From Colwellia psychrerythraea (GTDB taxonomy: Bacteria; Pseudomonadota; Gammaproteobacteria; Enterobacterales; Alteromonadaceae), in the NCBI GenBank assembly GCA_002163005.1, contig MAAF01000120.1, positions 1-64,000 on the forward strand: a stretch of DNA of 64,000 nt, given 5' to 3'. The notes under the pieces were generated by a model. That model was given only the letters and a program-made list of their open reading frames with translations. It searched no databases and was not told the origin of the DNA. This document shows, in pieces, positions 1 to 64,000 of the stretch (positions are counted from its first letter, which is position 1; each line of letters opens with the position of its first letter). The translations under genes were made by a program, and so were the position numbers.

Positions 1-132
1 TCAGTGAATAAAGCTTGGGTTTTAGGTGATGATAGATTTAAGCAGCAAATAGAGAGGCAGCTCGGTGTGTCAGTTTCGCCCAAAGCAAGAGGTGGAGATA
101 GAAAATCAATTAATTATCAAAGCAAAGGCTAG
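1..132 (+). CDS. C-terminal end of a REP-associated tyrosine (Y1) transposase-like protein, truncated by the window edge
   Basis: Frame 1 reads SVNKAWVLGDDRFKQQIERQLGVSVSPKARGGDRKSINYQSKG*, resembling the LGsxxFkxxIexxLGrxvxpxxRGrxRK tail of TnpA_REP proteins. Confidence 0.55.
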   Translation, partial: SVNKAWVLGDDRFKQQIERQLGVSVSPKARGGDRKSINYQSKG

Positions 133-461
133 ACAAGTAATCAATTTACCCTGACCCCTTTGATTTTATAATTTGAAGGCTGAGTTATCAACGAATAAGC
201 GAGTAGATATTGTCATTCGAATGTCATAGATAGCAGCAAATTAGAGAAAGGTATTAAGGAATATTGAAACTCCGGTCTAATACGGAGAAAGAAAAGGTCA
301 TGAATGTAGGTGAAGCTTTAGTCTTACAAGCGTAGCGAAAAGAGGTATCATCATAAACCCAGCAGGTTTTAGATATGTTTTTGCTACCTGATTTGTGCCT
401 GTCCCGAATTGTTTATCATAATCAGTCAAATCAATCGAAGTTAATTTGTTGTTTTATGAAA

Positions 462-944
462 CTAACAAATGGCTGCAGCTTTACAAGAACCAGTTGCTGC
501 CCATGTAGAGGCACCCGTTGATGGGTTTTGTGTAGCAGTTAGGATATAAGTGTACGGGCCTCCAGAAATACCTGTTGAAGTTGCCGTGATTCTAACATCA
601 CCATCAGGCACAGGTTCTTGAGTGACAGGAACCGTTGCCGGAACAACATCCCGCATTTCTATTTCTATTTCAACTGATGCAACCATAGTTCCATTCGCCC
701 AACCTGCTGCCGCTGCAGGTGAAGTTATCTGAGCACAATTACCGCCAGTAAGAATACAGATAACTACCGCGGATTTAGCTGGTGTGGTTGCTAGTATTAC
801 TTCCGCGAATTTAGCTTTGTTTACATAAGTATTATAAGCAGGCAGTGCAACTGCTGCTAAAATACCGATAATCGCTACAACGATCATTAATTCAATAAGG
901 GTAAAACCCTTTTGTACCTTGATTACTAAATTGAAGTTTTTCAT
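462..944 (-). CDS. Type IV pilin (PilA-like major pilin)
   Basis: Prepilin motif [27 protein letters not shown]-terminal cysteine pair. Confidence 0.93.
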
Positions 945-1198
945 ATTTTATATCTCCAATATTCTATTAATAAACTTGCAGAATCACGTTGATAGTAAGA
1001 TATATTTGTAAGTTGTATTGCTTATAGCAGATTATATTTAACTGAATCGGAAATGATATAATGTCTACTATTTGGTTAGCAATTCAACATTATGTTTTGA
1101 ACTAACGTATAAATACTATATTAATAGTTAAACATATCAGCCTAATTTATTTTAATACTGTAACGGGTAATGCTTGTTTCGTGTACTAAAGAATAAAA

Positions 1199-1217
1199 AA
1201 GCTCCCGAAGGAGCTTT
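1199..1217 (-). terminator. Hairpin terminator downstream of the second pilin
   Basis: AAGCTCC-CGAA-GGAGCTT with a T-run on the minus strand. Confidence 0.75.
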
Positions 1218-1260
1218 ATTGATTTATTAATAATAATTTTCATTTAAAAAAATGTTTTTA

Positions 1261-1743
1261 TTAACAAAGACCTGCTGCAAGACATGAACCTGAAATTACC
1301 CAGACTGATGCTCCTGTCGTTGAATTTTCTGACGCCGTTAATATATAATCGTATGCTGTACCACTTAACTCTACCGAAGTCGCTGTAATTATAACGTTAC
1401 CAGTAGCTATTTCGTCAGTAAGATCAGCAGGAGTTGATAGGTCTAATTCCATCTCAATTTCTACTTCTACCGAGTCAACTATAGGTCCATTAGCCCAACC
1501 AGCAGCAACTGTAGGTGATTCTAATGAAGTACAACCGCTGCCTGTTTGAATACAAATAGTAACAGCCGTTTTAGCTGCTGATGTTGCCAATACAACTTCA
1601 GAGAACTTAGCTCTGTCTGTATAAGTTTTATAAGCAGGCAAAGCTACAGCTGCCAAAATACCGATAATCGCTACCACGATCATTAATTCAATTAACGTAA
1701 AACCTTTCTGTGCACTTTTTTTCATAGTTTTTAAGTTTTTCAT
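1261..1743 (-). CDS. Type IV pilin (PilA-like), paralogue of 462..944
   Basis: Prepilin motif [30 protein letters not shown]; same length and layout as neighbour. Confidence 0.93.
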
Positions 1744-2276
1744 ATTTGTACTTCCATTTAGTTTTTACGGGGGCTGACTGCATACTGCGACAAAATTTAA
1801 TAAATGTAAAACTTTGTTGCAATTTTTTTTGTTTTTATTACTGGTCAATCACTTAGTGGTTACTTTGTGGTCAATTGTTAGCGAGATTTAACTAGATATT
1901 AACTTTTTTGAAATATTAGCCTCTGTTACCACAAATAACGCTAAGCCTTGCTAATATCAGTGTCAGCTCTTCGTTTATCAGCAATAGCATTGCTACTTAT
2001 AAGTAGTAAATGGCATTTATTGAGAAAGATTAACTTTATTCAATAAATATAGGTGATTTTTACTAATTATTTCTGTATAATCCGCGCTCCCTACGTTACA
2101 AAAGCCTATTGTTTTGTGGTTTCTTTTTACTTTTAGTTAAAAGGTTCCCTATAAATAGTGGCGCTGGGCTCGATGCTCGAAGGGGCAATGGCGTAGTCCA
2201 TTTAACCGGTAATTAGCATTTTTTAGGAAATGTTTAGATTATCATTTAAGTAACATTTTTAAGATTGGGTTTTTTA

Positions 2277-2705
2277 ATGAAAACTTTTGTAGCAAAACCA
2301 GCAAGCGTACAACGCGAATGGTTCTTAGTGGACGCCGAAGATAAAACTTTAGGTCGTATCGCTACTGAAATTGCAACCCGTTTACGCGGTAAGCATAAAG
2401 CAGAATATACACCTCACGTAGATACTGGCGATTATATCGTTGTTATCAATGCTGAAAAAGTACGTGTAACAGGTAACAAAGCGAAAGGTAAAATTTACTA
2501 CTCGCATACTGAATTCCCTGGTGGACTTAAGCAAATTAGCTTTGAAAAGTTAATTGAAAAAGCGCCAACACGCGTTCTTGAATTTGCAGTGAAAGGCATG
2601 TTACCTAAAGGTCCTTTAGGTCGTGAAATGTTCCGCAAATTAAAAGTATATGCAGGCCCTGAGCATGCACATACAGCACAACAACCACAACTTTTGGAGC
2701 TTTAA
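2277..2705 (+). CDS. rplM: 50S ribosomal protein L13
   Basis: [59 protein letters not shown]; adjacent to rpsI. Confidence 0.97.
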
Positions 2706-2708
2706 GCA

Positions 2709-3101
2709 ATGGCTGATAATCAATATTACGGTACTGGTCGTCGCAAGAGCTCAACTGCTCGTGTGTTCATGAAAGCTGGTAACGGTGCAATCACAATAAA
2801 CAAACGTGACATTTCTGAGTACTTCGGTCGTGAAACTGCTCGTATGGTTGTTCGTCAACCATTAGAGTTAGTTGAAATGTTAGAAAAGTTTGACTTCAAC
2901 ATCTCTGTAGTAGGTGGTGGTATTTCAGGTCAAGCTGGCGCGATTCGTCACGGTATTACTCGTGCATTAATGGTTTTTGATGAAACTCTACGTAGTGAAC
3001 TACGTAAAGCTGGATTCGTTACTCGTGATGCGCGTAAAGTTGAGCGTAAGAAAGTTGGTCTTCATAAAGCACGTAAGAAGCCACAATTCTCAAAACGTTA
3101 A
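2709..3101 (+). CDS. rpsI: 30S ribosomal protein S9
   Basis: [15 protein letters not shown]...[19 protein letters not shown]. Confidence 0.97.
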
Positions 3102-3270
3102 TTTTCGTCATGCTCAGCATTTATGCTGCGTTGTTATCATTATTCGCCCCAGTTATTTAGTTAATCTACGAATTACCTAAAATATGCAGGGGCTCATAAT
3201 TCAACGCCTTGCCTAAATGCAGAACATTTAGAAAATACAGTGTATAGATTCAGAGTTTATACATTTCAAA

Positions 3271-3295
3271 AACCGGCCTTGTGTCGGTTTTTTTA
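3271..3295 (+). terminator. Rho-independent terminator after rpsI
   Basis: AACCGGCCTTGTGTCGGTT followed by a T-run. Confidence 0.65.
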
Positions 3296-3663
3296 TGCTT
3301 GCAATTTGGCAAGTCAACTTTTTATGAGAGTCTGGGATTATCATGACTCTGATGGATGTGGTTTGCGGCTTAAGGAGCAGCTCCTCATTGTGAATAAGTC
3401 CTATTAACTTGCTCTAATTATTCATTACTTACTCTATTTCAAAGTATTTCAAATTATTTCTGTTTTTACAGTGTCTAAGCCTCTTTTTACCTTGTAAAAA
3501 ACACGCTATTTCTTTATGATCGTAAAAATTTTTTGTCGATATACCACTTGGTATGAATTTGATCTAACAAAAACAAACGCTGTGCTTGCTGGTTATTATA
3601 AATTTATTGCTTAGTTAGTCATAAAAATAATTGTTTTGTTAGTGTCTTAGTTGGAGAGTATGA

Positions 3664-4266
3664 ATGAGCAATGTGCCTGTAAATAACGGCCGCAGACGCT
3701 TCCTGACCGCTGCTACTGCAGTTGTTGGTGGTGCTGGTGTGGTTGGGGCTGCTGTACCTTTTATTGCTTCCTGGAATCCAAGTGCTCGCGCGAAAGCAGC
3801 GGGTGCTCCAGTTGAAGTTAATATAGGTAAATTACAGCCTGGTCAATTAATCCGTGCAGAATGGCGAGGTAAACCCGTTTACGTAGTACGTAGAACGGAA
3901 CAAACAGTTAATAATTTAGCTAAACATGATGACCAGTTGCGTGATCCTAATTCTGAGAAAGCCCAGCAACCTGTTTATGCAACTAATGCCTATCGTTCAA
4001 TTAAACCTGAATTCTTAGTTGCTTTAGGTGTTTGTACTCATTTAGGTTGTGCGCCTACTCATCATGGCGGTGATTTCGACCAGTTCGTTGAAGGCGTTCC
4101 AAATGGCTTCTTCTGTCCATGCCATGGTAGTAAATTTGATATGGCTGGTCGTGTATTTCAAGGCGTTCCTGCACCATTAAATTTAGTGGTTCCAGAGCAT
4201 TCTTTTATCAACGATGACACTTTGTTAATCGGTGTTAGCTCTGATGCAATTAAGGGAGATGCATAA
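3664..4266 (+). CDS. petA: Ubiquinol-cytochrome c reductase Rieske iron-sulfur subunit
   Basis: Tat signal RRRFLTAATAVVGGAG; Rieske motifs CTHLGC and CPCHGS. Confidence 0.97.
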   Translation: MSNVPVNNGRRRFLTAATAVVGGAGVVGAAVPFIASWNPSARAKAAGAPVEVNIGKLQPGQLIRAEWRGKPVYVVRRTEQTVNNLAKHDDQLRDPNSEKAQQPVYATNAYRSIKPEFLVALGVCTHLGCAPTHHGGDFDQFVEGVPNGFFCPCHGSKFDMAGRVFQGVPAPLNLVVPEHSFINDDTLLIGVSSDAIKGDA

Positions 4267-5543
4267 TGTTAATGAAATTAGCTACTGACTTCATGGGCTG
4301 GATTGATAAACGTTTACCTGTAACCGATGCTTGGAATAAACATTTAGCTCAGTATCCAGCACCAAAAAACTTTAACTTTTGGTACTTTTTTGGTTCTTTA
4401 GCCATGTTAGTACTAGTTAACCAAATTGTTACTGGTATTTGGCTAACAATGAACTACGAGCCATCTGGTGATGGTGCTTTTGCGTCTGTTGAGTATATCA
4501 TGCGTGATGTCGACTTTGGTTGGTTATTACGTTACATGCATTCTACTGGAGCGTCTGCCTTTTTCGTCGTTGTATACATGCACATGATGCGTGGTCTTAT
4601 GTACGGCTCATACCAAAAACCTCGCGAATTACTATGGATCTTCGGTATGTTGATCTTCTTAGTATTAATGGCTGAAGCTTTCATGGGTTACTTATTACCT
4701 TGGGGTAATATGTCATATTGGGGCGCACAGGTAATTATTTCCCTGTTTGGCGCTGTGCCAATTATTGGTGATGATTTAACGCTTTGGATACGTGGTGATT
4801 ACGTAATTTCGGGTGCTACATTAAACCGTTTCTTTGCTTTACACGTTATTGCTATGCCATTGGTATTGGTTGTTCTAGTGTTCTTGCATATTCTTGCCTT
4901 GCATGAAGTGGGTTCAAATAACCCTGAAGGTATTGACATTAAAAAGCCTAAAGGCAGTGTTAAACCTGAAGAACTAAGTAAGTTTACTTTCCATAAACAA
5001 TATAGTGAAAAATACGATATTGTTGATGCTGTACCTTTCCACCCTTATTATTCTGTAAAAGATATTATGGGCGTTGCTGGTTTCTTATTTTTATTCTGTT
5101 GGGTAATGTTCTTCGCACCAGAGGGCGGTGGCTACTTTATGGAAGCACCAAACTTTACGCCTGCGAATGGTTTGAAAACACCTGAGCATATTGCACCAGT
5201 ATGGTATTTTGGTCCGTTCTACACCATTTTACGTGTTGTTCCTGATAAGTTATTAGGCGCAGTTGCTATGTTTGGCGCTATCGTGATGTTATTTGCCTTA
5301 CCATGGTTTGATCGTGGCATAGTTAAATCTGTTCGCTACCGTTCAAAATTACATTTAGTTAACTTAATTCAATTCGCTATTTGTTTTGTTGTTCTTGGCG
5401 CTTTAGGTACTATGCCTGCAACACCAACGGCTAATTTAATTGGTGTCATTGCTAGTTTTGGTTATTTTGGTTTCTTTATTGCTTTGTGGTTCTACAGCAA
5501 AAATGAAAATACTAAACCAGTTCCAGAAAGGATTGCAGACTAA
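4266..5543 (+). CDS. petB: Cytochrome b subunit of the bc1 complex
   Basis: Multi-TM cytochrome b with LLRYMHSTGAS and PEHIAPVWYFGPFYTILR; overlaps petA and petC. Confidence 0.97.
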   Translation: MLMKLATDFMGWIDKRLPVTDAWNKHLAQYPAPKNFNFWYFFGSLAMLVLVNQIVTGIWLTMNYEPSGDGAFASVEYIMRDVDFGWLLRYMHSTGASAFFVVVYMHMMRGLMYGSYQKPRELLWIFGMLIFLVLMAEAFMGYLLPWGNMSYWGAQVIISLFGAVPIIGDDLTLWIRGDYVISGATLNRFFALHVIAMPLVLVVLVFLHILALHEVGSNNPEGIDIKKPKGSVKPEELSKFTFHKQYSEKYDIVDAVPFHPYYSVKDIMGVAGFLFLFCWVMFFAPEGGGYFMEAPNFTPANGLKTPEHIAPVWYFGPFYTILRVVPDKLLGAVAMFGAIVMLFALPWFDRGIVKSVRYRSKLHLVNLIQFAICFVVLGALGTMPATPTANLIGVIASFGYFGFFIALWFYSKNENTKPVPERIAD

Positions 5544-6301
5544 TGAAAAAATTAATTATAGCCGCTACTTTCGGCATACTTTTCAGCGTAACGACACTTT
5601 TGTCGTTCACTGCTGTTGCTTCAGGGCCTAGCATTCATCTAGATAAAGCTAATAATGATTTATCGGATAAAGAGTCTTTGAAAAAAGGTTTTAAAACATA
5701 TCTTAACTATTGTTTAGGCTGTCATCAGTTACAATACCAGCGTTACAATCGTACTTTTGACGATTTAGGTATTGATAAAGCTGATGGTATTGCTAACTAC
5801 ATGCCTACAGGTGATAAAGTTGGTGGTCATATTCTAAATACCATGCCAGAAAATGAAGCGGCAAAATGGTTTGGTAGCGCGCCACCAGATTTAACTTTGG
5901 AAGCACGTTTACGTAGTCCTGATTGGATTTATACTTACTTACGTTCTTTTTATATTGATGAATCACGTCCATTTGACGTAAATAATACAGTATTTAAAGA
6001 TGTAGGTATGCCGCATGTTTTACAAAATTTGCAAGGTGTAAGTACTTTAGTTGTACATAAAGAGCTTGACGAACATGGCGAAGAGCACGAAGTCTCTAGC
6101 TTATCACCAGCAATGGGTGGTAGTTTAACTGCTGAAGAGTATGATGTAGTAGTACGTGACTTAACAAACTTTTTAGAATATGTTGGTGAGCCGAATAAAC
6201 TTGAGCGTAAAGCGATTGGTTATTGGGTATTAGCTTTCTTATTCTTCTTCTTTATTATTTCTTATTTCCTTAAGAAAGAGTATTGGAAAGACGTACACTA
6301 A
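5543..6301 (+). CDS. petC: Cytochrome c1
   Basis: Signal peptide; haem motif CLGCH; PPDLTLEARLRSPDWIYTYLRSFY; C-terminal TM anchor. Confidence 0.96.
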   Translation: MKKLIIAATFGILFSVTTLLSFTAVASGPSIHLDKANNDLSDKESLKKGFKTYLNYCLGCHQLQYQRYNRTFDDLGIDKADGIANYMPTGDKVGGHILNTMPENEAAKWFGSAPPDLTLEARLRSPDWIYTYLRSFYIDESRPFDVNNTVFKDVGMPHVLQNLQGVSTLVVHKELDEHGEEHEVSSLSPAMGGSLTAEEYDVVVRDLTNFLEYVGEPNKLERKAIGYWVLAFLFFFFIISYFLKKEYWKDVH

Positions 6302-6322
6302 GTTATTATTGCAATAAATTTC

Positions 6323-6362
6323 AGGGGGGATTCGATAGTCAAATATCGAATTCCCCTTTATT
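6323..6362 (+). terminator. Hairpin terminator after petABC
   Basis: GGGGGATTCGATA-gtcaaa-TATCGAATTCCCC then TTTA. Confidence 0.65.
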
Positions 6363-6556
6363 AGTTTTTAAAGTAATAGCAGTTTCATTAATTATATGAT
6401 CTACTTTATACGCAGGAGAAATAGCCAAATACAAGGCATTTATTTGAATAACTAGTTGTTCTAATTATTAAATAAATAACGACGTAGTTGGTGATTTAGC
6501 AAGTAGAAATGATCACATAGTTTGTGAAATTCCTATAAACGATTTTAGGAGGCTCT

Positions 6557-7198
6557 ATGGCCGTAGCAGCAAATAAACGCTCTGTGATGACGTTGTTCTC
6601 TCATGCAGATGATATGTATAGTCATCAGACACGCATTGTTCTAGCAGAAAAAGGTGTTGGTGTTGACATCAACTTAGTTGATTTAGCTAACTTGCCTGAA
6701 GACCTATTGGACTTGAATCCATATGGTACAGTACCGACTTTAATTGATCGTGAATTAGCACTATATGAAGCTAAAATCATTGTTGAATATTTAGACGAAC
6801 GTTTTCCTCATCCACCATTGATGCCCGTTTACCCTGTGGCACGTGGTCGTAGCCGTTTATTGATGCATCGCATGGAGCAAGATTGGTATAGTCTTACTAA
6901 AGTGATTATGTCTGGCACTGCAACAGAAGCAGCAAAAGCGCGTCAAGAATTAAAAGAGAGCTTACTAAGTATTGCGCCAATTTTAAACGAAGCACCCTAC
7001 TTTATGAGTGAAGAGTACAGCTTAGTTGATTGTTATTTAGCACCTTTATTATGGCGTTTGCCTGTATTTGGTATTGAATTAACTGGTCAAGGTTCAAAAG
7101 AACTTAAAACGTACATGTTACGTGTGTTTGAACGTGAATCATTTCAGGCGTCATTGACTGAAGAAGAACGTGAATTACGCTTTGGTCATCCAGCATAA
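6557..7198 (+). CDS. sspA: Stringent starvation protein A (GST-fold)
   Basis: FSHADDMYSHQTRIVLAEKGV...NPYGTVPTLIDRELALYEAKIIVEYLDERFPHPPLMP; followed by sspB. Confidence 0.95.
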   Translation: MAVAANKRSVMTLFSHADDMYSHQTRIVLAEKGVGVDINLVDLANLPEDLLDLNPYGTVPTLIDRELALYEAKIIVEYLDERFPHPPLMPVYPVARGRSRLLMHRMEQDWYSLTKVIMSGTATEAAKARQELKESLLSIAPILNEAPYFMSEEYSLVDCYLAPLLWRLPVFGIELTGQGSKELKTYMLRVFERESFQASLTEEERELRFGHPA

Positions 7199-7677
7199 TG
7201 GATGACGCAACACCTAACTCAATGAGCTCGAATAAGCCTTATTTAGTTAAGGCTTTTTATGAGTGGATTTCAGATAATGACCTAACGCCATACATTATGG
7301 TAGACGTTAATGTTTACGGTGTGTTAGTGCCGACGAGTTATGTTGCTGATGGGCAGATTGTTTTAAATGTTGCCAGTTCAGCTGTTGGTACTATCGCATT
7401 GGGTGATAAAGCTATTGAGTTCAGCGCCCGTTTTGGCGGTAAATTAGAGCACATTACCGTACCTTATGGTGCTATAGGTGCTATATACGCTAAAGAAAAT
7501 GGTGCAGGGACTTCATTACCAATTGAACATCCTATTGAGGATGAAGATGAGGTGGTTGATGTCATTCCTGAAAAACCAAAGTCTACGTTAAGTAGTGTTG
7601 CTTCAACGGGTAGTGAGACTGAAAAGTCGAACAAGCCAAAGGGAAAAAGTAAAGTTAGTCTAAAAATTATTAAATAG
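7198..7677 (+). CDS. sspB: ClpXP adaptor / stringent starvation protein B
   Basis: KPYLVKAFYEWISDNDLTPYIMVDV and C-terminal acidic tail; coupled to sspA. Confidence 0.94.
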   Translation: MDDATPNSMSSNKPYLVKAFYEWISDNDLTPYIMVDVNVYGVLVPTSYVADGQIVLNVASSAVGTIALGDKAIEFSARFGGKLEHITVPYGAIGAIYAKENGAGTSLPIEHPIEDEDEVVDVIPEKPKSTLSSVASTGSETEKSNKPKGKSKVSLKIIK

Positions 7678-7706
7678 TTTTAACTTGTTTTTTATATATG
7701 CAAAAA

Positions 7707-7742
7707 CCTGTAAATATCTTTGATATTTACAGGTTTTTTTTG
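7707..7742 (+). terminator. Strong hairpin terminator after sspB
   Basis: CCTGTAAATATC-TTT-GATATTTACAGG followed by TTTTTTT. Confidence 0.85.
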
Positions 7743-7769
7743 TTTTAATTTCAGTAGTATAAGTAAGTG

Positions 7770-8378
7770 TTAGATATATTCAAAGGCTTTAAATACGCGG
7801 CTGACACCGTTAATGTTACGCGTGATTTCTACCACAATATTAGCTTCTTTTTGAGTTACTAAGCCTAAAAGAAATACTTCAGAATTCTCAGTGACAACTT
7901 TAATATCTTTCGCATTGACTTCGCCGTTAGCAAGCAAAGCAGATTTGACTTTAGATGTGAGCCAAATATCATTACTTTGCGTGGTTATAGCGGTCGTAGA
8001 GCCAATCCGAATTTGATTATGTATGGTCACAATATCGGGTACATCTTGGATGGTTTTTATCGCGAGATCTCTCAAGTAGCTGTTAGGTGCTTGACCAATA
8101 ACTAATACAGTGCCATTCATACTAACGACATGTAAATTAGTGTTATTAGATAATGCCTTTTGCTTGTTCAATTCATTATGAGCGATAAACTCAATACTTT
8201 GGTCGTCAATTTGTTTACTGAAAGTTCGCCTATCAGCCACTATAGAAGCTCCCGCGGTAACGGCAACGACAGTGGCAACTGCACAACCTTGCAACGCTGA
8301 AACTAGCATGAGAAGTCCTGCAATTTGTGCAGTTTTTCCCTTAACTAATACCGATAATCCATTCTTTATAATAGGCAT
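7770..8378 (-). CDS. dolP: BON-domain outer-membrane lipoprotein, DolP/YraP-like
   Basis: Lipobox-like LQGC, two BON-like repeats, locus context diaA-yraN-lpoA. Confidence 0.85.
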   Translation of the reverse strand: MPIIKNGLSVLVKGKTAQIAGLLMLVSALQGCAVATVVAVTAGASIVADRRTFSKQIDDQSIEFIAHNELNKQKALSNNTNLHVVSMNGTVLVIGQAPNSYLRDLAIKTIQDVPDIVTIHNQIRIGSTTAITTQSNDIWLTSKVKSALLANGEVNAKDIKVVTENSEVFLLGLVTQKEANIVVEITRNINGVSRVFKAFEYI

Positions 8379-8987
<609 letters not shown>

Positions 8988-9009
8988 CTATATAAATAAA
9001 ATTAGAAGG

Positions 9010-9399
9010 TTAAAAGGCATTCTTTAACCAAGTAACCTGTGGTTGAACAATATCGCCTTCAAGGGTTACCACATCAATACGACAGGGAGTATTATATTCA
9101 TTTAAGCCGCGTTGATGTAGATAAAATGTTATGCAATGTTTAACCTTTTTCTGTTTACTCGCTGAAATTGCTGCAATAGCACCACCGAATCCTTTGCTTT
9201 TACGGTATTTTACTTCAACAAAAACATAGGTATTGCCATCAAGCATAATGAGATCAACTTCACCTTGGCGAGAGTGAAAATTTCTTTCAATAAGAATTAG
9301 CCCTTGCTTAGACAAGTACTGTTCAGCAAAGCTTTCAGTAATTTGTCCTTTGTCCGTACTTGTTGTGTCTTTAGCTGAGGTTTTATTATTCCATAGCAA
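9010..9399 (-). CDS. yraN: UPF0102 / YraN family endonuclease-like protein
   Basis: GQITESFAEQYLSKQGLILIERNFHSRQGEVDLIMLDGNTYVFVEVKYRKSKGFGGA. Confidence 0.92.
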   Translation of the reverse strand: MLWNNKTSAKDTTSTDKGQITESFAEQYLSKQGLILIERNFHSRQGEVDLIMLDGNTYVFVEVKYRKSKGFGGAIAAISASKQKKVKHCITFYLHQRGLNEYNTPCRIDVVTLEGDIVQPQVTWLKNAF

Positions 9400-11425
9400 T
9401 AGAAACTACCTTATTTTTATTGTAAACACCCCAAAGTAAACTGCGTGTCAACACGCTATTTTCATTCAGTTTTAGCACACCTGTTTGTCCCCAGTACTGA
9501 AGATAAGGAGCTTGTTGCATTAAAGGTATTTGATTTATCAACTGGTAACTGTCATATCCCATGGCGAAAAGACGTGATAAGCCATCACTACGCTTTGGCC
9601 AAAGCTGTTGGCTAAGAGCTGCTAATTCAGTATTCTGCTCATTGGCTAATAACCAAGGAATTTCAGTAAAAGTTAATCCTTGTAAATCACTATTACTACT
9701 GTAATCGCTTTGGGTACTGTGGCTTCGTGAACTCGCATAGACAGGAATTATTTTAGCAAATTCACTTATGTTGACCTCTATATAAGGTTTTACCAAACGT
9801 GTTTGTTCAGGAGTACCAACAAGGTAAATCATATCAATATCGCGTCGATTACGGGTTTTAGTTTTAATACTTTGATTTAAACGACTTTTGAGCTTAGTAA
9901 TACGAGCCTTACTTTTATCAACCGATAAACTGGCTTTTACATTGGCTTGCATTTGAGCGCCAGTATCGTAATACACAACCTCAATGGTGTTACCTGTTAT
10001 TCGCTGCCATTGTTTGACAAAGGCTTGGGCAATTCGTTTACTAACAATGTTTTTTTGGCTTAATACAACTGGGTGCTTAAAATGTTGGCGACTCAATGTT
10101 GCCGCTGCTTGTTTGGCTTCATCCTCTGGGCGCATGGAAAGTACAGTATGCTGACTGGTTAAGGAAGCTTTTGCTGGGATATTTAACAGCAAAGTATCAA
10201 TGGCTTTGTTATTTTTTGTTGGCTGCAAATAGCTCTTTATCGCTGAATCGCTGTCGATAGCAGTGATATAATCAGCTGCTTTATTCTGATTATTTACTGA
10301 TGTGTTTATAGTGTCCTCGACTTTATTAATATCAAATAAGCCTGAACTGGCGTTTAGCATCTGGTCATTTTGCGACTGTGTCTGTGCACTTGTATGCTTG
10401 ATGTATTTGTCGACATTGGATTTAAGCAATGGGCCAATGACATAGTCTATTTTTAATGTTGTAAAATCATTGGTTAATCCGTACCAATTGACAGTTTTAC
10501 TATCGACAAAATGCAGGTTTTTAGTTTCATCGTTAGCAAAGCTAGCCAAAATTCCTTGCTGGATTGCTCGCCCAGCGGATTGTTGCCTGCCACTTAATGG
10601 CAAGATCACCGCAATATTTTTAATTTCTTTCGGGGAGATAGCGTGAGTAGAAAGCTGTTTTGCGATGATATTAGCGGGGTGGAGTTTGTACTTATTTTGC
10701 CATATGTTCAGGTGATATTGCATTTGCTTTTGATTGCCACCAAATTTATTAGCTAACATAGTTAACGTTAGCCAACCTTTACTATCAGGTGCTTTATCCA
10801 AAGCAAGCAAGTTCAGTTGCCATTGAGATAGCGTCTGAATATTTTGCCAAATATCTGTTATTTTTTGTTGGCTTTGTGCCTTATCGGGGGTAACTGAAAA
10901 CTCAAATAATTGTGCATTTAAAGCAGAAATAGGTTGCTCTTCGTTATGAAATGCAGCACTTAATAATCGGTAATATGTCGCGGTGAGTGTGATGCTATTT
11001 TCAGTAGCGTATTGTTCAAGTTGATTGAGCTGTAAATGACTCTCATCGTAATAACCCAGTTTCTGTAAACTACTTGCTTTAATTAGCACTAGCTGTAGTT
11101 TCTCTTGAATAGCATTCACTACATTTTCATCGATCAGTGGCAGGGTTTTATCTGCAAGCCAAAGCGCTTTTAAATAATTTTTTTGCTGATAAAACAGCTT
11201 AGTCGCAATAAGCAATTGACCTACCGCAGCATTGGTATCTAATCTTTTAGCAAGTTCAACATGTTGCTCAGCCGATAATGCCCCAGCATTGACAGCAATC
11301 TCTTCAATTTCTGTGAGAGCTTGAGTCTGTGACGTTGGCTCGGGAGCTTGCTTAGTACTGCAACTTGCAAGAAAAGTAAGCAATAGGGCAGGTAACACTC
11401 GAGATTTAAAATATTGAAAATGCAT
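9386..11425 (-). CDS. lpoA: Penicillin-binding protein activator LpoA
   Basis: Lipobox LLTFLASC after probable start MHFQYFKSR (internal to the longer ORF); LysM-less LppC-like C domain; locus context. Confidence 0.88.
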   Translation of the reverse strand: MHFQYFKSRVLPALLLTFLASCSTKQAPEPTSQTQALTEIEEIAVNAGALSAEQHVELAKRLDTNAAVGQLLIATKLFYQQKNYLKALWLADKTLPLIDENVVNAIQEKLQLVLIKASSLQKLGYYDESHLQLNQLEQYATENSITLTATYYRLLSAAFHNEEQPISALNAQLFEFSVTPDKAQSQQKITDIWQNIQTLSQWQLNLLALDKAPDSKGWLTLTMLANKFGGNQKQMQYHLNIWQNKYKLHPANIIAKQLSTHAISPKEIKNIAVILPLSGRQQSAGRAIQQGILASFANDETKNLHFVDSKTVNWYGLTNDFTTLKIDYVIGPLLKSNVDKYIKHTSAQTQSQNDQMLNASSGLFDINKVEDTINTSVNNQNKAADYITAIDSDSAIKSYLQPTKNNKAIDTLLLNIPAKASLTSQHTVLSMRPEDEAKQAAATLSRQHFKHPVVLSQKNIVSKRIAQAFVKQWQRITGNTIEVVYYDTGAQMQANVKASLSVDKSKARITKLKSRLNQSIKTKTRNRRDIDMIYLVGTPEQTRLVKPYIEVNISEFAKIIPVYASSRSHSTQSDYSSNSDLQGLTFTEIPWLLANEQNTELAALSQQLWPKRSDGLSRLFAMGYDSYQLINQIPLMQQAPYLQYWGQTGVLKLNENSVLTRSLLWGVYNKNKVVSIAME

Positions 11426-11559
11426 TGAAAAGTAATCTACTCTTGTTGGCTTTAATCTTACAAGTAAGCACGCTGTTTTTAACACAATAAATAAATCCGT
11501 GCATATTGGTATCAGTATGGGGTTATAATAAACGCCTACGAAGTGAGTCACAACTAATA

Positions 11560-11826
11560 AATACCCATGTTACTTCAGAATGCGGGGTTCAGCTGGAATT
11601 AGAAACGGCTTTAGGTAAGGCATTGATTGAAGAGAATAGTTATTCTATTGTCGAAATTAATAACGCAACATAAAGCGTTTCTAAATCAGCCCTGTGGGGA
11701 TTCCTGAGGAAATCATGCTCATCGTTGCCTCTCTTTTTAAGGGAACAACCCTTAATAAAAAGAGGCGCCTTGATCATGAATTGCTCAGGTATCCTGAAAC
11801 ACGCATTTTGAGGTATCATGGGTATA
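11560..11826. repeat. MITE-like element, about 267 bp, family A
   Basis: Ends AATACCCATGTTACTTCAGAATGCGGGGTTCAG and (reverse) TATACCCATGATACCTCAAAATGCGTGTTTCAG; internal sequence matches 62157..62422 in opposite orientation. Confidence 0.8.
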
Positions 11827-11852
11827 TGCCTAATCAAGTGAAGTAAGTTTAC

Positions 11853-12701
11853 ATGAGTGAAACAACCCTAACCCCAGCTACTCTTTATATTGTCGCAACC
11901 CCAATCGGTAATTTAGGCGATATCAGCCAAAGGGCAATTGATATATTAACGCAAGTTGATGTTATTGCGTGTGAAGATACTCGCCATACCGGAAAATTGC
12001 TGTCGGCATTTTCTATTAAAAATAAAACCATGTCATTACATGACCATAATGAGCGTCAACGCCAAGACCAAGTGGCGAGCATGTTACAAGAAGGCAAAAC
12101 TATTGCGCTTGTCTCTGATGCAGGAACACCATTAATTAGTGATCCTGGCTTTCATCTAGTTCGTCATTGTCGAAGCCTTGGTTTACAAGTTTCACCTATC
12201 CCGGGTGCCTGTGCGGCTATTTCAGCTTTATCGGTTGCGGGTTTGCCTACTGATCGATTTAGCTTTGAGGGTTTTTTACCCTCTAAGTCAGGAGCCAGAC
12301 AAGCAACATTAACAGCTTTGGCTGATGAACCTCGTACCATGGTTTTTTATGATGCTCCACGAAGAGCTATCGATACAGTTCAAGATATTGTTACAACTTT
12401 GGGCGGTGAGCGCTATATCGTTATCGCTCGAGAGTTAACTAAAACGTTTGAGACTATTCACAGCGATACCGCTGAAAACCTACTTGCTTGGTTAGAACAA
12501 GACGCTAATCAGTTAAAAGGTGAGATGGTACTGATAATTGAAGGTTATAAAGCGACGGAAAATGAAATATCAGCAGAGGTGATTAATACGCTAAAATTAC
12601 TACTAGCAGAGATGAAACCAAAAAAGGCGTGTGCTATTGCTGCGGAAATATACGGCGTGAAGAAAAATGCGTTATATGAAGTCGCTTTAGGACTTAAGTA
12701 A
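11853..12701 (+). CDS. rsmI: 16S rRNA (cytidine(1402)-2'-O)-methyltransferase
   Basis: [37 protein letters not shown]...[15 protein letters not shown]. Confidence 0.96.
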
Positions 12702-12865
12702 CACGACAAGAACATGATAATTATTTGAGTGAACGTTTTATAAAAAATTAAGGTAATTCGTCATTCCCGAGGTATCCGATCGGGAATCCACATGACTTAA
12801 GTAAACACATTGAGTAAAGACTAACTAAGTATGGACATTCCCACTAAATAGGGTAAAATTCGCGC

Positions 12866-13285
12866 CGAGTTGACCAGACAATCGCTGCTTTATCGTTGTA
12901 TTTCAAACTTCGGTTTGATGTAGACAGATAAGGGGGAGGAAAGTCCGGGCTCCAATGAGCAGGGTGCCAGGTAACGCCTGGGCGGCGTGAGCCGACGACA
13001 AGTGCAGCAGAGAGAAGACCGCCGATGACCGCTTGCGGAACAGGTAAGGCTGAAAGGGTGCGGTAAGAGCGCACCGGATTGCTGGTAACAGTAATTGCAG
13101 GGTAAACTCCACCTGGAGCAAGACCAAATAGGGTTTCATGATTATTAAAACGCAAGTTTCGATAATATAAGCGTGGCTCGCGTGGAAACCGGGTAGGTTG
13201 CTTGAGCTATAGAGCGATTTATAGCCTAGACGAATGATTGTCATCTCCTTAGGGAGCTACAAAACCCGGCTTATGTGGTCAACTC
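12866..13285 (+). ncRNA. rnpB: RNase P RNA (bacterial class A)
   Basis: GAGGAAAGTCCGGGCTCC, AGGGTGCCAGGTAACGCCTGGG, GTGCAGCAGAGAGAAGACCGCCGATGACC, GGTAAGGCTGAAAGGGTGCGGTAAGAGCGCACCGG, TAAACTCCACCTGGAGCAAGACCAAATAGG, AACCCGGCTTATGTGGTC; 5' gagttgacca pairs with 3' tggtcaactc (P1). Confidence 0.96.
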
Positions 13286-13540
13286 AACTAATTTAGTAAC
13301 CGCTTGATCTATTTGTAATAGTTCAAGCGGTATTCTAAAATCCTTTCAAATCAAATCGTTACACTCAATAAATGGTACACGGTTAGGTACACGGCCTAGA
13401 GTTTCACTCTCTTAAATTTAGTCATCATTTTTATCCCCAACTTTCAAATAATCACGTTCAAAGCTTCTCTACGGAATTGATTTAGGCTCAACGTCTTGCC
13501 TGATAAACTTTCACTCAATTTTAATTTTTCAAAAATAGCA
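13264..13540 (+). repeat. att copy A: rnpB 3' end plus element left end with replacement hairpin
   Basis: CTTATGTGGTCAACTCAACTAATTTAGTAACCGCTTGATCTATTTGTAATAGTTCAAGCGG...TTAGGCTCAACGTCTTGCCTGATAAACTTT; matches copies at 30392 and 33069. Confidence 0.85.
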
Positions 13541-13607
13541 TCATCAATATTTTACAAAATAGTGGTACACACTTTGGTACGCGGTTGTTAAATATTGGCA
13601 AGCTTGA

Positions 13608-13838
13608 GTGAGCAACGTGCAGGCAGTGTCTGGTTTTAAATATTTATACCTGAGGAAGAGTACTTTTTATGTAAGAGTAAAAGTACCTAAGCGGCTTGGC
13701 GCAAGGGAGATAAAGCTTTGTCTGCGGACTGAAAAGCTATGTGTTGCAGTGATAATTCTAGAAGGGTTATTGCCTCTTGTTTCAAAGCTAAAACAACTTG
13801 TTATTAACCACTACACCATTACCGCGGGAGCGGTTTAG
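13608..13838 (+). pseudogene. N-terminal (arm-binding) remnant of a tyrosine recombinase
   Basis: FKYLYLRKSTFYVRVKVPKRLGAREIKLCLRTEKLCVAVIILEGLLPLVSKLKQLV resembles integrase N-termini; stops without a catalytic domain. Confidence 0.7.
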
Positions 13839-14146
13839 TTCTTTGTGCGCATTAAAGAAGTAAAATTTTTAAGTTTTGAATGTTTGTCGAGGTCAACTGA
13901 ACATCAGTTAGTTGACCTAAGCAAGTCGACAGCGGAATTTAAATAATTGGTATAGCGGACGTTCCCAAAATCGCTTTTTAAGACTCATTTTATGATCAAA
14001 AGAGCAACATACAGCTATAGAATGAAAACAATAGCTATGACGGCTGCAAGCCCATGTCTGTCTGGTTAGATACAACTTATAAATCTGAAGTGTCAGTTCA
14101 AGTTTGAGTAACCACAGATATTTATACACTTTGATTTTAAAGACTG

Positions 14147-14578
14147 TTATTGGCTTTTTGCAGCTTCCATTTTTTGTTCTATAAGTTGTAGCAGTTGTGA
14201 ATTTAACATGACTAGTTCCGACTCCATGGTTTTAGCCTTTTCATTATTACCGCTTCTACGCTCTTGAGCTAATTCTGCTGTTAATTTAGTTATTTTTTCT
14301 TGTAATTCTGCGATTTTTTCATCTAATGTTCTTTGCCCTTCACCTTCGGCCTCATTAACATCCTCTTTGCCCATTATTTTTCTCATGGCTGTTTGATTTG
14401 TATCATCAACGCTTTTTTGACGTGCTTCTTCAGAAATATTGACTTGATCTGATTGAGAGTTTACTGATAGTTTTTTTTCAGCTGATGAAGCTTGGTTTAC
14501 TTCATCTAACTTAGATGCAGAGACAGACTCTTGATAAATAGGAATATTGACCTGCATATTTTCGGTATAAAGTTTCAT
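14147..14578 (-). CDS. Coiled-coil protein, possibly FlxA-like
   Basis: DQVNISEEARQKS...TLDEKIAELQEKITKLTAELAQERRSGNNEKAKTMESELVMLNSQLLQLIEQKM. Confidence 0.6.
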   Translation of the reverse strand: MKLYTENMQVNIPIYQESVSASKLDEVNQASSAEKKLSVNSQSDQVNISEEARQKSVDDTNQTAMRKIMGKEDVNEAEGEGQRTLDEKIAELQEKITKLTAELAQERRSGNNEKAKTMESELVMLNSQLLQLIEQKMEAAKSQ

Positions 14579-15193
14579 CTGATGAATATCCTTTTCTTAA
14601 GCTTTCGTAGTTGTTTTTATAAGTAGTCGCTGTCTATAGTATTATCGGCAGCCATTAGAAATACTGAATATTTTTAGTGTTAACTGACCTTTACCATACC
14701 TCTAAAATTAGCCACACCTTGAGTATAAGTAATATAAACAGCCTATCCGATATACGTAATCCATAGTGTGAACGGAAAAACATCTGCTTATAGCGATGAC
14801 ATCAAACCAAAAATATAATGGTTTCATTTTCGGATATAGCAGACGTTTAGTTTAAAGTATCTATGACTGCTTTGGTGGCTTTGTTCACATTCAGCTTTAA
14901 CGGCTTATTGGCAAAAAGTAATCATCAATACACAGTTGCTTTCATCCATCGAGAACGTCCGCTATAGAGAAACTGCTAGCATAAGGTGGTTGTTCATCCA
15001 TGTCCGTTGTAGATCAAAACATACAAATATTTTCAGTTTAAATTTTCAAATGCTAATGTCTTCAGTGTGTTGCACTGACCGTTTGAAATCACAGCGCTTA
15101 GTTGACATGGCCTAGTGGCGGATCTTAACGACAACTGATCGCTAAAAGAAGACATTAAGTTTAATGCCTGTAACGCAAGTTTAAGCTGTAATT

Positions 15194-15224
15194 CAACATA
15201 GTGATTGCATATACAACTATGTTG
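15194..15224. promoter_or_regulatory. Probable MarR-family operator upstream of the marR-like gene
   Basis: Nested palindrome CAACATAG-tgaTTGCATATACAA-CTATGTTG; its 17-mer ATTGCATATACAACTAT recurs inverted at 15700..15716. Confidence 0.65.
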
Positions 15225-15263
15225 CACTAGTCTTATACATATGTTTTCGCTAGTTTTATACAC

Positions 15264-15686
15264 ATGTTTGAAGAATGCCTGTATTTCAATAGTAACGCTT
15301 TAGCGCGCACGGTAACCCGAGTTTGGACCGAGGCTTATAAACCCTTTGGTTTGTCACCGCCTCATGCCTTTATGCTGCGAGTCGTTCTTGCCAATCCAGG
15401 TATCATGCCACGCGAATTAGCCAAAGAGCTTAGTCATTCCCGTTCAACAATCACTCGCTTTCTCGACAGTTTAGAAAAACGTAATTTATTGGTACGAAAA
15501 ATGACAACGCTGGATGGAAGAGAAGTTCAAGTTTATCCTGCAAAAGATGCTATAGACATTCACGATAAACTTGATCAAACCGGCAAAAACTTAACTAAGT
15601 TAATGGGAGAAATTATTGGACAAGATGATCTTTCTATAACTATTTCTAACCTGAGGAAAATGCAACATATCTTAGAAAGTAATTAA
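15264..15686 (+). CDS. MarR family transcriptional regulator
   Basis: wHTH: LANPGIMPRELAKELSHSRSTITRFLDSLEKRNLLVRKMTTLDGREVQVYPAKDA. Confidence 0.9.
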   Translation: MFEECLYFNSNALARTVTRVWTEAYKPFGLSPPHAFMLRVVLANPGIMPRELAKELSHSRSTITRFLDSLEKRNLLVRKMTTLDGREVQVYPAKDAIDIHDKLDQTGKNLTKLMGEIIGQDDLSITISNLRKMQHILESN

Positions 15687-15699
15687 TTTTTTTACCTTA

Positions 15700-15716
15700 A
15701 TAGTTGTATATGCAAT
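15700..15716. promoter_or_regulatory. Second copy of the MarR operator, before the tautomerase gene
   Basis: ATAGTTGTATATGCAAT is the exact reverse complement of 15204..15220. Confidence 0.65.
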
Positions 15717-15750
15717 TACTTTTATTTCATTAAATACATAGGAGAACAAA

Positions 15751-16146
15751 ATGCCATACATAAACATACGTCTTGGCGATGCCTTGAGTAACGCACAAAA
15801 AGATCAACTTTACCAAAAAACAACCCTTTTCATGAATACAATTATGGGAAAACGCCGTGAAGTTACGGTGGTACATATTCAGGAGTCAAAGTCGTATCAA
15901 TGGGCAACTAATGGCTTAACCCTAACAGATGAGGATCCAGTTGGTGTATTCGTTGATATAAAGGTTACAGAAAGAACTAACACGCCCGAAGAAAAAGCCG
16001 AAATGATTTCTCAGACTGTAAAAATGCTGGAAGATGTAGTTGGCACTATACAGGAGGCCTGCTATGTAATTATTGATGATATCCCTGCAAACTCATGGGG
16101 ATATAATGGAAAAACTCAGTCAGCACGCGCTAGTTCGACATTATAA
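15751..16146 (+). CDS. Tautomerase (4-oxalocrotonate tautomerase / MIF-like) family protein
   Basis: MPYINIRLGDALSNAQKDQLYQKTT with Pro2; ...EACYVIIDDIPANSWGYNGK. Confidence 0.85.
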   Translation: MPYINIRLGDALSNAQKDQLYQKTTLFMNTIMGKRREVTVVHIQESKSYQWATNGLTLTDEDPVGVFVDIKVTERTNTPEEKAEMISQTVKMLEDVVGTIQEACYVIIDDIPANSWGYNGKTQSARASSTL

Positions 16147-16867
16147 ATGCAAAATAACAACTTCAAACGGAACAAGAATTTTATTCCGTTTGATGTGAGC
16201 GTTATTGATACTAAATCTAATCAAAATCATTGATTGGTGCACCTTCGCTAACGACCGCATTGTCGAGTCAGTAGGGGTTAGATAAGGAAAAGGTAACGTC
16301 AGCTATTGTATCAACAGTGACCAAAAAACGCCTACAACATTGACCTTTGCTAACGACCGTTTTGTGGCAGCTAGTGACCTTAGAACAATGAACACTGGTA
16401 GTTTTGCCCTCATCAAAAGCTAACGTCAAAAAGTGCGCTAAGGCGACATGAAAATTTGAATATGCCAGAAAAATTTACAGTCAACTATGTGATCCTAAAG
16501 CAGTCACCTTGAATCACACTCCCCAGTAACAGAAGCTGGTACTTTGAGTAGAAAGCGGACATCGATGTTTTGTGAAACCATGATGATATTCAGGTAACAC
16601 TAACCGAAATTTACTGCTCGTTTGTGGGGCAAGTTTATGCTCATTGCTACCTGTGGCATACCATCTTAGAGCGCTAACTTTTTTCACTAAGAAGGCATTA
16701 CTAGTTACTTATTTAGTGATGAATAACATGTCAGCTTTTCAAGCAAAGTGAATATCTACATCACAATGTTTTTCACATTGATTCATAAAAAAAATATTGT
16801 TCGAAATTTAATCATAAAGAATACGGTCTGCTACTTATCTACTATATAAATGTTTTAGGAGCTCACT

Positions 16868-19324
16868 ATGAAATATTTAGTATTAGGCACATATAAACCC
16901 CATATAAAAGAAATTGTTACTAACGCATTCTATTTTCTTGTTTTTTTCTTTTTACTTATACCAACCAGCTTTGCTACAGATGTATCAACAAGCTTTGAAA
17001 CCACTAATATTAGTGGTTCATTTACATTGGGCACTTCACCGAAAACAGTTACTTTTACCAATGGGGAAGCTAAATTTGCAGGTATTGCTTCTTTGTACCA
17101 TAGCGGTTCGCAAGCTTTTATGGTTCAAAACGACACCACGACAATAACCTTTGAAACAGCTGCCGCCTCGATCAATGTTTTTCTTAAAGCACAGTCAGGT
17201 GCTGTTGGGGCGGAAGTGAATATCTATGATATTAATGAAAATTTAGTTGATAGCTACAGTGCAACAACATCATGGCAAGAAATAGCGATTGTATCTACTG
17301 TTGGCATAACTCGTATGGAATTAGTAAACATGACTTCAGTCTATGCTGTATTTGATGACTTTAGTTTTACGGCAATGACAGAAGCACCTCCTTCAGAAGA
17401 CCCCGTTAAGTTAACAAATCCGCTAACGTTACCCATTTTTAGTGGTGGCCTAAAACTAAAATTAGAATTGTTATCACAAGGTTTAACAGCGCCATTATGG
17501 GGAGTAGCTGCACCAACAATCACTGAGTATATGTATATTATTGATCAAATTGGCATTATTTGGTCAATTGAACTAACTACCGGTAATAAAGTGGTTGTTG
17601 CTGACTTATCATCTTTGCTCGTTGATATTGGTATTCCTGAATTTGGTGGCTTTGATGAGCGAGGATTATTGGGTATTGCCTTTCACCCACAATTTGCCAG
17701 TAACAATAAGCTTTATACTTATAGTTCACAACCTAATGAAACAGCTGATTTTACCACGATGCCTGACGGATTCACGGCAAATCATCAAGGAGTATTAACT
17801 GAATGGCAAGCAACAATAGGCGGAAGTGCTGGTATCATTTTTGATGTAAATTCAGCGCGTGAAATATTGAGGATAGATGAACCGCAATTTAACCATAATG
17901 GTGGGGCTATCTCTTTTGATACAAATGATCTGCTATATGTTGCCATAGGTGATGGTGGAGGGGCTGACGATATGGATGGTCAAATATTTATTGATCAAGC
18001 TATGGTTGGGCACGGTGAGACGGGAAATGGCCAAAATAAGGATAATATTTTAGGTACTATTATTCGTATCGACCCTTTAGGTAATAATAGTGCTAATGGT
18101 CGTTACGGTATCCCTGCTTCAAATCCCTTTGTTGACCAAGTAGGGCTTGATGAAATCTTTTCCTATGGTTTACGTAACCCTTACAGGCTTTCATTTGACC
18201 AACAAACAGGTATTTTATATGCCGCCGATGTCGGACAAAATGATATTGAAGAAGTAAACATTATCACTTCTGGCGCCAATTATGGTTGGAACATTAGAGA
18301 AGGCAGTTTTGGTTTCTTTGCCAATGGCAACGAAGATGGTTATGTTTATCAACAATTAGATAGCATGAATACAGTAGATCCAATAATTGAATATGATCAT
18401 GATGAAGGTGTAGCCATTATTGGCGGCTTTGTTTATCGAGGGGCAACTTATAATGAAATGCAAGGCAACTACGTCTTCGGAGATTACAGCGGTCGATTAT
18501 TTTATATTAATAACGAAGGTACAATGTCTGAATTTCAAGATGCTGATGAGCTAAACGTAGGAGCTGTGCTTGGTTTCGCACAAGATAGCCAAGGAGAGTT
18601 ATACGTTCTAGCCAATACAAATGGAGTTCCTTCAGGTACAAGTGGTAACGTCTATAAAATATCACTTTTACCCAACAATTCACCCACAGCTGATGCAGGA
18701 GAAGATCAAACGGTGAATGAAGCCACGCAAGTTACCTTAAATGCATCGCTAAGTAATGATCCCGATGGTGATACAATTAATTTTGAATGGCTGCAAAGTT
18801 CAGGCACTTCAGTATCATTAAATGATAATACCAGTGCAACACCAAGTTTCACTGCTCCGAGCGTAAATTCAACCACCACATTAACGTTTAAAGTTGCCGT
18901 GAACGATGGTCATCTTTTTACAACTAGTGAAGTGACAATTACGGTAAATGATGTACCTGCCCCCCAACCTCCTGTATCTAATACTTCGTCTGGCTGTTTT
19001 ATTGCAACAGCTGCGTTTGGTAGTTATTTAGCTCCTGAGGTTAAAGTCTTACGAGAATTTCGAGATCAATACTTAATAACTAATAAAGTAGGGAGGTATT
19101 TAGTTAATGGGTATTACAGGTATTCTCCACCTATTGCTCATTACATAGCGGATAAAGCTTGGCTGAAGCACATAATAAGAGGATTTCTCTGGCCTGTTAT
19201 TTACGGCCTTAAATACCCATTTATAGCACTTTTTACATTAATTTTGATGTTCTCTGCCATATTGAAATATATGAAAAAGCAAAGAATTAGAAAATGTACC
19301 CTCTTACTTCCAAAAAATACATAA
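16868..19324 (+). CDS. Secreted/anchored PQQ-dependent sugar dehydrogenase-like (glucose/sorbosone dehydrogenase) protein with PKD/cadherin-like domain and CFI-box C-terminal region
   Basis: [105 protein letters not shown]; terminal [28 protein letters not shown] then TM helix and basic tail. Confidence 0.9.
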
Positions 19325-19446
19325 ATATTGTTGATGAATAAGGTAAATTATCAAAATTGTCATTGTAGTGGTTAAATAATTCTGGCCACCAATTTATAGT
19401 TCTATTTCGTTAAGGGTGGCGTTAGCGCCATAGAATATATATCCTA

Positions 19447-19476
19447 ATGTCAGCTATCCCTGAAGATAGCTGACAT
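19447..19476. other. Perfect 12-bp inverted repeat hairpin
   Basis: ATGTCAGCTATC-cctgaa-GATAGCTGACAT between the sugar dehydrogenase and the recombinase remnant; no T-run in either obvious terminator orientation. Confidence 0.6.
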
Positions 19477-19538
19477 AAAAAAGGAGTTTATTGCTCTAAT
19501 AATTTTGACCGCTTTGTGGTAAAAGTTAGCGTTAACCA

Positions 19539-20012
19539 TTAGCTTTCAGCTAACGCTTTGTAAACTGTCGCTCTAGCACAGCCAAGGGTTTTGGCGATCT
19601 GTAATTTATTTAGTCCTTCGTCATACTTTTCTCTGATCTTATCTCGTAGAACCTCATTCACAGGTTTGCCTTTGTAAATACCTTTCTCTTTGGCAATGGC
19701 TATACCTTCGCGTTGACGTTCTAGGGTCATGGCACGCTCAAATTGGTAAATACCACCAAGCAGAGTCAGCATCAGTTGTTGCATAGGGCTATTATCTCCA
19801 TTGAACTCAAGATGTTCTTTATGGAAATGAAGGCTAATGCTTTGCTCTGTGAATTCTTTAACCAACCGCAGTAAATCCTCGGTGTTACGTGCCATTTTGC
19901 TAATGTCATGTACATGAACAATATCTCCTTCGCGGGCATATTCAATTAGCTGTTTTAGCTGTGGACGATTTGTATTTTTCCCACTGCATTTTTGTACCGT
20001 GTGTTTTGGGTC
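19539..20012 (-). pseudogene. 5'-truncated serine recombinase (resolvase/invertase)
   Basis: Frame reads DPKHTVQKCSGKNTNRPQLKQLIEYAREGDIVHVHDISKMARNTEDLLRLVKEFTEQ...GGIYQFERAMTLERQREGIAIAKEKGIYKG...KIREKYDEGLNKLQIAKTLGCARATVYKAL; the catalytic-Ser N-terminus is missing beyond a stop at 20013..20015. Confidence 0.85.
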
Positions 20013-20254
20013 TTAGAACTCCACACTAACTGGCTATTTAGCTAGCCTCAAGACTTGAAATAGACACTATTAGGCAACGAGAAATACGGCTGTTTTGACT
20101 ACACTTAAAATGTACACTGATAATCTAACCAGTAACATTTTATTATCCATTTTTGAGAAGTAATTGAGATTATTAATACTTCGTTTTTGAATTTAGTTAA
20201 ATCTCGCTGAATCCGTAGATTTACAGCGTGCTTAAAATGCACACCGATGATCTA

Positions 20255-21760
20255 TTAAATAACAAACATTCCCATAAATTCATTAACTGGCATTGCTTCC
20301 AACTTCGCTTTGTCAGTACATATGTTATAAATTGATTCTACTCGGTTTACTGGGAAACGGGTAGCAAGGTTCATTTTAAACTTAGCTTCAAGTATTGGAA
20401 TCGCTTCTGTGCGACGATTACGGTGACCAAGTGGATATTCCACAACAATATGTTCTGTGCTGCTGCCATCTTTAAAAAATATTTGTATGCCGTTGGTTAT
20501 TGAGCGTTTCTCAGGATCGTGATATTCAGCAGTCCATGTTTTATTTTCTGTCACTTGCATTTTACTACGTAATTCATCAATTATTGGGTTAGCAGCATGG
20601 AATGAATCGCCATACTGCTCAGCAACTAAATTACCAAAGATAAGTGGTATCGCAACTATATATTGTAAACAGTGATCTCTATCTGCTGGGTTGGCTAAGT
20701 CTCCAACCTTAGAGATAATGCGAATCGAAGATTCATGTGTTTTTAATTCAATCTTATCAATATCATCCAGACGATTTTTAACTTTATCGTGTAATCTGAC
20801 CGCAGCTTCACATGCAGTTTGAGCATGGAATTCTGCCGGGAAAGAAATCTTAAATAAGATATTCTTCATAACGTATTCGCCGTATGGACGTTGGAATTTA
20901 AATAGTCGTTCTGCTGGCTTTTTAAGCTTTAAATCAGTATTTCTCTGACTGAAAGAGACATCGTAGAAGCCCCATTGTGGTGTGGTTAATACACCTGGAA
21001 TACCCATTTCGCCTCGCATCACCATATTGGCCAACTGCACCGCGCGAGAGGTCGCATCACCTGCGGCCCAGGCCTTACGTGAACCTGTATTTGGTGCATG
21101 GCGATATGTACGTAATGATGAACCATCGACCCATGAATGAGAAATCGCAGCCATGATCTGCTCACGATCACCACCCATCATTTTAGTAACGACGGCAATT
21201 GTAGCTAAACGTACTAATAAAACATGACATAAACCGACACGGTTAAAGCTATTTTCAAGTGCCATGACACCTTGAATTTCATAAGCCAAGACCATGTTTT
21301 CTAATATAGAATACATAGTTAACGGCTCAAAACCATCAGATAAGCGGACCTGGGAAATATGATCGGCAACGGCTAAAATTCCTCCCAAATTATCAGAAGG
21401 GTGACCCCACTCAGCGGCTAGCCAGGTATCATTAAAGTCTAACCAACGGATAATACAGCCAATATCCCAGGCCGCTTTAACCGGATCCAAACAGAACTGA
21501 GTACCTGGTACATGAACCCCATTTGGTACTATAGTACCTTCAACAATCGGTCCTAATAGTTTTGTGCATTCAGGAAAGCGAAGTGCTAATAAACCACAAC
21601 CCAAGGAATCAATTAAGCAGTGACGTGCAGTATCAATCGCTTCAATACTTTTAACTTTGTAAGTTAAAACATAATCAGCAATATCTTGAATTTCCTGATC
21701 ATATTCAGGGCGGTTACTTAATTCAGTATTAGTTGATTCAACATTGGTACTCATAGTCAT
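20255..21760 (-). CDS. MmgE/PrpD family protein, 2-methylcitrate dehydratase-like
   Basis: [29 protein letters not shown]...[33 protein letters not shown]...[35 protein letters not shown]. Confidence 0.9.
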
Positions 21761-22024
21761 TCTCTTTAAATAACTTTAATAATAATTTCAGCTATTTCGG
21801 TCTTATCGATAAAATATTCCTAAGCAGGGTTTTATTAGTATAGATTAGTTACTTTCAAAATTTATCTAGTAAACGCGGAGGTTTTATCGGAATGAAAAAA
21901 TAGCCGTGGCTAAATTTTACCTTCTGTTACTCATCCTGATTGCCAGCTAGCTTTTTCTGATAAAAGGTCAAATATGTCTCATATTTTTAAAGTAGGACTA
22001 TAATAGTACTATATTGGAGGCGTT

Positions 22025-22462
22025 ATGTTACGTGTGAACAAGTTAACAGATTATGGTTCGGTGATCTTGGTCTATTTAGCTCGCTATCCTGGCGAAAAAA
22101 TAAGTGCGGTAAGTTTGGCAAAAGCCGTTTTTTTACCTCCCGCCACGGTTAGCAATTTATTAAAAAAAATGGTTAATAACGAATTATTATGCTCAACTCT
22201 TGGAAAACATGGGGGGTACCAACTTGCCAGACCCGCAGAACAAATATCCTTAGCAGAAATTATTACTGCATTGGAAGGACCTATAGCCTTGACCGAGTGC
22301 AATGTAAAAAAAGGGCTATGCCGTACTGAAGAACATTGCGACATACGAAATAACTGGCGGAATATTAATCAAATGGTTTACCAAAGTTTGACACAGGTGA
22401 GTTTGAAACAGATGTTACCGCCTGAAAATAGTGCCATCAAACCAATAACCTTGATTGGCTAA
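22025..22462 (+). CDS. Rrf2-family SUF regulator
   Basis: MLRVNKLTDYGSVILVYLA...HGGYQLARPAEQISLAEIITALEGPIALTEC..GLCRTEEHC (three cluster-ligand Cys); directly upstream of sufB. Confidence 0.9.
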   Translation: MLRVNKLTDYGSVILVYLARYPGEKISAVSLAKAVFLPPATVSNLLKKMVNNELLCSTLGKHGGYQLARPAEQISLAEIITALEGPIALTECNVKKGLCRTEEHCDIRNNWRNINQMVYQSLTQVSLKQMLPPENSAIKPITLIG

Positions 22463-22495
22463 TGGTGCAAGTTTACCTGAAAGGTGGGATAAACT

Positions 22496-23944
22496 ATGAC
22501 AACACAAGCAAAAAATCTGGAGCGCTTCGTCGGTGGCGAATACCCTCATGGTTTTGTTACCGAGCTAGCAACCGATAGCTTGCCTCCTGGATTAAGTGAG
22601 TCGGTGATACGGCAAATTTCGGCCAAAAAAAATGAACCAGAGTTTATGTTGCAATGGCGTCTTCAGGCCTACCGTCATTGGCTAACACTTGATGTGCCGA
22701 CATGGTCAAAGGTGCATTACCCGCCCATTAATTACGACGATATTATTTACTACAGTGCCCCCAAAAGTGCGAGCAGTGGTCCCCAAAGTCTAGATGATGT
22801 TGCTCCTGAAATTCTACAGACTTATGAAAAGTTGGGTATTCCTCTGCATGAACGGGCACAATTAGCTGGTGTAGCCGTTGACGCAGTGTTCGATAGCGTC
22901 TCTGTCGCCACCACCTTTAAAGAAAAATTGGCCGATGTTGGCGTGATTTTTTGTTCATTTTCCGAGGCTGTGCAAAAACACCCTGAGCTGGTACAGCAAT
23001 ACTTGGGCTCAGTAGTACCTTTCACTGATAATTTTTATGCGGCGCTTAATGCTGCGGTATTTAGCGATGGCTCTTTTTGTTATGTACCCAAGGGGACTCG
23101 CTGTCCGATGGAGTTATCCACTTACTTTCGTATTAACTCGCTTAACACTGGTCAGTTCGAGCGAACCCTGATCATCGTCGAAGACAATAGCTATGTCAGT
23201 TACCTTGAAGGTTGCACTGCACCAATGCGGGATGAGCATCAATTACATGCCGCGGTGGTCGAGTTGATTGCGCTGAACAACGCTGAAATAAAGTATGCGA
23301 CCGTGCAAAATTGGTATCCCGGTGATAAGGAAGGCAAGGGTGGAATTTATAATTTTGTTACCAAGCGCGGTTTATGTCAGGGAAATTACAGCAAGATATC
23401 CTGGACTCAGGTAGAAACGGGCTCTGCCATTACCTGGAAATACCCTAGTGTTATTTTAAAGGGGGATAATTCCATTGGTGAGTTTTATTCCGTTGCCTTA
23501 ACCAATAATTATCAACAAGCTGATACTGGCACAAAGATGACGCATATTGGCAAAAATACTACCAGCACCATTATTTCTAAAGGGATCTCTGCAGGTCATG
23601 GCTCTAACGCCTACCGTGGCTTAGTGTCTGTTGGCCAAAATGCCAGTAACGCCAAGAATTATAGCCAATGTGACTCCTTGCTGCTGGGGGCACATTGCTC
23701 TGCCCATACGTTCCCTTATATTGAGGTTAGACATCCTTCGGCCAAAATTGAACATGAGGCAACTACGTCAAAAATAAGTGACGAACAACTCTTCTACTGT
23801 TTGCAACGCGGCATAACAGCGGAAAATGCGGTTTCGATGATCATCAATGGCTTTTGCAAAGACATCTTTCGTAAATTACCAATGGAATTCGCTGTTGAAG
23901 CGCAGGCATTGATGGAAGTTAGTTTAGAAGGATGTACAGGGTGA
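22496..23944 (+). CDS. sufB: Fe-S cluster assembly protein SufB
   Basis: [18 protein letters not shown]...[67 protein letters not shown]. Confidence 0.96.
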
Positions 23945-23991
23945 AATGAAGAAGATAGCAAAGGAACGGCGGCTATACTGAGGAGTTTAGT

Positions 23992-24756
23992 ATGTTAAAG
24001 GTCAATAATTTACATGTGGAAATTCAAGGTAATGAGATCCTAAACGGGCTCTGTTTGTCTGTTGGCGCAGGAGAAGTTCATGCCATCATGGGACCAAACG
24101 GCTCGGGAAAAAGCACTCTTGCTAATGTATTGGCGGGCCATGAAGACTATCAAGTGACCGCCGGCGAAGTTTTGTTTAACGGCAGCAACTTACTTGAGCT
24201 ATCGATATCTGAACGAGCCTGTGAAGGTATATTCTTGGCTTTGCAATACCCAGTAGAAATTCCAGGCGTCAGTAACGTGCAATTTCTAAAAACGGCACTC
24301 AACAGCCAGCGCAAATATCATCAACTTAATGAGCTTGATGCGATGGATTTTTTACAATGGCTAAAAACTAAGGTACAGCAGGTGGGAATGGAGGAGCAAC
24401 TGCTTTATCGTTCGGTCAATGAAGGATTTTCCGGTGGTGAAAAGAAGCGCAACGAAATTTTACAAATGTTAGTGCTTGAACCTAAGTTGGCGATCCTTGA
24501 TGAAACGGATTCTGGTTTGGATATTGATGCACTTAAATTAGTAGCAAAAGGGGTTAATGCTTTTCGCCATGTTAATACTCCTAAACAGCAGCGCGCCATT
24601 ATTTTAGTGACTCATTATCAACGTTTGTTGAACTATATCAAACCGAACTTTGTTCATGTGTTGCTTAACGGGCGCATCGTACAATCTGGTGGTCCAGAGT
24701 TAGCATTGGAACTGGAAGAAAATGGTTATGCAAGTTTTGTTGATAAGGCGTCTTGA
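23992..24756 (+). CDS. sufC: Fe-S cluster assembly ATPase SufC
   Basis: Walker A GPNGSGKST; NEGFSGGEKKRNEILQMLVLEPKLAILDETDSGLDIDALKLVA. Confidence 0.96.
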   Translation: MLKVNNLHVEIQGNEILNGLCLSVGAGEVHAIMGPNGSGKSTLANVLAGHEDYQVTAGEVLFNGSNLLELSISERACEGIFLALQYPVEIPGVSNVQFLKTALNSQRKYHQLNELDAMDFLQWLKTKVQQVGMEEQLLYRSVNEGFSGGEKKRNEILQMLVLEPKLAILDETDSGLDIDALKLVAKGVNAFRHVNTPKQQRAIILVTHYQRLLNYIKPNFVHVLLNGRIVQSGGPELALELEENGYASFVDKAS

Positions 24757-24836
24757 ACTGATTGCGGCTAAGATAAAAACAGCTTAGCGCTAGGTTCATA
24801 AACGCTTGAGACACTTGACATAAAGAGGAGTCTCAG

Positions 24837-26264
24837 ATGAATGCCGGTGAACGTTTACTTAAAGACTACAGTCAAAATAAGGCACGATTGGCCGGGCATT
24901 CAATGCCCTGGCTAACCGGCATAAGAGAATGCGCACGGGAAAGCTTTGCTGTTCAAGGCTTGCCCGAGGTGAGCGATGAAGACTGGAAATACACTAAATT
25001 AACACAGCTAGCACAGGCAAATTATGGCTTTGCTGAGCGGTTAGATAGCACATTTATTGCGTCGTTAGCTGACAATGTATTGAACAAACTGATTTTTGCT
25101 GCTGAGCACCGTCTGGTCTTTGTCAATGGTCATTATAACGAGAGCCTTTCCACTATTAATCTGCTGCCAGAAGGGGTTATCTTGACCAGTTTAGCGCAAG
25201 CCATAGAAGAGCACGCAGAGCTTCTTTCCTCCACTTTGGGCAGCATAGCCGATTATGCAACGCATCCCTTTACCGCGTTAAATACTGCCATGTTGTCAGA
25301 TGGGGTGTTTCTACTGGCACAGAAAAACACCAAAATTGAGACTCCCATTCACTGTCTATTTATCTCCACAGCCACCGAACAATCTGTTGTCAACTATCCA
25401 CGACTGTTATTGTTGCTGGATGAAAGCGCAGAGTTAACATTAGTCGAGCATTACCTTGATATGGCCCAACTGAAATCTGGTATGGCGCAAACCTTGTCTG
25501 ATCATAATTTTATCAATCATAACCTCACTAATTGTGTGACTGAAGTTCTCCTGAGTCCCCATGCCCACATGGACCATTACAAGTTACAGTATGATTCGAC
25601 AGACACTAGCCACATTGCCGCCATGTATGTGGAACAGCAGCGGGCTAGCACTTTCACCTCTCACAGTTATTCAGTGGGGGCAGCGCTGGCCAGAAACGAT
25701 ATTCAGATCAAGCTAGTCGATAGCCAAGCCGAGTGCATTTTAAATGGCGCTTATTTAGTGGCTGGCCGACAACATGTCGATTATCACACCCAAATAGAGC
25801 ATCTAGCTCCGGGCTGTAATAGCCGGCAAATTTATAAGGGTGTGATCCACGGGAGGGGGCGGGCAGTATTTAATGGCAAGGTGATTATTCATTCGCAGGC
25901 GCAACAATCATCGGCCAATCAACTCAATAAGAATCTCTTGCTCGGAGAAAAAGCGGAGGTAGATACTAAGCCCGAGCTGCAAATTTATGCCGATGACGTC
26001 AAATGCAGTCATGGTGCCACCGTTGGTCAGCTAGATGAGCAGGCACTGTTTTACCTCCAGTCGCGTGGTGTTTGCAAAAAAGACGCACAAAACTGGTTGG
26101 TTAATGGCTTTGTCAGTGAAGTACTTAAGCTTATCGATAATCCTGTGCTGCGAGAATTTATCCAGCTTACTGTGATTGCCCATCTTAACCAACTTGCCGG
26201 TGGTGATGTCAAAAGCTTGCAGGAATTAATTTCAACAGGGGAGGGAGTAATGCCATGTCATTAA
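24837..26264 (+). CDS. sufD: Fe-S cluster assembly protein SufD
   Basis: SEEDWKYT-like DEDWKYTKLT; LVFVNGHYNESLS; KPELQIYADDVKCSHGATVGQLDEQALFYLQSRG. Confidence 0.94.
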   Translation: MNAGERLLKDYSQNKARLAGHSMPWLTGIRECARESFAVQGLPEVSDEDWKYTKLTQLAQANYGFAERLDSTFIASLADNVLNKLIFAAEHRLVFVNGHYNESLSTINLLPEGVILTSLAQAIEEHAELLSSTLGSIADYATHPFTALNTAMLSDGVFLLAQKNTKIETPIHCLFISTATEQSVVNYPRLLLLLDESAELTLVEHYLDMAQLKSGMAQTLSDHNFINHNLTNCVTEVLLSPHAHMDHYKLQYDSTDTSHIAAMYVEQQRASTFTSHSYSVGAALARNDIQIKLVDSQAECILNGAYLVAGRQHVDYHTQIEHLAPGCNSRQIYKGVIHGRGRAVFNGKVIIHSQAQQSSANQLNKNLLLGEKAEVDTKPELQIYADDVKCSHGATVGQLDEQALFYLQSRGVCKKDAQNWLVNGFVSEVLKLIDNPVLREFIQLTVIAHLNQLAGGDVKSLQELISTGEGVMPCH

Positions 26265-27529
26265 TATCTTCGTTTCCAATTATGTCATCCAGCTGTAATC
26301 CGGCTCAAAATACGATTGACTGGACGGCGCTGCGAAGTGATTTTCCACTGCTGTCGCAGCAGGCTCATAACAAACAGCTTGCCTATCTGGACAATGCAGC
26401 CACCACTCAAAAACCCAATGCCGTGATCGAGGCCATCGCCCACTATTACCGTGTTGATAATGCGAATGTCCATCGCGGTGTTTATGAATTAAGTGAACGG
26501 GCAACCCAATCTTATGAAGCAACGCGAAATAAAGTGCAAAATTTTCTCAATGCTTGGTCACGCGAGGAGATTATTTTCGTGCGTGGTGCCACCGAAGCCA
26601 TTAATCTTGTGGCACAGAGCTATGCACGCCCAGCGCTTAAACCGGGTGATGAGATCCTGATCAGCGCCATGGAACACCATTCCAATATTGTGCCTTGGCA
26701 AATGGTATGTAAAAAAACAGGCGCACAGTTAGCTATTATTCCGATCAATGACAGTGCAGAAATTATGCTGGAGCGCTACCAGCAATTATTAAATGAAAAG
26801 ACTAGATTGGTGGCGGTCACTCATGTATCTAACGCTTTGGGCAGCATTAATCCAGTACAACAAATGATTACTATGGCACATGAAAAGGAGATTCCAGTGC
26901 TACTGGACGGTGCGCAGGCTGCGGCACATCTGAGTGTTGATGTACAGGCTCTGGATTGTGATTTTTATACCTTCTCTAGTCACAAAGCATACGGACCTAC
27001 TGGCGTTGGCGTGTTATATGGTAAAAAACGGCACCTAGACGCGATGGAGCCATACCAAGGCGGTGGGGATATGATCAGCAGCGTGCGCTTTGAACACACA
27101 GAGTATAATAGTTTACCTTATAAATTTGAGGCTGGCACACCGAATATTGCTGGTGTAGTGGGTTTTGGTGCAGCACTCGATTATTTGTCGGCTGTCGGTT
27201 TTGACAATATTGTTCAACGCGAGCAACAATTACTCGATTATGCAACCCTGAAACTGCAAGCTATTTCAGGGTTGCATATTATTGGCAGGGCTAAAAACAA
27301 GGCCAGTATTATTTCTTTTGTGCTGGACTGTGCTCATTCTCATGATATCAGTACCATTTTGGATCATCAGGGTGTAGCCATTCGTGCTGGTCATCACTGC
27401 GCTATGCCAGTGATGGAACGCTTTAACGTACCCGCTACCGCACGCGCTTCCATGGCTTTTTATAATAATGAAGCGGATATTGATCAGTTAGTACGGGGAT
27501 TGGCACAAGTGTTCAAGTTGTTTAGCTGA
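26255..27529 (+). CDS. sufS: Cysteine desulfurase SufS
   Basis: AYLDNAATTQKP, NVHRGVYELSERATQSYE, FSSHKAYGPTGVGVLYGK, RAGHHCAMP; overlaps sufD; start may be internal at the second Met. Confidence 0.95.
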   Translation: MSLISSFPIMSSSCNPAQNTIDWTALRSDFPLLSQQAHNKQLAYLDNAATTQKPNAVIEAIAHYYRVDNANVHRGVYELSERATQSYEATRNKVQNFLNAWSREEIIFVRGATEAINLVAQSYARPALKPGDEILISAMEHHSNIVPWQMVCKKTGAQLAIIPINDSAEIMLERYQQLLNEKTRLVAVTHVSNALGSINPVQQMITMAHEKEIPVLLDGAQAAAHLSVDVQALDCDFYTFSSHKAYGPTGVGVLYGKKRHLDAMEPYQGGGDMISSVRFEHTEYNSLPYKFEAGTPNIAGVVGFGAALDYLSAVGFDNIVQREQQLLDYATLKLQAISGLHIIGRAKNKASIISFVLDCAHSHDISTILDHQGVAIRAGHHCAMPVMERFNVPATARASMAFYNNEADIDQLVRGLAQVFKLFS

Positions 27530-27554
27530 AACAGCGGGCATTATTCTCAAATAC

Positions 27555-28031
27555 ATGGAGCAAAGTGGCATGAACGAGGAGTTACGAGCGTTATACCAGG
27601 AAGTCATTATAGATCACGGCAGACACCCGAGGAACTTTAAAAAACTCGAGGAGCCCAGCTGTTGTCAAGAGGGATACAACCCGTTATGTGGCGATCGTTT
27701 AACGCTTTATTTAAAAGTAGACCATAACAAAATTATCGATGCCAGCTTTGAAGGGGTTGGTTGCGCCATTTCTATGGCCTCCACCTCATTGATGATAGAA
27801 AGGATCAAAAACATTCCGATAATCGAAGCACAACAGCTGTTTGAAGCTTTTCATTTGTTGGTCACTGAACCAAGCCCAACAGTTAAAACCTTGGAGTATT
27901 TGGGCAAACTTACGGTGTTAGGTGGAGTGAGAGATTTTCCTACCAGAATCAAGTGCGCTACCCTAGGTTGGCACGCGCTCAAGGCAGGGCTAGACAATGC
28001 CGCTTCTGAACAGCGGGTGTCTACAGAGTGA
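27555..28031 (+). CDS. sufU: SufU-type (NifU/IscU-like) scaffold protein
   Basis: YQEVIIDHGRHPRN, NPLCGDRL, GVGCAISMASTSLMIE, RIKCATLGWHAL. Confidence 0.92.
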   Translation: MEQSGMNEELRALYQEVIIDHGRHPRNFKKLEEPSCCQEGYNPLCGDRLTLYLKVDHNKIIDASFEGVGCAISMASTSLMIERIKNIPIIEAQQLFEAFHLLVTEPSPTVKTLEYLGKLTVLGGVRDFPTRIKCATLGWHALKAGLDNAASEQRVSTE

Positions 28032-28037
28032 CTGAAC

Positions 28038-28592
28038 ATGATGCAATTTTTTGAACATGTGACGGTATTACGAGACTGCGACGCCATAGCCATACCGGCG
28101 GGAATAGCTGTAATCTTAAATAAGGACAGGGAAGTTGTGATCACACAGGCACTAGGGGGCAGCTATACGGTCAATGATGATGGACAACTACTGCGTATTG
28201 CCAGTAAAGATGCTGATGCTTTGGGTAAAGATGATGTCGTAGAAAAAGAATCAGACTTGGACCTCGGTGAAGGGGATGGCGTTAACTTGGTGCGTATATA
28301 TGACCAACTTAGGACCTGTTATGATCCAGAAATCCCGATTAATATTGTTGAGCTTGGCTTGATTTATGACATTAATTGCTTTGAATTGCTAAACGGCCGA
28401 CATCACGTCCGCATTACGATGACACTGACCTCAGCCGGGTGTGGTATGGGAACCATTTTGGCTGAAGAAATACGGGAGAAGTGCCTTTGCGTGTCTAATG
28501 TTGACGCGATAGAGGTTATTCTAGTCTACGATCCACCCTGGAGTAGAGACATGGTATCTGAAGCGGCTAAACTGCAGCTTGGTTTATTGTAA
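28038..28592 (+). CDS. sufT: SufT, DUF59/MIP18-type Fe-S assembly protein
   Basis: VTVLRDCDAIAIPAG...VVITQALGGSYTVNDDGQLLRIASKDADALG; DUF59-like CYDPEIPINIVELGLIYDI. Confidence 0.92.
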   Translation: MMQFFEHVTVLRDCDAIAIPAGIAVILNKDREVVITQALGGSYTVNDDGQLLRIASKDADALGKDDVVEKESDLDLGEGDGVNLVRIYDQLRTCYDPEIPINIVELGLIYDINCFELLNGRHHVRITMTLTSAGCGMGTILAEEIREKCLCVSNVDAIEVILVYDPPWSRDMVSEAAKLQLGLL

Positions 28593-28594
28593 TC

Positions 28595-28933
28595 TTGCTA
28601 AGGAGCAATGAAATGTCAAAATGGATCGAAGTTTTTCCGGCCAGTGACTTAAAGCCGGGCATGAGTACTCGGGTTGATTTGGTAGGGGTAGAATTGCTTC
28701 TGGTTAATATTAATGGGGAGCTTTTCGCAATAGAGAATGTCTGCAGCCATGATGGTGGCGAATTAAGTGATGGGGAAATTAATGGCAATGAAATCACCTG
28801 TCCACGTCATTTCGCACGCTTTAATTTAAAAACAGGGGCGGTATTGTGCCCCCCAGCCTTTGAAGATATTAACACTTATGCGGTTAGAATTTTTGAAGGT
28901 ATTGTGCAAGTGTCAGATGAAGCAAATAAGTAG
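28595..28933 (+). CDS. Rieske-type [2Fe-2S] ferredoxin
   Basis: NVCSHDGGELSDGEINGNEITCPRHFARFNLKTG (CxH...CxxH). Confidence 0.9.
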   Translation: MLRSNEMSKWIEVFPASDLKPGMSTRVDLVGVELLLVNINGELFAIENVCSHDGGELSDGEINGNEITCPRHFARFNLKTGAVLCPPAFEDINTYAVRIFEGIVQVSDEANK

Positions 28934-29133
28934 TGAAAGCAAACTACAGTGTTGTACATGATAATATTTTTAATTCAATAAAGAGACATTAAATTATTTA
29001 AGTGAATTAATAGCATATGAACTATTATCTAAATGGTGAGCTGTACTTTTTAGTTTAACGTTTAAAGAAAAATCTGAACATACAGGAATCAACCTAAATT
29101 GATCATTATTATAAATCAAATAGAGGCTAAATT

Positions 29134-29766
29134 ATGGAATTCATGGATTTAATAAATATGTTGGCTCGTTGGGGGCATTTATTATTCGGTATGACCTGGA
29201 TTGGACTTTTATACTATTTCAACTTTATCCAAGGCGGCTACTTTAAATCGGCAACACCGGAAGGATTGGCAGATGGTAAAGCCAAGTTGGCACCCGCTGC
29301 ACTTTGGTGGTTCAGGTGGGGGGCAATGTTTACCTTTTTAACCGGACTGGTGCTGTTAGTAAGTGTTCATCATCTGAAAGTGATGAATGATTATATCATC
29401 GTCGGTGCGACAATGGGCACCTTAATGTTCTTAAATGTGTGGTTAATTATTTGGCCAAACCAAAAAATTGCGCTCGGCATGGTCGAAGGTGATGCCGCAA
29501 CAGCGGGGGCCAAAGCTTTATTGGCATCTCGAACTAATACGTTATTTTCTGCGCCGATGGCATTTTTTATGTTGGCGGGACCTCATTACGCCGGTTATGG
29601 CATGGGAGTTGGCTCCATGGCAATGTGGATTACCCTGGCAATTGTTGGTGTACTTGAAGTCAATGCAGTGGTTGGAAAGCAAGGCCCAATGACGACGGTT
29701 CGTGGTGTTATTGTTAGTAGCTTAGTATTAACGCTGATTATTGTTGGGATTCTTGCATTTATGTAG
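29134..29766 (+). CDS. Multi-TM protein of the urate hydroxylase PuuD N-terminal-like family
   Basis: RWGHLLFGMTWIGLLYYFNFIQGGYF...LWWFRWGAMFTFLTGLVLL; no C-terminal cytochrome c domain. Confidence 0.65.
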   Translation: MEFMDLINMLARWGHLLFGMTWIGLLYYFNFIQGGYFKSATPEGLADGKAKLAPAALWWFRWGAMFTFLTGLVLLVSVHHLKVMNDYIIVGATMGTLMFLNVWLIIWPNQKIALGMVEGDAATAGAKALLASRTNTLFSAPMAFFMLAGPHYAGYGMGVGSMAMWITLAIVGVLEVNAVVGKQGPMTTVRGVIVSSLVLTLIIVGILAFM

Positions 29767-29923
29767 GCGTGATCCTTTAATATTCACTAGTTGTATCGTG
29801 ATGAAAAGTATAGAAAAAATTTTTTAACTAACTTGTCGGCCGGGTTCTTTATAAATAAAGTATTAATAAATATCAATGTGTTAATTTAGTTTTTGAGTTG
29901 GCTCAGCGGCCAACTCATAACCA

Positions 29924-30232
29924 CTAAATACAGCCTCGTTTTTTATACTCGACTTCCCACTCTTTAAGTTCCTGAGCTAGCCCTTTATGCTTCAGGGCTA
30001 TTTTATCAGGCGATTGCTGCTTTTTCTTTTTAGGTTTCGAAGTTGTAATATCAACTCCTGACAGTTCCTGGGTAAACATTTTGGGCACAACATGGCTGTA
30101 ATGTTGCTCAATCATTTGAACACTAGTACCAGATTGTTTAGCTAATATTTCCATGCTTACTTCACCTGTCATTAGCTGCCACGTAATATAGCTGTGGCGT
30201 AATGAGTATAATGTTCTGACGCCATGCGGAGA
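29924..30232 (-). pseudogene. C-terminal catalytic remnant of a tyrosine recombinase
   Basis: Reverse-strand reading ...SPHGVRTLYSLRHSYITWQLMTGEVSMEILAKQSGTSVQMIEQHYSHVVPKMF contains LRHSYIT box and HYSHV with catalytic Tyr; upstream part broken. Confidence 0.85.
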
Positions 30233-30391
30233 GTTCTTTAAATCTATTTATACTAAAGCTTTATCAAAAGCTTTACCTAGCTCGTTAGTAGTAGAACCGT
30301 CGGCTAATTTAAATAGTTTGTCACTTGGCTTACGGCTGGTTGATGACTTAATTTAATTAAATCAGTTGGTTATGTTGTTTGTTTGAACTGA

Positions 30392-30640
30392 CTTATGTGG
30401 TCAACTCGACTATTTTAGTAACAGCTTGATCTATTTATAATAGTTCAAGCTGAATTATAAACCTCTTTAAAATCAAATTATTACACTCAATAAATGGTAC
30501 GCGGTTAGGTACACGGTACTGATTTTTAGCTCCTCGCTTTACTCTCAAATTTTCTACTCATATTTCTCTTAGGAATACATTTAGGCTCAACTTCTTGCCT
30601 GTTAAACTTTTCTTTCAGATTTAAATTTATTGAAGATACT
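30392..30640 (+). repeat. att copy B: rnpB 3' end fragment plus element left end
   Basis: CTTATGTGGTCAACTCGACTATTTTAGTAACAGCTTGATCTATTTATAATAGTTCAAGCTG...CACTCAATAAATGGTACGCGGTTAGGTACACGG...TTAGGCTCAACTTCTTGCCTGTTAAACTTT. Confidence 0.85.
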
Positions 30641-30755
30641 CACGTTACGGGGCACATAACGAGATAGTAGTAGTCACCTAATTAGAAATAAACAGCTAAT
30701 ATTAGCCATAATTAGTCGAACGTCCTTGTTCAGTATTACCACAAAACCTAACGCT

Positions 30756-32696
30756 CTAGGATTTGTTATGGGAAATCATAAATCCATCAAAAAATTCAGT
30801 TAACTCTTTGTGAGCAGTGAGGGGTAATATATTAGCAATGTGTTGATCAGGTCGTACTACAACCATGCACCCCATTGATCGGTCTATGTTTCTCAACTCA
30901 AAAATGTCGTTATTTTCTTCAGCATGAAATACTTTTTCGTAGTCTCTTAACCCATATTTTCCTTTGGCTGGCCATAAAAAGTCAGGCATATCTTCAATTG
31001 ATAGGTCTTGTTGCTGAAATACTGCGTAGACATCAAATACTGAATCTATGTCTGCACCTTCTGGAGTATACTTTCGCACAGGAGAAGTATCAGAATTTGC
31101 TAAAAACTGTATAAGATCGTATGAATAGGAAGTGGCTTCCGTAGGGTTTTGTTCATTGCCAAAAACAAAAATTCGCCAGCGACCGTCCGCTTTATTCAAA
31201 TGTCCTAAATGTTGTCGGTCACCATCGGCTACTCGAATAGCCTCGGCTGAATGGAATCGTTGACCAATCTTAAAGCCACTAGCTAAATGTTGATTTTCGG
31301 CACCAGTACAGATATATGACGGGTAATACTCGATAGCTGTGCCAGCAACAAAGCCATTTTGCCTCGCCATGAATTTCTCAATATCAGCAGTATTAGTTTT
31401 AGCCTCAGGTGCATCTTTGTCTGATGTTGGCCGAGTAGCGACTAATTTTGACAATTCTCTATCTGCCTCTATTAACTGAAACGCAACTTTGCGTCGCTCT
31501 GAGGAGTATGTCTGTAGTAGTTTTGGCTTACATTTACCTTGTAAAACAGCAGCGACTTTCCAGCCCAGATTAAAGGTGTCTGGCAGTGATGTGTTTAACC
31601 CCCAGCCTCCTTTAGGGCTATGTGTATGGCAGGCATCACCAGCAACAAACGCGCGGGGAATAAGGTTTTCTGGGTTATCAACAGGAGTGTCATCAAATCT
31701 TTCTGCTATTCGTTGTCCAACCTCATAGATTGACCACCATGCAACTTCTTTAACATCTAATTTATAAGGATGCATAATTTGCTGTGCTTTTGCTATGACA
31801 TCTTCAGCCTTAAGATTAAGATCTGACGCGCGTTGACCTTTACCTAATAGACCAAGCTCTATATAAAACCTAACTAAATAACCGCCTTCTCGCGGAATAG
31901 TCATTACAGCACCGTGTTCTTTTGATTGGATAAAGCTTTTAACTCTAATATCAGGAAAGTCTGTCACTAACAAGAGATCCATGACCCCCCAAGCTTTGTT
32001 TGCTGAATCACCTTCTAAAGCTATTGATAGGCCTTTGCGAACAGCACTTCTTGCGCCATCACAACCGACAACGTAACGAGCTCGAATTATTTCATTTTTT
32101 GGTGATTGAGAGCCATCGTTTATTTCGAATTTTGCAGTAATAGGATGAGCGTTTAAATCCTGCGTTAGGTTAGCATCAACATCTAATTCAAGTAACCGAC
32201 GACTGTAATGGGGAACAAGATGCGTGACTGAGTTTTTCATGCCTTCTAATAATAATTCATGAAGTCGTGCTTGGTTAACAATGCCATGTGCAAATTCAGA
32301 CAGACCAATTCTCGCATCAGGAATTTTATGTGTACGCTTTATGTTCTCAGGCTTTATGCTATCAGGCTCCCAGAACGTATTCTGGTTTAGACGGTAAGCT
32401 TCTTTAACAACAAATTCACTGCTGTTAAACCCTTCCATAATCTCCATTGTACGGCAAGATATTCCATCAGCTCGTCCAAAAATCAAAGGACCAGTTTCTA
32501 GATCAACGATACACGTTGTAATGTCTGTGAACTCCGACAATTGCCTTGCCATCGCTAACCCAGCAGGCCCACAACCGACAATTAATACATCCACTTCCTT
32601 TGGAAGGTCTAAAATAGGTAGAGTAGGGGCAGGCTCCCGAACTGAATCTGGAGTTTGGTAGTTACCGGGTTTAAAACCATTTAAGTGGTACTGCAT
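30756..32696 (-). CDS. FAD-dependent aromatic monooxygenase, phenol 2-monooxygenase / 3-hydroxybenzoate 4-monooxygenase-like
   Basis: VDVLIVGCGPAGLAMARQLSEF; GCDGARSAVRKGLSI; AFVAGDACHTHSPKGGWGLNTSLPDTFNLGWKVAAVLQGK; C-terminal thioredoxin-like region. Confidence 0.9.
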   Translation of the reverse strand: MQYHLNGFKPGNYQTPDSVREPAPTLPILDLPKEVDVLIVGCGPAGLAMARQLSEFTDITTCIVDLETGPLIFGRADGISCRTMEIMEGFNSSEFVVKEAYRLNQNTFWEPDSIKPENIKRTHKIPDARIGLSEFAHGIVNQARLHELLLEGMKNSVTHLVPHYSRRLLELDVDANLTQDLNAHPITAKFEINDGSQSPKNEIIRARYVVGCDGARSAVRKGLSIALEGDSANKAWGVMDLLLVTDFPDIRVKSFIQSKEHGAVMTIPREGGYLVRFYIELGLLGKGQRASDLNLKAEDVIAKAQQIMHPYKLDVKEVAWWSIYEVGQRIAERFDDTPVDNPENLIPRAFVAGDACHTHSPKGGWGLNTSLPDTFNLGWKVAAVLQGKCKPKLLQTYSSERRKVAFQLIEADRELSKLVATRPTSDKDAPEAKTNTADIEKFMARQNGFVAGTAIEYYPSYICTGAENQHLASGFKIGQRFHSAEAIRVADGDRQHLGHLNKADGRWRIFVFGNEQNPTEATSYSYDLIQFLANSDTSPVRKYTPEGADIDSVFDVYAVFQQQDLSIEDMPDFLWPAKGKYGLRDYEKVFHAEENNDIFELRNIDRSMGCMVVVRPDQHIANILPLTAHKELTEFFDGFMISHNKS

Positions 32697-33068
32697 TTTA
32701 TAGCTCTCCTAATTTATTAATAAGAATGTGTTTTAGCTTTTTTGTTCTGTTTTTAATTTTACACTGGATAAGCTTAACGCGTTAATTAATTATAAAGGGC
32801 GTTAATTTTTTGGAAAGGTAATTTTCATGGTTTTAATGGTATCTTTCATAGATGGATTGTTGTCAAAGGTAAAATGGAAATCATAATGAATTGTTATCTA
32901 TTTCTATATACTACCTCGCGTCTATATAAAGGGGTCAAGGAAGCGGGATTAGGTTGTCGTGGTATGGTTAATTTGTCTGCTTAATTTGAGTTGTTTGGGC
33001 TGGAATTAAGAGGGGGCAGGTAAGGAATTGCAATTAAAACAAAAGTTTAGTTCTTTCTGTTGAGTTGA

Positions 33069-33315
33069 CTTATGTGGTCAATTCAACTAATTTAGTACCG
33101 CTTGATCTATTTGTAATAGTTCAAGCGGCATTCTAAAATCCTTTCAAATCAAATTATTACATTAAAAAAGATTATGTGCGTTTATTCATGCAGCACTGAT
33201 TTATGTACTCATCAATCTTATCTAAAATTTACACTTCATATTTCTGTTCAGAATACACTTAGGCTCAACTTTTACCCGATAAACTTTTAACTCAGCATCA
33301 ATTTCAATTATTTTA
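33069..33315 (+). repeat. att copy C: rnpB 3' end fragment plus element left end
   Basis: CTTATGTGGTCAATTCAACTAATTTAGTACCGCTTGATCTATTTGTAATAGTTCAAGCGGCATTCTAAAATCCTTTCAAATCAAAT...CTTAGGCTCAACTTTTACCCGATAAACTTTT. Confidence 0.85.
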
Positions 33316-33348
33316 AGTTAACGTATCTGGTAGGGGGAGATATTTGCT

Positions 33349-34179
33349 CTATTCAATTAATGTTAAAGGATCAACAGTTAGTCCTTTAGGTAATGCTTTG
33401 AGTGCAGTAATAAACAGGTTAAATAGTTCTGGTTGGGAGTTAATATCTAGTTTTTTGTATAGATTTTTTCTATGGTACTTGATAGTTTCTACTGCATTTT
33501 CTAGCTTTTCCGCAATGGATTTCACTGAATATCCCTGTAAGGTTAGATGTAATACCTCACATTCTTTTTTAGTCAGCACCGAGCTGCCAAATTGCTTTAA
33601 AGCTTCATCAAGTTGCCAGCTAAGTTGACCTGTTTTGCGGCTGTTATTTGCTAGGTACCAGTTAGTTAATATTGCTTGTACTACGGCAAAGACGATTTCG
33701 AGTATAAATATTTCTTGAGCAGAAAATTGAACCTTCCCTCCTAACCTAGCGAGGGAAATACTAAAAATCACATCACACTCAGGCCTGATAATTAGACAAA
33801 TTTCATCTTGTATATCGAGTTGTGAGTAAAATCGGCGATAATATTCTGATTCAGTAAAGCCGCTTGGAGCTACCTGCTTTAAAGTAAATACCCCCGTCTT
33901 CTTTAGATCATATGCAAGGCGATAAAAAGGATCTAACAAATAAGCGCCACTTGAATAACTACTTATCTGTAATTGCTTACTTTCAGACGCCAATAACCTC
34001 TGATGAGTGATCTCAGGTTTTTCTCCAGTTACATATTTAGTGACAAGGCCACTTGAGGCATCGACTAAGTTCTCCAACGCATATAACAACACAGTCAAGC
34101 CATTGGCTTGATCTGTACTATGTAATACTTTGGCTAGATTTTGGTGCCATTTATTCCAGTCTACAGACGATTTTTTCAT
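33349..34179 (-). CDS. LuxR-family HTH transcriptional regulator
   Basis: LTKKECEVLHLTLQGYSVKSIAEKLENAVETIKYHRKNLYKKLDINSQPELFNLF. Confidence 0.9.
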   Translation of the reverse strand: MKKSSVDWNKWHQNLAKVLHSTDQANGLTVLLYALENLVDASSGLVTKYVTGEKPEITHQRLLASESKQLQISSYSSGAYLLDPFYRLAYDLKKTGVFTLKQVAPSGFTESEYYRRFYSQLDIQDEICLIIRPECDVIFSISLARLGGKVQFSAQEIFILEIVFAVVQAILTNWYLANNSRKTGQLSWQLDEALKQFGSSVLTKKECEVLHLTLQGYSVKSIAEKLENAVETIKYHRKNLYKKLDINSQPELFNLFITALKALPKGLTVDPLTLIE

Positions 34180-34289
34180 CAGTATAGTGTTCCTTTAATT
34201 CACACTAAATACGATCCCAATTTAAGGGGATCTACAAATGAGTAACTTAGTGAAATACTGCCATAACTAATACAGAAGAGGAATAACTA

Positions 34290-35246
34290 ATGACTAGACC
34301 AACTGATTTTGCCATTACCAGAGAAGAACTATTAGGAACCGAAATTGAACCGACCTTTTCCGGCGTGCTAAGTTTTTTACGACGAAAGTACAGTAAAGAC
34401 TTAACTCACGCAGAAGTTGCGGTAACTGGCATTCCATACGACTTAGCTCTTAGTAACCGTTCAGGTGCCAGATTAGGTCCACGAGCCATTAGAGCAGCAT
34501 CGAGCAACTTAGCTTGGGGTACAGTTGCTCATTGGGGAATAGACCCATTCGAAACTTTACCTGTTGTCGATTATGGTGATTGTGGCATTGATACAAGTAT
34601 GCCCGAGCAAGTTCCAAAGGACATTGAACAGCACATTAGTCATATTCTTGAACAAAATTGCGCAACCTTATGCTTAGGAGGCGATCACTTTATTAGCTAT
34701 CCCATTTTAAAAGCCTATGCGAAAAAATTTGGCGGAGAAATATCCCTCATCCATTTTGATGCACATTATGACACTTGGAATGACACCAAAGGTAAGATTG
34801 ACCACGGCACCATGTTTTATCACGCAGCTAAACAAGGCATTATTTCACCGGAACGTTCGGTACAAATTGGAATGCGAACAGCTATCGATGACACGATTGG
34901 GTTTAATGTTATTGACAATCACGCGGTACACAGTCAGCAGCCAGAACAAATAGCCGAACAAATTAAAAAGATTGTTGGCAATAACCCATGTTATCTAACA
35001 TTTGATATCGATTGCCTTGATCCTGTTTATGCCCCTGGTACTGGTACACCTGTCGTTGGTGGATTGAGTACCTATCAGGCGCAACGCATCTTACGCGGTC
35101 TGGAGGGTATTAACTTGATAGGTATGGATCTGGTTGAAGTGTCCCCAGCTTATGACCATGCAGAAATAACGTCACTCGCTGCCGCTTCTTTAGCACTCGA
35201 TCTGTTGTGTTTATATGCATCGGCTAGTCACCAGAAAACAAAATAA
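34290..35246 (+). CDS. Agmatinase / ureohydrolase family protein
   Basis: GIPYDLALSNRSGARLGPRAIR; LGGDHFISYP; IHFDAHYDTWND; FDIDCLDPVYAPGTGTPVVGGLS. Confidence 0.92.
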   Translation: MTRPTDFAITREELLGTEIEPTFSGVLSFLRRKYSKDLTHAEVAVTGIPYDLALSNRSGARLGPRAIRAASSNLAWGTVAHWGIDPFETLPVVDYGDCGIDTSMPEQVPKDIEQHISHILEQNCATLCLGGDHFISYPILKAYAKKFGGEISLIHFDAHYDTWNDTKGKIDHGTMFYHAAKQGIISPERSVQIGMRTAIDDTIGFNVIDNHAVHSQQPEQIAEQIKKIVGNNPCYLTFDIDCLDPVYAPGTGTPVVGGLSTYQAQRILRGLEGINLIGMDLVEVSPAYDHAEITSLAAASLALDLLCLYASASHQKTK

Positions 35247-35287
35247 ATGCATAACTTCTTATATAACTATAACGATAATAATTAGGA

Positions 35288-36664
35288 ATGAACTGTATGA
35301 CACAATTAAAAAAAGTTGAAAATATGTTTGGCTACAAAGACATGATTTTCTATTGTATTTCCGCCATTTTATTAGTTGAACAAATTGCTATGTCTGCGTC
35401 TGTAGGCCCTTATGCAGTATTTTGGTGGCTAATTACAATAGTCTTTTTCATGTTACCAAACACTATGGTGACGTCAGAGCTTGGAGCTACTTACCCAGAA
35501 CAAGGCGGTATTTATGCTTGGGTTAGAGACGCCTTTGGCGCACGCTGGGGAGCCCGTATCACTTGGTTATATTGGGTCAATATAGCCTTGTGGGTTCCTT
35601 CTGTATTTATTATGTTCTCAGGAATGTTATCGGCTTTATTTTTTCCTGATATGACTTTATGGACTCAGATCTCTATAGCCATTTTTCTTTGCTTTTTACT
35701 TGCGATAACAAGCAGTATGCCATTGCATTATACCAAATGGCTATTGCTTGTGGCGACCCCACTAAAGTTCTTGATCATATTGACCATCGGCATAGCTGGG
35801 ATTAACTATGGGCTAACAAATGGCTTTGCTAATGATTTGAGTTTCTCAGCGGCCATGGCCGATTTGTCGAGCGGTTTGGCATATATTCCCGTTATTGTGT
35901 ACGGTTGTTTAGGGCTTGAGCTGATCATGTCAGAAAGTAAAAAAATTATATCCCCAGAGAAGAATATTCCCAAAGCTATGCTTATATCTGGAGCTATTAC
36001 CGCTTTTCTTTATATTTTTGGTACTGTTGGCATATTGGCTGCGGTTCCAGCGGAAGAAGTTGAAATTGTAAGTATTTTTGCGGTCACGCTAAAAGGGTTA
36101 TTTGGGGGAACTCAAACTGGCGATATGCTAGTTTCTGTACTTGGTGTCATGACTTTATTCACGTTCTTTGCATCCATGATCGCTTGGACATTGGGAGGAA
36201 ATGCAGCTATGGCCGAAGCAGGGCAAGAAAAAGAAATGCCAAGCATATTTGGCATATTAACTAAGAAACACGAGATGCCGATAGGCTCTGCGATCATTTT
36301 ATCGTCAACGTGTGCTCTGATGTTAGTTATTTATGGCTTAATGGCGGAAAATGCAGAAGAACTGTATTGGACGTTATTCTCATTCGGAGCAATAATTTTC
36401 TTAATGCCCTATATTGCGATGCACTGCTCTTTTTTAAAATTACGTCAGCGAGACTCAAGTAAATTTCGCCCATTTCGAGTGCCTGGAGGAGAACTATCAG
36501 CAAAGTTAATAGCTGGCTTGTGTATATTGATATTAATAGTTGCCATTTTACTCTTTTTCTGGGTGCCAGGAGAGCCAATTGACTTAAATTATATAGCACA
36601 AGTGAGTATTGGTTTGTTAGTCACATTGCTATTTGGTGAGATGCTGGCACGCAAAAATAAATAA
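35288..36664 (+). CDS. APC-superfamily amino acid/amine permease
   Basis: Multi-TM ELGATYPEQGGIYAWVRDAFGARWGARITWLYWVN...; downstream of agmatinase-like gene. Confidence 0.88.
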   Translation: MNCMTQLKKVENMFGYKDMIFYCISAILLVEQIAMSASVGPYAVFWWLITIVFFMLPNTMVTSELGATYPEQGGIYAWVRDAFGARWGARITWLYWVNIALWVPSVFIMFSGMLSALFFPDMTLWTQISIAIFLCFLLAITSSMPLHYTKWLLLVATPLKFLIILTIGIAGINYGLTNGFANDLSFSAAMADLSSGLAYIPVIVYGCLGLELIMSESKKIISPEKNIPKAMLISGAITAFLYIFGTVGILAAVPAEEVEIVSIFAVTLKGLFGGTQTGDMLVSVLGVMTLFTFFASMIAWTLGGNAAMAEAGQEKEMPSIFGILTKKHEMPIGSAIILSSTCALMLVIYGLMAENAEELYWTLFSFGAIIFLMPYIAMHCSFLKLRQRDSSKFRPFRVPGGELSAKLIAGLCILILIVAILLFFWVPGEPIDLNYIAQVSIGLLVTLLFGEMLARKNK

Positions 36665-36757
36665 AATAGGTTGTCCTTCACGAAGTGCTTATTTTTTAAC
36701 TGTTCGGGTTTATTAAACGAGACTTTGCAGTAACGACAGTAATAGAGACTAATAACT

Positions 36758-36791
36758 AAACCACGGTCTTTAGCTATAAAGAGCGTGGTTT
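36758..36791. terminator. Hairpin downstream of the permease
   Basis: AAACCACGgTCTTTAgctaTAAAGAgCGTGGTTT. Confidence 0.6.
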
Positions 36792-36845
36792 ATAAGTTCT
36801 AATAAAACTTTATTATATCGCGGGATAGTTAGGCTTTATCGTTAA

Positions 36846-36915
36846 TCCGGTTTATGTGGTCAACTCGCTAATTTTGATAAGACCGCTTGTTTTTATATTA
36901 TAAAACAAGCGGTTT
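36846..36915 (+). repeat. att copy D: right boundary of the array, probable original rnpB 3' end and terminator
   Basis: CCGGTTTATGTGGTCAACTCGC then ACCGCTTGTTTTTATATTATAAAACAAGCGGTTTTCT; lacks the element left-end sequence shared by A-C. Confidence 0.8.
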
Positions 36916-37059
36916 TCTAAAACTTTTCAAAGTAATAATGTTAACTTCCAATCTTTACCTTTAAGCCCATAAATTCAAGAATAAATTAAGGGTTAGTCAC
37001 GCTATCTCAATATTAATTTTTAACTCATCATTTTAATTCAGACTCTTATTAGCTGTAGC

Positions 37060-38160
37060 TTATCTTTTATCATATGGGCTAATCGAAGATAGCGGCATTT
37101 TTTGCTGACTAAATACATTACCATCCACATCTTTTAAGTTCAGCGTTATTTGAGGATCGACTTGCTGCCAATCAATGAGTAACTCACCGTAATTTACTTT
37201 ATTAATAAAATTCCCAATACGATGTTTGTTAGGGCTTACTTCTTTCCACTCCTCTGTTAAACCTGAACTCGTCACTTCCCATAAGGGGTAATCTAGGTTG
37301 TTTGTTACCTTAGACATTTCTCCCCAATGGGTATCACCACTAATGATTATTACGCCATTGACCTGATACTTTTTGATTAAAGTAAAAAGGCGCTCTCTGT
37401 CATGAGGAAAATTTGCCCAAGACTCCCAACCGGTGAATTCAGGTAGTAACTGTAAACTTGAAGCAATGATTTTAATTTTCGATGGCTTCTGTAATTCTGC
37501 TTCTAACCATTGCCACTGGCTTTCACCTAACATTGAGGCATTTTTTGCTAAATTAGGACTATAAGGCCCCATATTTTTAGGCTTTCGTTTTGTTTGATAA
37601 TTAAGCCTGCCGACATGGGTCAGTTCATCTCTGTTCCAACGTAAATCAGGTAAGATAACATGCACTTTATTTTGTTCTTTACCGTACATATAAGCAGTAT
37701 AAATACCATTTTTTTGGGTATATCTGGCTGAATTATGTGGTTCTTTCCAAAAGTCTAACATCAGCTTTCTTGATTGTTCTTTTTGCGGATATTCTGTGCC
37801 CGCATCATTTTCGCCAAAATCATGATCATCCCAAATGGCGATCGTTGGTGTGGCTAAACGCAGTGCTTTTATGTCTGGATTATTGCCTAGCCGTTGATAT
37901 TTGTCGGCCATGTCTTGCATGTTTTTTGTGTCACCATAAATATTATCACCCAGAAAAATGAATAAATTAGCGTCCTCTTTATTAATAGATTTTAAAATAG
38001 GCATAGCTTTATCTTGATGCGAACATGAACCAAAAAGTATTTTTTGCGGTGATTTTGCCAGTTGAGGTAACTGTGAAAATTGGTTTGATTGAGTAGCTTG
38101 AGCGGTTATGAATAGGCTAAAGCTGGCCATACAAAGTAGAGCGAATGATGAAGGTTTCAT
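37060..38160 (-). CDS. PhoD-like alkaline phosphatase/metallophosphoesterase
   Basis: ILFGSCSHQDKAMPILKSINKEDANLFIFLGDNIYGDT; TPTIAIWDDHDFGENDAGTEYPQK; VIIISGDTHWGEMS. Confidence 0.9.
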   Translation of the reverse strand: MKPSSFALLCMASFSLFITAQATQSNQFSQLPQLAKSPQKILFGSCSHQDKAMPILKSINKEDANLFIFLGDNIYGDTKNMQDMADKYQRLGNNPDIKALRLATPTIAIWDDHDFGENDAGTEYPQKEQSRKLMLDFWKEPHNSARYTQKNGIYTAYMYGKEQNKVHVILPDLRWNRDELTHVGRLNYQTKRKPKNMGPYSPNLAKNASMLGESQWQWLEAELQKPSKIKIIASSLQLLPEFTGWESWANFPHDRERLFTLIKKYQVNGVIIISGDTHWGEMSKVTNNLDYPLWEVTSSGLTEEWKEVSPNKHRIGNFINKVNYGELLIDWQQVDPQITLNLKDVDGNVFSQQKMPLSSISPYDKR

Positions 38161-39335
38161 TAAAATATTTCCTTAATAACTGAGCCTGCTTTTGGATTAA
38201 ATGCTTTAGGATCTTCACCTAACAAAGTTAGTGCGGTAGCGGCAATTTGTTTTTGCTTAACTTCTTGTGTGGTTTTTATTTCGCCTCGTGCATTCACGCC
38301 CGGGCCCATGGCAGCAAACCAAATATTTTCTGATCCCCTAATGCCATTTGGGAACGCTTTGAGGTTTTTCATATAATCTTGTACCGCTAATTTTGAGGCA
38401 TGGTGTTGCCAATCGTCGGCATTACTACCTCGGCCATGATCAGTAGTGATCATTAAGACGGTATTATCTTGATAACCTGGAGTTGTTTGCAGGGTCTGCC
38501 ATAAGTCAGCGATAAATTGATCGGTTTGATGGGCAGAGTTTAAGTAACTATCGTAATGGCCATCGTGTGCAAAGTCATCCGTTTCGCCCAACGAAATTAT
38601 CATAACTTTCGGTTTAACCGTTAATAAATAGTCTTTAGCGTAACGATAAGTGAAGCTATCTAAGCGAACATTATGCCAAGGGCTTGGAATTTCTTTTTGT
38701 AAATCATTTAATAATTTTGCTTGATCAGACAAAGCATAACCTTCGGCGGAATCAAATCCTGCGTTAATATAAAGCTGGCTACGCTCTTTATTTAAAATAT
38801 AAGGAAATACGTCCCAACTGCCAAATGCCGCAAGTTTGTGTTGATAGTTACCTTTATTGTTAAGCCATTCTAAAAAAGACATTTGTGGGTTTAATTTTTT
38901 TTTATTGCTATTGATTGAGTGATCAACCACACCAGTGAAAATTTCACTGTAACCGGGGTAGGAGAAGTGCCATGGGTTAGCAATTGACATGTTTGAGCCT
39001 ATATTTCGATTGCCAATTACCATGCCTTTTTTTACCACGGTATTCCAAAAAAAGGGCATCAATAATTGTCGACGTTTTTCTTCACTGTCATGCCAAAACT
39101 TTTCCTGAACGTGATGACCTTCTCGGACAAATTTTTCATTATTGAGTAAAGAAGGGTCTGCGCCAGAAAATAACTCCTGCCAACGAAGCCCATCAATAGT
39201 AACTAAAACTAAATTCGTTCCAGTTGTTGAAATGTTAGTTGCTGAATTATCTGTTTCTGAAGTATCTGCTGCTGCATTAACGTGAATACTAAAGCAGCTT
39301 AGCAATAATATGGTTGAATAAAAAAACTTTAACAT
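38160..39335 (-). CDS. Alkaline phosphatase-superfamily (type I phosphodiesterase/sulfatase-like) secreted protein
   Basis: LVLVTIDGLRWQELFSGADPSLL; SLGETDDFAHDGHYDSYL; TVLMITTDHGRGSNADDWQHH; start placed at MLKFFYSTILLL. Confidence 0.85.
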   Translation of the reverse strand: MLKFFYSTILLLSCFSIHVNAAADTSETDNSATNISTTGTNLVLVTIDGLRWQELFSGADPSLLNNEKFVREGHHVQEKFWHDSEEKRRQLLMPFFWNTVVKKGMVIGNRNIGSNMSIANPWHFSYPGYSEIFTGVVDHSINSNKKKLNPQMSFLEWLNNKGNYQHKLAAFGSWDVFPYILNKERSQLYINAGFDSAEGYALSDQAKLLNDLQKEIPSPWHNVRLDSFTYRYAKDYLLTVKPKVMIISLGETDDFAHDGHYDSYLNSAHQTDQFIADLWQTLQTTPGYQDNTVLMITTDHGRGSNADDWQHHASKLAVQDYMKNLKAFPNGIRGSENIWFAAMGPGVNARGEIKTTQEVKQKQIAATALTLLGEDPKAFNPKAGSVIKEIF

Positions 39336-39379
39336 GTGTCGATCCGTTATTGATTGATTTAAATGAAAGAAGCCAAGTA

Positions 39380-39434
39380 ATACCAATTCCTTTTAATTCT
39401 CGCTGAGTGGGGAATAACTTAATGGACTTGGTAT
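39380..39434. repeat. 55-bp deletion derivative of the MITE-like family, subfamily B ends
   Basis: ATACCAATTCC...TTTTAATTCTCGCTGAGTGGGGAATAACTTAATGGACTTGGTAT; same right end as 53013..53276. Confidence 0.7.
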
Positions 39435-39475
39435 AATACCTACTTGGCTTTGTTATCAATGTTGTCTATTACGCT

Positions 39476-41764
39476 TTAAAAACTGGCAGTAAACGTCATT
39501 GAAGCCGTTCTAGGCGCACCGATAAAGAAGGTTGTGCCATTACCGGTTCCCGTTGATAAATAACTTTCATCGGTGATATTAGTTATAACAAAGGCGATAT
39601 CAATTGATGAAATAGTATGTCCGCTGAAGGGGACAAAGTAACCCGCATTGAAATCAAAAGTGGTATAAGACGGCGCATCACCACGTTCTCCGGTATATTT
39701 ACCTGAGGCACCAACGCGGAAATCACCTTTAGTATAATCAGTTGATAAAACAAACATATCATCAACTGAATCTACGACTTTATCACCTGCAGTAAAACCT
39801 GGGGCGTCGCCAACATAACGTGAATCATTATTGGTATAAGATGAGTATAAGTTCCACTGCTCATTTAAGCGGTAGTTTACGCTGAGTTCAAAACCATCGG
39901 ACTCAATACCACCGACATTGAGGTAAGAGCCATTGGTACCGATACTGTAGTCAATGCCATCCGTATCGCTGCCAGGGGCAATGAAAGTAATTCTATTTTC
40001 AAAATCAATGGTGTAATAAGTAGCAGAAAAACTAATATCTTCAGTGTTATAACGTAAGCCTAAATCAATATTCTCTGCAGTTTCTGGTTCAATATCTTCA
40101 AGCGTTGAAGCATCACGTTCTAACACACCGTCTTTAATGGCTGAGAAGTTTTCACTGTAACCGGCAAATAATTCAATGTTACTGTTTAATTGGTAAATGG
40201 CACCGGTACTGAAGAGCACATCTGAGTCACTGTTAACTTTACCCGTTTGCTGGCCTGAAAAATTATCGACTTTTTCAATATCTACTAAGTACTTTTGTAC
40301 ACCGAGATTAAGTGAAAGATCGCCAAAATCTAGCGTGTCTTGTAGATAAAATTTTAACGTGTCGGTTTGAAATTCATTACTATATTGTGTCCAGTAAGGT
40401 GTTGAATCAAAGTGATGATAAACACGCGCATCAACAACTTTATGCCAGTCTCTTGATTCATTTCGCTCATTTGATTCTGCCCATAAACCAAATTGAATGT
40501 CGTTCATTGCAATAGACCATTGTGCGTTTGCAGTTAAACCAACACGATCTTTTTCATAATGAGTATGACGATATGACATGACTGGCACTGCGCTGTCACT
40601 ATAACAGGCAGGGTGTAAACCTGGGCCAGAGTCCCATGGCCAAGTAAAGCTTTGCTCACAACCTGCAGCGGGCGCTAATGGAGTGCCATTTTGATCGGTA
40701 AAGCCATAAGTAGACCCTATTGAGCCACCTTCGTTGGTAGGGTTACCTTCACTATCAACCGCAGAGACTAAATAAGGCGGGATCCAATCACCTCGACCTT
40801 TATTTTTATGAAAGTAGGGTGTGATTTGAAAAGAAACATTGTCAGATAGCTGATAATCAAACTTCACATAACCTAAAGTATTTTCACGTAATGTTGACCA
40901 ACCCTCGGCAAACATTTGATCAAGGTGAGGAGTACCTGTCCAGTTCCACGTTAATTGATCCCAATCAGGCGTTTGATTGAACTGCTCTAAGCTAACTGAA
41001 TTGTAATTGTCTTCATCGGCATCATCATAAGATAAACGGCCAGTAATACTTAAGTTACCTAGTTCAGTAATGAACTTAACTTCAGCGTGTTCTCTTTGCA
41101 TGCCACCGTTTGAACCTTCACCAACCCATCGACTCGTTGAGGTTGATGAATAGCTCATGTAAGCGTAGGTATTATCAAAAATTCGTCCCGTGTCATGGCG
41201 GATGAAATAACGTGAGGCATCATGATCACCATCGGTATAGGCCAAGGTTGTTGTTTCTTCAAAAGCAGGATCAGAACTCACAAAATTAAAGGTTCCCCCC
41301 AGCGCTTCTAATGATGCTGATGAAATATCAGAAGTACCTTGTGATACTTCAATGGTACGCATGTTTTCACTGTCTAAATAGCGGTTCGCTTTAGCGCCAC
41401 CGCCATAGTTAGAACCACCATTTGGGATACCATCAATTGTCATCCCTAACTGTTGCTGATTACCATCAATAGTAAAGCCGCGCATCGTAATAGAGGTTGA
41501 CCAATCATCACCACCAAACGCATCACCCTCATTGATACTAATACCAGGCAAGTTGTCCATCACAGCAAGTATGCTGCTAGCAGGTGATTGTTGTTTTATC
41601 ATTGATGATTCAATCACATGATTGGCATGAGATAACTTTTTAGCCACGACTAAAACTTCTTCCATAGTATTTTCGTTTTCTTGGTAGTCAGCTGCTGCGA
41701 CAGGTAACGACAATGCTGAAGCAATTGCTAAAGCGATAAGATTTTTTGAACATTGAATAGTCAT
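39476..41764 (-). CDS. TonB-dependent outer-membrane receptor
   Basis: Signal peptide; plug IKQQSPASSILAVMDNLPGISINEGDAFGGDDWSTSITMRGFTIDGNQQQLGMTIDGIPNGGSNYGGGAKANRYLDSENMRTIEVSQG; C-terminal Phe. Confidence 0.93.
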   Translation of the reverse strand: MTIQCSKNLIALAIASALSLPVAAADYQENENTMEEVLVVAKKLSHANHVIESSMIKQQSPASSILAVMDNLPGISINEGDAFGGDDWSTSITMRGFTIDGNQQQLGMTIDGIPNGGSNYGGGAKANRYLDSENMRTIEVSQGTSDISSASLEALGGTFNFVSSDPAFEETTTLAYTDGDHDASRYFIRHDTGRIFDNTYAYMSYSSTSTSRWVGEGSNGGMQREHAEVKFITELGNLSITGRLSYDDADEDNYNSVSLEQFNQTPDWDQLTWNWTGTPHLDQMFAEGWSTLRENTLGYVKFDYQLSDNVSFQITPYFHKNKGRGDWIPPYLVSAVDSEGNPTNEGGSIGSTYGFTDQNGTPLAPAAGCEQSFTWPWDSGPGLHPACYSDSAVPVMSYRHTHYEKDRVGLTANAQWSIAMNDIQFGLWAESNERNESRDWHKVVDARVYHHFDSTPYWTQYSNEFQTDTLKFYLQDTLDFGDLSLNLGVQKYLVDIEKVDNFSGQQTGKVNSDSDVLFSTGAIYQLNSNIELFAGYSENFSAIKDGVLERDASTLEDIEPETAENIDLGLRYNTEDISFSATYYTIDFENRITFIAPGSDTDGIDYSIGTNGSYLNVGGIESDGFELSVNYRLNEQWNLYSSYTNNDSRYVGDAPGFTAGDKVVDSVDDMFVLSTDYTKGDFRVGASGKYTGERGDAPSYTTFDFNAGYFVPFSGHTISSIDIAFVITNITDESYLSTGTGNGTTFFIGAPRTASMTFTASF

Positions 41765-42028
41765 ATATCCCCTAGATAAAATGTTTATTGTTTTGATTGC
41801 GGGGAAGTATGCTGAATGTTTATGACAGATTTCTGACTAAATAATGACCGTTTAACGAATGAATTGTGACAGATTGCTTAAATGACTGATTTGTTAAATT
41901 GAGATATGTATAGTTGGTACCAATCAAGATGCATGTTTCAGAGTACACTTTGAATGGTAAAGTAAATGAATATTTACTTGAGATTTTAAATCGCCATAAT
42001 GTCTATCTTATTATTGTCATATAGTGTG

Positions 42029-42105
42029 TTTATACTCATGACACTTTAATCTATTACGCTAGATTTATACCCGTGACACTTTAATCTATTACGCTAGATT
42101 TATAC
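42029..42105 (+). repeat. Tandem 35-bp direct repeat (2.2 copies) in the phosphatase promoter region
   Basis: TTTATACtCaTGACACTTTAATCTATTACGCTAGA / TTTATACcCgTGACACTTTAATCTATTACGCTAGA / TTTATAC. Confidence 0.9.
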
Positions 42106-42117
42106 TGGAGAAACTCT

Positions 42118-43785
42118 TTGTTTAAAAAAAAAGTCCTTGCGCTCACTATCGCCTCTTTAAGCTTAATTGGGTGTAGTAACAATAATATTGAAATCAAGCC
42201 GGAAAAAATGGCTCATGTCGGTAAAGTGACTAATCTCAGTAAAGTTACTAATGTCATTTTAATGATTGGTGACGGTATGGGCGCTCCACAAGTGGGTTTG
42301 TTAGAGGAATATGCCCGAAGAGCAAAATACTCCACCTATAATAATAAAGGTAATAAAACCGCATTAACCAAATTAGCCGAGGCGGGCCAAGTAGGGTTGT
42401 CCTTAACGGCACCTTATGGTCAATACGGCAGCCTAGTTGTCGATTCAGCTTGCTCTGCGACTCAATTGGCAACAGGGTTGGCTGCTGGATCTGAAATGAT
42501 AGGTTTAGATGAGAACGGCAACAGAGTACAAACTATTTTAGAAAAAGCGAAAGCGCAAGGCAAAGCAACTGGTTTAGTTTCAGACACTCGTATCACTCAT
42601 GCAACGCCAGCCGCTTTTGCTGCACATCAAGCACATCGCTCATTGGAAAATGAAATAGCTGAAGAGCTTATTGAGTCAGGTAGTGTTGATGTTCTACTTT
42701 CTGGTGGAGCAAGGCACTTTTTACCTAGCGATATCAAAACAGATAGTCGTGCCCAACAGCTGATGACGGATTTAGGTGCCACAGAAACACTTTATAAATC
42801 TTCAAAACGTAAAGATAAACGTAATCTTATTATTGAGGCAAAAAACCAATACGGCTATGAACTTGCTTTTAACCAGCAGCAATTAGGCCATATTGAAGGT
42901 GGAAAAGTGCTTGGTTTGTTTGCTAATTCGGCTATGGAAAATGGTATTGCTTATAGTGCTTGTAAAAAAGCCTCCAACTGTTCACAGCCCTCATTACGTG
43001 AAATGACATTGTCTGCATTAGAAATATTATCGCAAAGTGAAAAAGGCTTTTTTCTGATGATTGAAGGGGGACAAATTGATTGGGCGGGACATATTAATGA
43101 TGCAGGCTGGATGTTACACGAGCTCTTAAAGTTTGATGAAGCCGTTAACGCCGTTTATGAATGGGTTAAAGATCGCGATGATACCTTAGTCGTGGTAACG
43201 GCTGATCATGAAACGGGTGGTTTCGGATTTAGCTATTCACGTAAGGACGTACCAAGCGCTAAAACCTTAACAGGCAATGGCATGGCTGGTAGACAGTACA
43301 AGCCTAACTTCAATTTTGGCTCCTTAGATAACCTTGATCGTCTTTATCAACAAAAACGAACTTTTTACGACATGATGAGCCAAGTGAGTAATGATAATTC
43401 ATTGAGTAATACTAAAGCTGAGCAGTGGTTTGAGGTTATTAATCAATATAGTGATTTTAAAGTGACGCTAGCACAAGCATTATCAATTACCAAACGTGAA
43501 CATAATGAATACCAACAAGAAAATCACACTTATTTATCAGCAAATGAATTTCCTAAAGTGAACGACTTTAAAGAATTTTATGTTTATGGCGATGACGTTC
43601 ATGGCAACTTGATCGGCAGGGCTTTATCCGCAGAACAGAATGTTGTTTGGGGTACGGGCACGCATACGGCGAGTCCTGTGCCTGTTTATGTTTTTGGCCC
43701 AGAAAGTCTCGCCAAACAATTTTCAACGATGCAACATCACACTGAAATTGCTCAAAAAATGATGAAAGCGTTATTTGATGATTAA
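42118..43785 (+). CDS. Alkaline phosphatase (PhoA family), putative lipoprotein, TTG start
   Basis: VILMIGDGMGAPQVGLLEEYARR; VDSACSATQLATG; LMIEGGQIDWAGHINDAGWMLHELLKFDEAV; VVTADHETGGFG. Confidence 0.95.
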   Translation: MFKKKVLALTIASLSLIGCSNNNIEIKPEKMAHVGKVTNLSKVTNVILMIGDGMGAPQVGLLEEYARRAKYSTYNNKGNKTALTKLAEAGQVGLSLTAPYGQYGSLVVDSACSATQLATGLAAGSEMIGLDENGNRVQTILEKAKAQGKATGLVSDTRITHATPAAFAAHQAHRSLENEIAEELIESGSVDVLLSGGARHFLPSDIKTDSRAQQLMTDLGATETLYKSSKRKDKRNLIIEAKNQYGYELAFNQQQLGHIEGGKVLGLFANSAMENGIAYSACKKASNCSQPSLREMTLSALEILSQSEKGFFLMIEGGQIDWAGHINDAGWMLHELLKFDEAVNAVYEWVKDRDDTLVVVTADHETGGFGFSYSRKDVPSAKTLTGNGMAGRQYKPNFNFGSLDNLDRLYQQKRTFYDMMSQVSNDNSLSNTKAEQWFEVINQYSDFKVTLAQALSITKREHNEYQQENHTYLSANEFPKVNDFKEFYVYGDDVHGNLIGRALSAEQNVVWGTGTHTASPVPVYVFGPESLAKQFSTMQHHTEIAQKMMKALFDD

Positions 43786-43869
43786 CGCAGTTGTTTATAA
43801 AAAATCCTATCCAGCTATGTAGCGGATTTTTTTGGAAAAAGTCTTTATCGATGAACCATGAGATTAATA

Positions 43870-45204
43870 CTAATGAACTCTATTGTTCACCGGCCATGAT
43901 AGGCTGATTTTTGCGCCATTTTCGGTGTTTTCTATGGTGAACTCACCACCATGATTGCGAGTGATTTCAGCGCACAGTGACAATCCAATACCTGAACCAT
44001 GGCTTTTAGTGGTGTAAAAAGGGGTTAATGCATTATCAAGATTAGCAAAACCAGGGCCATTATCCTTAATATCAATAATTTGTTTGGTTTGTTGGTAGCC
44101 TTGCGAATTTTCTTGTTGGTAGTACAAGCTAACGTCAATCTCACAATGTTCTTCATCACAAGCTTCTTGGGCATTCTTGAAAATATTAATCAGTATTTGC
44201 GCCATTTGCTGTACGTCAGCAAAACATTGATTACTGCCTTGATAATGTATCGTGCAGGGCTCGGTGATCATGGCTTTGGCTTCATCAAGTAAATCATTAA
44301 AATCAAACCAACTTGATTGCGGGACAGGTAATTGACTCAATTGACTGTATTGCTCAATAAAACTAAGTAAGCGATTACTTCGCTGTCTGATTCGACTCAA
44401 TACCAAGCGTACTTGATCTTCGTTAAAACTATCATTGCATAATAAGGTGTCGGCCATTGAAGCCATTGGCGTTAAAGAATTCCGTAATTCGTGGGCTAAT
44501 ACCCTAATAAGGTTTTGCTGGGTAAGACTTTGCTGTTGATGAAGTGGTTGAGAAATATCGAGAGCAGAAAAAATATGGCACTTCTTTTCTTGGAATAGAT
44601 AACTAATGCTTTGACACTGCCACTGTTGATTGAACTGGTTGTGGCTTAAATTACCATTTTCCATGGAAAACCCTAAATCTTCAGCGGCTGCGCCAATAAG
44701 CATGGGTTGTTGTATTTTCTCTTTCATGGCGATATTCCGATAGCTAAGTTGATTATTTTCATCAAATAAGCACACAGGAATAGGCCAAGAGTCGAGGATG
44801 TGGCTCAGTACATTTTCCAATGTTTGGTTTTGTTGCAATTTATGGGCGTTACCTATGGCTAGGGCAGAAATTTCTTGCTGTAACTCAGCTAATAAATTGT
44901 CTTGATGTTGCACTTTAAAGCGCAAGTTTGTTTCACCCTCACGGATAACTTGCGTATAGGTAGTTAGTTGCATGATGGCTTGTCGCCAGAAGTTATAACT
45001 ACGCCAAGCAAGCCAAATGAGCGGATAAGAGAGAAAAAAAACTAATGTGGCTGTCGCCAATATGGTCCAACCAAGCGTAGAAGTGAGCGCAATGATTAAG
45101 GCTAATATAACGATTAAGGTACTGGCTAAGCCAAAGACCAGCCACTGTTCATGGCTGAGCTTTAAACTTAATGGTTTTGCTGGTTGATTGATGTTATTCG
45201 ACAT
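43870..45204 (-). CDS. Sensor histidine kinase
   Basis: Two N-terminal TMs; RVLAHELRNSLTPMASMADTLL; DIKDNGPGF; TKSHGSGIGLSLCAEITRNHGGEF. Confidence 0.93.
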   Translation of the reverse strand: MSNNINQPAKPLSLKLSHEQWLVFGLASTLIVILALIIALTSTLGWTILATATLVFFLSYPLIWLAWRSYNFWRQAIMQLTTYTQVIREGETNLRFKVQHQDNLLAELQQEISALAIGNAHKLQQNQTLENVLSHILDSWPIPVCLFDENNQLSYRNIAMKEKIQQPMLIGAAAEDLGFSMENGNLSHNQFNQQWQCQSISYLFQEKKCHIFSALDISQPLHQQQSLTQQNLIRVLAHELRNSLTPMASMADTLLCNDSFNEDQVRLVLSRIRQRSNRLLSFIEQYSQLSQLPVPQSSWFDFNDLLDEAKAMITEPCTIHYQGSNQCFADVQQMAQILINIFKNAQEACDEEHCEIDVSLYYQQENSQGYQQTKQIIDIKDNGPGFANLDNALTPFYTTKSHGSGIGLSLCAEITRNHGGEFTIENTENGAKISLSWPVNNRVH

Positions 45205-46555
45205 GATGAATATCAAACTTTTCTAAACGTCGGTAAAGGGCATTACGAGATATATCGAGCAACTTTGCAGCCTCGATAACTTGACCGCCAGTAACGTTCA
45301 TCGCTTTTTCAATCAGCTGTTTCTCCGCTTGTTCAAGCGGTTGCAATAATATTGAATCACTGGTGTTATTGGTATTGTCCATGCTTTCTAGTAATAATTG
45401 CTGTGCTGTTATTTCATTGCTATTTGACAGTAAAACAGCACGTTCTATCATGTGACTAAATTCACGAATATTGCCAGGCCAATTGTGTTGCTTTAATTTA
45501 CTTAAGGCACAAGCGCTAATCGTTAAGGCTTGTTTACGATACTTAGCACTAAACTTAGTGATAAAACTTGTTGCTAAGGCTTCAATATCTTCAAGTCGCT
45601 CACGCAATGGTGGGATGGTAATAACTAGGGTATTTAAACGGTATAATAAATCTTGTCGAAAAGCTTGTTTACTGACCAGTTGGTTGAGGTCGGCATTGGT
45701 GGCACTAATTAAACGAACATCAGCTACTTGAGTTTGACTTGATCCTAAAACTTCATATTGACCTGTTTCTAAAACCCGTAATAATTTAGGTTGAAGTGTT
45801 AAGGGCAACGAGCCAATTTCATCAAAAAACAAGGTGCCTTTGTCAGCAAGCTGAAAGCGACCAACTCGATTTTGCTTAGCATCAGTAAACGCACCTTTTT
45901 GATGACCAAAGAGTTCACTTTCAAATAGATTTTCAGGAATGGCGGCCATGTTCACTGTAATGAGTGGAGAATACTGGCGTGATGACAGTTGATGAATTCG
46001 CTCAGCCAGCAGTGATTTACCGGTACCATTTTCACCTAAGATTAATATATTGGCATCCGTTGGTGCTATTTGCGTTATTAACGTTTCAATAGCCTGCATG
46101 CTAGGAGATTGGCATACCCAGTTTTTTTTATTCTCAGGAGCAAGTAGTTGTCGGTAGCCTTGATTTTGTTCTTTTACTTGGGAAAAGCTTAACTGCTGTT
46201 TAATACTGTTGAGTAACTTAAGCTTATTCCATGGTTTTTCTATAAAATCATTGGCGCCTTTTTGTAATCCTTGTACTGCTAGTTCAATTGAACCCCATGC
46301 TGTCATGAGTATCACTGGGATATTTAATGGCTGTAACTGTTCTAAAATCGCTAAACCTTCTTGACCACTGGTGGTGTCTCGAGAAAAGTTCATATCTAAA
46401 AGTACTAAGTCGGGCTGCTGTCGGTTACTTTCTATGATGATTTCTTTAGCGTTAGCCGCTTCAATAATCTGATAGCCCTGTGCGCTGAGTAATAAGTTTA
46501 ATGCTAAACGAATATCTTCATCATCGTCAGCAATTAAAATGGTGGCATTTGACAT
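45194..46555 (-). CDS. NtrC-family sigma54-dependent response regulator
   Basis: Receiver ILIADDDEDIRLALNLLL; GENGTGKSLLAERIHQ; ESELFGHQKGAFTDAKQNRVGRFQLADKGTLFFDEIGSL; Fis-type HTH. Confidence 0.95.
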   Translation of the reverse strand: MSNATILIADDDEDIRLALNLLLSAQGYQIIEAANAKEIIIESNRQQPDLVLLDMNFSRDTTSGQEGLAILEQLQPLNIPVILMTAWGSIELAVQGLQKGANDFIEKPWNKLKLLNSIKQQLSFSQVKEQNQGYRQLLAPENKKNWVCQSPSMQAIETLITQIAPTDANILILGENGTGKSLLAERIHQLSSRQYSPLITVNMAAIPENLFESELFGHQKGAFTDAKQNRVGRFQLADKGTLFFDEIGSLPLTLQPKLLRVLETGQYEVLGSSQTQVADVRLISATNADLNQLVSKQAFRQDLLYRLNTLVITIPPLRERLEDIEALATSFITKFSAKYRKQALTISACALSKLKQHNWPGNIREFSHMIERAVLLSNSNEITAQQLLLESMDNTNNTSDSILLQPLEQAEKQLIEKAMNVTGGQVIEAAKLLDISRNALYRRLEKFDIHHVE

Positions 46556-46635
46556 AGCATTTCCATAAATTTAGGCGGCTCTTAGCTAATCTTTAACTAT
46601 CTATTAGCCAATGAAACTAAAATAAAAATAATAGA

Positions 46636-46663
46636 AAAGGAAACGAGTTAAAGCGTTTCCTTT
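46636..46663. terminator. Hairpin terminator between ABC permease and response regulator
   Basis: AAAGGAAACG-agttaaag-CGTTTCCTTT. Confidence 0.7.
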
Positions 46664-46752
46664 GCTATTTTGGGTCTTAACCCTGTGGGTGTTAGTATGC
46701 CAATTACCTTAGTGGCTTGGCTAGTACTAAAGCGCAATGCTACTTAGTAAAT

Positions 46753-49245
46753 TTACTCTTCTCGTAACGCTTGCATAGGATCACTACTAATTACTCGCCA
46801 TGCAGGCATAATTACCGACAATAAAACAATAACGACTAAAGCGGTATCTAAAGAGATCATCGCAAGCCAGCTAAAATCAGGTAACATTTCTAAGCTTTGT
46901 GATACTTGTTGATAACCTATAACAGAAACAATAAAACCTACACCTAAACCTACCACTAACATCGACAAAGCATCTTTTAAGATAAAGCTAACTAATTTAG
47001 CTTGTTTCGCACCCGTTGCCATGCGCACTGCAAGTTCATATTTACGATGGTTTGTGGTCATTTGTGTTAGACCAGCAACACCGATAGCAGCAAGGAAAAG
47101 TGTTAAACCAGTCATGGCGAGTACTATCCATAAACTAAGGCGTTGATTCAATGTCTGCCTCTGCCAAATATCTGCTAATGATTCTATGTTCAAGTTAGTT
47201 AAACGTGGAAATTGACGTTTAAGTTCACTTTCTAGCATCGCAGGCGTAATGGTTTTTCCAGCAGGTAACATCACAGTAAACTGCATGGTTGAGCCAGGTC
47301 TAACGCGATGAGAGTATATTGAAGGTAAGCCTAATGAATCTGCAATACCAGTTTGACTTAAGGTATTGGCAACTACCCCTGTAACAATTGACGGTGGTGT
47401 TGAACTATCCGGACTCATTTGAATGGTTTTGCCAATAATATCTTGGTAGGTTAACGTTGAAAATAACAGTTTTGCCATATTTTCATCAATAACAATTCGG
47501 TCTTCATCATTATCAATTTGTGCTTGGCTTACATTAGCGCCAGCAAGTATAGGAATATTAAAGCTTGAGAAATAATTTGCCCCTAAAGTCTTTATTTGGT
47601 GAATAACTCGCGCTCCTGAGTCTTCATCACGAAAGGCGTTTACTCGTAAAGAATCAGACAAAGGGCCATAGTTAGGTGTGATCACTTGACTATCACTTAC
47701 TTCTTGCTCTATCAAATTTGATATACCATCAAGTAATTGTTTAGCTTCGCTCTTTCGATAAGAGTCAAAAGTATTTAATTGAGTAATGTATTCTTCATCG
47801 CTAACGGTTACGCCAATTTCATAACTATTACCAATGTCATAACCAGTCTCTTGATAAACCGCTTGATAACTTTGCATGGCTATCATCACTGAAGCGGTCA
47901 GTAATATCGAAGCAATTGATAGTTGCAGTACCATTAATACGCGGCTTAACCATTGATTGCTTTGTGCTTGTATTCCTTTACCACTGCTATTTAAGTTATT
48001 GCCGAGTGCATGCTTGTCAATATCAACCAGTGCGAGACAACTAAATAGCATATTTAGCGCTAATATTATGGCGATTGAAGCAAGTATGGTGGTGCTATCA
48101 ATACTAATGGCATCTATCATGGGTAAACTATCACCAGCAATCAAGGGTAAACTTCTTATCGCCCAACCGGTAACTAATAACCCCGTTACTGCCGCTAAAA
48201 CAAAACTAGGTAGGTTCTCAAGTAACACTAATAATCTAACTTTTGTTAAGCTTGCGCCTAAGCTTATTTGAATGGCAAATTCTTTAGTTCTTCCTTGATA
48301 ATGAGCGATGAATAAATTTAGCAAATTAAGTGTCGCCATTAATAACAGCCCGATAACAGCAATAAATAATGCGATAAGTAGATTTTCAGTTTCACCTAAC
48401 ATGTTGCTGCGGTAACTGCTGCCCTTAGCTTCTTTTTTGGTATTAGTCATGAAGTCCATAAACATTTGCACTTGCTCGCCATCGACATTTCGGGTGACGT
48501 AATCTTCTAACCATGCATCAACTTGTGCTTGTGATGGCAGTTGCGCTTGGCCATCAGCTGATTTTAGTATCAGGGTATCAATATCATTGCTAATATTACC
48601 TACTTCATCAGTTTGCGACTTAACCTTGGCTAAATTGGCGATAAACCAGACCTGCTGCGGTAAAATTGATCGGTTACTTTTTATCGCCATTACATCTTCA
48701 ATGACACCGGCAATAATATAATTTTGATTGGTGATAGTTACTTGTTTGCCAATGACTGATTTAACGCCAGCAAAGGCATTTTGCCAAAAACTTCTGGATA
48801 TCCACACATACTTTTCTGTTGACTCAATAGTGACATTGTCACCAAATAATAATTGGCTACCTAATACCGAAAGAATGTTGCTTGACGCGTCATAACGGGT
48901 CGTCGCAAACGTAGTATTGTTTACTACAACATCTTGCTCTGAAGGAGCAATACCAGCCCATTCGCCTAAATCACTAAATTGTTCACTAAAATCAATTAAG
49001 CGATTCATGTTCCAATAAGACACACTCAAGGTATCTGACATTTTAAAACGATAATCAAGCGTTTGCAGTGAAGCCTCATTTTTAACGCCCTGCAGAGGTT
49101 GATACAATAAGGTTGATGAAATTGAAATAACACTTAATACCGCACCTAAGGTTAAGCCAAGTGTTAATATTAGTGGCACGCTCAGGCGGGGTAATGAAAA
49201 TACCCGTGTTATACCTTGATATAAGGATTTTTTGAATAAACTCAT
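46753..49245 (-). CDS. MacB/FtsX-type ABC transporter permease
   Basis: Large periplasmic domains, ATLNLLNLFIAHYQGRTKEFAIQISLGASLTKVRLLVLLENL; GVAGLTQMTTNHRKYELAVRMATGA. Confidence 0.9.
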   Translation of the reverse strand: MSLFKKSLYQGITRVFSLPRLSVPLILTLGLTLGAVLSVISISSTLLYQPLQGVKNEASLQTLDYRFKMSDTLSVSYWNMNRLIDFSEQFSDLGEWAGIAPSEQDVVVNNTTFATTRYDASSNILSVLGSQLLFGDNVTIESTEKYVWISRSFWQNAFAGVKSVIGKQVTITNQNYIIAGVIEDVMAIKSNRSILPQQVWFIANLAKVKSQTDEVGNISNDIDTLILKSADGQAQLPSQAQVDAWLEDYVTRNVDGEQVQMFMDFMTNTKKEAKGSSYRSNMLGETENLLIALFIAVIGLLLMATLNLLNLFIAHYQGRTKEFAIQISLGASLTKVRLLVLLENLPSFVLAAVTGLLVTGWAIRSLPLIAGDSLPMIDAISIDSTTILASIAIILALNMLFSCLALVDIDKHALGNNLNSSGKGIQAQSNQWLSRVLMVLQLSIASILLTASVMIAMQSYQAVYQETGYDIGNSYEIGVTVSDEEYITQLNTFDSYRKSEAKQLLDGISNLIEQEVSDSQVITPNYGPLSDSLRVNAFRDEDSGARVIHQIKTLGANYFSSFNIPILAGANVSQAQIDNDEDRIVIDENMAKLLFSTLTYQDIIGKTIQMSPDSSTPPSIVTGVVANTLSQTGIADSLGLPSIYSHRVRPGSTMQFTVMLPAGKTITPAMLESELKRQFPRLTNLNIESLADIWQRQTLNQRLSLWIVLAMTGLTLFLAAIGVAGLTQMTTNHRKYELAVRMATGAKQAKLVSFILKDALSMLVVGLGVGFIVSVIGYQQVSQSLEMLPDFSWLAMISLDTALVVIVLLSVIMPAWRVISSDPMQALREE

Positions 49246-49985
49246 GCAACCCCCTGCAAAGATTTTTCATTTATATCAATGGTACTTGGCTGCGGACTTA
49301 GCCCAGTATTAATTTCTGAAACAATTTGACCATCGAGCAGTTGAATTTGGCGACTAGCACAACGTGAATAACGGCTATCATGAGTAACCATCACAATAGT
49401 TGAACCGTTTTTGTTGAGCTGCTCTAACAGCGACATTACCTGATCGCCATTTTTGCTGTCTAAGTTACCTGTTGGTTCATCAACTAATATCAGGTCTGGT
49501 TTGCCAACAAGTGCACGAGCAATAGCAATACGTTGTTGCTGACCACCAGAAAGTTGGTTTGGTCGATAGTGTTGTCTATGTAGCATATCCACTTGTGTTA
49601 GTACTTCTTCTACACGTGTTTTGATTTCTGATTTTTTACAACCTCGGTGCTCTAAAGGCAACGCAACATTTTCAAAAACAGTTAAGTTATCTATTAAGTT
49701 AAAAGACTGAAAAACATAGCCAATATGTTCATTACGAATTTGAGTGCGTTGATCAACTTTTAAACCTGAAGTAGTAATATTGGCTAGTTGATATTCGCCC
49801 TCACTAGGGGAGTCCATTAAACCCATAATAGAAAGTAAGGTAGATTTTCCGCAGCCAGAGGGACCCGTTATGGCAACAAACTCGCCTTGTCTTATATCTA
49901 AGCTAACACCTTGCAGGGCATGGGTTTCTATTTGTTGGCCATCGTAACGCTTGTGAATGTTTGCCATGGTAACTATGTTTTTCAT
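49242..49985 (-). CDS. MacB/LolD-type ABC transporter ATPase
   Basis: GPSGCGKSTLLSIMGLMDSPSEG; PNQLSGGQQQRIAIARALVGKPDLILVDEPTGNLDS. Confidence 0.95.
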   Translation of the reverse strand: MKNIVTMANIHKRYDGQQIETHALQGVSLDIRQGEFVAITGPSGCGKSTLLSIMGLMDSPSEGEYQLANITTSGLKVDQRTQIRNEHIGYVFQSFNLIDNLTVFENVALPLEHRGCKKSEIKTRVEEVLTQVDMLHRQHYRPNQLSGGQQQRIAIARALVGKPDLILVDEPTGNLDSKNGDQVMSLLEQLNKNGSTIVMVTHDSRYSRCASRQIQLLDGQIVSEINTGLSPQPSTIDINEKSLQGVA

Positions 49986-50057
49986 GTGATTTTCCTTAAT
50001 TTGTTTTAGCTGCTGTTATGTCTTTAGTATTTAGCATTGCTTGTTTTAAATATTTGT

Positions 50058-51296
50058 TTATTCAATGATCAAAAGTTGCGGGTATTTATTGTATTGTTGC
50101 GTATCACTACTCACCAGTTGCTCGCCAGGTGTTAATCCTGAAGTGATAATTAATTTATTTTTTGATAATTCGCCAAAGGTGACATCTCTTTGAATTAATG
50201 AGTTGTTAGTGTCGCGGACAAAAAGACTTTGTTTACTGCGCGGGCGAAACCCCGGTACTTGTTCTATGTAGCTAACTGCTTGTTGGTGCCTAACAAATAC
50301 TTGTGCTGATATTGATAATGCAGGCCGTGCATTAGAAGTTAAGGCTTCATCAATGACAGCCTCGGCAAGTACTGACCCGTTGTTAACTACACTTTCAATG
50401 CGTGTAATATGCGCTTTGATAATGCCCTTTTGTGTATCAATCAAAACAGCGGCGTTGATATCTATTTGGTCAGCTTGGTTTTGCGGTAAACGTAAGCGAG
50501 CTATTAGCTCCTCATCACTACCTACTTTTGCTAATGATTCACCTAACTGAACACTTTGGCCTAATTCAATCTCTAACGTTTGCAGTGAGCCATTAATGCC
50601 TGCTTTTACCTTCATATCATCAAGCTGCTGCTCCAGTAAGTTAACTTGTGCACGTTGTTGTTCTATGGTGATATCACGCTGAGTAAGTTGATAGCCTTGC
50701 ATTTCGATAAACTGCTTATATTTTTTATTTTCAAAGCCAAGTTTTTTACTTTCTTGTTTTACCGCCAATTTGGCGCGTTGTAATTCTATTTTTGAAGAAA
50801 CACCTAAATCCATCAGGTTTTTATTTACCGATAGCTCAAGCTCTGCTTTTTCAATTTCAGCTTCAATGTCTGCAATGCGGCCTTGATAATTTAAACGTTC
50901 ACTTTGCTGCTCGTATTTAAACGCTTCTCTTTGCGCTAATTGTTGAGCAAGTTGGCCATTAGCTGCGTTTACTTCCTGTACTAATCTAGGGTTTGATAAG
51001 TGTAAAATAACCGTGTCAGGCATTACCTTAGTGCCAGGACGAACTAAAATTTCAGAGACCTTACCTAAAGCTGGCGCTGTTAATAAACGTTCTTTTGCCG
51101 AAGCGAACTCGCCATAGGCATTAGCATAAATAGTTAAGTTACCTTGAACTACCGTTTGAAAACTTATGTCTTTTAAGGGGACTGACTTTGTTGCTTTACC
51201 ACTAACGCTATAACCGGCATAGCCCATTAATAAGGTGAAGCTGGCGATAGCTGCCCATTTTTTCCAAGGTTGCTTTTTAGTTAATGCAATTTTCAT
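50058..51296 (-). CDS. HlyD/RND-type membrane fusion protein
   Basis: N-terminal TM, coiled-coil core, LTAPALGKVSEILVRPGTKVMPDTVILHLSNPRL; operon with ABC genes. Confidence 0.88.
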   Translation of the reverse strand: MKIALTKKQPWKKWAAIASFTLLMGYAGYSVSGKATKSVPLKDISFQTVVQGNLTIYANAYGEFASAKERLLTAPALGKVSEILVRPGTKVMPDTVILHLSNPRLVQEVNAANGQLAQQLAQREAFKYEQQSERLNYQGRIADIEAEIEKAELELSVNKNLMDLGVSSKIELQRAKLAVKQESKKLGFENKKYKQFIEMQGYQLTQRDITIEQQRAQVNLLEQQLDDMKVKAGINGSLQTLEIELGQSVQLGESLAKVGSDEELIARLRLPQNQADQIDINAAVLIDTQKGIIKAHITRIESVVNNGSVLAEAVIDEALTSNARPALSISAQVFVRHQQAVSYIEQVPGFRPRSKQSLFVRDTNNSLIQRDVTFGELSKNKLIITSGLTPGEQLVSSDTQQYNKYPQLLIIE

Positions 51297-51334
51297 AAAG
51301 TTTCACTGTTATTCTTAACTGATTTTATAAGTAA

Positions 51335-51351
51335 TGAAATAACCGTGCCAA
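51335..51351 (-). promoter_or_regulatory. Probable sigma54 (-24/-12) promoter
   Basis: Minus strand TTGGCACGGTTATTTCA versus consensus TGGCACG-N4-TTGCA; about 40 nt before the HlyD start codon. Confidence 0.6.
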
Positions 51352-51718
51352 ATATTAAAGGCTTATGTAATCAATGGTTTATTGTTTTTGTTGCTTTGTT
51401 AAAAGTTAAATTTGTTCGCTTTTAGGTTGAGGATGTTCGAAAATAAACTTGATAATAGAAACAGATAACTATTCTCCATAATTTGCCTCCCTGTTTTATT
51501 TTTATCATTATTTGTTTTTGTAATGCGGTGTAATGTTATCCATTTAATATCTGAAGTAGGTTAGTAGAATCACATTAATGAAATTGAGCGAACAAGCTGA
51601 AGTTTGCATGCAACGCGGTTATGATATGCGGTAAAATACATAGCGATTAAAATTGTGCCTAGAGAGTGTCAGATAATACAGCGCAATTTTATTGTTTAGA
51701 AGATGATGAGCTTAAAAA

Positions 51719-52147
51719 ATGACCGAAATGCTACCGATAACCCTTAACGTAACTAAAGACTTACTCGATAAATTTACCAATATAAAATCAGTGAGCAACA
51801 AGCTAGAAGCGCAGTTCAATTTTCAAACCTTAACGGCCAATTGGTATGGCGATGAAGAGGACATTTTAACGATTCAATTATCCTTAGAAACCCCCGCAAG
51901 TTTCGAACAATGTAAAGAAGCATTGGATAAGCTATCGGGCAGTAGAGTTACCATCAGTCATTTTTCTGATGATGTGATTTGTTGTTTTAACGAAGGCGAA
52001 CAACAATTGCTTTGCACTATTGCCATGACAATGTCAGAGCTGGATTTATTGGTATTACAGCCAACGCTATTAGCGGGTTATATTCAGGCTAAGTTACGTA
52101 AAGTTCTTAATTTAATTGCCCAGCAGCAATCATTGGCCAGTATCTAA
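51719..52147 (+). CDS. Conserved hypothetical protein
   Basis: Intact 142-aa ORF with plausible codon usage; family not recognised. Confidence 0.6.
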   Translation: MTEMLPITLNVTKDLLDKFTNIKSVSNKLEAQFNFQTLTANWYGDEEDILTIQLSLETPASFEQCKEALDKLSGSRVTISHFSDDVICCFNEGEQQLLCTIAMTMSELDLLVLQPTLLAGYIQAKLRKVLNLIAQQQSLASI

Positions 52148-52169
52148 GTAATGGACTTTTTCAAAAAAA

Positions 52170-52892
52170 ATGGCTATTAATACTGCACGCTTAGATCGTT
52201 TTATTAGTGATTATCGTCAAATTAACCGCAAAAAAGTAAGGTTGATTTTAGCGCAAAAAAGAGTTTATGTTGATGGCATATTAGCAACAGATATTGCTCA
52301 GCTTGTTGATCAGTTTTCACACGTTATTATGGATGATGAAGTACTGCAGGCTAATAGGGCATATTATATTATGCTGAATAAACCTATTGGTGTGGTTTGT
52401 GCGACTAAGGATAAAAAACATAAGACGGTGATTGATTTACTTGCTAGACAATTTGCTCAAGAGGTTTTGGATAGTTTACATATCGTCGGACGACTCGATC
52501 TAAATACGTCAGGCCTAGTGTTACTAACAAATGATAGTCGTTGGTCTGAGCGGCTAACGTCACCTGAACATAAAGTCTCTAAATGTTATCAAGTGACACT
52601 AGAAAACGCTTTAACGTCAGACTATATAGAGGCTTTTGCAAAAGGGATGTATTTTCCTTATGAGAACATAACGACAAAACCAGCAATTTTGCATATTGTT
52701 TCTCTCTTTGAAGCACAAGTGAGCTTAACCGAAGGGCGCTACCATCAAATAAAGCGTATGTTTGGCCGTTTTCGTAACCCTGTTATTGCATTGCATCGTT
52801 ACTCAATAGGAAGTTTACACTTAGATAAGTCACTCAAAGACGGTGAAAGTAGGCTGTTAAATGTTTCAGAGGTGACTAGCATAAATAGCTAA
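52170..52892 (+). CDS. RsuA/RluB/E/F-family pseudouridine synthase
   Basis: S4-like N-terminus; YIMLNKPIGVVCATKDKKHKTVIDLL; LHIVGRLDLNTSGLVLLTNDSRWSERLTSPEHKVSKCY; EGRYHQIKRMFG. Confidence 0.92.
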   Translation: MAINTARLDRFISDYRQINRKKVRLILAQKRVYVDGILATDIAQLVDQFSHVIMDDEVLQANRAYYIMLNKPIGVVCATKDKKHKTVIDLLARQFAQEVLDSLHIVGRLDLNTSGLVLLTNDSRWSERLTSPEHKVSKCYQVTLENALTSDYIEAFAKGMYFPYENITTKPAILHIVSLFEAQVSLTEGRYHQIKRMFGRFRNPVIALHRYSIGSLHLDKSLKDGESRLLNVSEVTSINS

Positions 52893-53012
52893 TGTAAGTG
52901 GTGAGAAATAAAACAATAAAAGTGAATGTTTATACTAATCAATTGATATTATTAATAACTATATAGGCTCTCGCAATTTGGTCTTGCTTGGGTATAATAG
53001 TTTGCAGTAATA

Positions 53013-53276
53013 ATACCAAGTCCATTAAGTTAGTTCCCATTCAGAGCTTGCCAGCGGTTTGAGAACAAATAGAATTTTTTTGCATATAGTCACTCTATAT
53101 GAAAGAAATTTTGTGCGGTTATCGAATCGCTGGAAAGCTCCTAAGGGGCGAGTTTAAAAGGCTTACATGCTGCGTTATTGATTTTGATAAGGGAATAACC
53201 ATTATCTATAATCAATGCCTTGCCTCTAAGCCTTTTAACTCTCGCTGAGTGGCAAGAAACTTATTGGAATTGGTAT
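53013..53276. repeat. MITE-like element, about 264 bp, subfamily B (hybrid)
   Basis: Ends ATACCAAGTCCATTAAGTTAGTTCCCATTCAG and (reverse) ATACCAATTCCAATAAGTTTCTTGCCACTCAG; right half GGCGAGTTTAAAAGGCTTACATGCTGCGTTATTGATTTTGAT...ATCAATGCCTTGCCTCTAAGCCTTTTAACTCTCGCTGAG matches 62157..62422. Confidence 0.8.
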
Positions 53277-53307
53277 AAATTGTTTCTTAATGTAATGGAA
53301 TAGTTAA

Positions 53308-53610
53308 ATGAATAAAATAGTTTTATTAGTGGTACCTTTTATCAGTTTGTTGGCAAGTTGTTCAAGTGTTGATAATGTTTGCGAAGATGTCACTTTAGCT
53401 TCTGAACAAATTCAAGAGTGCCAAGCTTTACATAAACGCATTATTAATACTAAAGGTGATGTAATTATTCGCACTGAATTAGAACGTCGCTATCAGCAAG
53501 ATTGTATTGATATTCGTTATTACCGAGATGAAAAACAAGCAGCTATTTGTGGTAATAAGCATAAAGTTAAAGAGATTAGTAAGTCGGCTAAAGCTGACGC
53601 TCAGCAATAA
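53308..53610 (+). CDS. Small putative lipoprotein, unknown function
   Basis: Signal/lipobox LLASCSS; four further Cys. Confidence 0.6.
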   Translation: MNKIVLLVVPFISLLASCSSVDNVCEDVTLASEQIQECQALHKRIINTKGDVIIRTELERRYQQDCIDIRYYRDEKQAAICGNKHKVKEISKSAKADAQQ

Positions 53611-53676
53611 GTAAGCAATTCTTAATAATCGTTTTATTAAGTACTTGGTAGATGAGCGAGCAAATAACTAAACGGT

Positions 53677-56304
53677 ATGGTAATTTTGAAACTAGAAAAT
53701 CAACAGGAAAACACGCCTCAAGCAGCAGAGCTGTTAATACGTGCCAAAGAGGCAAGCATTGCTGATCTCTCTGGAAATGTGGATTTTCTAGAGAAAAGAA
53801 ATGCTGATTTACAAGCTCGCTATACGGCACTCTTCAAATTAAACCAGCTATCTCAAGAATGTAATGATCTTGAGAGCTTTTATCCGCAAGTGCATACTAC
53901 TATCGCGTCGTTAATGACCGCGAAAAACTTCTTTATCGTGCTCTATGATCAAACGTTTGAAACCTTAGAGTTTGTTTATTATCTTGATGAAAAAGATGAA
54001 AAACCGGCAGGCATCATAGATTACCAAGATTATGATGGTTCATTTACTAATTTAGTTATTGAATCGAAGCAGCCACTCCTGTTAACCCCAGAATTGGAAA
54101 AACAGCTATTTGATAATTATAAAATCAAACAATTTGGTGTCCGCGGCACTGACTGGTTGGGTGTGCCTTTACTCCAAAATGGCTTAGTGATAGGTACCAT
54201 CACCATACAAAGTTATGATGAAAAAGTTCGATATAATGAAAGTGACTTGAATTTACTTACCTTTGCCGCCCAGCACATTGTTGGTGCTATGGTACGTTTA
54301 CAAGATCAACAACGCTTGAAAAATGCGGTTAATGCGCGTACGAAAGAATTGATGGCACAAATTCGTGAGCGAGAAAAGTCCGAGTTACTACAAGAATCTT
54401 TATATCGAATATCGGAACTAACCACGGATATTGACCTTGATATAGATACTTTCTATAGTAAGGTCCACAATATTATTGGACAACTGATCAATGCTAAAAA
54501 CTTCTTTATTGCTAAATATGAAAAAGATTCAGACACGTTAAGTTTTTCTTATTATGTTGATGAAAAAACATCTAATTTAGCCAAAGATTTTAAACCAAGG
54601 AAGCTATCAAATCAATATTCCGAGTTAGTACTTCGCCGTCGAGAAACAGTATTACTCACCTATCAAGAAATGATGAGTCTACATCTTGAAGGTGAAACTA
54701 AAAAACCACAGGATGACATCCATTCTTGGTTAGGCGTACCATTAATCTATTCAGGCCATTTACTTGGAGTCATGGTTCTACAGAGTTATTATTATAAAAC
54801 CACTTACAATCAACAAGATGCCGAGTTACTTAATTTTGTCTCTAACCACGTTTCGGCAGCGATTAAACGTCGAGAACTCGCTGATTTTGAACGACGCAGT
54901 CATGAATTACTAGAGCAACAAGTTAAACTACGCACACTTGCCCTTGAAGATGAAATTACCCATCGTAAACAAGCGGAAAAATTATTAAAACACACCGCCG
55001 CCCATGATAGTTTGACCGGGTTACCCAACAGAGCGGTATTCCTTGATTTACTTAATCATGCGATAGCCTGTGCAAAGCGAAAAGATGACTTTTCTTTTGC
55101 TGTGCTGTTTTTAGACTTAGATCGTTTCAAAGTAGTTAACGATAGTTTAGGGCATCATGCGGGTGATGTTTTGTTGAAAATAATAGCGCGAGAATTATTG
55201 GCTATTGTTCGTAAAGTAGATACCGTTGCTCGCTTAGGTGGTGATGAATTTGTCATTTTAATTGAAGACTTGAAAACTGACAATGAAGCCTTTGAGGTAG
55301 CGCAGCGCATCACGGCTTTTCTTCAACAGCCTTTTACTATCGATAATCAGTTAGTATACACGGGCACTAGTATTGGCATATCGTTTAGCAATAAACGCTA
55401 TGATGATGCAGATACTATGCTCAGAGATGCAGATACAGCTATGTACCATGCTAAAGACAATGGTAGAGGGCGTTATGAAGTCTTTGACGACAGTATGCAT
55501 CAAAAAGTACAGAATGCTTTAAGCCTTGAAGCTGATATTCGAGAAGCGATTGCTTGGCACGAGTTTATCCCTTATTTCCAACCAATTATTAAACTGGATA
55601 ACCAAAAACTTAAGGGGTTTGAAGCGCTAGCTCGCTGGCAGAGTACTAAGCGTGGTTTTGTTTACCCTAATGATTTCATTCCGCTGGCTGAGGAAACTGA
55701 TTTAATTAAAGAAATTGATATTCAAATTATTGAAAAATCTTGTCAGCAGTTGAAACGTTGGCATGATGAATTAGGCTGTGATGATCTTTATGTCAGTTGT
55801 AATTTATTTTCCAAGCAATTTTTTAGTACCAGCTTACCGCAAGATATTGAAAAGGTATTAAAAAGAACAGGCTTAGCTCCCCATCATCTACGTGTTGAGT
55901 TAACTGAACGTGCCTTGTTGGAAAATGCTGAGATAGTACTTACTAATATGCAAGCCTTAAAAAATATGGGGGTAAAAATATTACTCGATGATTTTGGTAC
56001 CGGTTACTCAAGCTTGGGCTATTTGCATCGTTTCCCTATCGATGTGCTGAAAATAGATCGCTCCTTTATTAGTAATGTCGACGAGCATAATAATAATCGA
56101 GCCATAATTAGGACCATTGTTGATTTGGCTAATAATCTTCAAATGTCTACCGTGGGTGAAGGAATTGAAAGCTTAGCCGATGCCGAGTTATTACAACAAA
56201 TGGACTGTGTGTACGGCCAAGGTTACTACTTTGCCAAACCTATGTCGTCTCAAGATACAACAGACTATATTATTCAAAAATTGTATTATTCAACAAATGT
56301 GTAA
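53677..56304 (+). CDS. GAF-GAF-GGDEF-EAL cyclic-di-GMP signalling protein
   Basis: Two GAF-like repeats (KNFFIVLYDQ / KNFFIAKYEK), RLGGDEFVILIEDL, GFEALARWQ, DDFGTGYSSLGYLHRFPIDVLKIDRSFI. Confidence 0.94.
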   Translation: MVILKLENQQENTPQAAELLIRAKEASIADLSGNVDFLEKRNADLQARYTALFKLNQLSQECNDLESFYPQVHTTIASLMTAKNFFIVLYDQTFETLEFVYYLDEKDEKPAGIIDYQDYDGSFTNLVIESKQPLLLTPELEKQLFDNYKIKQFGVRGTDWLGVPLLQNGLVIGTITIQSYDEKVRYNESDLNLLTFAAQHIVGAMVRLQDQQRLKNAVNARTKELMAQIREREKSELLQESLYRISELTTDIDLDIDTFYSKVHNIIGQLINAKNFFIAKYEKDSDTLSFSYYVDEKTSNLAKDFKPRKLSNQYSELVLRRRETVLLTYQEMMSLHLEGETKKPQDDIHSWLGVPLIYSGHLLGVMVLQSYYYKTTYNQQDAELLNFVSNHVSAAIKRRELADFERRSHELLEQQVKLRTLALEDEITHRKQAEKLLKHTAAHDSLTGLPNRAVFLDLLNHAIACAKRKDDFSFAVLFLDLDRFKVVNDSLGHHAGDVLLKIIARELLAIVRKVDTVARLGGDEFVILIEDLKTDNEAFEVAQRITAFLQQPFTIDNQLVYTGTSIGISFSNKRYDDADTMLRDADTAMYHAKDNGRGRYEVFDDSMHQKVQNALSLEADIREAIAWHEFIPYFQPIIKLDNQKLKGFEALARWQSTKRGFVYPNDFIPLAEETDLIKEIDIQIIEKSCQQLKRWHDELGCDDLYVSCNLFSKQFFSTSLPQDIEKVLKRTGLAPHHLRVELTERALLENAEIVLTNMQALKNMGVKILLDDFGTGYSSLGYLHRFPIDVLKIDRSFISNVDEHNNNRAIIRTIVDLANNLQMSTVGEGIESLADAELLQQMDCVYGQGYYFAKPMSSQDTTDYIIQKLYYSTNV

Positions 56305-56550
56305 ATAATAACCCACGGACACTCCTTACAAGTTACAATAAAACGATTTACAGAATTTTCTACTGCTTACCTCGTGCTTTTCCATATAAAAACGTCTTAA
56401 ATCCTGAAAATAACCAGCACATCCTGTGGTTGTTATCCTAAAATGCGCTCATAAATTTAATATCGTCACCCACTAATAATATACTTATTTGTGGAAAAAA
56501 AGACTATAACTAAAGCAGGATTTTTACCTGTCGCATTTTGAGGAAACGTT

Positions 56551-59500
56551 ATGCTATTTACTGGTTCATTGGTTACAGATTGCCCGATAAGACAAAAAAT
56601 TCGTGAGTTTTATCGAATTGACGAAAATGTTGCCGTTGATCATATTTTACCTGCTGCAGAAGTAAATGTTAGCGCAAGAAGCCGTGCATGGGAACGTGCA
56701 CGCAAAATGGTTTTACAAATACGTCAGGATCAAGAAGGTAATGGCGCAATTGATTCACTACTCAATGAATATTCACTTTCTTCAGAGGAAGGCGTGGTAT
56801 TAATGTGTTTGGCCGAAGCGTTATTACGTGTACCAGATAAACATACTCAAGATGAGCTTATTCGCGATAAAATTTCCCAAGGCCAGTGGAGTTCACATTT
56901 AGGTGCTAGTGACTCAATATTTGTTAATGCCTCATCATGGGGGTTATTACTGACTGGCTCTATGGTTAATTACGCTGATAAGCGTAAAAAAGAACAATTT
57001 GGTTTACTAAAGAAAACTGTCGGTCGTTTAGGTGAGCCTGTTATTCGTAAATCAATGAACTATGCCATGAAAATAATGGGTAAACAGTTTGTTATGGGTG
57101 AAACCATTGAAGCTGCTACTGTACGCGCTGCCACTAAAGAACAGCAAGGATATGTTTATTCTTACGATATGCTTGGCGAAGGTGCCCGTACTATGGCTGA
57201 TGCCGGTATGTACCTCAAAGCCTATCAAGATGCTATTACTGCTATTGGTGAGGTTGCCGTTGCTTCGGGTAAGAACGACCCTCGTAAAGTACCTGGTATA
57301 TCAATTAAACTTTCTGCGATTCATCCACGTTATGAGTTCTCTCATAAAGAGCGTGTAATGGCAGAAATAGTACCTAAATTAAAGGCACTGTGTTTACAAG
57401 CTAAGCAATACAATATCGGTTTAACAGTGGATGCTGAAGAATCAGAGCGTTTAGATATTTCATTAGATATCATTGAAGCAGTTTTTTCTGATAGCGAACT
57501 AGGCGACTGGCAAGGTTTTGGTATAGCACTGCAAGCTTACCAGAAACGTGCAATTCATGTTGTTGACTGGTTACGTGACTTAACGTTGCGTACTGAACGA
57601 AAAATGATGGTTCGTCTTGTTAAAGGCGCTTACTGGGATACCGAAATCAAAAATGCTCAAAAAGATGGCTTGAATCATTTTCCTGTATTTACCCGTAAGT
57701 CATCTACCGATGTTTCTTACCATGCTTGTGCCAATAAATTATTAGAATATCGCGATACTATCTACCCACAATTTGCGACACATAATGCTTATACTGCAGC
57801 AACCATCGTTGAATTAGCGGGCGATGATAAGGCTGGTTTTGAATTTCAATGTCTACATGGCATGGGGGATTCTTTGTACGACCAAATTGTTAAAGAAGAA
57901 AGTATTCAATGTCGAATTTATGCGCCGGTAGGCCATCATGAAGACTTACTTGCTTATTTAGTACGTCGTTTATTAGAAAATGGTGCTAACTCGTCATTTG
58001 TTAATGCTATTGTTGATGAAAATCAACCAGTTGAATCATTATTGGAAGATCCAGTAGAAAAGACTCAACGGCTTAAAGCTAAGTACAATAATCAAATAAT
58101 TATGCCTATTGACCTCTATCGAGGTGAAGGCGAGAAAGGTCGTGATAATTCAAAAGGTTTAGATCTAACGGATATTAATGAAATCATCCCATTAAAAGCT
58201 GCGTTAGATACTTGGTTTTTCGACCACTTATTAAATAAAAATGAGCTACCTGAGGGGACTAATGCGGTAATGAATCCGGCAAATCGTAGTGAAATTATCG
58301 GCTTCCATCAGCATGCAAGCCATGATGATATGTTGCGGATGATTGATAATGCCGACACCGCTTTTAGTACTTGGTCAATAACACCTGCAGTAGAGCGTGC
58401 AGCCTTACTTTGTCGTATTGGTGATATTTTAGAGCGTCATATGGATGAGCTCATTGCCATGTGTATTAAAGAAGCCGGTAAAGTCGCGCAAGATGGTATT
58501 GATGAAGTGCGTGAAGCCGTTGATTTTTGTCGTTACTACGCCGCTCGTGCTATTGAATTAAGTGAAGATGAAAGACTTGAAGCACGTGGTGTGGTGTTAT
58601 GCATTAGCCCATGGAACTTCCCTTTGGCTATTTTCTTAGGGCAAGTTGCCGCGGCAATTGCCACAGGTAATACTGTTTTAGCAAAACCAGCAGAACAAAC
58701 CGGCTTAATTGCGCTGCGTGCTATTGAATTGATGAAGTCTGTTGGTTTACCTGAAAACGTAGTACAAGCCGTTATTGCACGCGGTAGTGCCGTAGGGAAT
58801 ACGATTATTCCAGATAGTCGTATTCAAACAGTTATGTTTACTGGCTCTACAGAAACGGGTACACGTATTTCACAAACGCTAGCAGAGCGTGGTGGCGATC
58901 AAGTGCCACTCATTGCAGAAACGGGTGGTCAAAATTGTATGATTGTTGACTCGACAGCCTTACCTGAACAAGTTGTTGATGATGTTATTTCATCGGGCTT
59001 CCAAAGTGCAGGCCAACGTTGCTCAGCGTTACGCGTACTCTTTTTACAAGAAGATATTGCTGATAATGTCATAACTATGCTCCAAGGTGCATTGGCTGAG
59101 TTACATATTGGCAATCCGGCAAAATTAAGTACCGATGTTGGTCCTGTTATCGATCAAAAAGCCCTCGATGCACTAAATGCTCATGCCGAATATATGAAAT
59201 CAAATGGCAAGTTACTATTCCAATGTGAGTTCTCTAGTGATGTTGTCGATGAAGATGGTCACTTTTTCTTTGCACCACGCCTTTATGAAATTGATGATAT
59301 TAGTGTGCTAAAGCAAGAAGTTTTTGGTCCTTGTGTACATATAGTTCGCTTTAAAGGTGATGAAATAGAAAGTGTTGTCGATAAAATCAATGGCACGGGT
59401 TTTGGTTTAACTATGGGTATTCATACGCGCATAGAGCACAGAGCTATTAATTTAGCTAAATTATCACGAGCGGGTAATATTTATATAAACCGTAACATGA

Positions 59501-60378
59501 TTGGCGCTATTGTTGGTGTGCAACCTTTTGGTGGCCGAGGTCTTTCTGGAACAGGCCCTAAAGCCGGAGGTCCGAATTACTTAACTCGCTTAGTTAAAGA
59601 AAAAGCAACACCAGATGAAAGTGATTTTAACTTTACGGAAGATAAAATGACAACCTTATCAGGTGATGCTGCTGAGAATCATGAAGCACATCATTTAATG
59701 GATAAAGCGAACTGGGCTGAAAAAGAGTGGCGTTCAACAGAACTAAATACTCGAATCTCTTGTGTTCGTCAATTACTTGCCAAGATAGCCCACGTTGAAA
59801 TTGTTGATGATTTAGCTGACGATTTAAACCATACCTTAGTCTTGGCACGTTCACAGCTTATTGATATTGAAAAGCGTTTGAAAAAACCGCAACAATTACC
59901 TGGGCCAACAGGTGAATCAAATATTATATATTTGGAAAACCGCGGCAATATTATTTGTTATGCAGATGAGAGTGTGAGTTTCCATTTCTGGGTCCAATCT
60001 ATTGTTACATCACTTGCTACTGGTAATACAGTTATTGCTGTTGTTTCTGATTTGTTTTATCAAGAAGCATTGGAATTTAGAGATAAATTTGTGGCTACTG
60101 GCGCAGGTAAAGATGTATTTCAGGTGGCGAAACAATGTCACTTAGAAGCTATGCTGGCACATTCTGCTTTATCTGGTGTTGTTGTCGATAGTGCTTCTGA
60201 AATCAAGCATTACATTAGTGAAAAATTAGCAATACGTCACGGGGTTATTTTACCGGTAATAACTTCTGAATATTTTGATAATATGATTCAACGCTTGGTT
60301 ACAGAAAAAACGATTAGCATTGATACTACGGCTTCAGGAGGGAATACCTCACTGATGACTCTGGTTGAAGAAGACTAA
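56551..60378 (+). CDS. putA: Bifunctional proline dehydrogenase / L-glutamate gamma-semialdehyde dehydrogenase
   Basis: PRODH: SIKLSAIHPRYE, VRLVKGAYWDTEIKNAQ, FATHNAYTAATI; ALDH: ISPWNFPLAIFLGQVAAAIATGNTVLAKPAEQT, VMFTGSTETGTRIS, SAGQRCSALRVLFLQ. Confidence 0.96.
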   Translation: MLFTGSLVTDCPIRQKIREFYRIDENVAVDHILPAAEVNVSARSRAWERARKMVLQIRQDQEGNGAIDSLLNEYSLSSEEGVVLMCLAEALLRVPDKHTQDELIRDKISQGQWSSHLGASDSIFVNASSWGLLLTGSMVNYADKRKKEQFGLLKKTVGRLGEPVIRKSMNYAMKIMGKQFVMGETIEAATVRAATKEQQGYVYSYDMLGEGARTMADAGMYLKAYQDAITAIGEVAVASGKNDPRKVPGISIKLSAIHPRYEFSHKERVMAEIVPKLKALCLQAKQYNIGLTVDAEESERLDISLDIIEAVFSDSELGDWQGFGIALQAYQKRAIHVVDWLRDLTLRTERKMMVRLVKGAYWDTEIKNAQKDGLNHFPVFTRKSSTDVSYHACANKLLEYRDTIYPQFATHNAYTAATIVELAGDDKAGFEFQCLHGMGDSLYDQIVKEESIQCRIYAPVGHHEDLLAYLVRRLLENGANSSFVNAIVDENQPVESLLEDPVEKTQRLKAKYNNQIIMPIDLYRGEGEKGRDNSKGLDLTDINEIIPLKAALDTWFFDHLLNKNELPEGTNAVMNPANRSEIIGFHQHASHDDMLRMIDNADTAFSTWSITPAVERAALLCRIGDILERHMDELIAMCIKEAGKVAQDGIDEVREAVDFCRYYAARAIELSEDERLEARGVVLCISPWNFPLAIFLGQVAAAIATGNTVLAKPAEQTGLIALRAIELMKSVGLPENVVQAVIARGSAVGNTIIPDSRIQTVMFTGSTETGTRISQTLAERGGDQVPLIAETGGQNCMIVDSTALPEQVVDDVISSGFQSAGQRCSALRVLFLQEDIADNVITMLQGALAELHIGNPAKLSTDVGPVIDQKALDALNAHAEYMKSNGKLLFQCEFSSDVVDEDGHFFFAPRLYEIDDISVLKQEVFGPCVHIVRFKGDEIESVVDKINGTGFGLTMGIHTRIEHRAINLAKLSRAGNIYINRNMIGAIVGVQPFGGRGLSGTGPKAGGPNYLTRLVKEKATPDESDFNFTEDKMTTLSGDAAENHEAHHLMDKANWAEKEWRSTELNTRISCVRQLLAKIAHVEIVDDLADDLNHTLVLARSQLIDIEKRLKKPQQLPGPTGESNIIYLENRGNIICYADESVSFHFWVQSIVTSLATGNTVIAVVSDLFYQEALEFRDKFVATGAGKDVFQVAKQCHLEAMLAHSALSGVVVDSASEIKHYISEKLAIRHGVILPVITSEYFDNMIQRLVTEKTISIDTTASGGNTSLMTLVEED

Positions 60379-60556
60379 ATTGTTTGAATAGCTTGTAGTT
60401 ATTAAATAGTTATTAAGTAGCCTATAAGTTTGAATTAAATAAAACGCGAACGAATACCTTAAGGTAACGTTTGCGTTTTTTTTTACTATTTTTTTACTGT
60501 TTTTTTTGAGTTTACTGTGGCAATATCCATTATCTTCCCTACTAAGTAGTGTGAAC

Positions 60557-61033
60557 ATGAGTAATAACAAAACAAAACCCTTAGATCGTATTGATCTTAT
60601 GATCCTTTCTACTTTACAGTCAGATGGTAGAATTTCAAATGTGGATCTGGCCAAAAAAGTAAACCTAAGTGCTAGCCCCTGTTTAGATAGAGTCAAACGC
60701 TTAGAAACTGAAGGGTATATTGAACGTTATGGTGCCTTTTTAAATGCCGGAAAGTTAAACTTTGGTATGAGTGCCTTTGTGCAAGTCACCTTAAGCAGAA
60801 CAACTTCAGACTCTTTCAAACTCTTCAATAAAGAAGTAGTTACTATTAAGGAAGTCGTTGAGTGTCATTTAGTGGCAGGTGGTTATGATTACTTGCTAAA
60901 AATCCGGTTTGCTGATATTGAAAGTTATAGACTTGTGTTAGAAAAAATTGGCAGACTGACTAATATTGCACAAACAAGTACTTACATAGTGACTGAACAT
61001 ATAAAGCAGGATGGTGGATTGCCGTTCAACTAG
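60557..61033 (+). CDS. Lrp/AsnC family regulator (probable PutR)
   Basis: LDRIDLMILSTLQSDGRISNVDLAKKVNLSASPCLDRVKRLETEGYIERYGAFLNAGKL; adjacent to putA. Confidence 0.92.
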   Translation: MSNNKTKPLDRIDLMILSTLQSDGRISNVDLAKKVNLSASPCLDRVKRLETEGYIERYGAFLNAGKLNFGMSAFVQVTLSRTTSDSFKLFNKEVVTIKEVVECHLVAGGYDYLLKIRFADIESYRLVLEKIGRLTNIAQTSTYIVTEHIKQDGGLPFN

Positions 61034-61194
61034 CTTTATTTGCAGTATTGTTTTTTTTCCCCAATCTTAAGTCACTTTGAGCAAAAATCAACGTTGTTAA
61101 GTCAGTAAGGTTTTACCCTACATTCAAACGGTTTACATTGAAGAGGCCTACTTTAAGGGCCTTCTTTTTAAGGAATCAATTTCTAAGGATAACT

Positions 61195-62037
61195 ATGAAC
61201 GCACATGATTATGCATTGCAAGCTAACGGCTCGTTTGCTTTGCCAGATGCTTGTTTTAAAATAAAAGCATTAATGGCTGATGAAAGCTCTGAAATTTCTG
61301 ATTTTGCTGATGTTATTGGTATCGACCCTTCTATGACTTCTCGTTTGCTACAGATAGCTAATAGCGCTATTTATAGTTTCCCAGGTGAAATCAGTACAAT
61401 CTCGCGTGCCATCACCATCATTGGTACACAAGCCATTTATAATATGATGTTAGTTGATGTCGCCGCCACCGCTTTTAAGCACTTTGAAAATCAGGCAATT
61501 AATTTAAAGCGTTTTTGGCGTATGAGTGTTTATTGTGGACTTGTCTCGAAAAATCTAGCTATTAGTGCCGGTATACGTGATATAGAACGCTTATTCGTCG
61601 CTGGCTTATTACAGAATTTTGGTGAGTTATTAGTGGCTAAAATAAGCCCTGAAGTGGCTCAACAATGTGAACAATACAATAAAGATCAGCTACCATGGCA
61701 ATTACAAGAACATGTGTTGGGCTTTACTTACACTGAAATCTCTGCTGATTTATTAAAAATTTGGCAAATACCTGAAAAAATTATCTTACCAATTAAGCAC
61801 TTCAATGCGGCATCCTCTATAGAAATTAATAAAGATGTTAAACTCTTGAATTTAGCTTCTAGGTTGGCTCTTATTGATAGTCACAGCGAAGAGTTTTCCT
61901 ATGCTAATGTGATTGATGAATCTCTCTGTCAACCTTTAGGGTTATCACTGGATGATTTAACACAAGCTGCTGAGTTTGCTGAAAAAGAAGCCAGTAGTAT
62001 TTTATCTATTATGAATCCTAAACTTTTTTCTAAGTAA
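61195..62037 (+). CDS. HDOD-domain signalling protein
   Basis: FADVIGIDPSMTSRLLQIANSAIYSFPGEISTISRAITIIGTQAIYNMML; start chosen at 61195 with upstream AAGGA. Confidence 0.88.
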   Translation: MNAHDYALQANGSFALPDACFKIKALMADESSEISDFADVIGIDPSMTSRLLQIANSAIYSFPGEISTISRAITIIGTQAIYNMMLVDVAATAFKHFENQAINLKRFWRMSVYCGLVSKNLAISAGIRDIERLFVAGLLQNFGELLVAKISPEVAQQCEQYNKDQLPWQLQEHVLGFTYTEISADLLKIWQIPEKIILPIKHFNAASSIEINKDVKLLNLASRLALIDSHSEEFSYANVIDESLCQPLGLSLDDLTQAAEFAEKEASSILSIMNPKLFSK

Positions 62038-62156
62038 CTTAACTTGGTTTAACTAATACTGATAAAATTGACTCTATCTGTATTTTTTAATAACTCAAGC
62101 GCAGTAGGTGGTTGTTTGATGACCTCTTAACGCTTCATTAATGAGCGAGTAGTGTT

Positions 62157-62422
62157 TATACCCATACCACTTCAAGATGCGAGTTTCAGGGCTACAGAGC
62201 TATTCTTGATCAAGGCACATCTTTTTATTAATGGTTATTCCCTTAAAAATAGATGCAACGATGAACATGATTTTCTCTGTAGCCCCCGCAGGGCGAGTTT
62301 AAAAGGCGTATATGCTGCGTTATTGATTTCGACAATAGAATAACTATTTTCTTCAATCAATGCCTTGCCTATAAGCCTTTTAATTCTCGCTGAATTCTGC
62401 ATCTTGAAGTGGAATGGGTATA
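62157..62422. repeat. MITE-like element, 266 bp, family A
   Basis: Terminal inverted repeats TATACCCATACCACTTCAAGATGC and (reverse) TATACCCATTCCACTTCAAGATGC, 23 of 24 identical. Confidence 0.85.
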
Positions 62423-62641
62423 CATCTGTTTACAGGGCAGTACTCGCGGTTTAAGTTAATTGGTAGAGATATTTTGACACTATCTGTCGAGAGTACGCTC
62501 AATTCAACTTTACAAGTTTACACATTGTTATTTGTTTGGTAAAAGTAAAGCTTAGCTAAAAAGAAGACAAAGTTAGTAAAGCTTGTTAGCATCGAATGTT
62601 CTAATTTATCGCGTTATCATAATAATTATAAAAGGGTAAGT

Positions 62642-64000
62642 ATGTCAGCTTCTAGAGAGCATTTTAGCTCACGCATTGGCTTTATTTTAGCCGCCGCAGG
62701 TTCTGCAGTAGGTATTGGTAATTTAGTGGGTTTTCCGGTAAATGCCGCTAAAAATGGTGGCGGTGCATTTTTGTTAATGTACGCATTATTTGTTTTTCTT
62801 ATTTGTTTGCCTGTGATGATTGCTGAAATGGCTGTTGGACGTAATACGGCCAAAGAGCCTGTTGGCGCATTCAAAACATTGAGTAAAGGCAGTCAATTAT
62901 GGGGCGCCGCTGGCTTTTTAGGGGTATTAACTCCCTTTATGATTGCTGTTTTTTATATGGTGATCACCGTTTGGATTTTTGGTTATATTGCTTTAACGGT
63001 AACAGGGCATTTAGACTATCTAGCAAGTGATGTAGGTTTTGGCGAATTTATTAACAGTCCTTACTTATACATTGCTTTAATAGCTGTTGCCAGTATTGTC
63101 AGTTTTATTTTGGCGGCAGGGGTAAAAGATGGTATCGAAAAGGCTGCTAAAATATTAATGCCATCCTTGCTAGTTATGCTGATTATAATGGTTTTATTTG
63201 TTTTATCTCTTGATAATGCCATGGCTGGGGTCACCTTTTTCTTAGTCCCTGATATTAATAAAATATCGCCAAGCGTTGTTAACGGTGCTTTGTCACAAGC
63301 CTTTTTCTCACTCTCTTTGGGCATGGGGATATTACTAACCTATGGCTCATATATAAATAAACAAACCAATATCCCTAATTCCGCTAAATTAGTGGCCATA
63401 ACGGATACCAGCGTAGCATTTATTGCGGGTTTGATGATTCTACCGGCGGTATTTTCATTTAATCCTGAAGTTAATCCAAGTGAGCTAAGTGATAGCTCAG
63501 TGTCATTGATTTTTACCTTTCTGCCTAAAATATTTTTAGCACTACAAACCTCATTAGGTTATGTTGGCGCTAGTGCCGTGGCTGCATTCTTTTTCTTATT
63601 AGTCTTTTTTGCCGCTATTACTTCGCTAGTCTCCATTATTGAAGTACCCGTCTCATATTTAGTGACAGAGAAAAAGCACAGTCGTAAAAAAGCATTAGGT
63701 TACTTAACGGTTACTGCTGGTGTATTAACTTTATTTGCTACTGCATCTTTTGGCATGGTGCCATTTTTTACTGAGTTTACCTGGTATGCTGGTGGCACTA
63801 AGTCATTATTTGATGTTATATATGATGTTTTTTACGATACAATTTTACCGCTTAATGGTTTTTTACTGTGTATTTTTGTTAGTTACCGTTGGAAGAAAAA
63901 ACAATTATCTGAAGAATTAAGTATCGGCAATGAAAACTACAAAGGTTCATGGGTAGAAAAATATATTAACTTTTCATTAGGTACTTTTATCCCTGTTATT
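62642..64000 (+). CDS. Sodium-dependent transporter of the neurotransmitter:sodium symporter (SNF) family, truncated by window end
   Basis: MSASREHFSSRIGFILAAAGSAVGIGNLVGFPVNAAKNGGGAFLLMYALFVFLICLPVMIAEMAVGRNTAKEPVGAF...; open to window end. Confidence 0.92.
   Translation, partial: MSASREHFSSRIGFILAAAGSAVGIGNLVGFPVNAAKNGGGAFLLMYALFVFLICLPVMIAEMAVGRNTAKEPVGAFKTLSKGSQLWGAAGFLGVLTPFMIAVFYMVITVWIFGYIALTVTGHLDYLASDVGFGEFINSPYLYIALIAVASIVSFILAAGVKDGIEKAAKILMPSLLVMLIIMVLFVLSLDNAMAGVTFFLVPDINKISPSVVNGALSQAFFSLSLGMGILLTYGSYINKQTNIPNSAKLVAITDTSVAFIAGLMILPAVFSFNPEVNPSELSDSSVSLIFTFLPKIFLALQTSLGYVGASAVAAFFFLLVFFAAITSLVSIIEVPVSYLVTEKKHSRKKALGYLTVTAGVLTLFATASFGMVPFFTEFTWYAGGTKSLFDVIYDVFYDTILPLNGFLLCIFVSYRWKKKQLSEELSIGNENYKGSWVEKYINFSLGTFIPVI

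Follow-up and report, generated by a model that had tools for sequence, protein, structure and literature searches.

The DNA from 13270 to 36850 is very probably the product of tandem accretion, in which three integrative units, decayed or devoid of an integrase, have piled up at the 3' end of rnpB through a tyrosine integrase family dedicated to that gene. The region lies in a window (the whole stretch of DNA that was analysed) of 64,000 nucleotides from Colwellia psychrerythraea. A preliminary description had proposed a three-unit accretion at rnpB from the repeats, and the proposal is now supported by a relative whose site lacks the units, by the units that other relatives carry there, by the linkage of the integrase to rnpB, and by the left ends that the units share. 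What is new beyond that description is an integrase stub in unit 1, a remnant of a second integrase, inverted half-sites, the atypical character of the last repeat, and the variability of the phoD side.

I propose that the integrase would recombine a circular element, bearing GAGTTGAC-TTATGTG-GTCAACTC, with the last bases of rnpB, CCCGGC-TTATGTG-GTCAACTC. The left end of the element would restore the rnpB end, the 3' strand of its P1 helix included, and would follow it with the element's own hairpin. The displaced copy of the rnpB end would mark the far end of the element. The integrase would then decay, and further insertions at the same or a neighbouring core would stack the units.

Four copies of the end of rnpB

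The target gene, for RNase P RNA class A, lies at 12866 to 13290 on the plus strand (Rfam RF00010, 310 bits). Its 3' end, CTTATGTGGTCAACTC, recurs in the same orientation at 30392, 33069 and 36851, and YTTATGTGGTCAAYTC has four exact matches on the plus strand of the window, at 13270 and at those three positions. The repeat is 16 bases long, the last bases of the gene, and defines copies A (attL, 13270 to 13285, with a 7-bp core TTATGTG at 13271 to 13277 and the arm GTCAACTC), B (30392 to 30407), C (33069 to 33084) and D (36851 to 36866, with the same core, taken as the terminal attR). The units between them, arranged head to tail, measure 17,122, 2,677 and 3,782 bp, which bears out the 17.1, 2.7 and 3.8 kb reported earlier.

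It is hardly credible that the repeats arose by chance or by structural similarity at the end of rnpB, within a region of ordinary backbone. Shuffled sequence contains YTTATGTGGTCAAYTC a mean of 0.21 times per shuffle and none of 100 shuffles reaches four, so that chance is rejected as the source of the four same-orientation copies claimed at the outset. One relative has a site without the units (see below), and nothing was found in favor of this view. A dispersed repeat family is rejected as well: in the 4.6-Mb genome the exact core occurs at these four places only, with two one-mismatch matches on other contigs.

The bases to the left of the core differ from copy to copy: CCCGGC in rnpB, GAACTGAC in B, GAGTTGAC in C, and AATCCGGT in D. 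Right ends carry an inverted half-site, GAGYTRAC, with 7-8 of 8 positions matching in 11 of 13 internal copies, against a background of about 1% for GAGYTRAC before TTATG. Right-end copies were picked by the core, so the bases leftward of it constitute an independent test. The putative attP would thus be GAGTTGAC-TTATGTG-GTCAACTC and the putative attB CCCGGC-TTATGTG-GTCAACTC, giving the short-overlap core between inverted half-sites that characterizes tyrosine-integrase islands. The exceptions to the pattern GAGYTRAC-TTATGTG-GTCAACTC are D and one copy in genome G036. The left half-site of D, AATCCGGT (within 36840 to 36866), is nearer to the CCCGGC of rnpB than to the GAGYTRAC of other right ends, and this counts against accretion. 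The role of terminal attR assigned to D in the preliminary description is therefore upheld in part: a relative's homology to the right flank starts at the D core, but the half-site is not what a right end should have.

A left-end block of about 240-260 bp is common to copies A, B and C but not to D. Alignments of A with B and of B with C extend over about 260 bp at 75-76% identity, and A matches C at 92% over the first 102 bp, followed by patchier similarity that includes CTTAGGCTCAAC. The common block is thus as previously described. The statement that D lacks it mostly holds, but about 90 bp of D resemble the other copies (78%, hairpin included), and D forms a similarly shaped hairpin of its own, ACCGCTTG...CAAGCGGT. 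The block of unit 1 (13270 to 13527, plus strand), which resembles those of B and C, consists of the 3' end of rnpB, a hairpin, GGTACACGG-type repeats (at 13374 and 13386, and again at 13564 and 13576), and a TTTAGGCTCAAC motif. The same layout (rnpB end, hairpin, GGTACACGG-type repeats, TTTAGG motif) precedes intact integrases in Colwellia, in Pseudoalteromonas and, more loosely, in Shewanella. The plus-strand block of unit 2 (30392 to 30628) has GGTACGCGG at 30496 and GGTACACGG at 30508, and that of unit 3 (33069 to 33290, plus strand) is diverged, without GGTACACGG repeats. Judged by this layout, the A, B and C blocks represent the left ends of a family of elements whose tyrosine integrase has about 590 amino acids.

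What of the hairpins? The D-type hairpin (36867 to 36931, plus strand) lies directly 3' of rnpB in the relative without units, making it a candidate for the rnpB terminator that preceded insertion. A terminator scan of the hairpins at B, C and D found no consensus terminator, so a terminator function for them I only infer.

The last bases of rnpB also hold the 3' strand of the P1 helix, the partner of GAGTTGACC at the 5' end of the RNA. Where loci are readable, the 5' strand is almost always GAGTTGAC. The 3' strand pairs with it perfectly at 8 of the 25 loci that have an element-type hairpin and at 10 of the 11 that have the second common type (Fisher p = 0.003), a difference that is suggestive only, because the sequences are related and the hairpin classes were drawn by the analyst. 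The pattern would fit elements that bring their own end of rnpB. If part of P1 is swapped at insertion, then these loci offer a natural test of what variation is tolerated at the end of an essential ribozyme.

The site in related genomes

One hundred related genomes were queried with the end of rnpB. Forty-two matched, nearly all of them congeneric, and the regions downstream of rnpB were compared from most of the congeneric matches. A search with a flexible att pattern plus hairpin gave many false matches, so its results were judged by eye.

G038, of the Colwellia group, has the site without the three units. There rnpB is followed at once by the D-type hairpin and the 3' part of a phoD-like gene, and when the rnpB of the window is joined to the sequence past D, the composite aligns to G038 at 92% across the junction (836 columns). 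The 23.6 kb cannot, then, be conserved backbone. Other relatives have other contents at rnpB (G032, G026, G007, G037 and G008). In G032, homology to the right flank of the window starts at the D core, and a different unit, of 5.4 kb, lies between; the unit in G026 is related to that of G032, the one in G007 is not. The comparison of synteny suggested by the preliminary description has accordingly yielded both an empty site and different combinations of units. Further in-register copies are found downstream of rnpB in G037, G008, G025, G014 and G036, so stacking recurs in the group. Direct repeats in the same orientation, a site without the segments, and different combinations in relatives are together the marks of tandem accretion. 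A separate case is G003 (L065:458-590), where rnpB is followed by two att-plus-hairpin copies spaced 113 bp apart, perhaps the scar of an array that has lost nearly all its contents.

The phoD-like gene of G038 is mostly gone, which points to a later change beside the site, and this altered neighborhood counts against the accretion reading. In close relatives the region is followed by the histidine kinase that lies at 43870 to 45216 in the window. Where both genes are on one contig, rnpB and the kinase are separated by 0.4 kb in G038, and in other genomes the interval runs from about 7 kb to over 100 kb, a spread that favors accretion. The phoD-like gene adjoins rnpB in a few genomes only and in some others is on a different contig, so the stretch from phoD to phoA is itself variable. 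It follows that D bounds the three units, but older accessory DNA may extend beyond it. The stretch beside D (37060 to 43785), with phoD, phosphodiesterase and TonB genes, and phoA in some genomes, varies in the group and looks like an older accessory block.

The integrase family and the contents of the units

The integrase associated with rnpB has about 590 amino acids, with DUF3258 and Phage_integrase domains. Of 39 congeneric genomes, 3 have it at full length, in each case directly downstream of rnpB (in one of them the frame contains a TGA), and another 7, among them this genome, keep stubs or fragments of it at rnpB. One scan of GTDB genomes uncovered eight loci, in Colwellia, a MAG labelled Litorilituus, three Pseudoalteromonas, and Shewanella algicola, and in every one of them rnpB lies directly upstream: the integrase begins about 240-345 bp past its end. 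The integrase of this family was found only beside rnpB. Autonomous relatives thus exist in which the family integrase adjoins its target, as in tyrosine-integrase islands. As regards a phage origin, no close relatives of the integrase were found in phage records or viral contigs, and plasmid matches were distant, below 60% identity. Tail-collar-like proteins, recognized by sequence appearance only, occur in the units of two relatives. The intact-integrase elements of relatives also contain defence-like genes (L029:9017-9919 and L037:16039-17256), which PADLOC matches to a CD-NTase-type cyclase, a PDC-S26 candidate and an AAA ATPase resembling IetA.

The only recombinase genes of unit 1 (13270 to 30391, plus strand, 17.1 kb) are incomplete: two tyrosine integrases survive as remnants, and a resolvase is truncated. 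The first remnant is an N-terminal stub of the rnpB-associated integrase, about 76 amino acids long (13608 to 13838, plus strand; match at 13620-13856, E 1.4e-12). The second, at the right end of the unit (29927 to 30346, minus strand), is the C-terminal part of another tyrosine integrase and is interrupted by one stop. It was considered as the C-terminus of the rnpB integrase and rejected as such: it belongs to a separate family of about 430 amino acids, with full-length copies elsewhere. In G008 and G014 similar remnants immediately precede the right att and would suggest an ancestor with two integrases or a chimeric right end. The truncated resolvase, a serine recombinase, is at 19539-19895; relatives of it are found in the G014 element and beside a partial left block in G017.

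The other genes of unit 1 encode a MarR protein, a tautomerase, a GSDH-domain protein, MmgE/PrpD, the suf operon (22025-28933) and a PuuD-like membrane protein, whose gene is also the last ahead of an att copy in G037. SufB is present here alone among the 39 congeneric genomes and absent from the 38 congeners, and the suf DNA has a G+C content of 44-45% vs about 38%; both observations favor accretion.

Unit 2 (30392 to 33068, plus strand, 2.7 kb) has a single gene, of the phenol 2-monooxygenase family (30756-32696, minus strand), and no integrase. It recurs at 90% nucleotide identity in another species, G017, where it stops at the same core, its right boundary being GAGCTGAC-TTATGTA, with the sequences diverging beyond. 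Only part of the left block is present in G017, next to a resolvase gene; the contigs break, hiding any linkage to rnpB. Unit 3 (33069 to 36850, plus strand, 3.8 kb), also free of an integrase, holds a LuxR regulator (minus strand), an agmatinase and an APC amino-acid transporter. These three genes are found at 86% nucleotide identity elsewhere in G026, with no att copies nearby, which would suggest the capture of an existing operon and which weighs against the accretion reading. No remnant of the rnpB-associated integrase was found in either unit, and no recombinase gene among their ORFs of at least 100 amino acids. Since unit 3 also lacks the GGTACACGG repeats, the case for the history of these two as elements is made by their ends. 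Both have kept attL and attR and lack integration and transfer genes, as is expected of CIMEs. No conjugation or mobilization genes were recognized among the annotated ORFs of the window.

An alternative view is that a single large island entered rnpB and was split by deletions and by homologous recombination between repeats, so that the units were never independent. This is what one might think from unit 2 of G017, whose gene is inside a longer stretch, by the resolvase gene and with a partial left block, and from the presence of the unit 3 genes elsewhere without att copies. Deletion within one element would not, however, be expected to produce A, B and C, each of which is a diverged left end of the family (by 8-25%) with its own att core and hairpin, and the independent arrays of G037, G008 and G025 show that stacking recurs. 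I consider the single island improbable, and accretion of separate units the better account.

Compatible with accretion is the idea that units 2 and 3 are non-autonomous and are still moved in trans by any family integrase that comes in. I would not bet on it, but unit 2 has retained the core, both half-sites and two GGTACACGG-like repeats, and a second species has this unit. Against it, the GGTACACGG repeats of unit 3 are lost, and no rnpB-associated integrase beyond the stub was found in this genome, which is 94% complete. With the stub alone, the array is probably immobile now, inert unless an integrase arrives. A broader conjecture, offered tentatively, is that a marine gammaproteobacterial specialist of rnpB may rewrite the 3' strand of P1 at each insertion, leaving a hybrid P1, as cargo units without an integrase circulate at the site through its integrase in trans.

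Comparison with known systems

A family of integrases appears to be devoted to RNase P RNA as a site of insertion, and it has turned up here in at least three marine genera. No paper was found that describes rnpB as an integration target, in a literature search that covered few subscription journals and so does not establish priority; in the literature found, rnpB serves as a phylogenetic marker or a promoter. The arrays expose a site of cargo exchange, where the contents include autonomous elements bearing defence-like genes at one extreme and, at the other, small metabolic units, e.g. an entire suf operon.

Among the closest precedents are the ssrA islands of Dehalococcoides, many of them arrayed in tandem behind a single structural RNA gene (PMC3146451). 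Some have an integration module at their left edge; others have none and were suggested to be perhaps cis-mobilizable (PMC3146451). Like the rnpB array they are bounded by copies of the 3' end of the RNA gene, but their target is tmRNA and their recombinase the serine recombinase DsiB (PMC3146451), in place of RNase P RNA and a tyrosine integrase. In the islands with tyrosine integrases collected by Islander, the element likewise restores the RNA gene and a displaced fragment lies at the far end (PMC4383910). Those targets are tRNA and tmRNA genes (PMC4383910), whereas here it is rnpB, and the element also brings the hairpin after the RNA.

SE and GInt elements are also gammaproteobacterial, with tyrosine recombinases and inverted repeats around a short spacer (PMC10214605). 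They differ in having an intA-tfp-intB operon and a 6-bp spacer, in place of one large integrase near the left end and 7 bp, and in that a site without units exists for the rnpB array (PMC10214605). No intA-tfp-intB-srap operon, the mark of an SE, is found downstream of the integrase in the ORF lists of the relatives. The accretion of CIMEs with ICEs and IMEs is similar in that integration genes are lost, attL and attR are kept, and elements are stacked at one site (PMC5704250). It is dissimilar in that no conjugation or mobilization genes were recognized here or, in a non-exhaustive look, in relatives. The array is one of decayed tandem islands, CIME-like, a kind known at ssrA and at tRNA genes.
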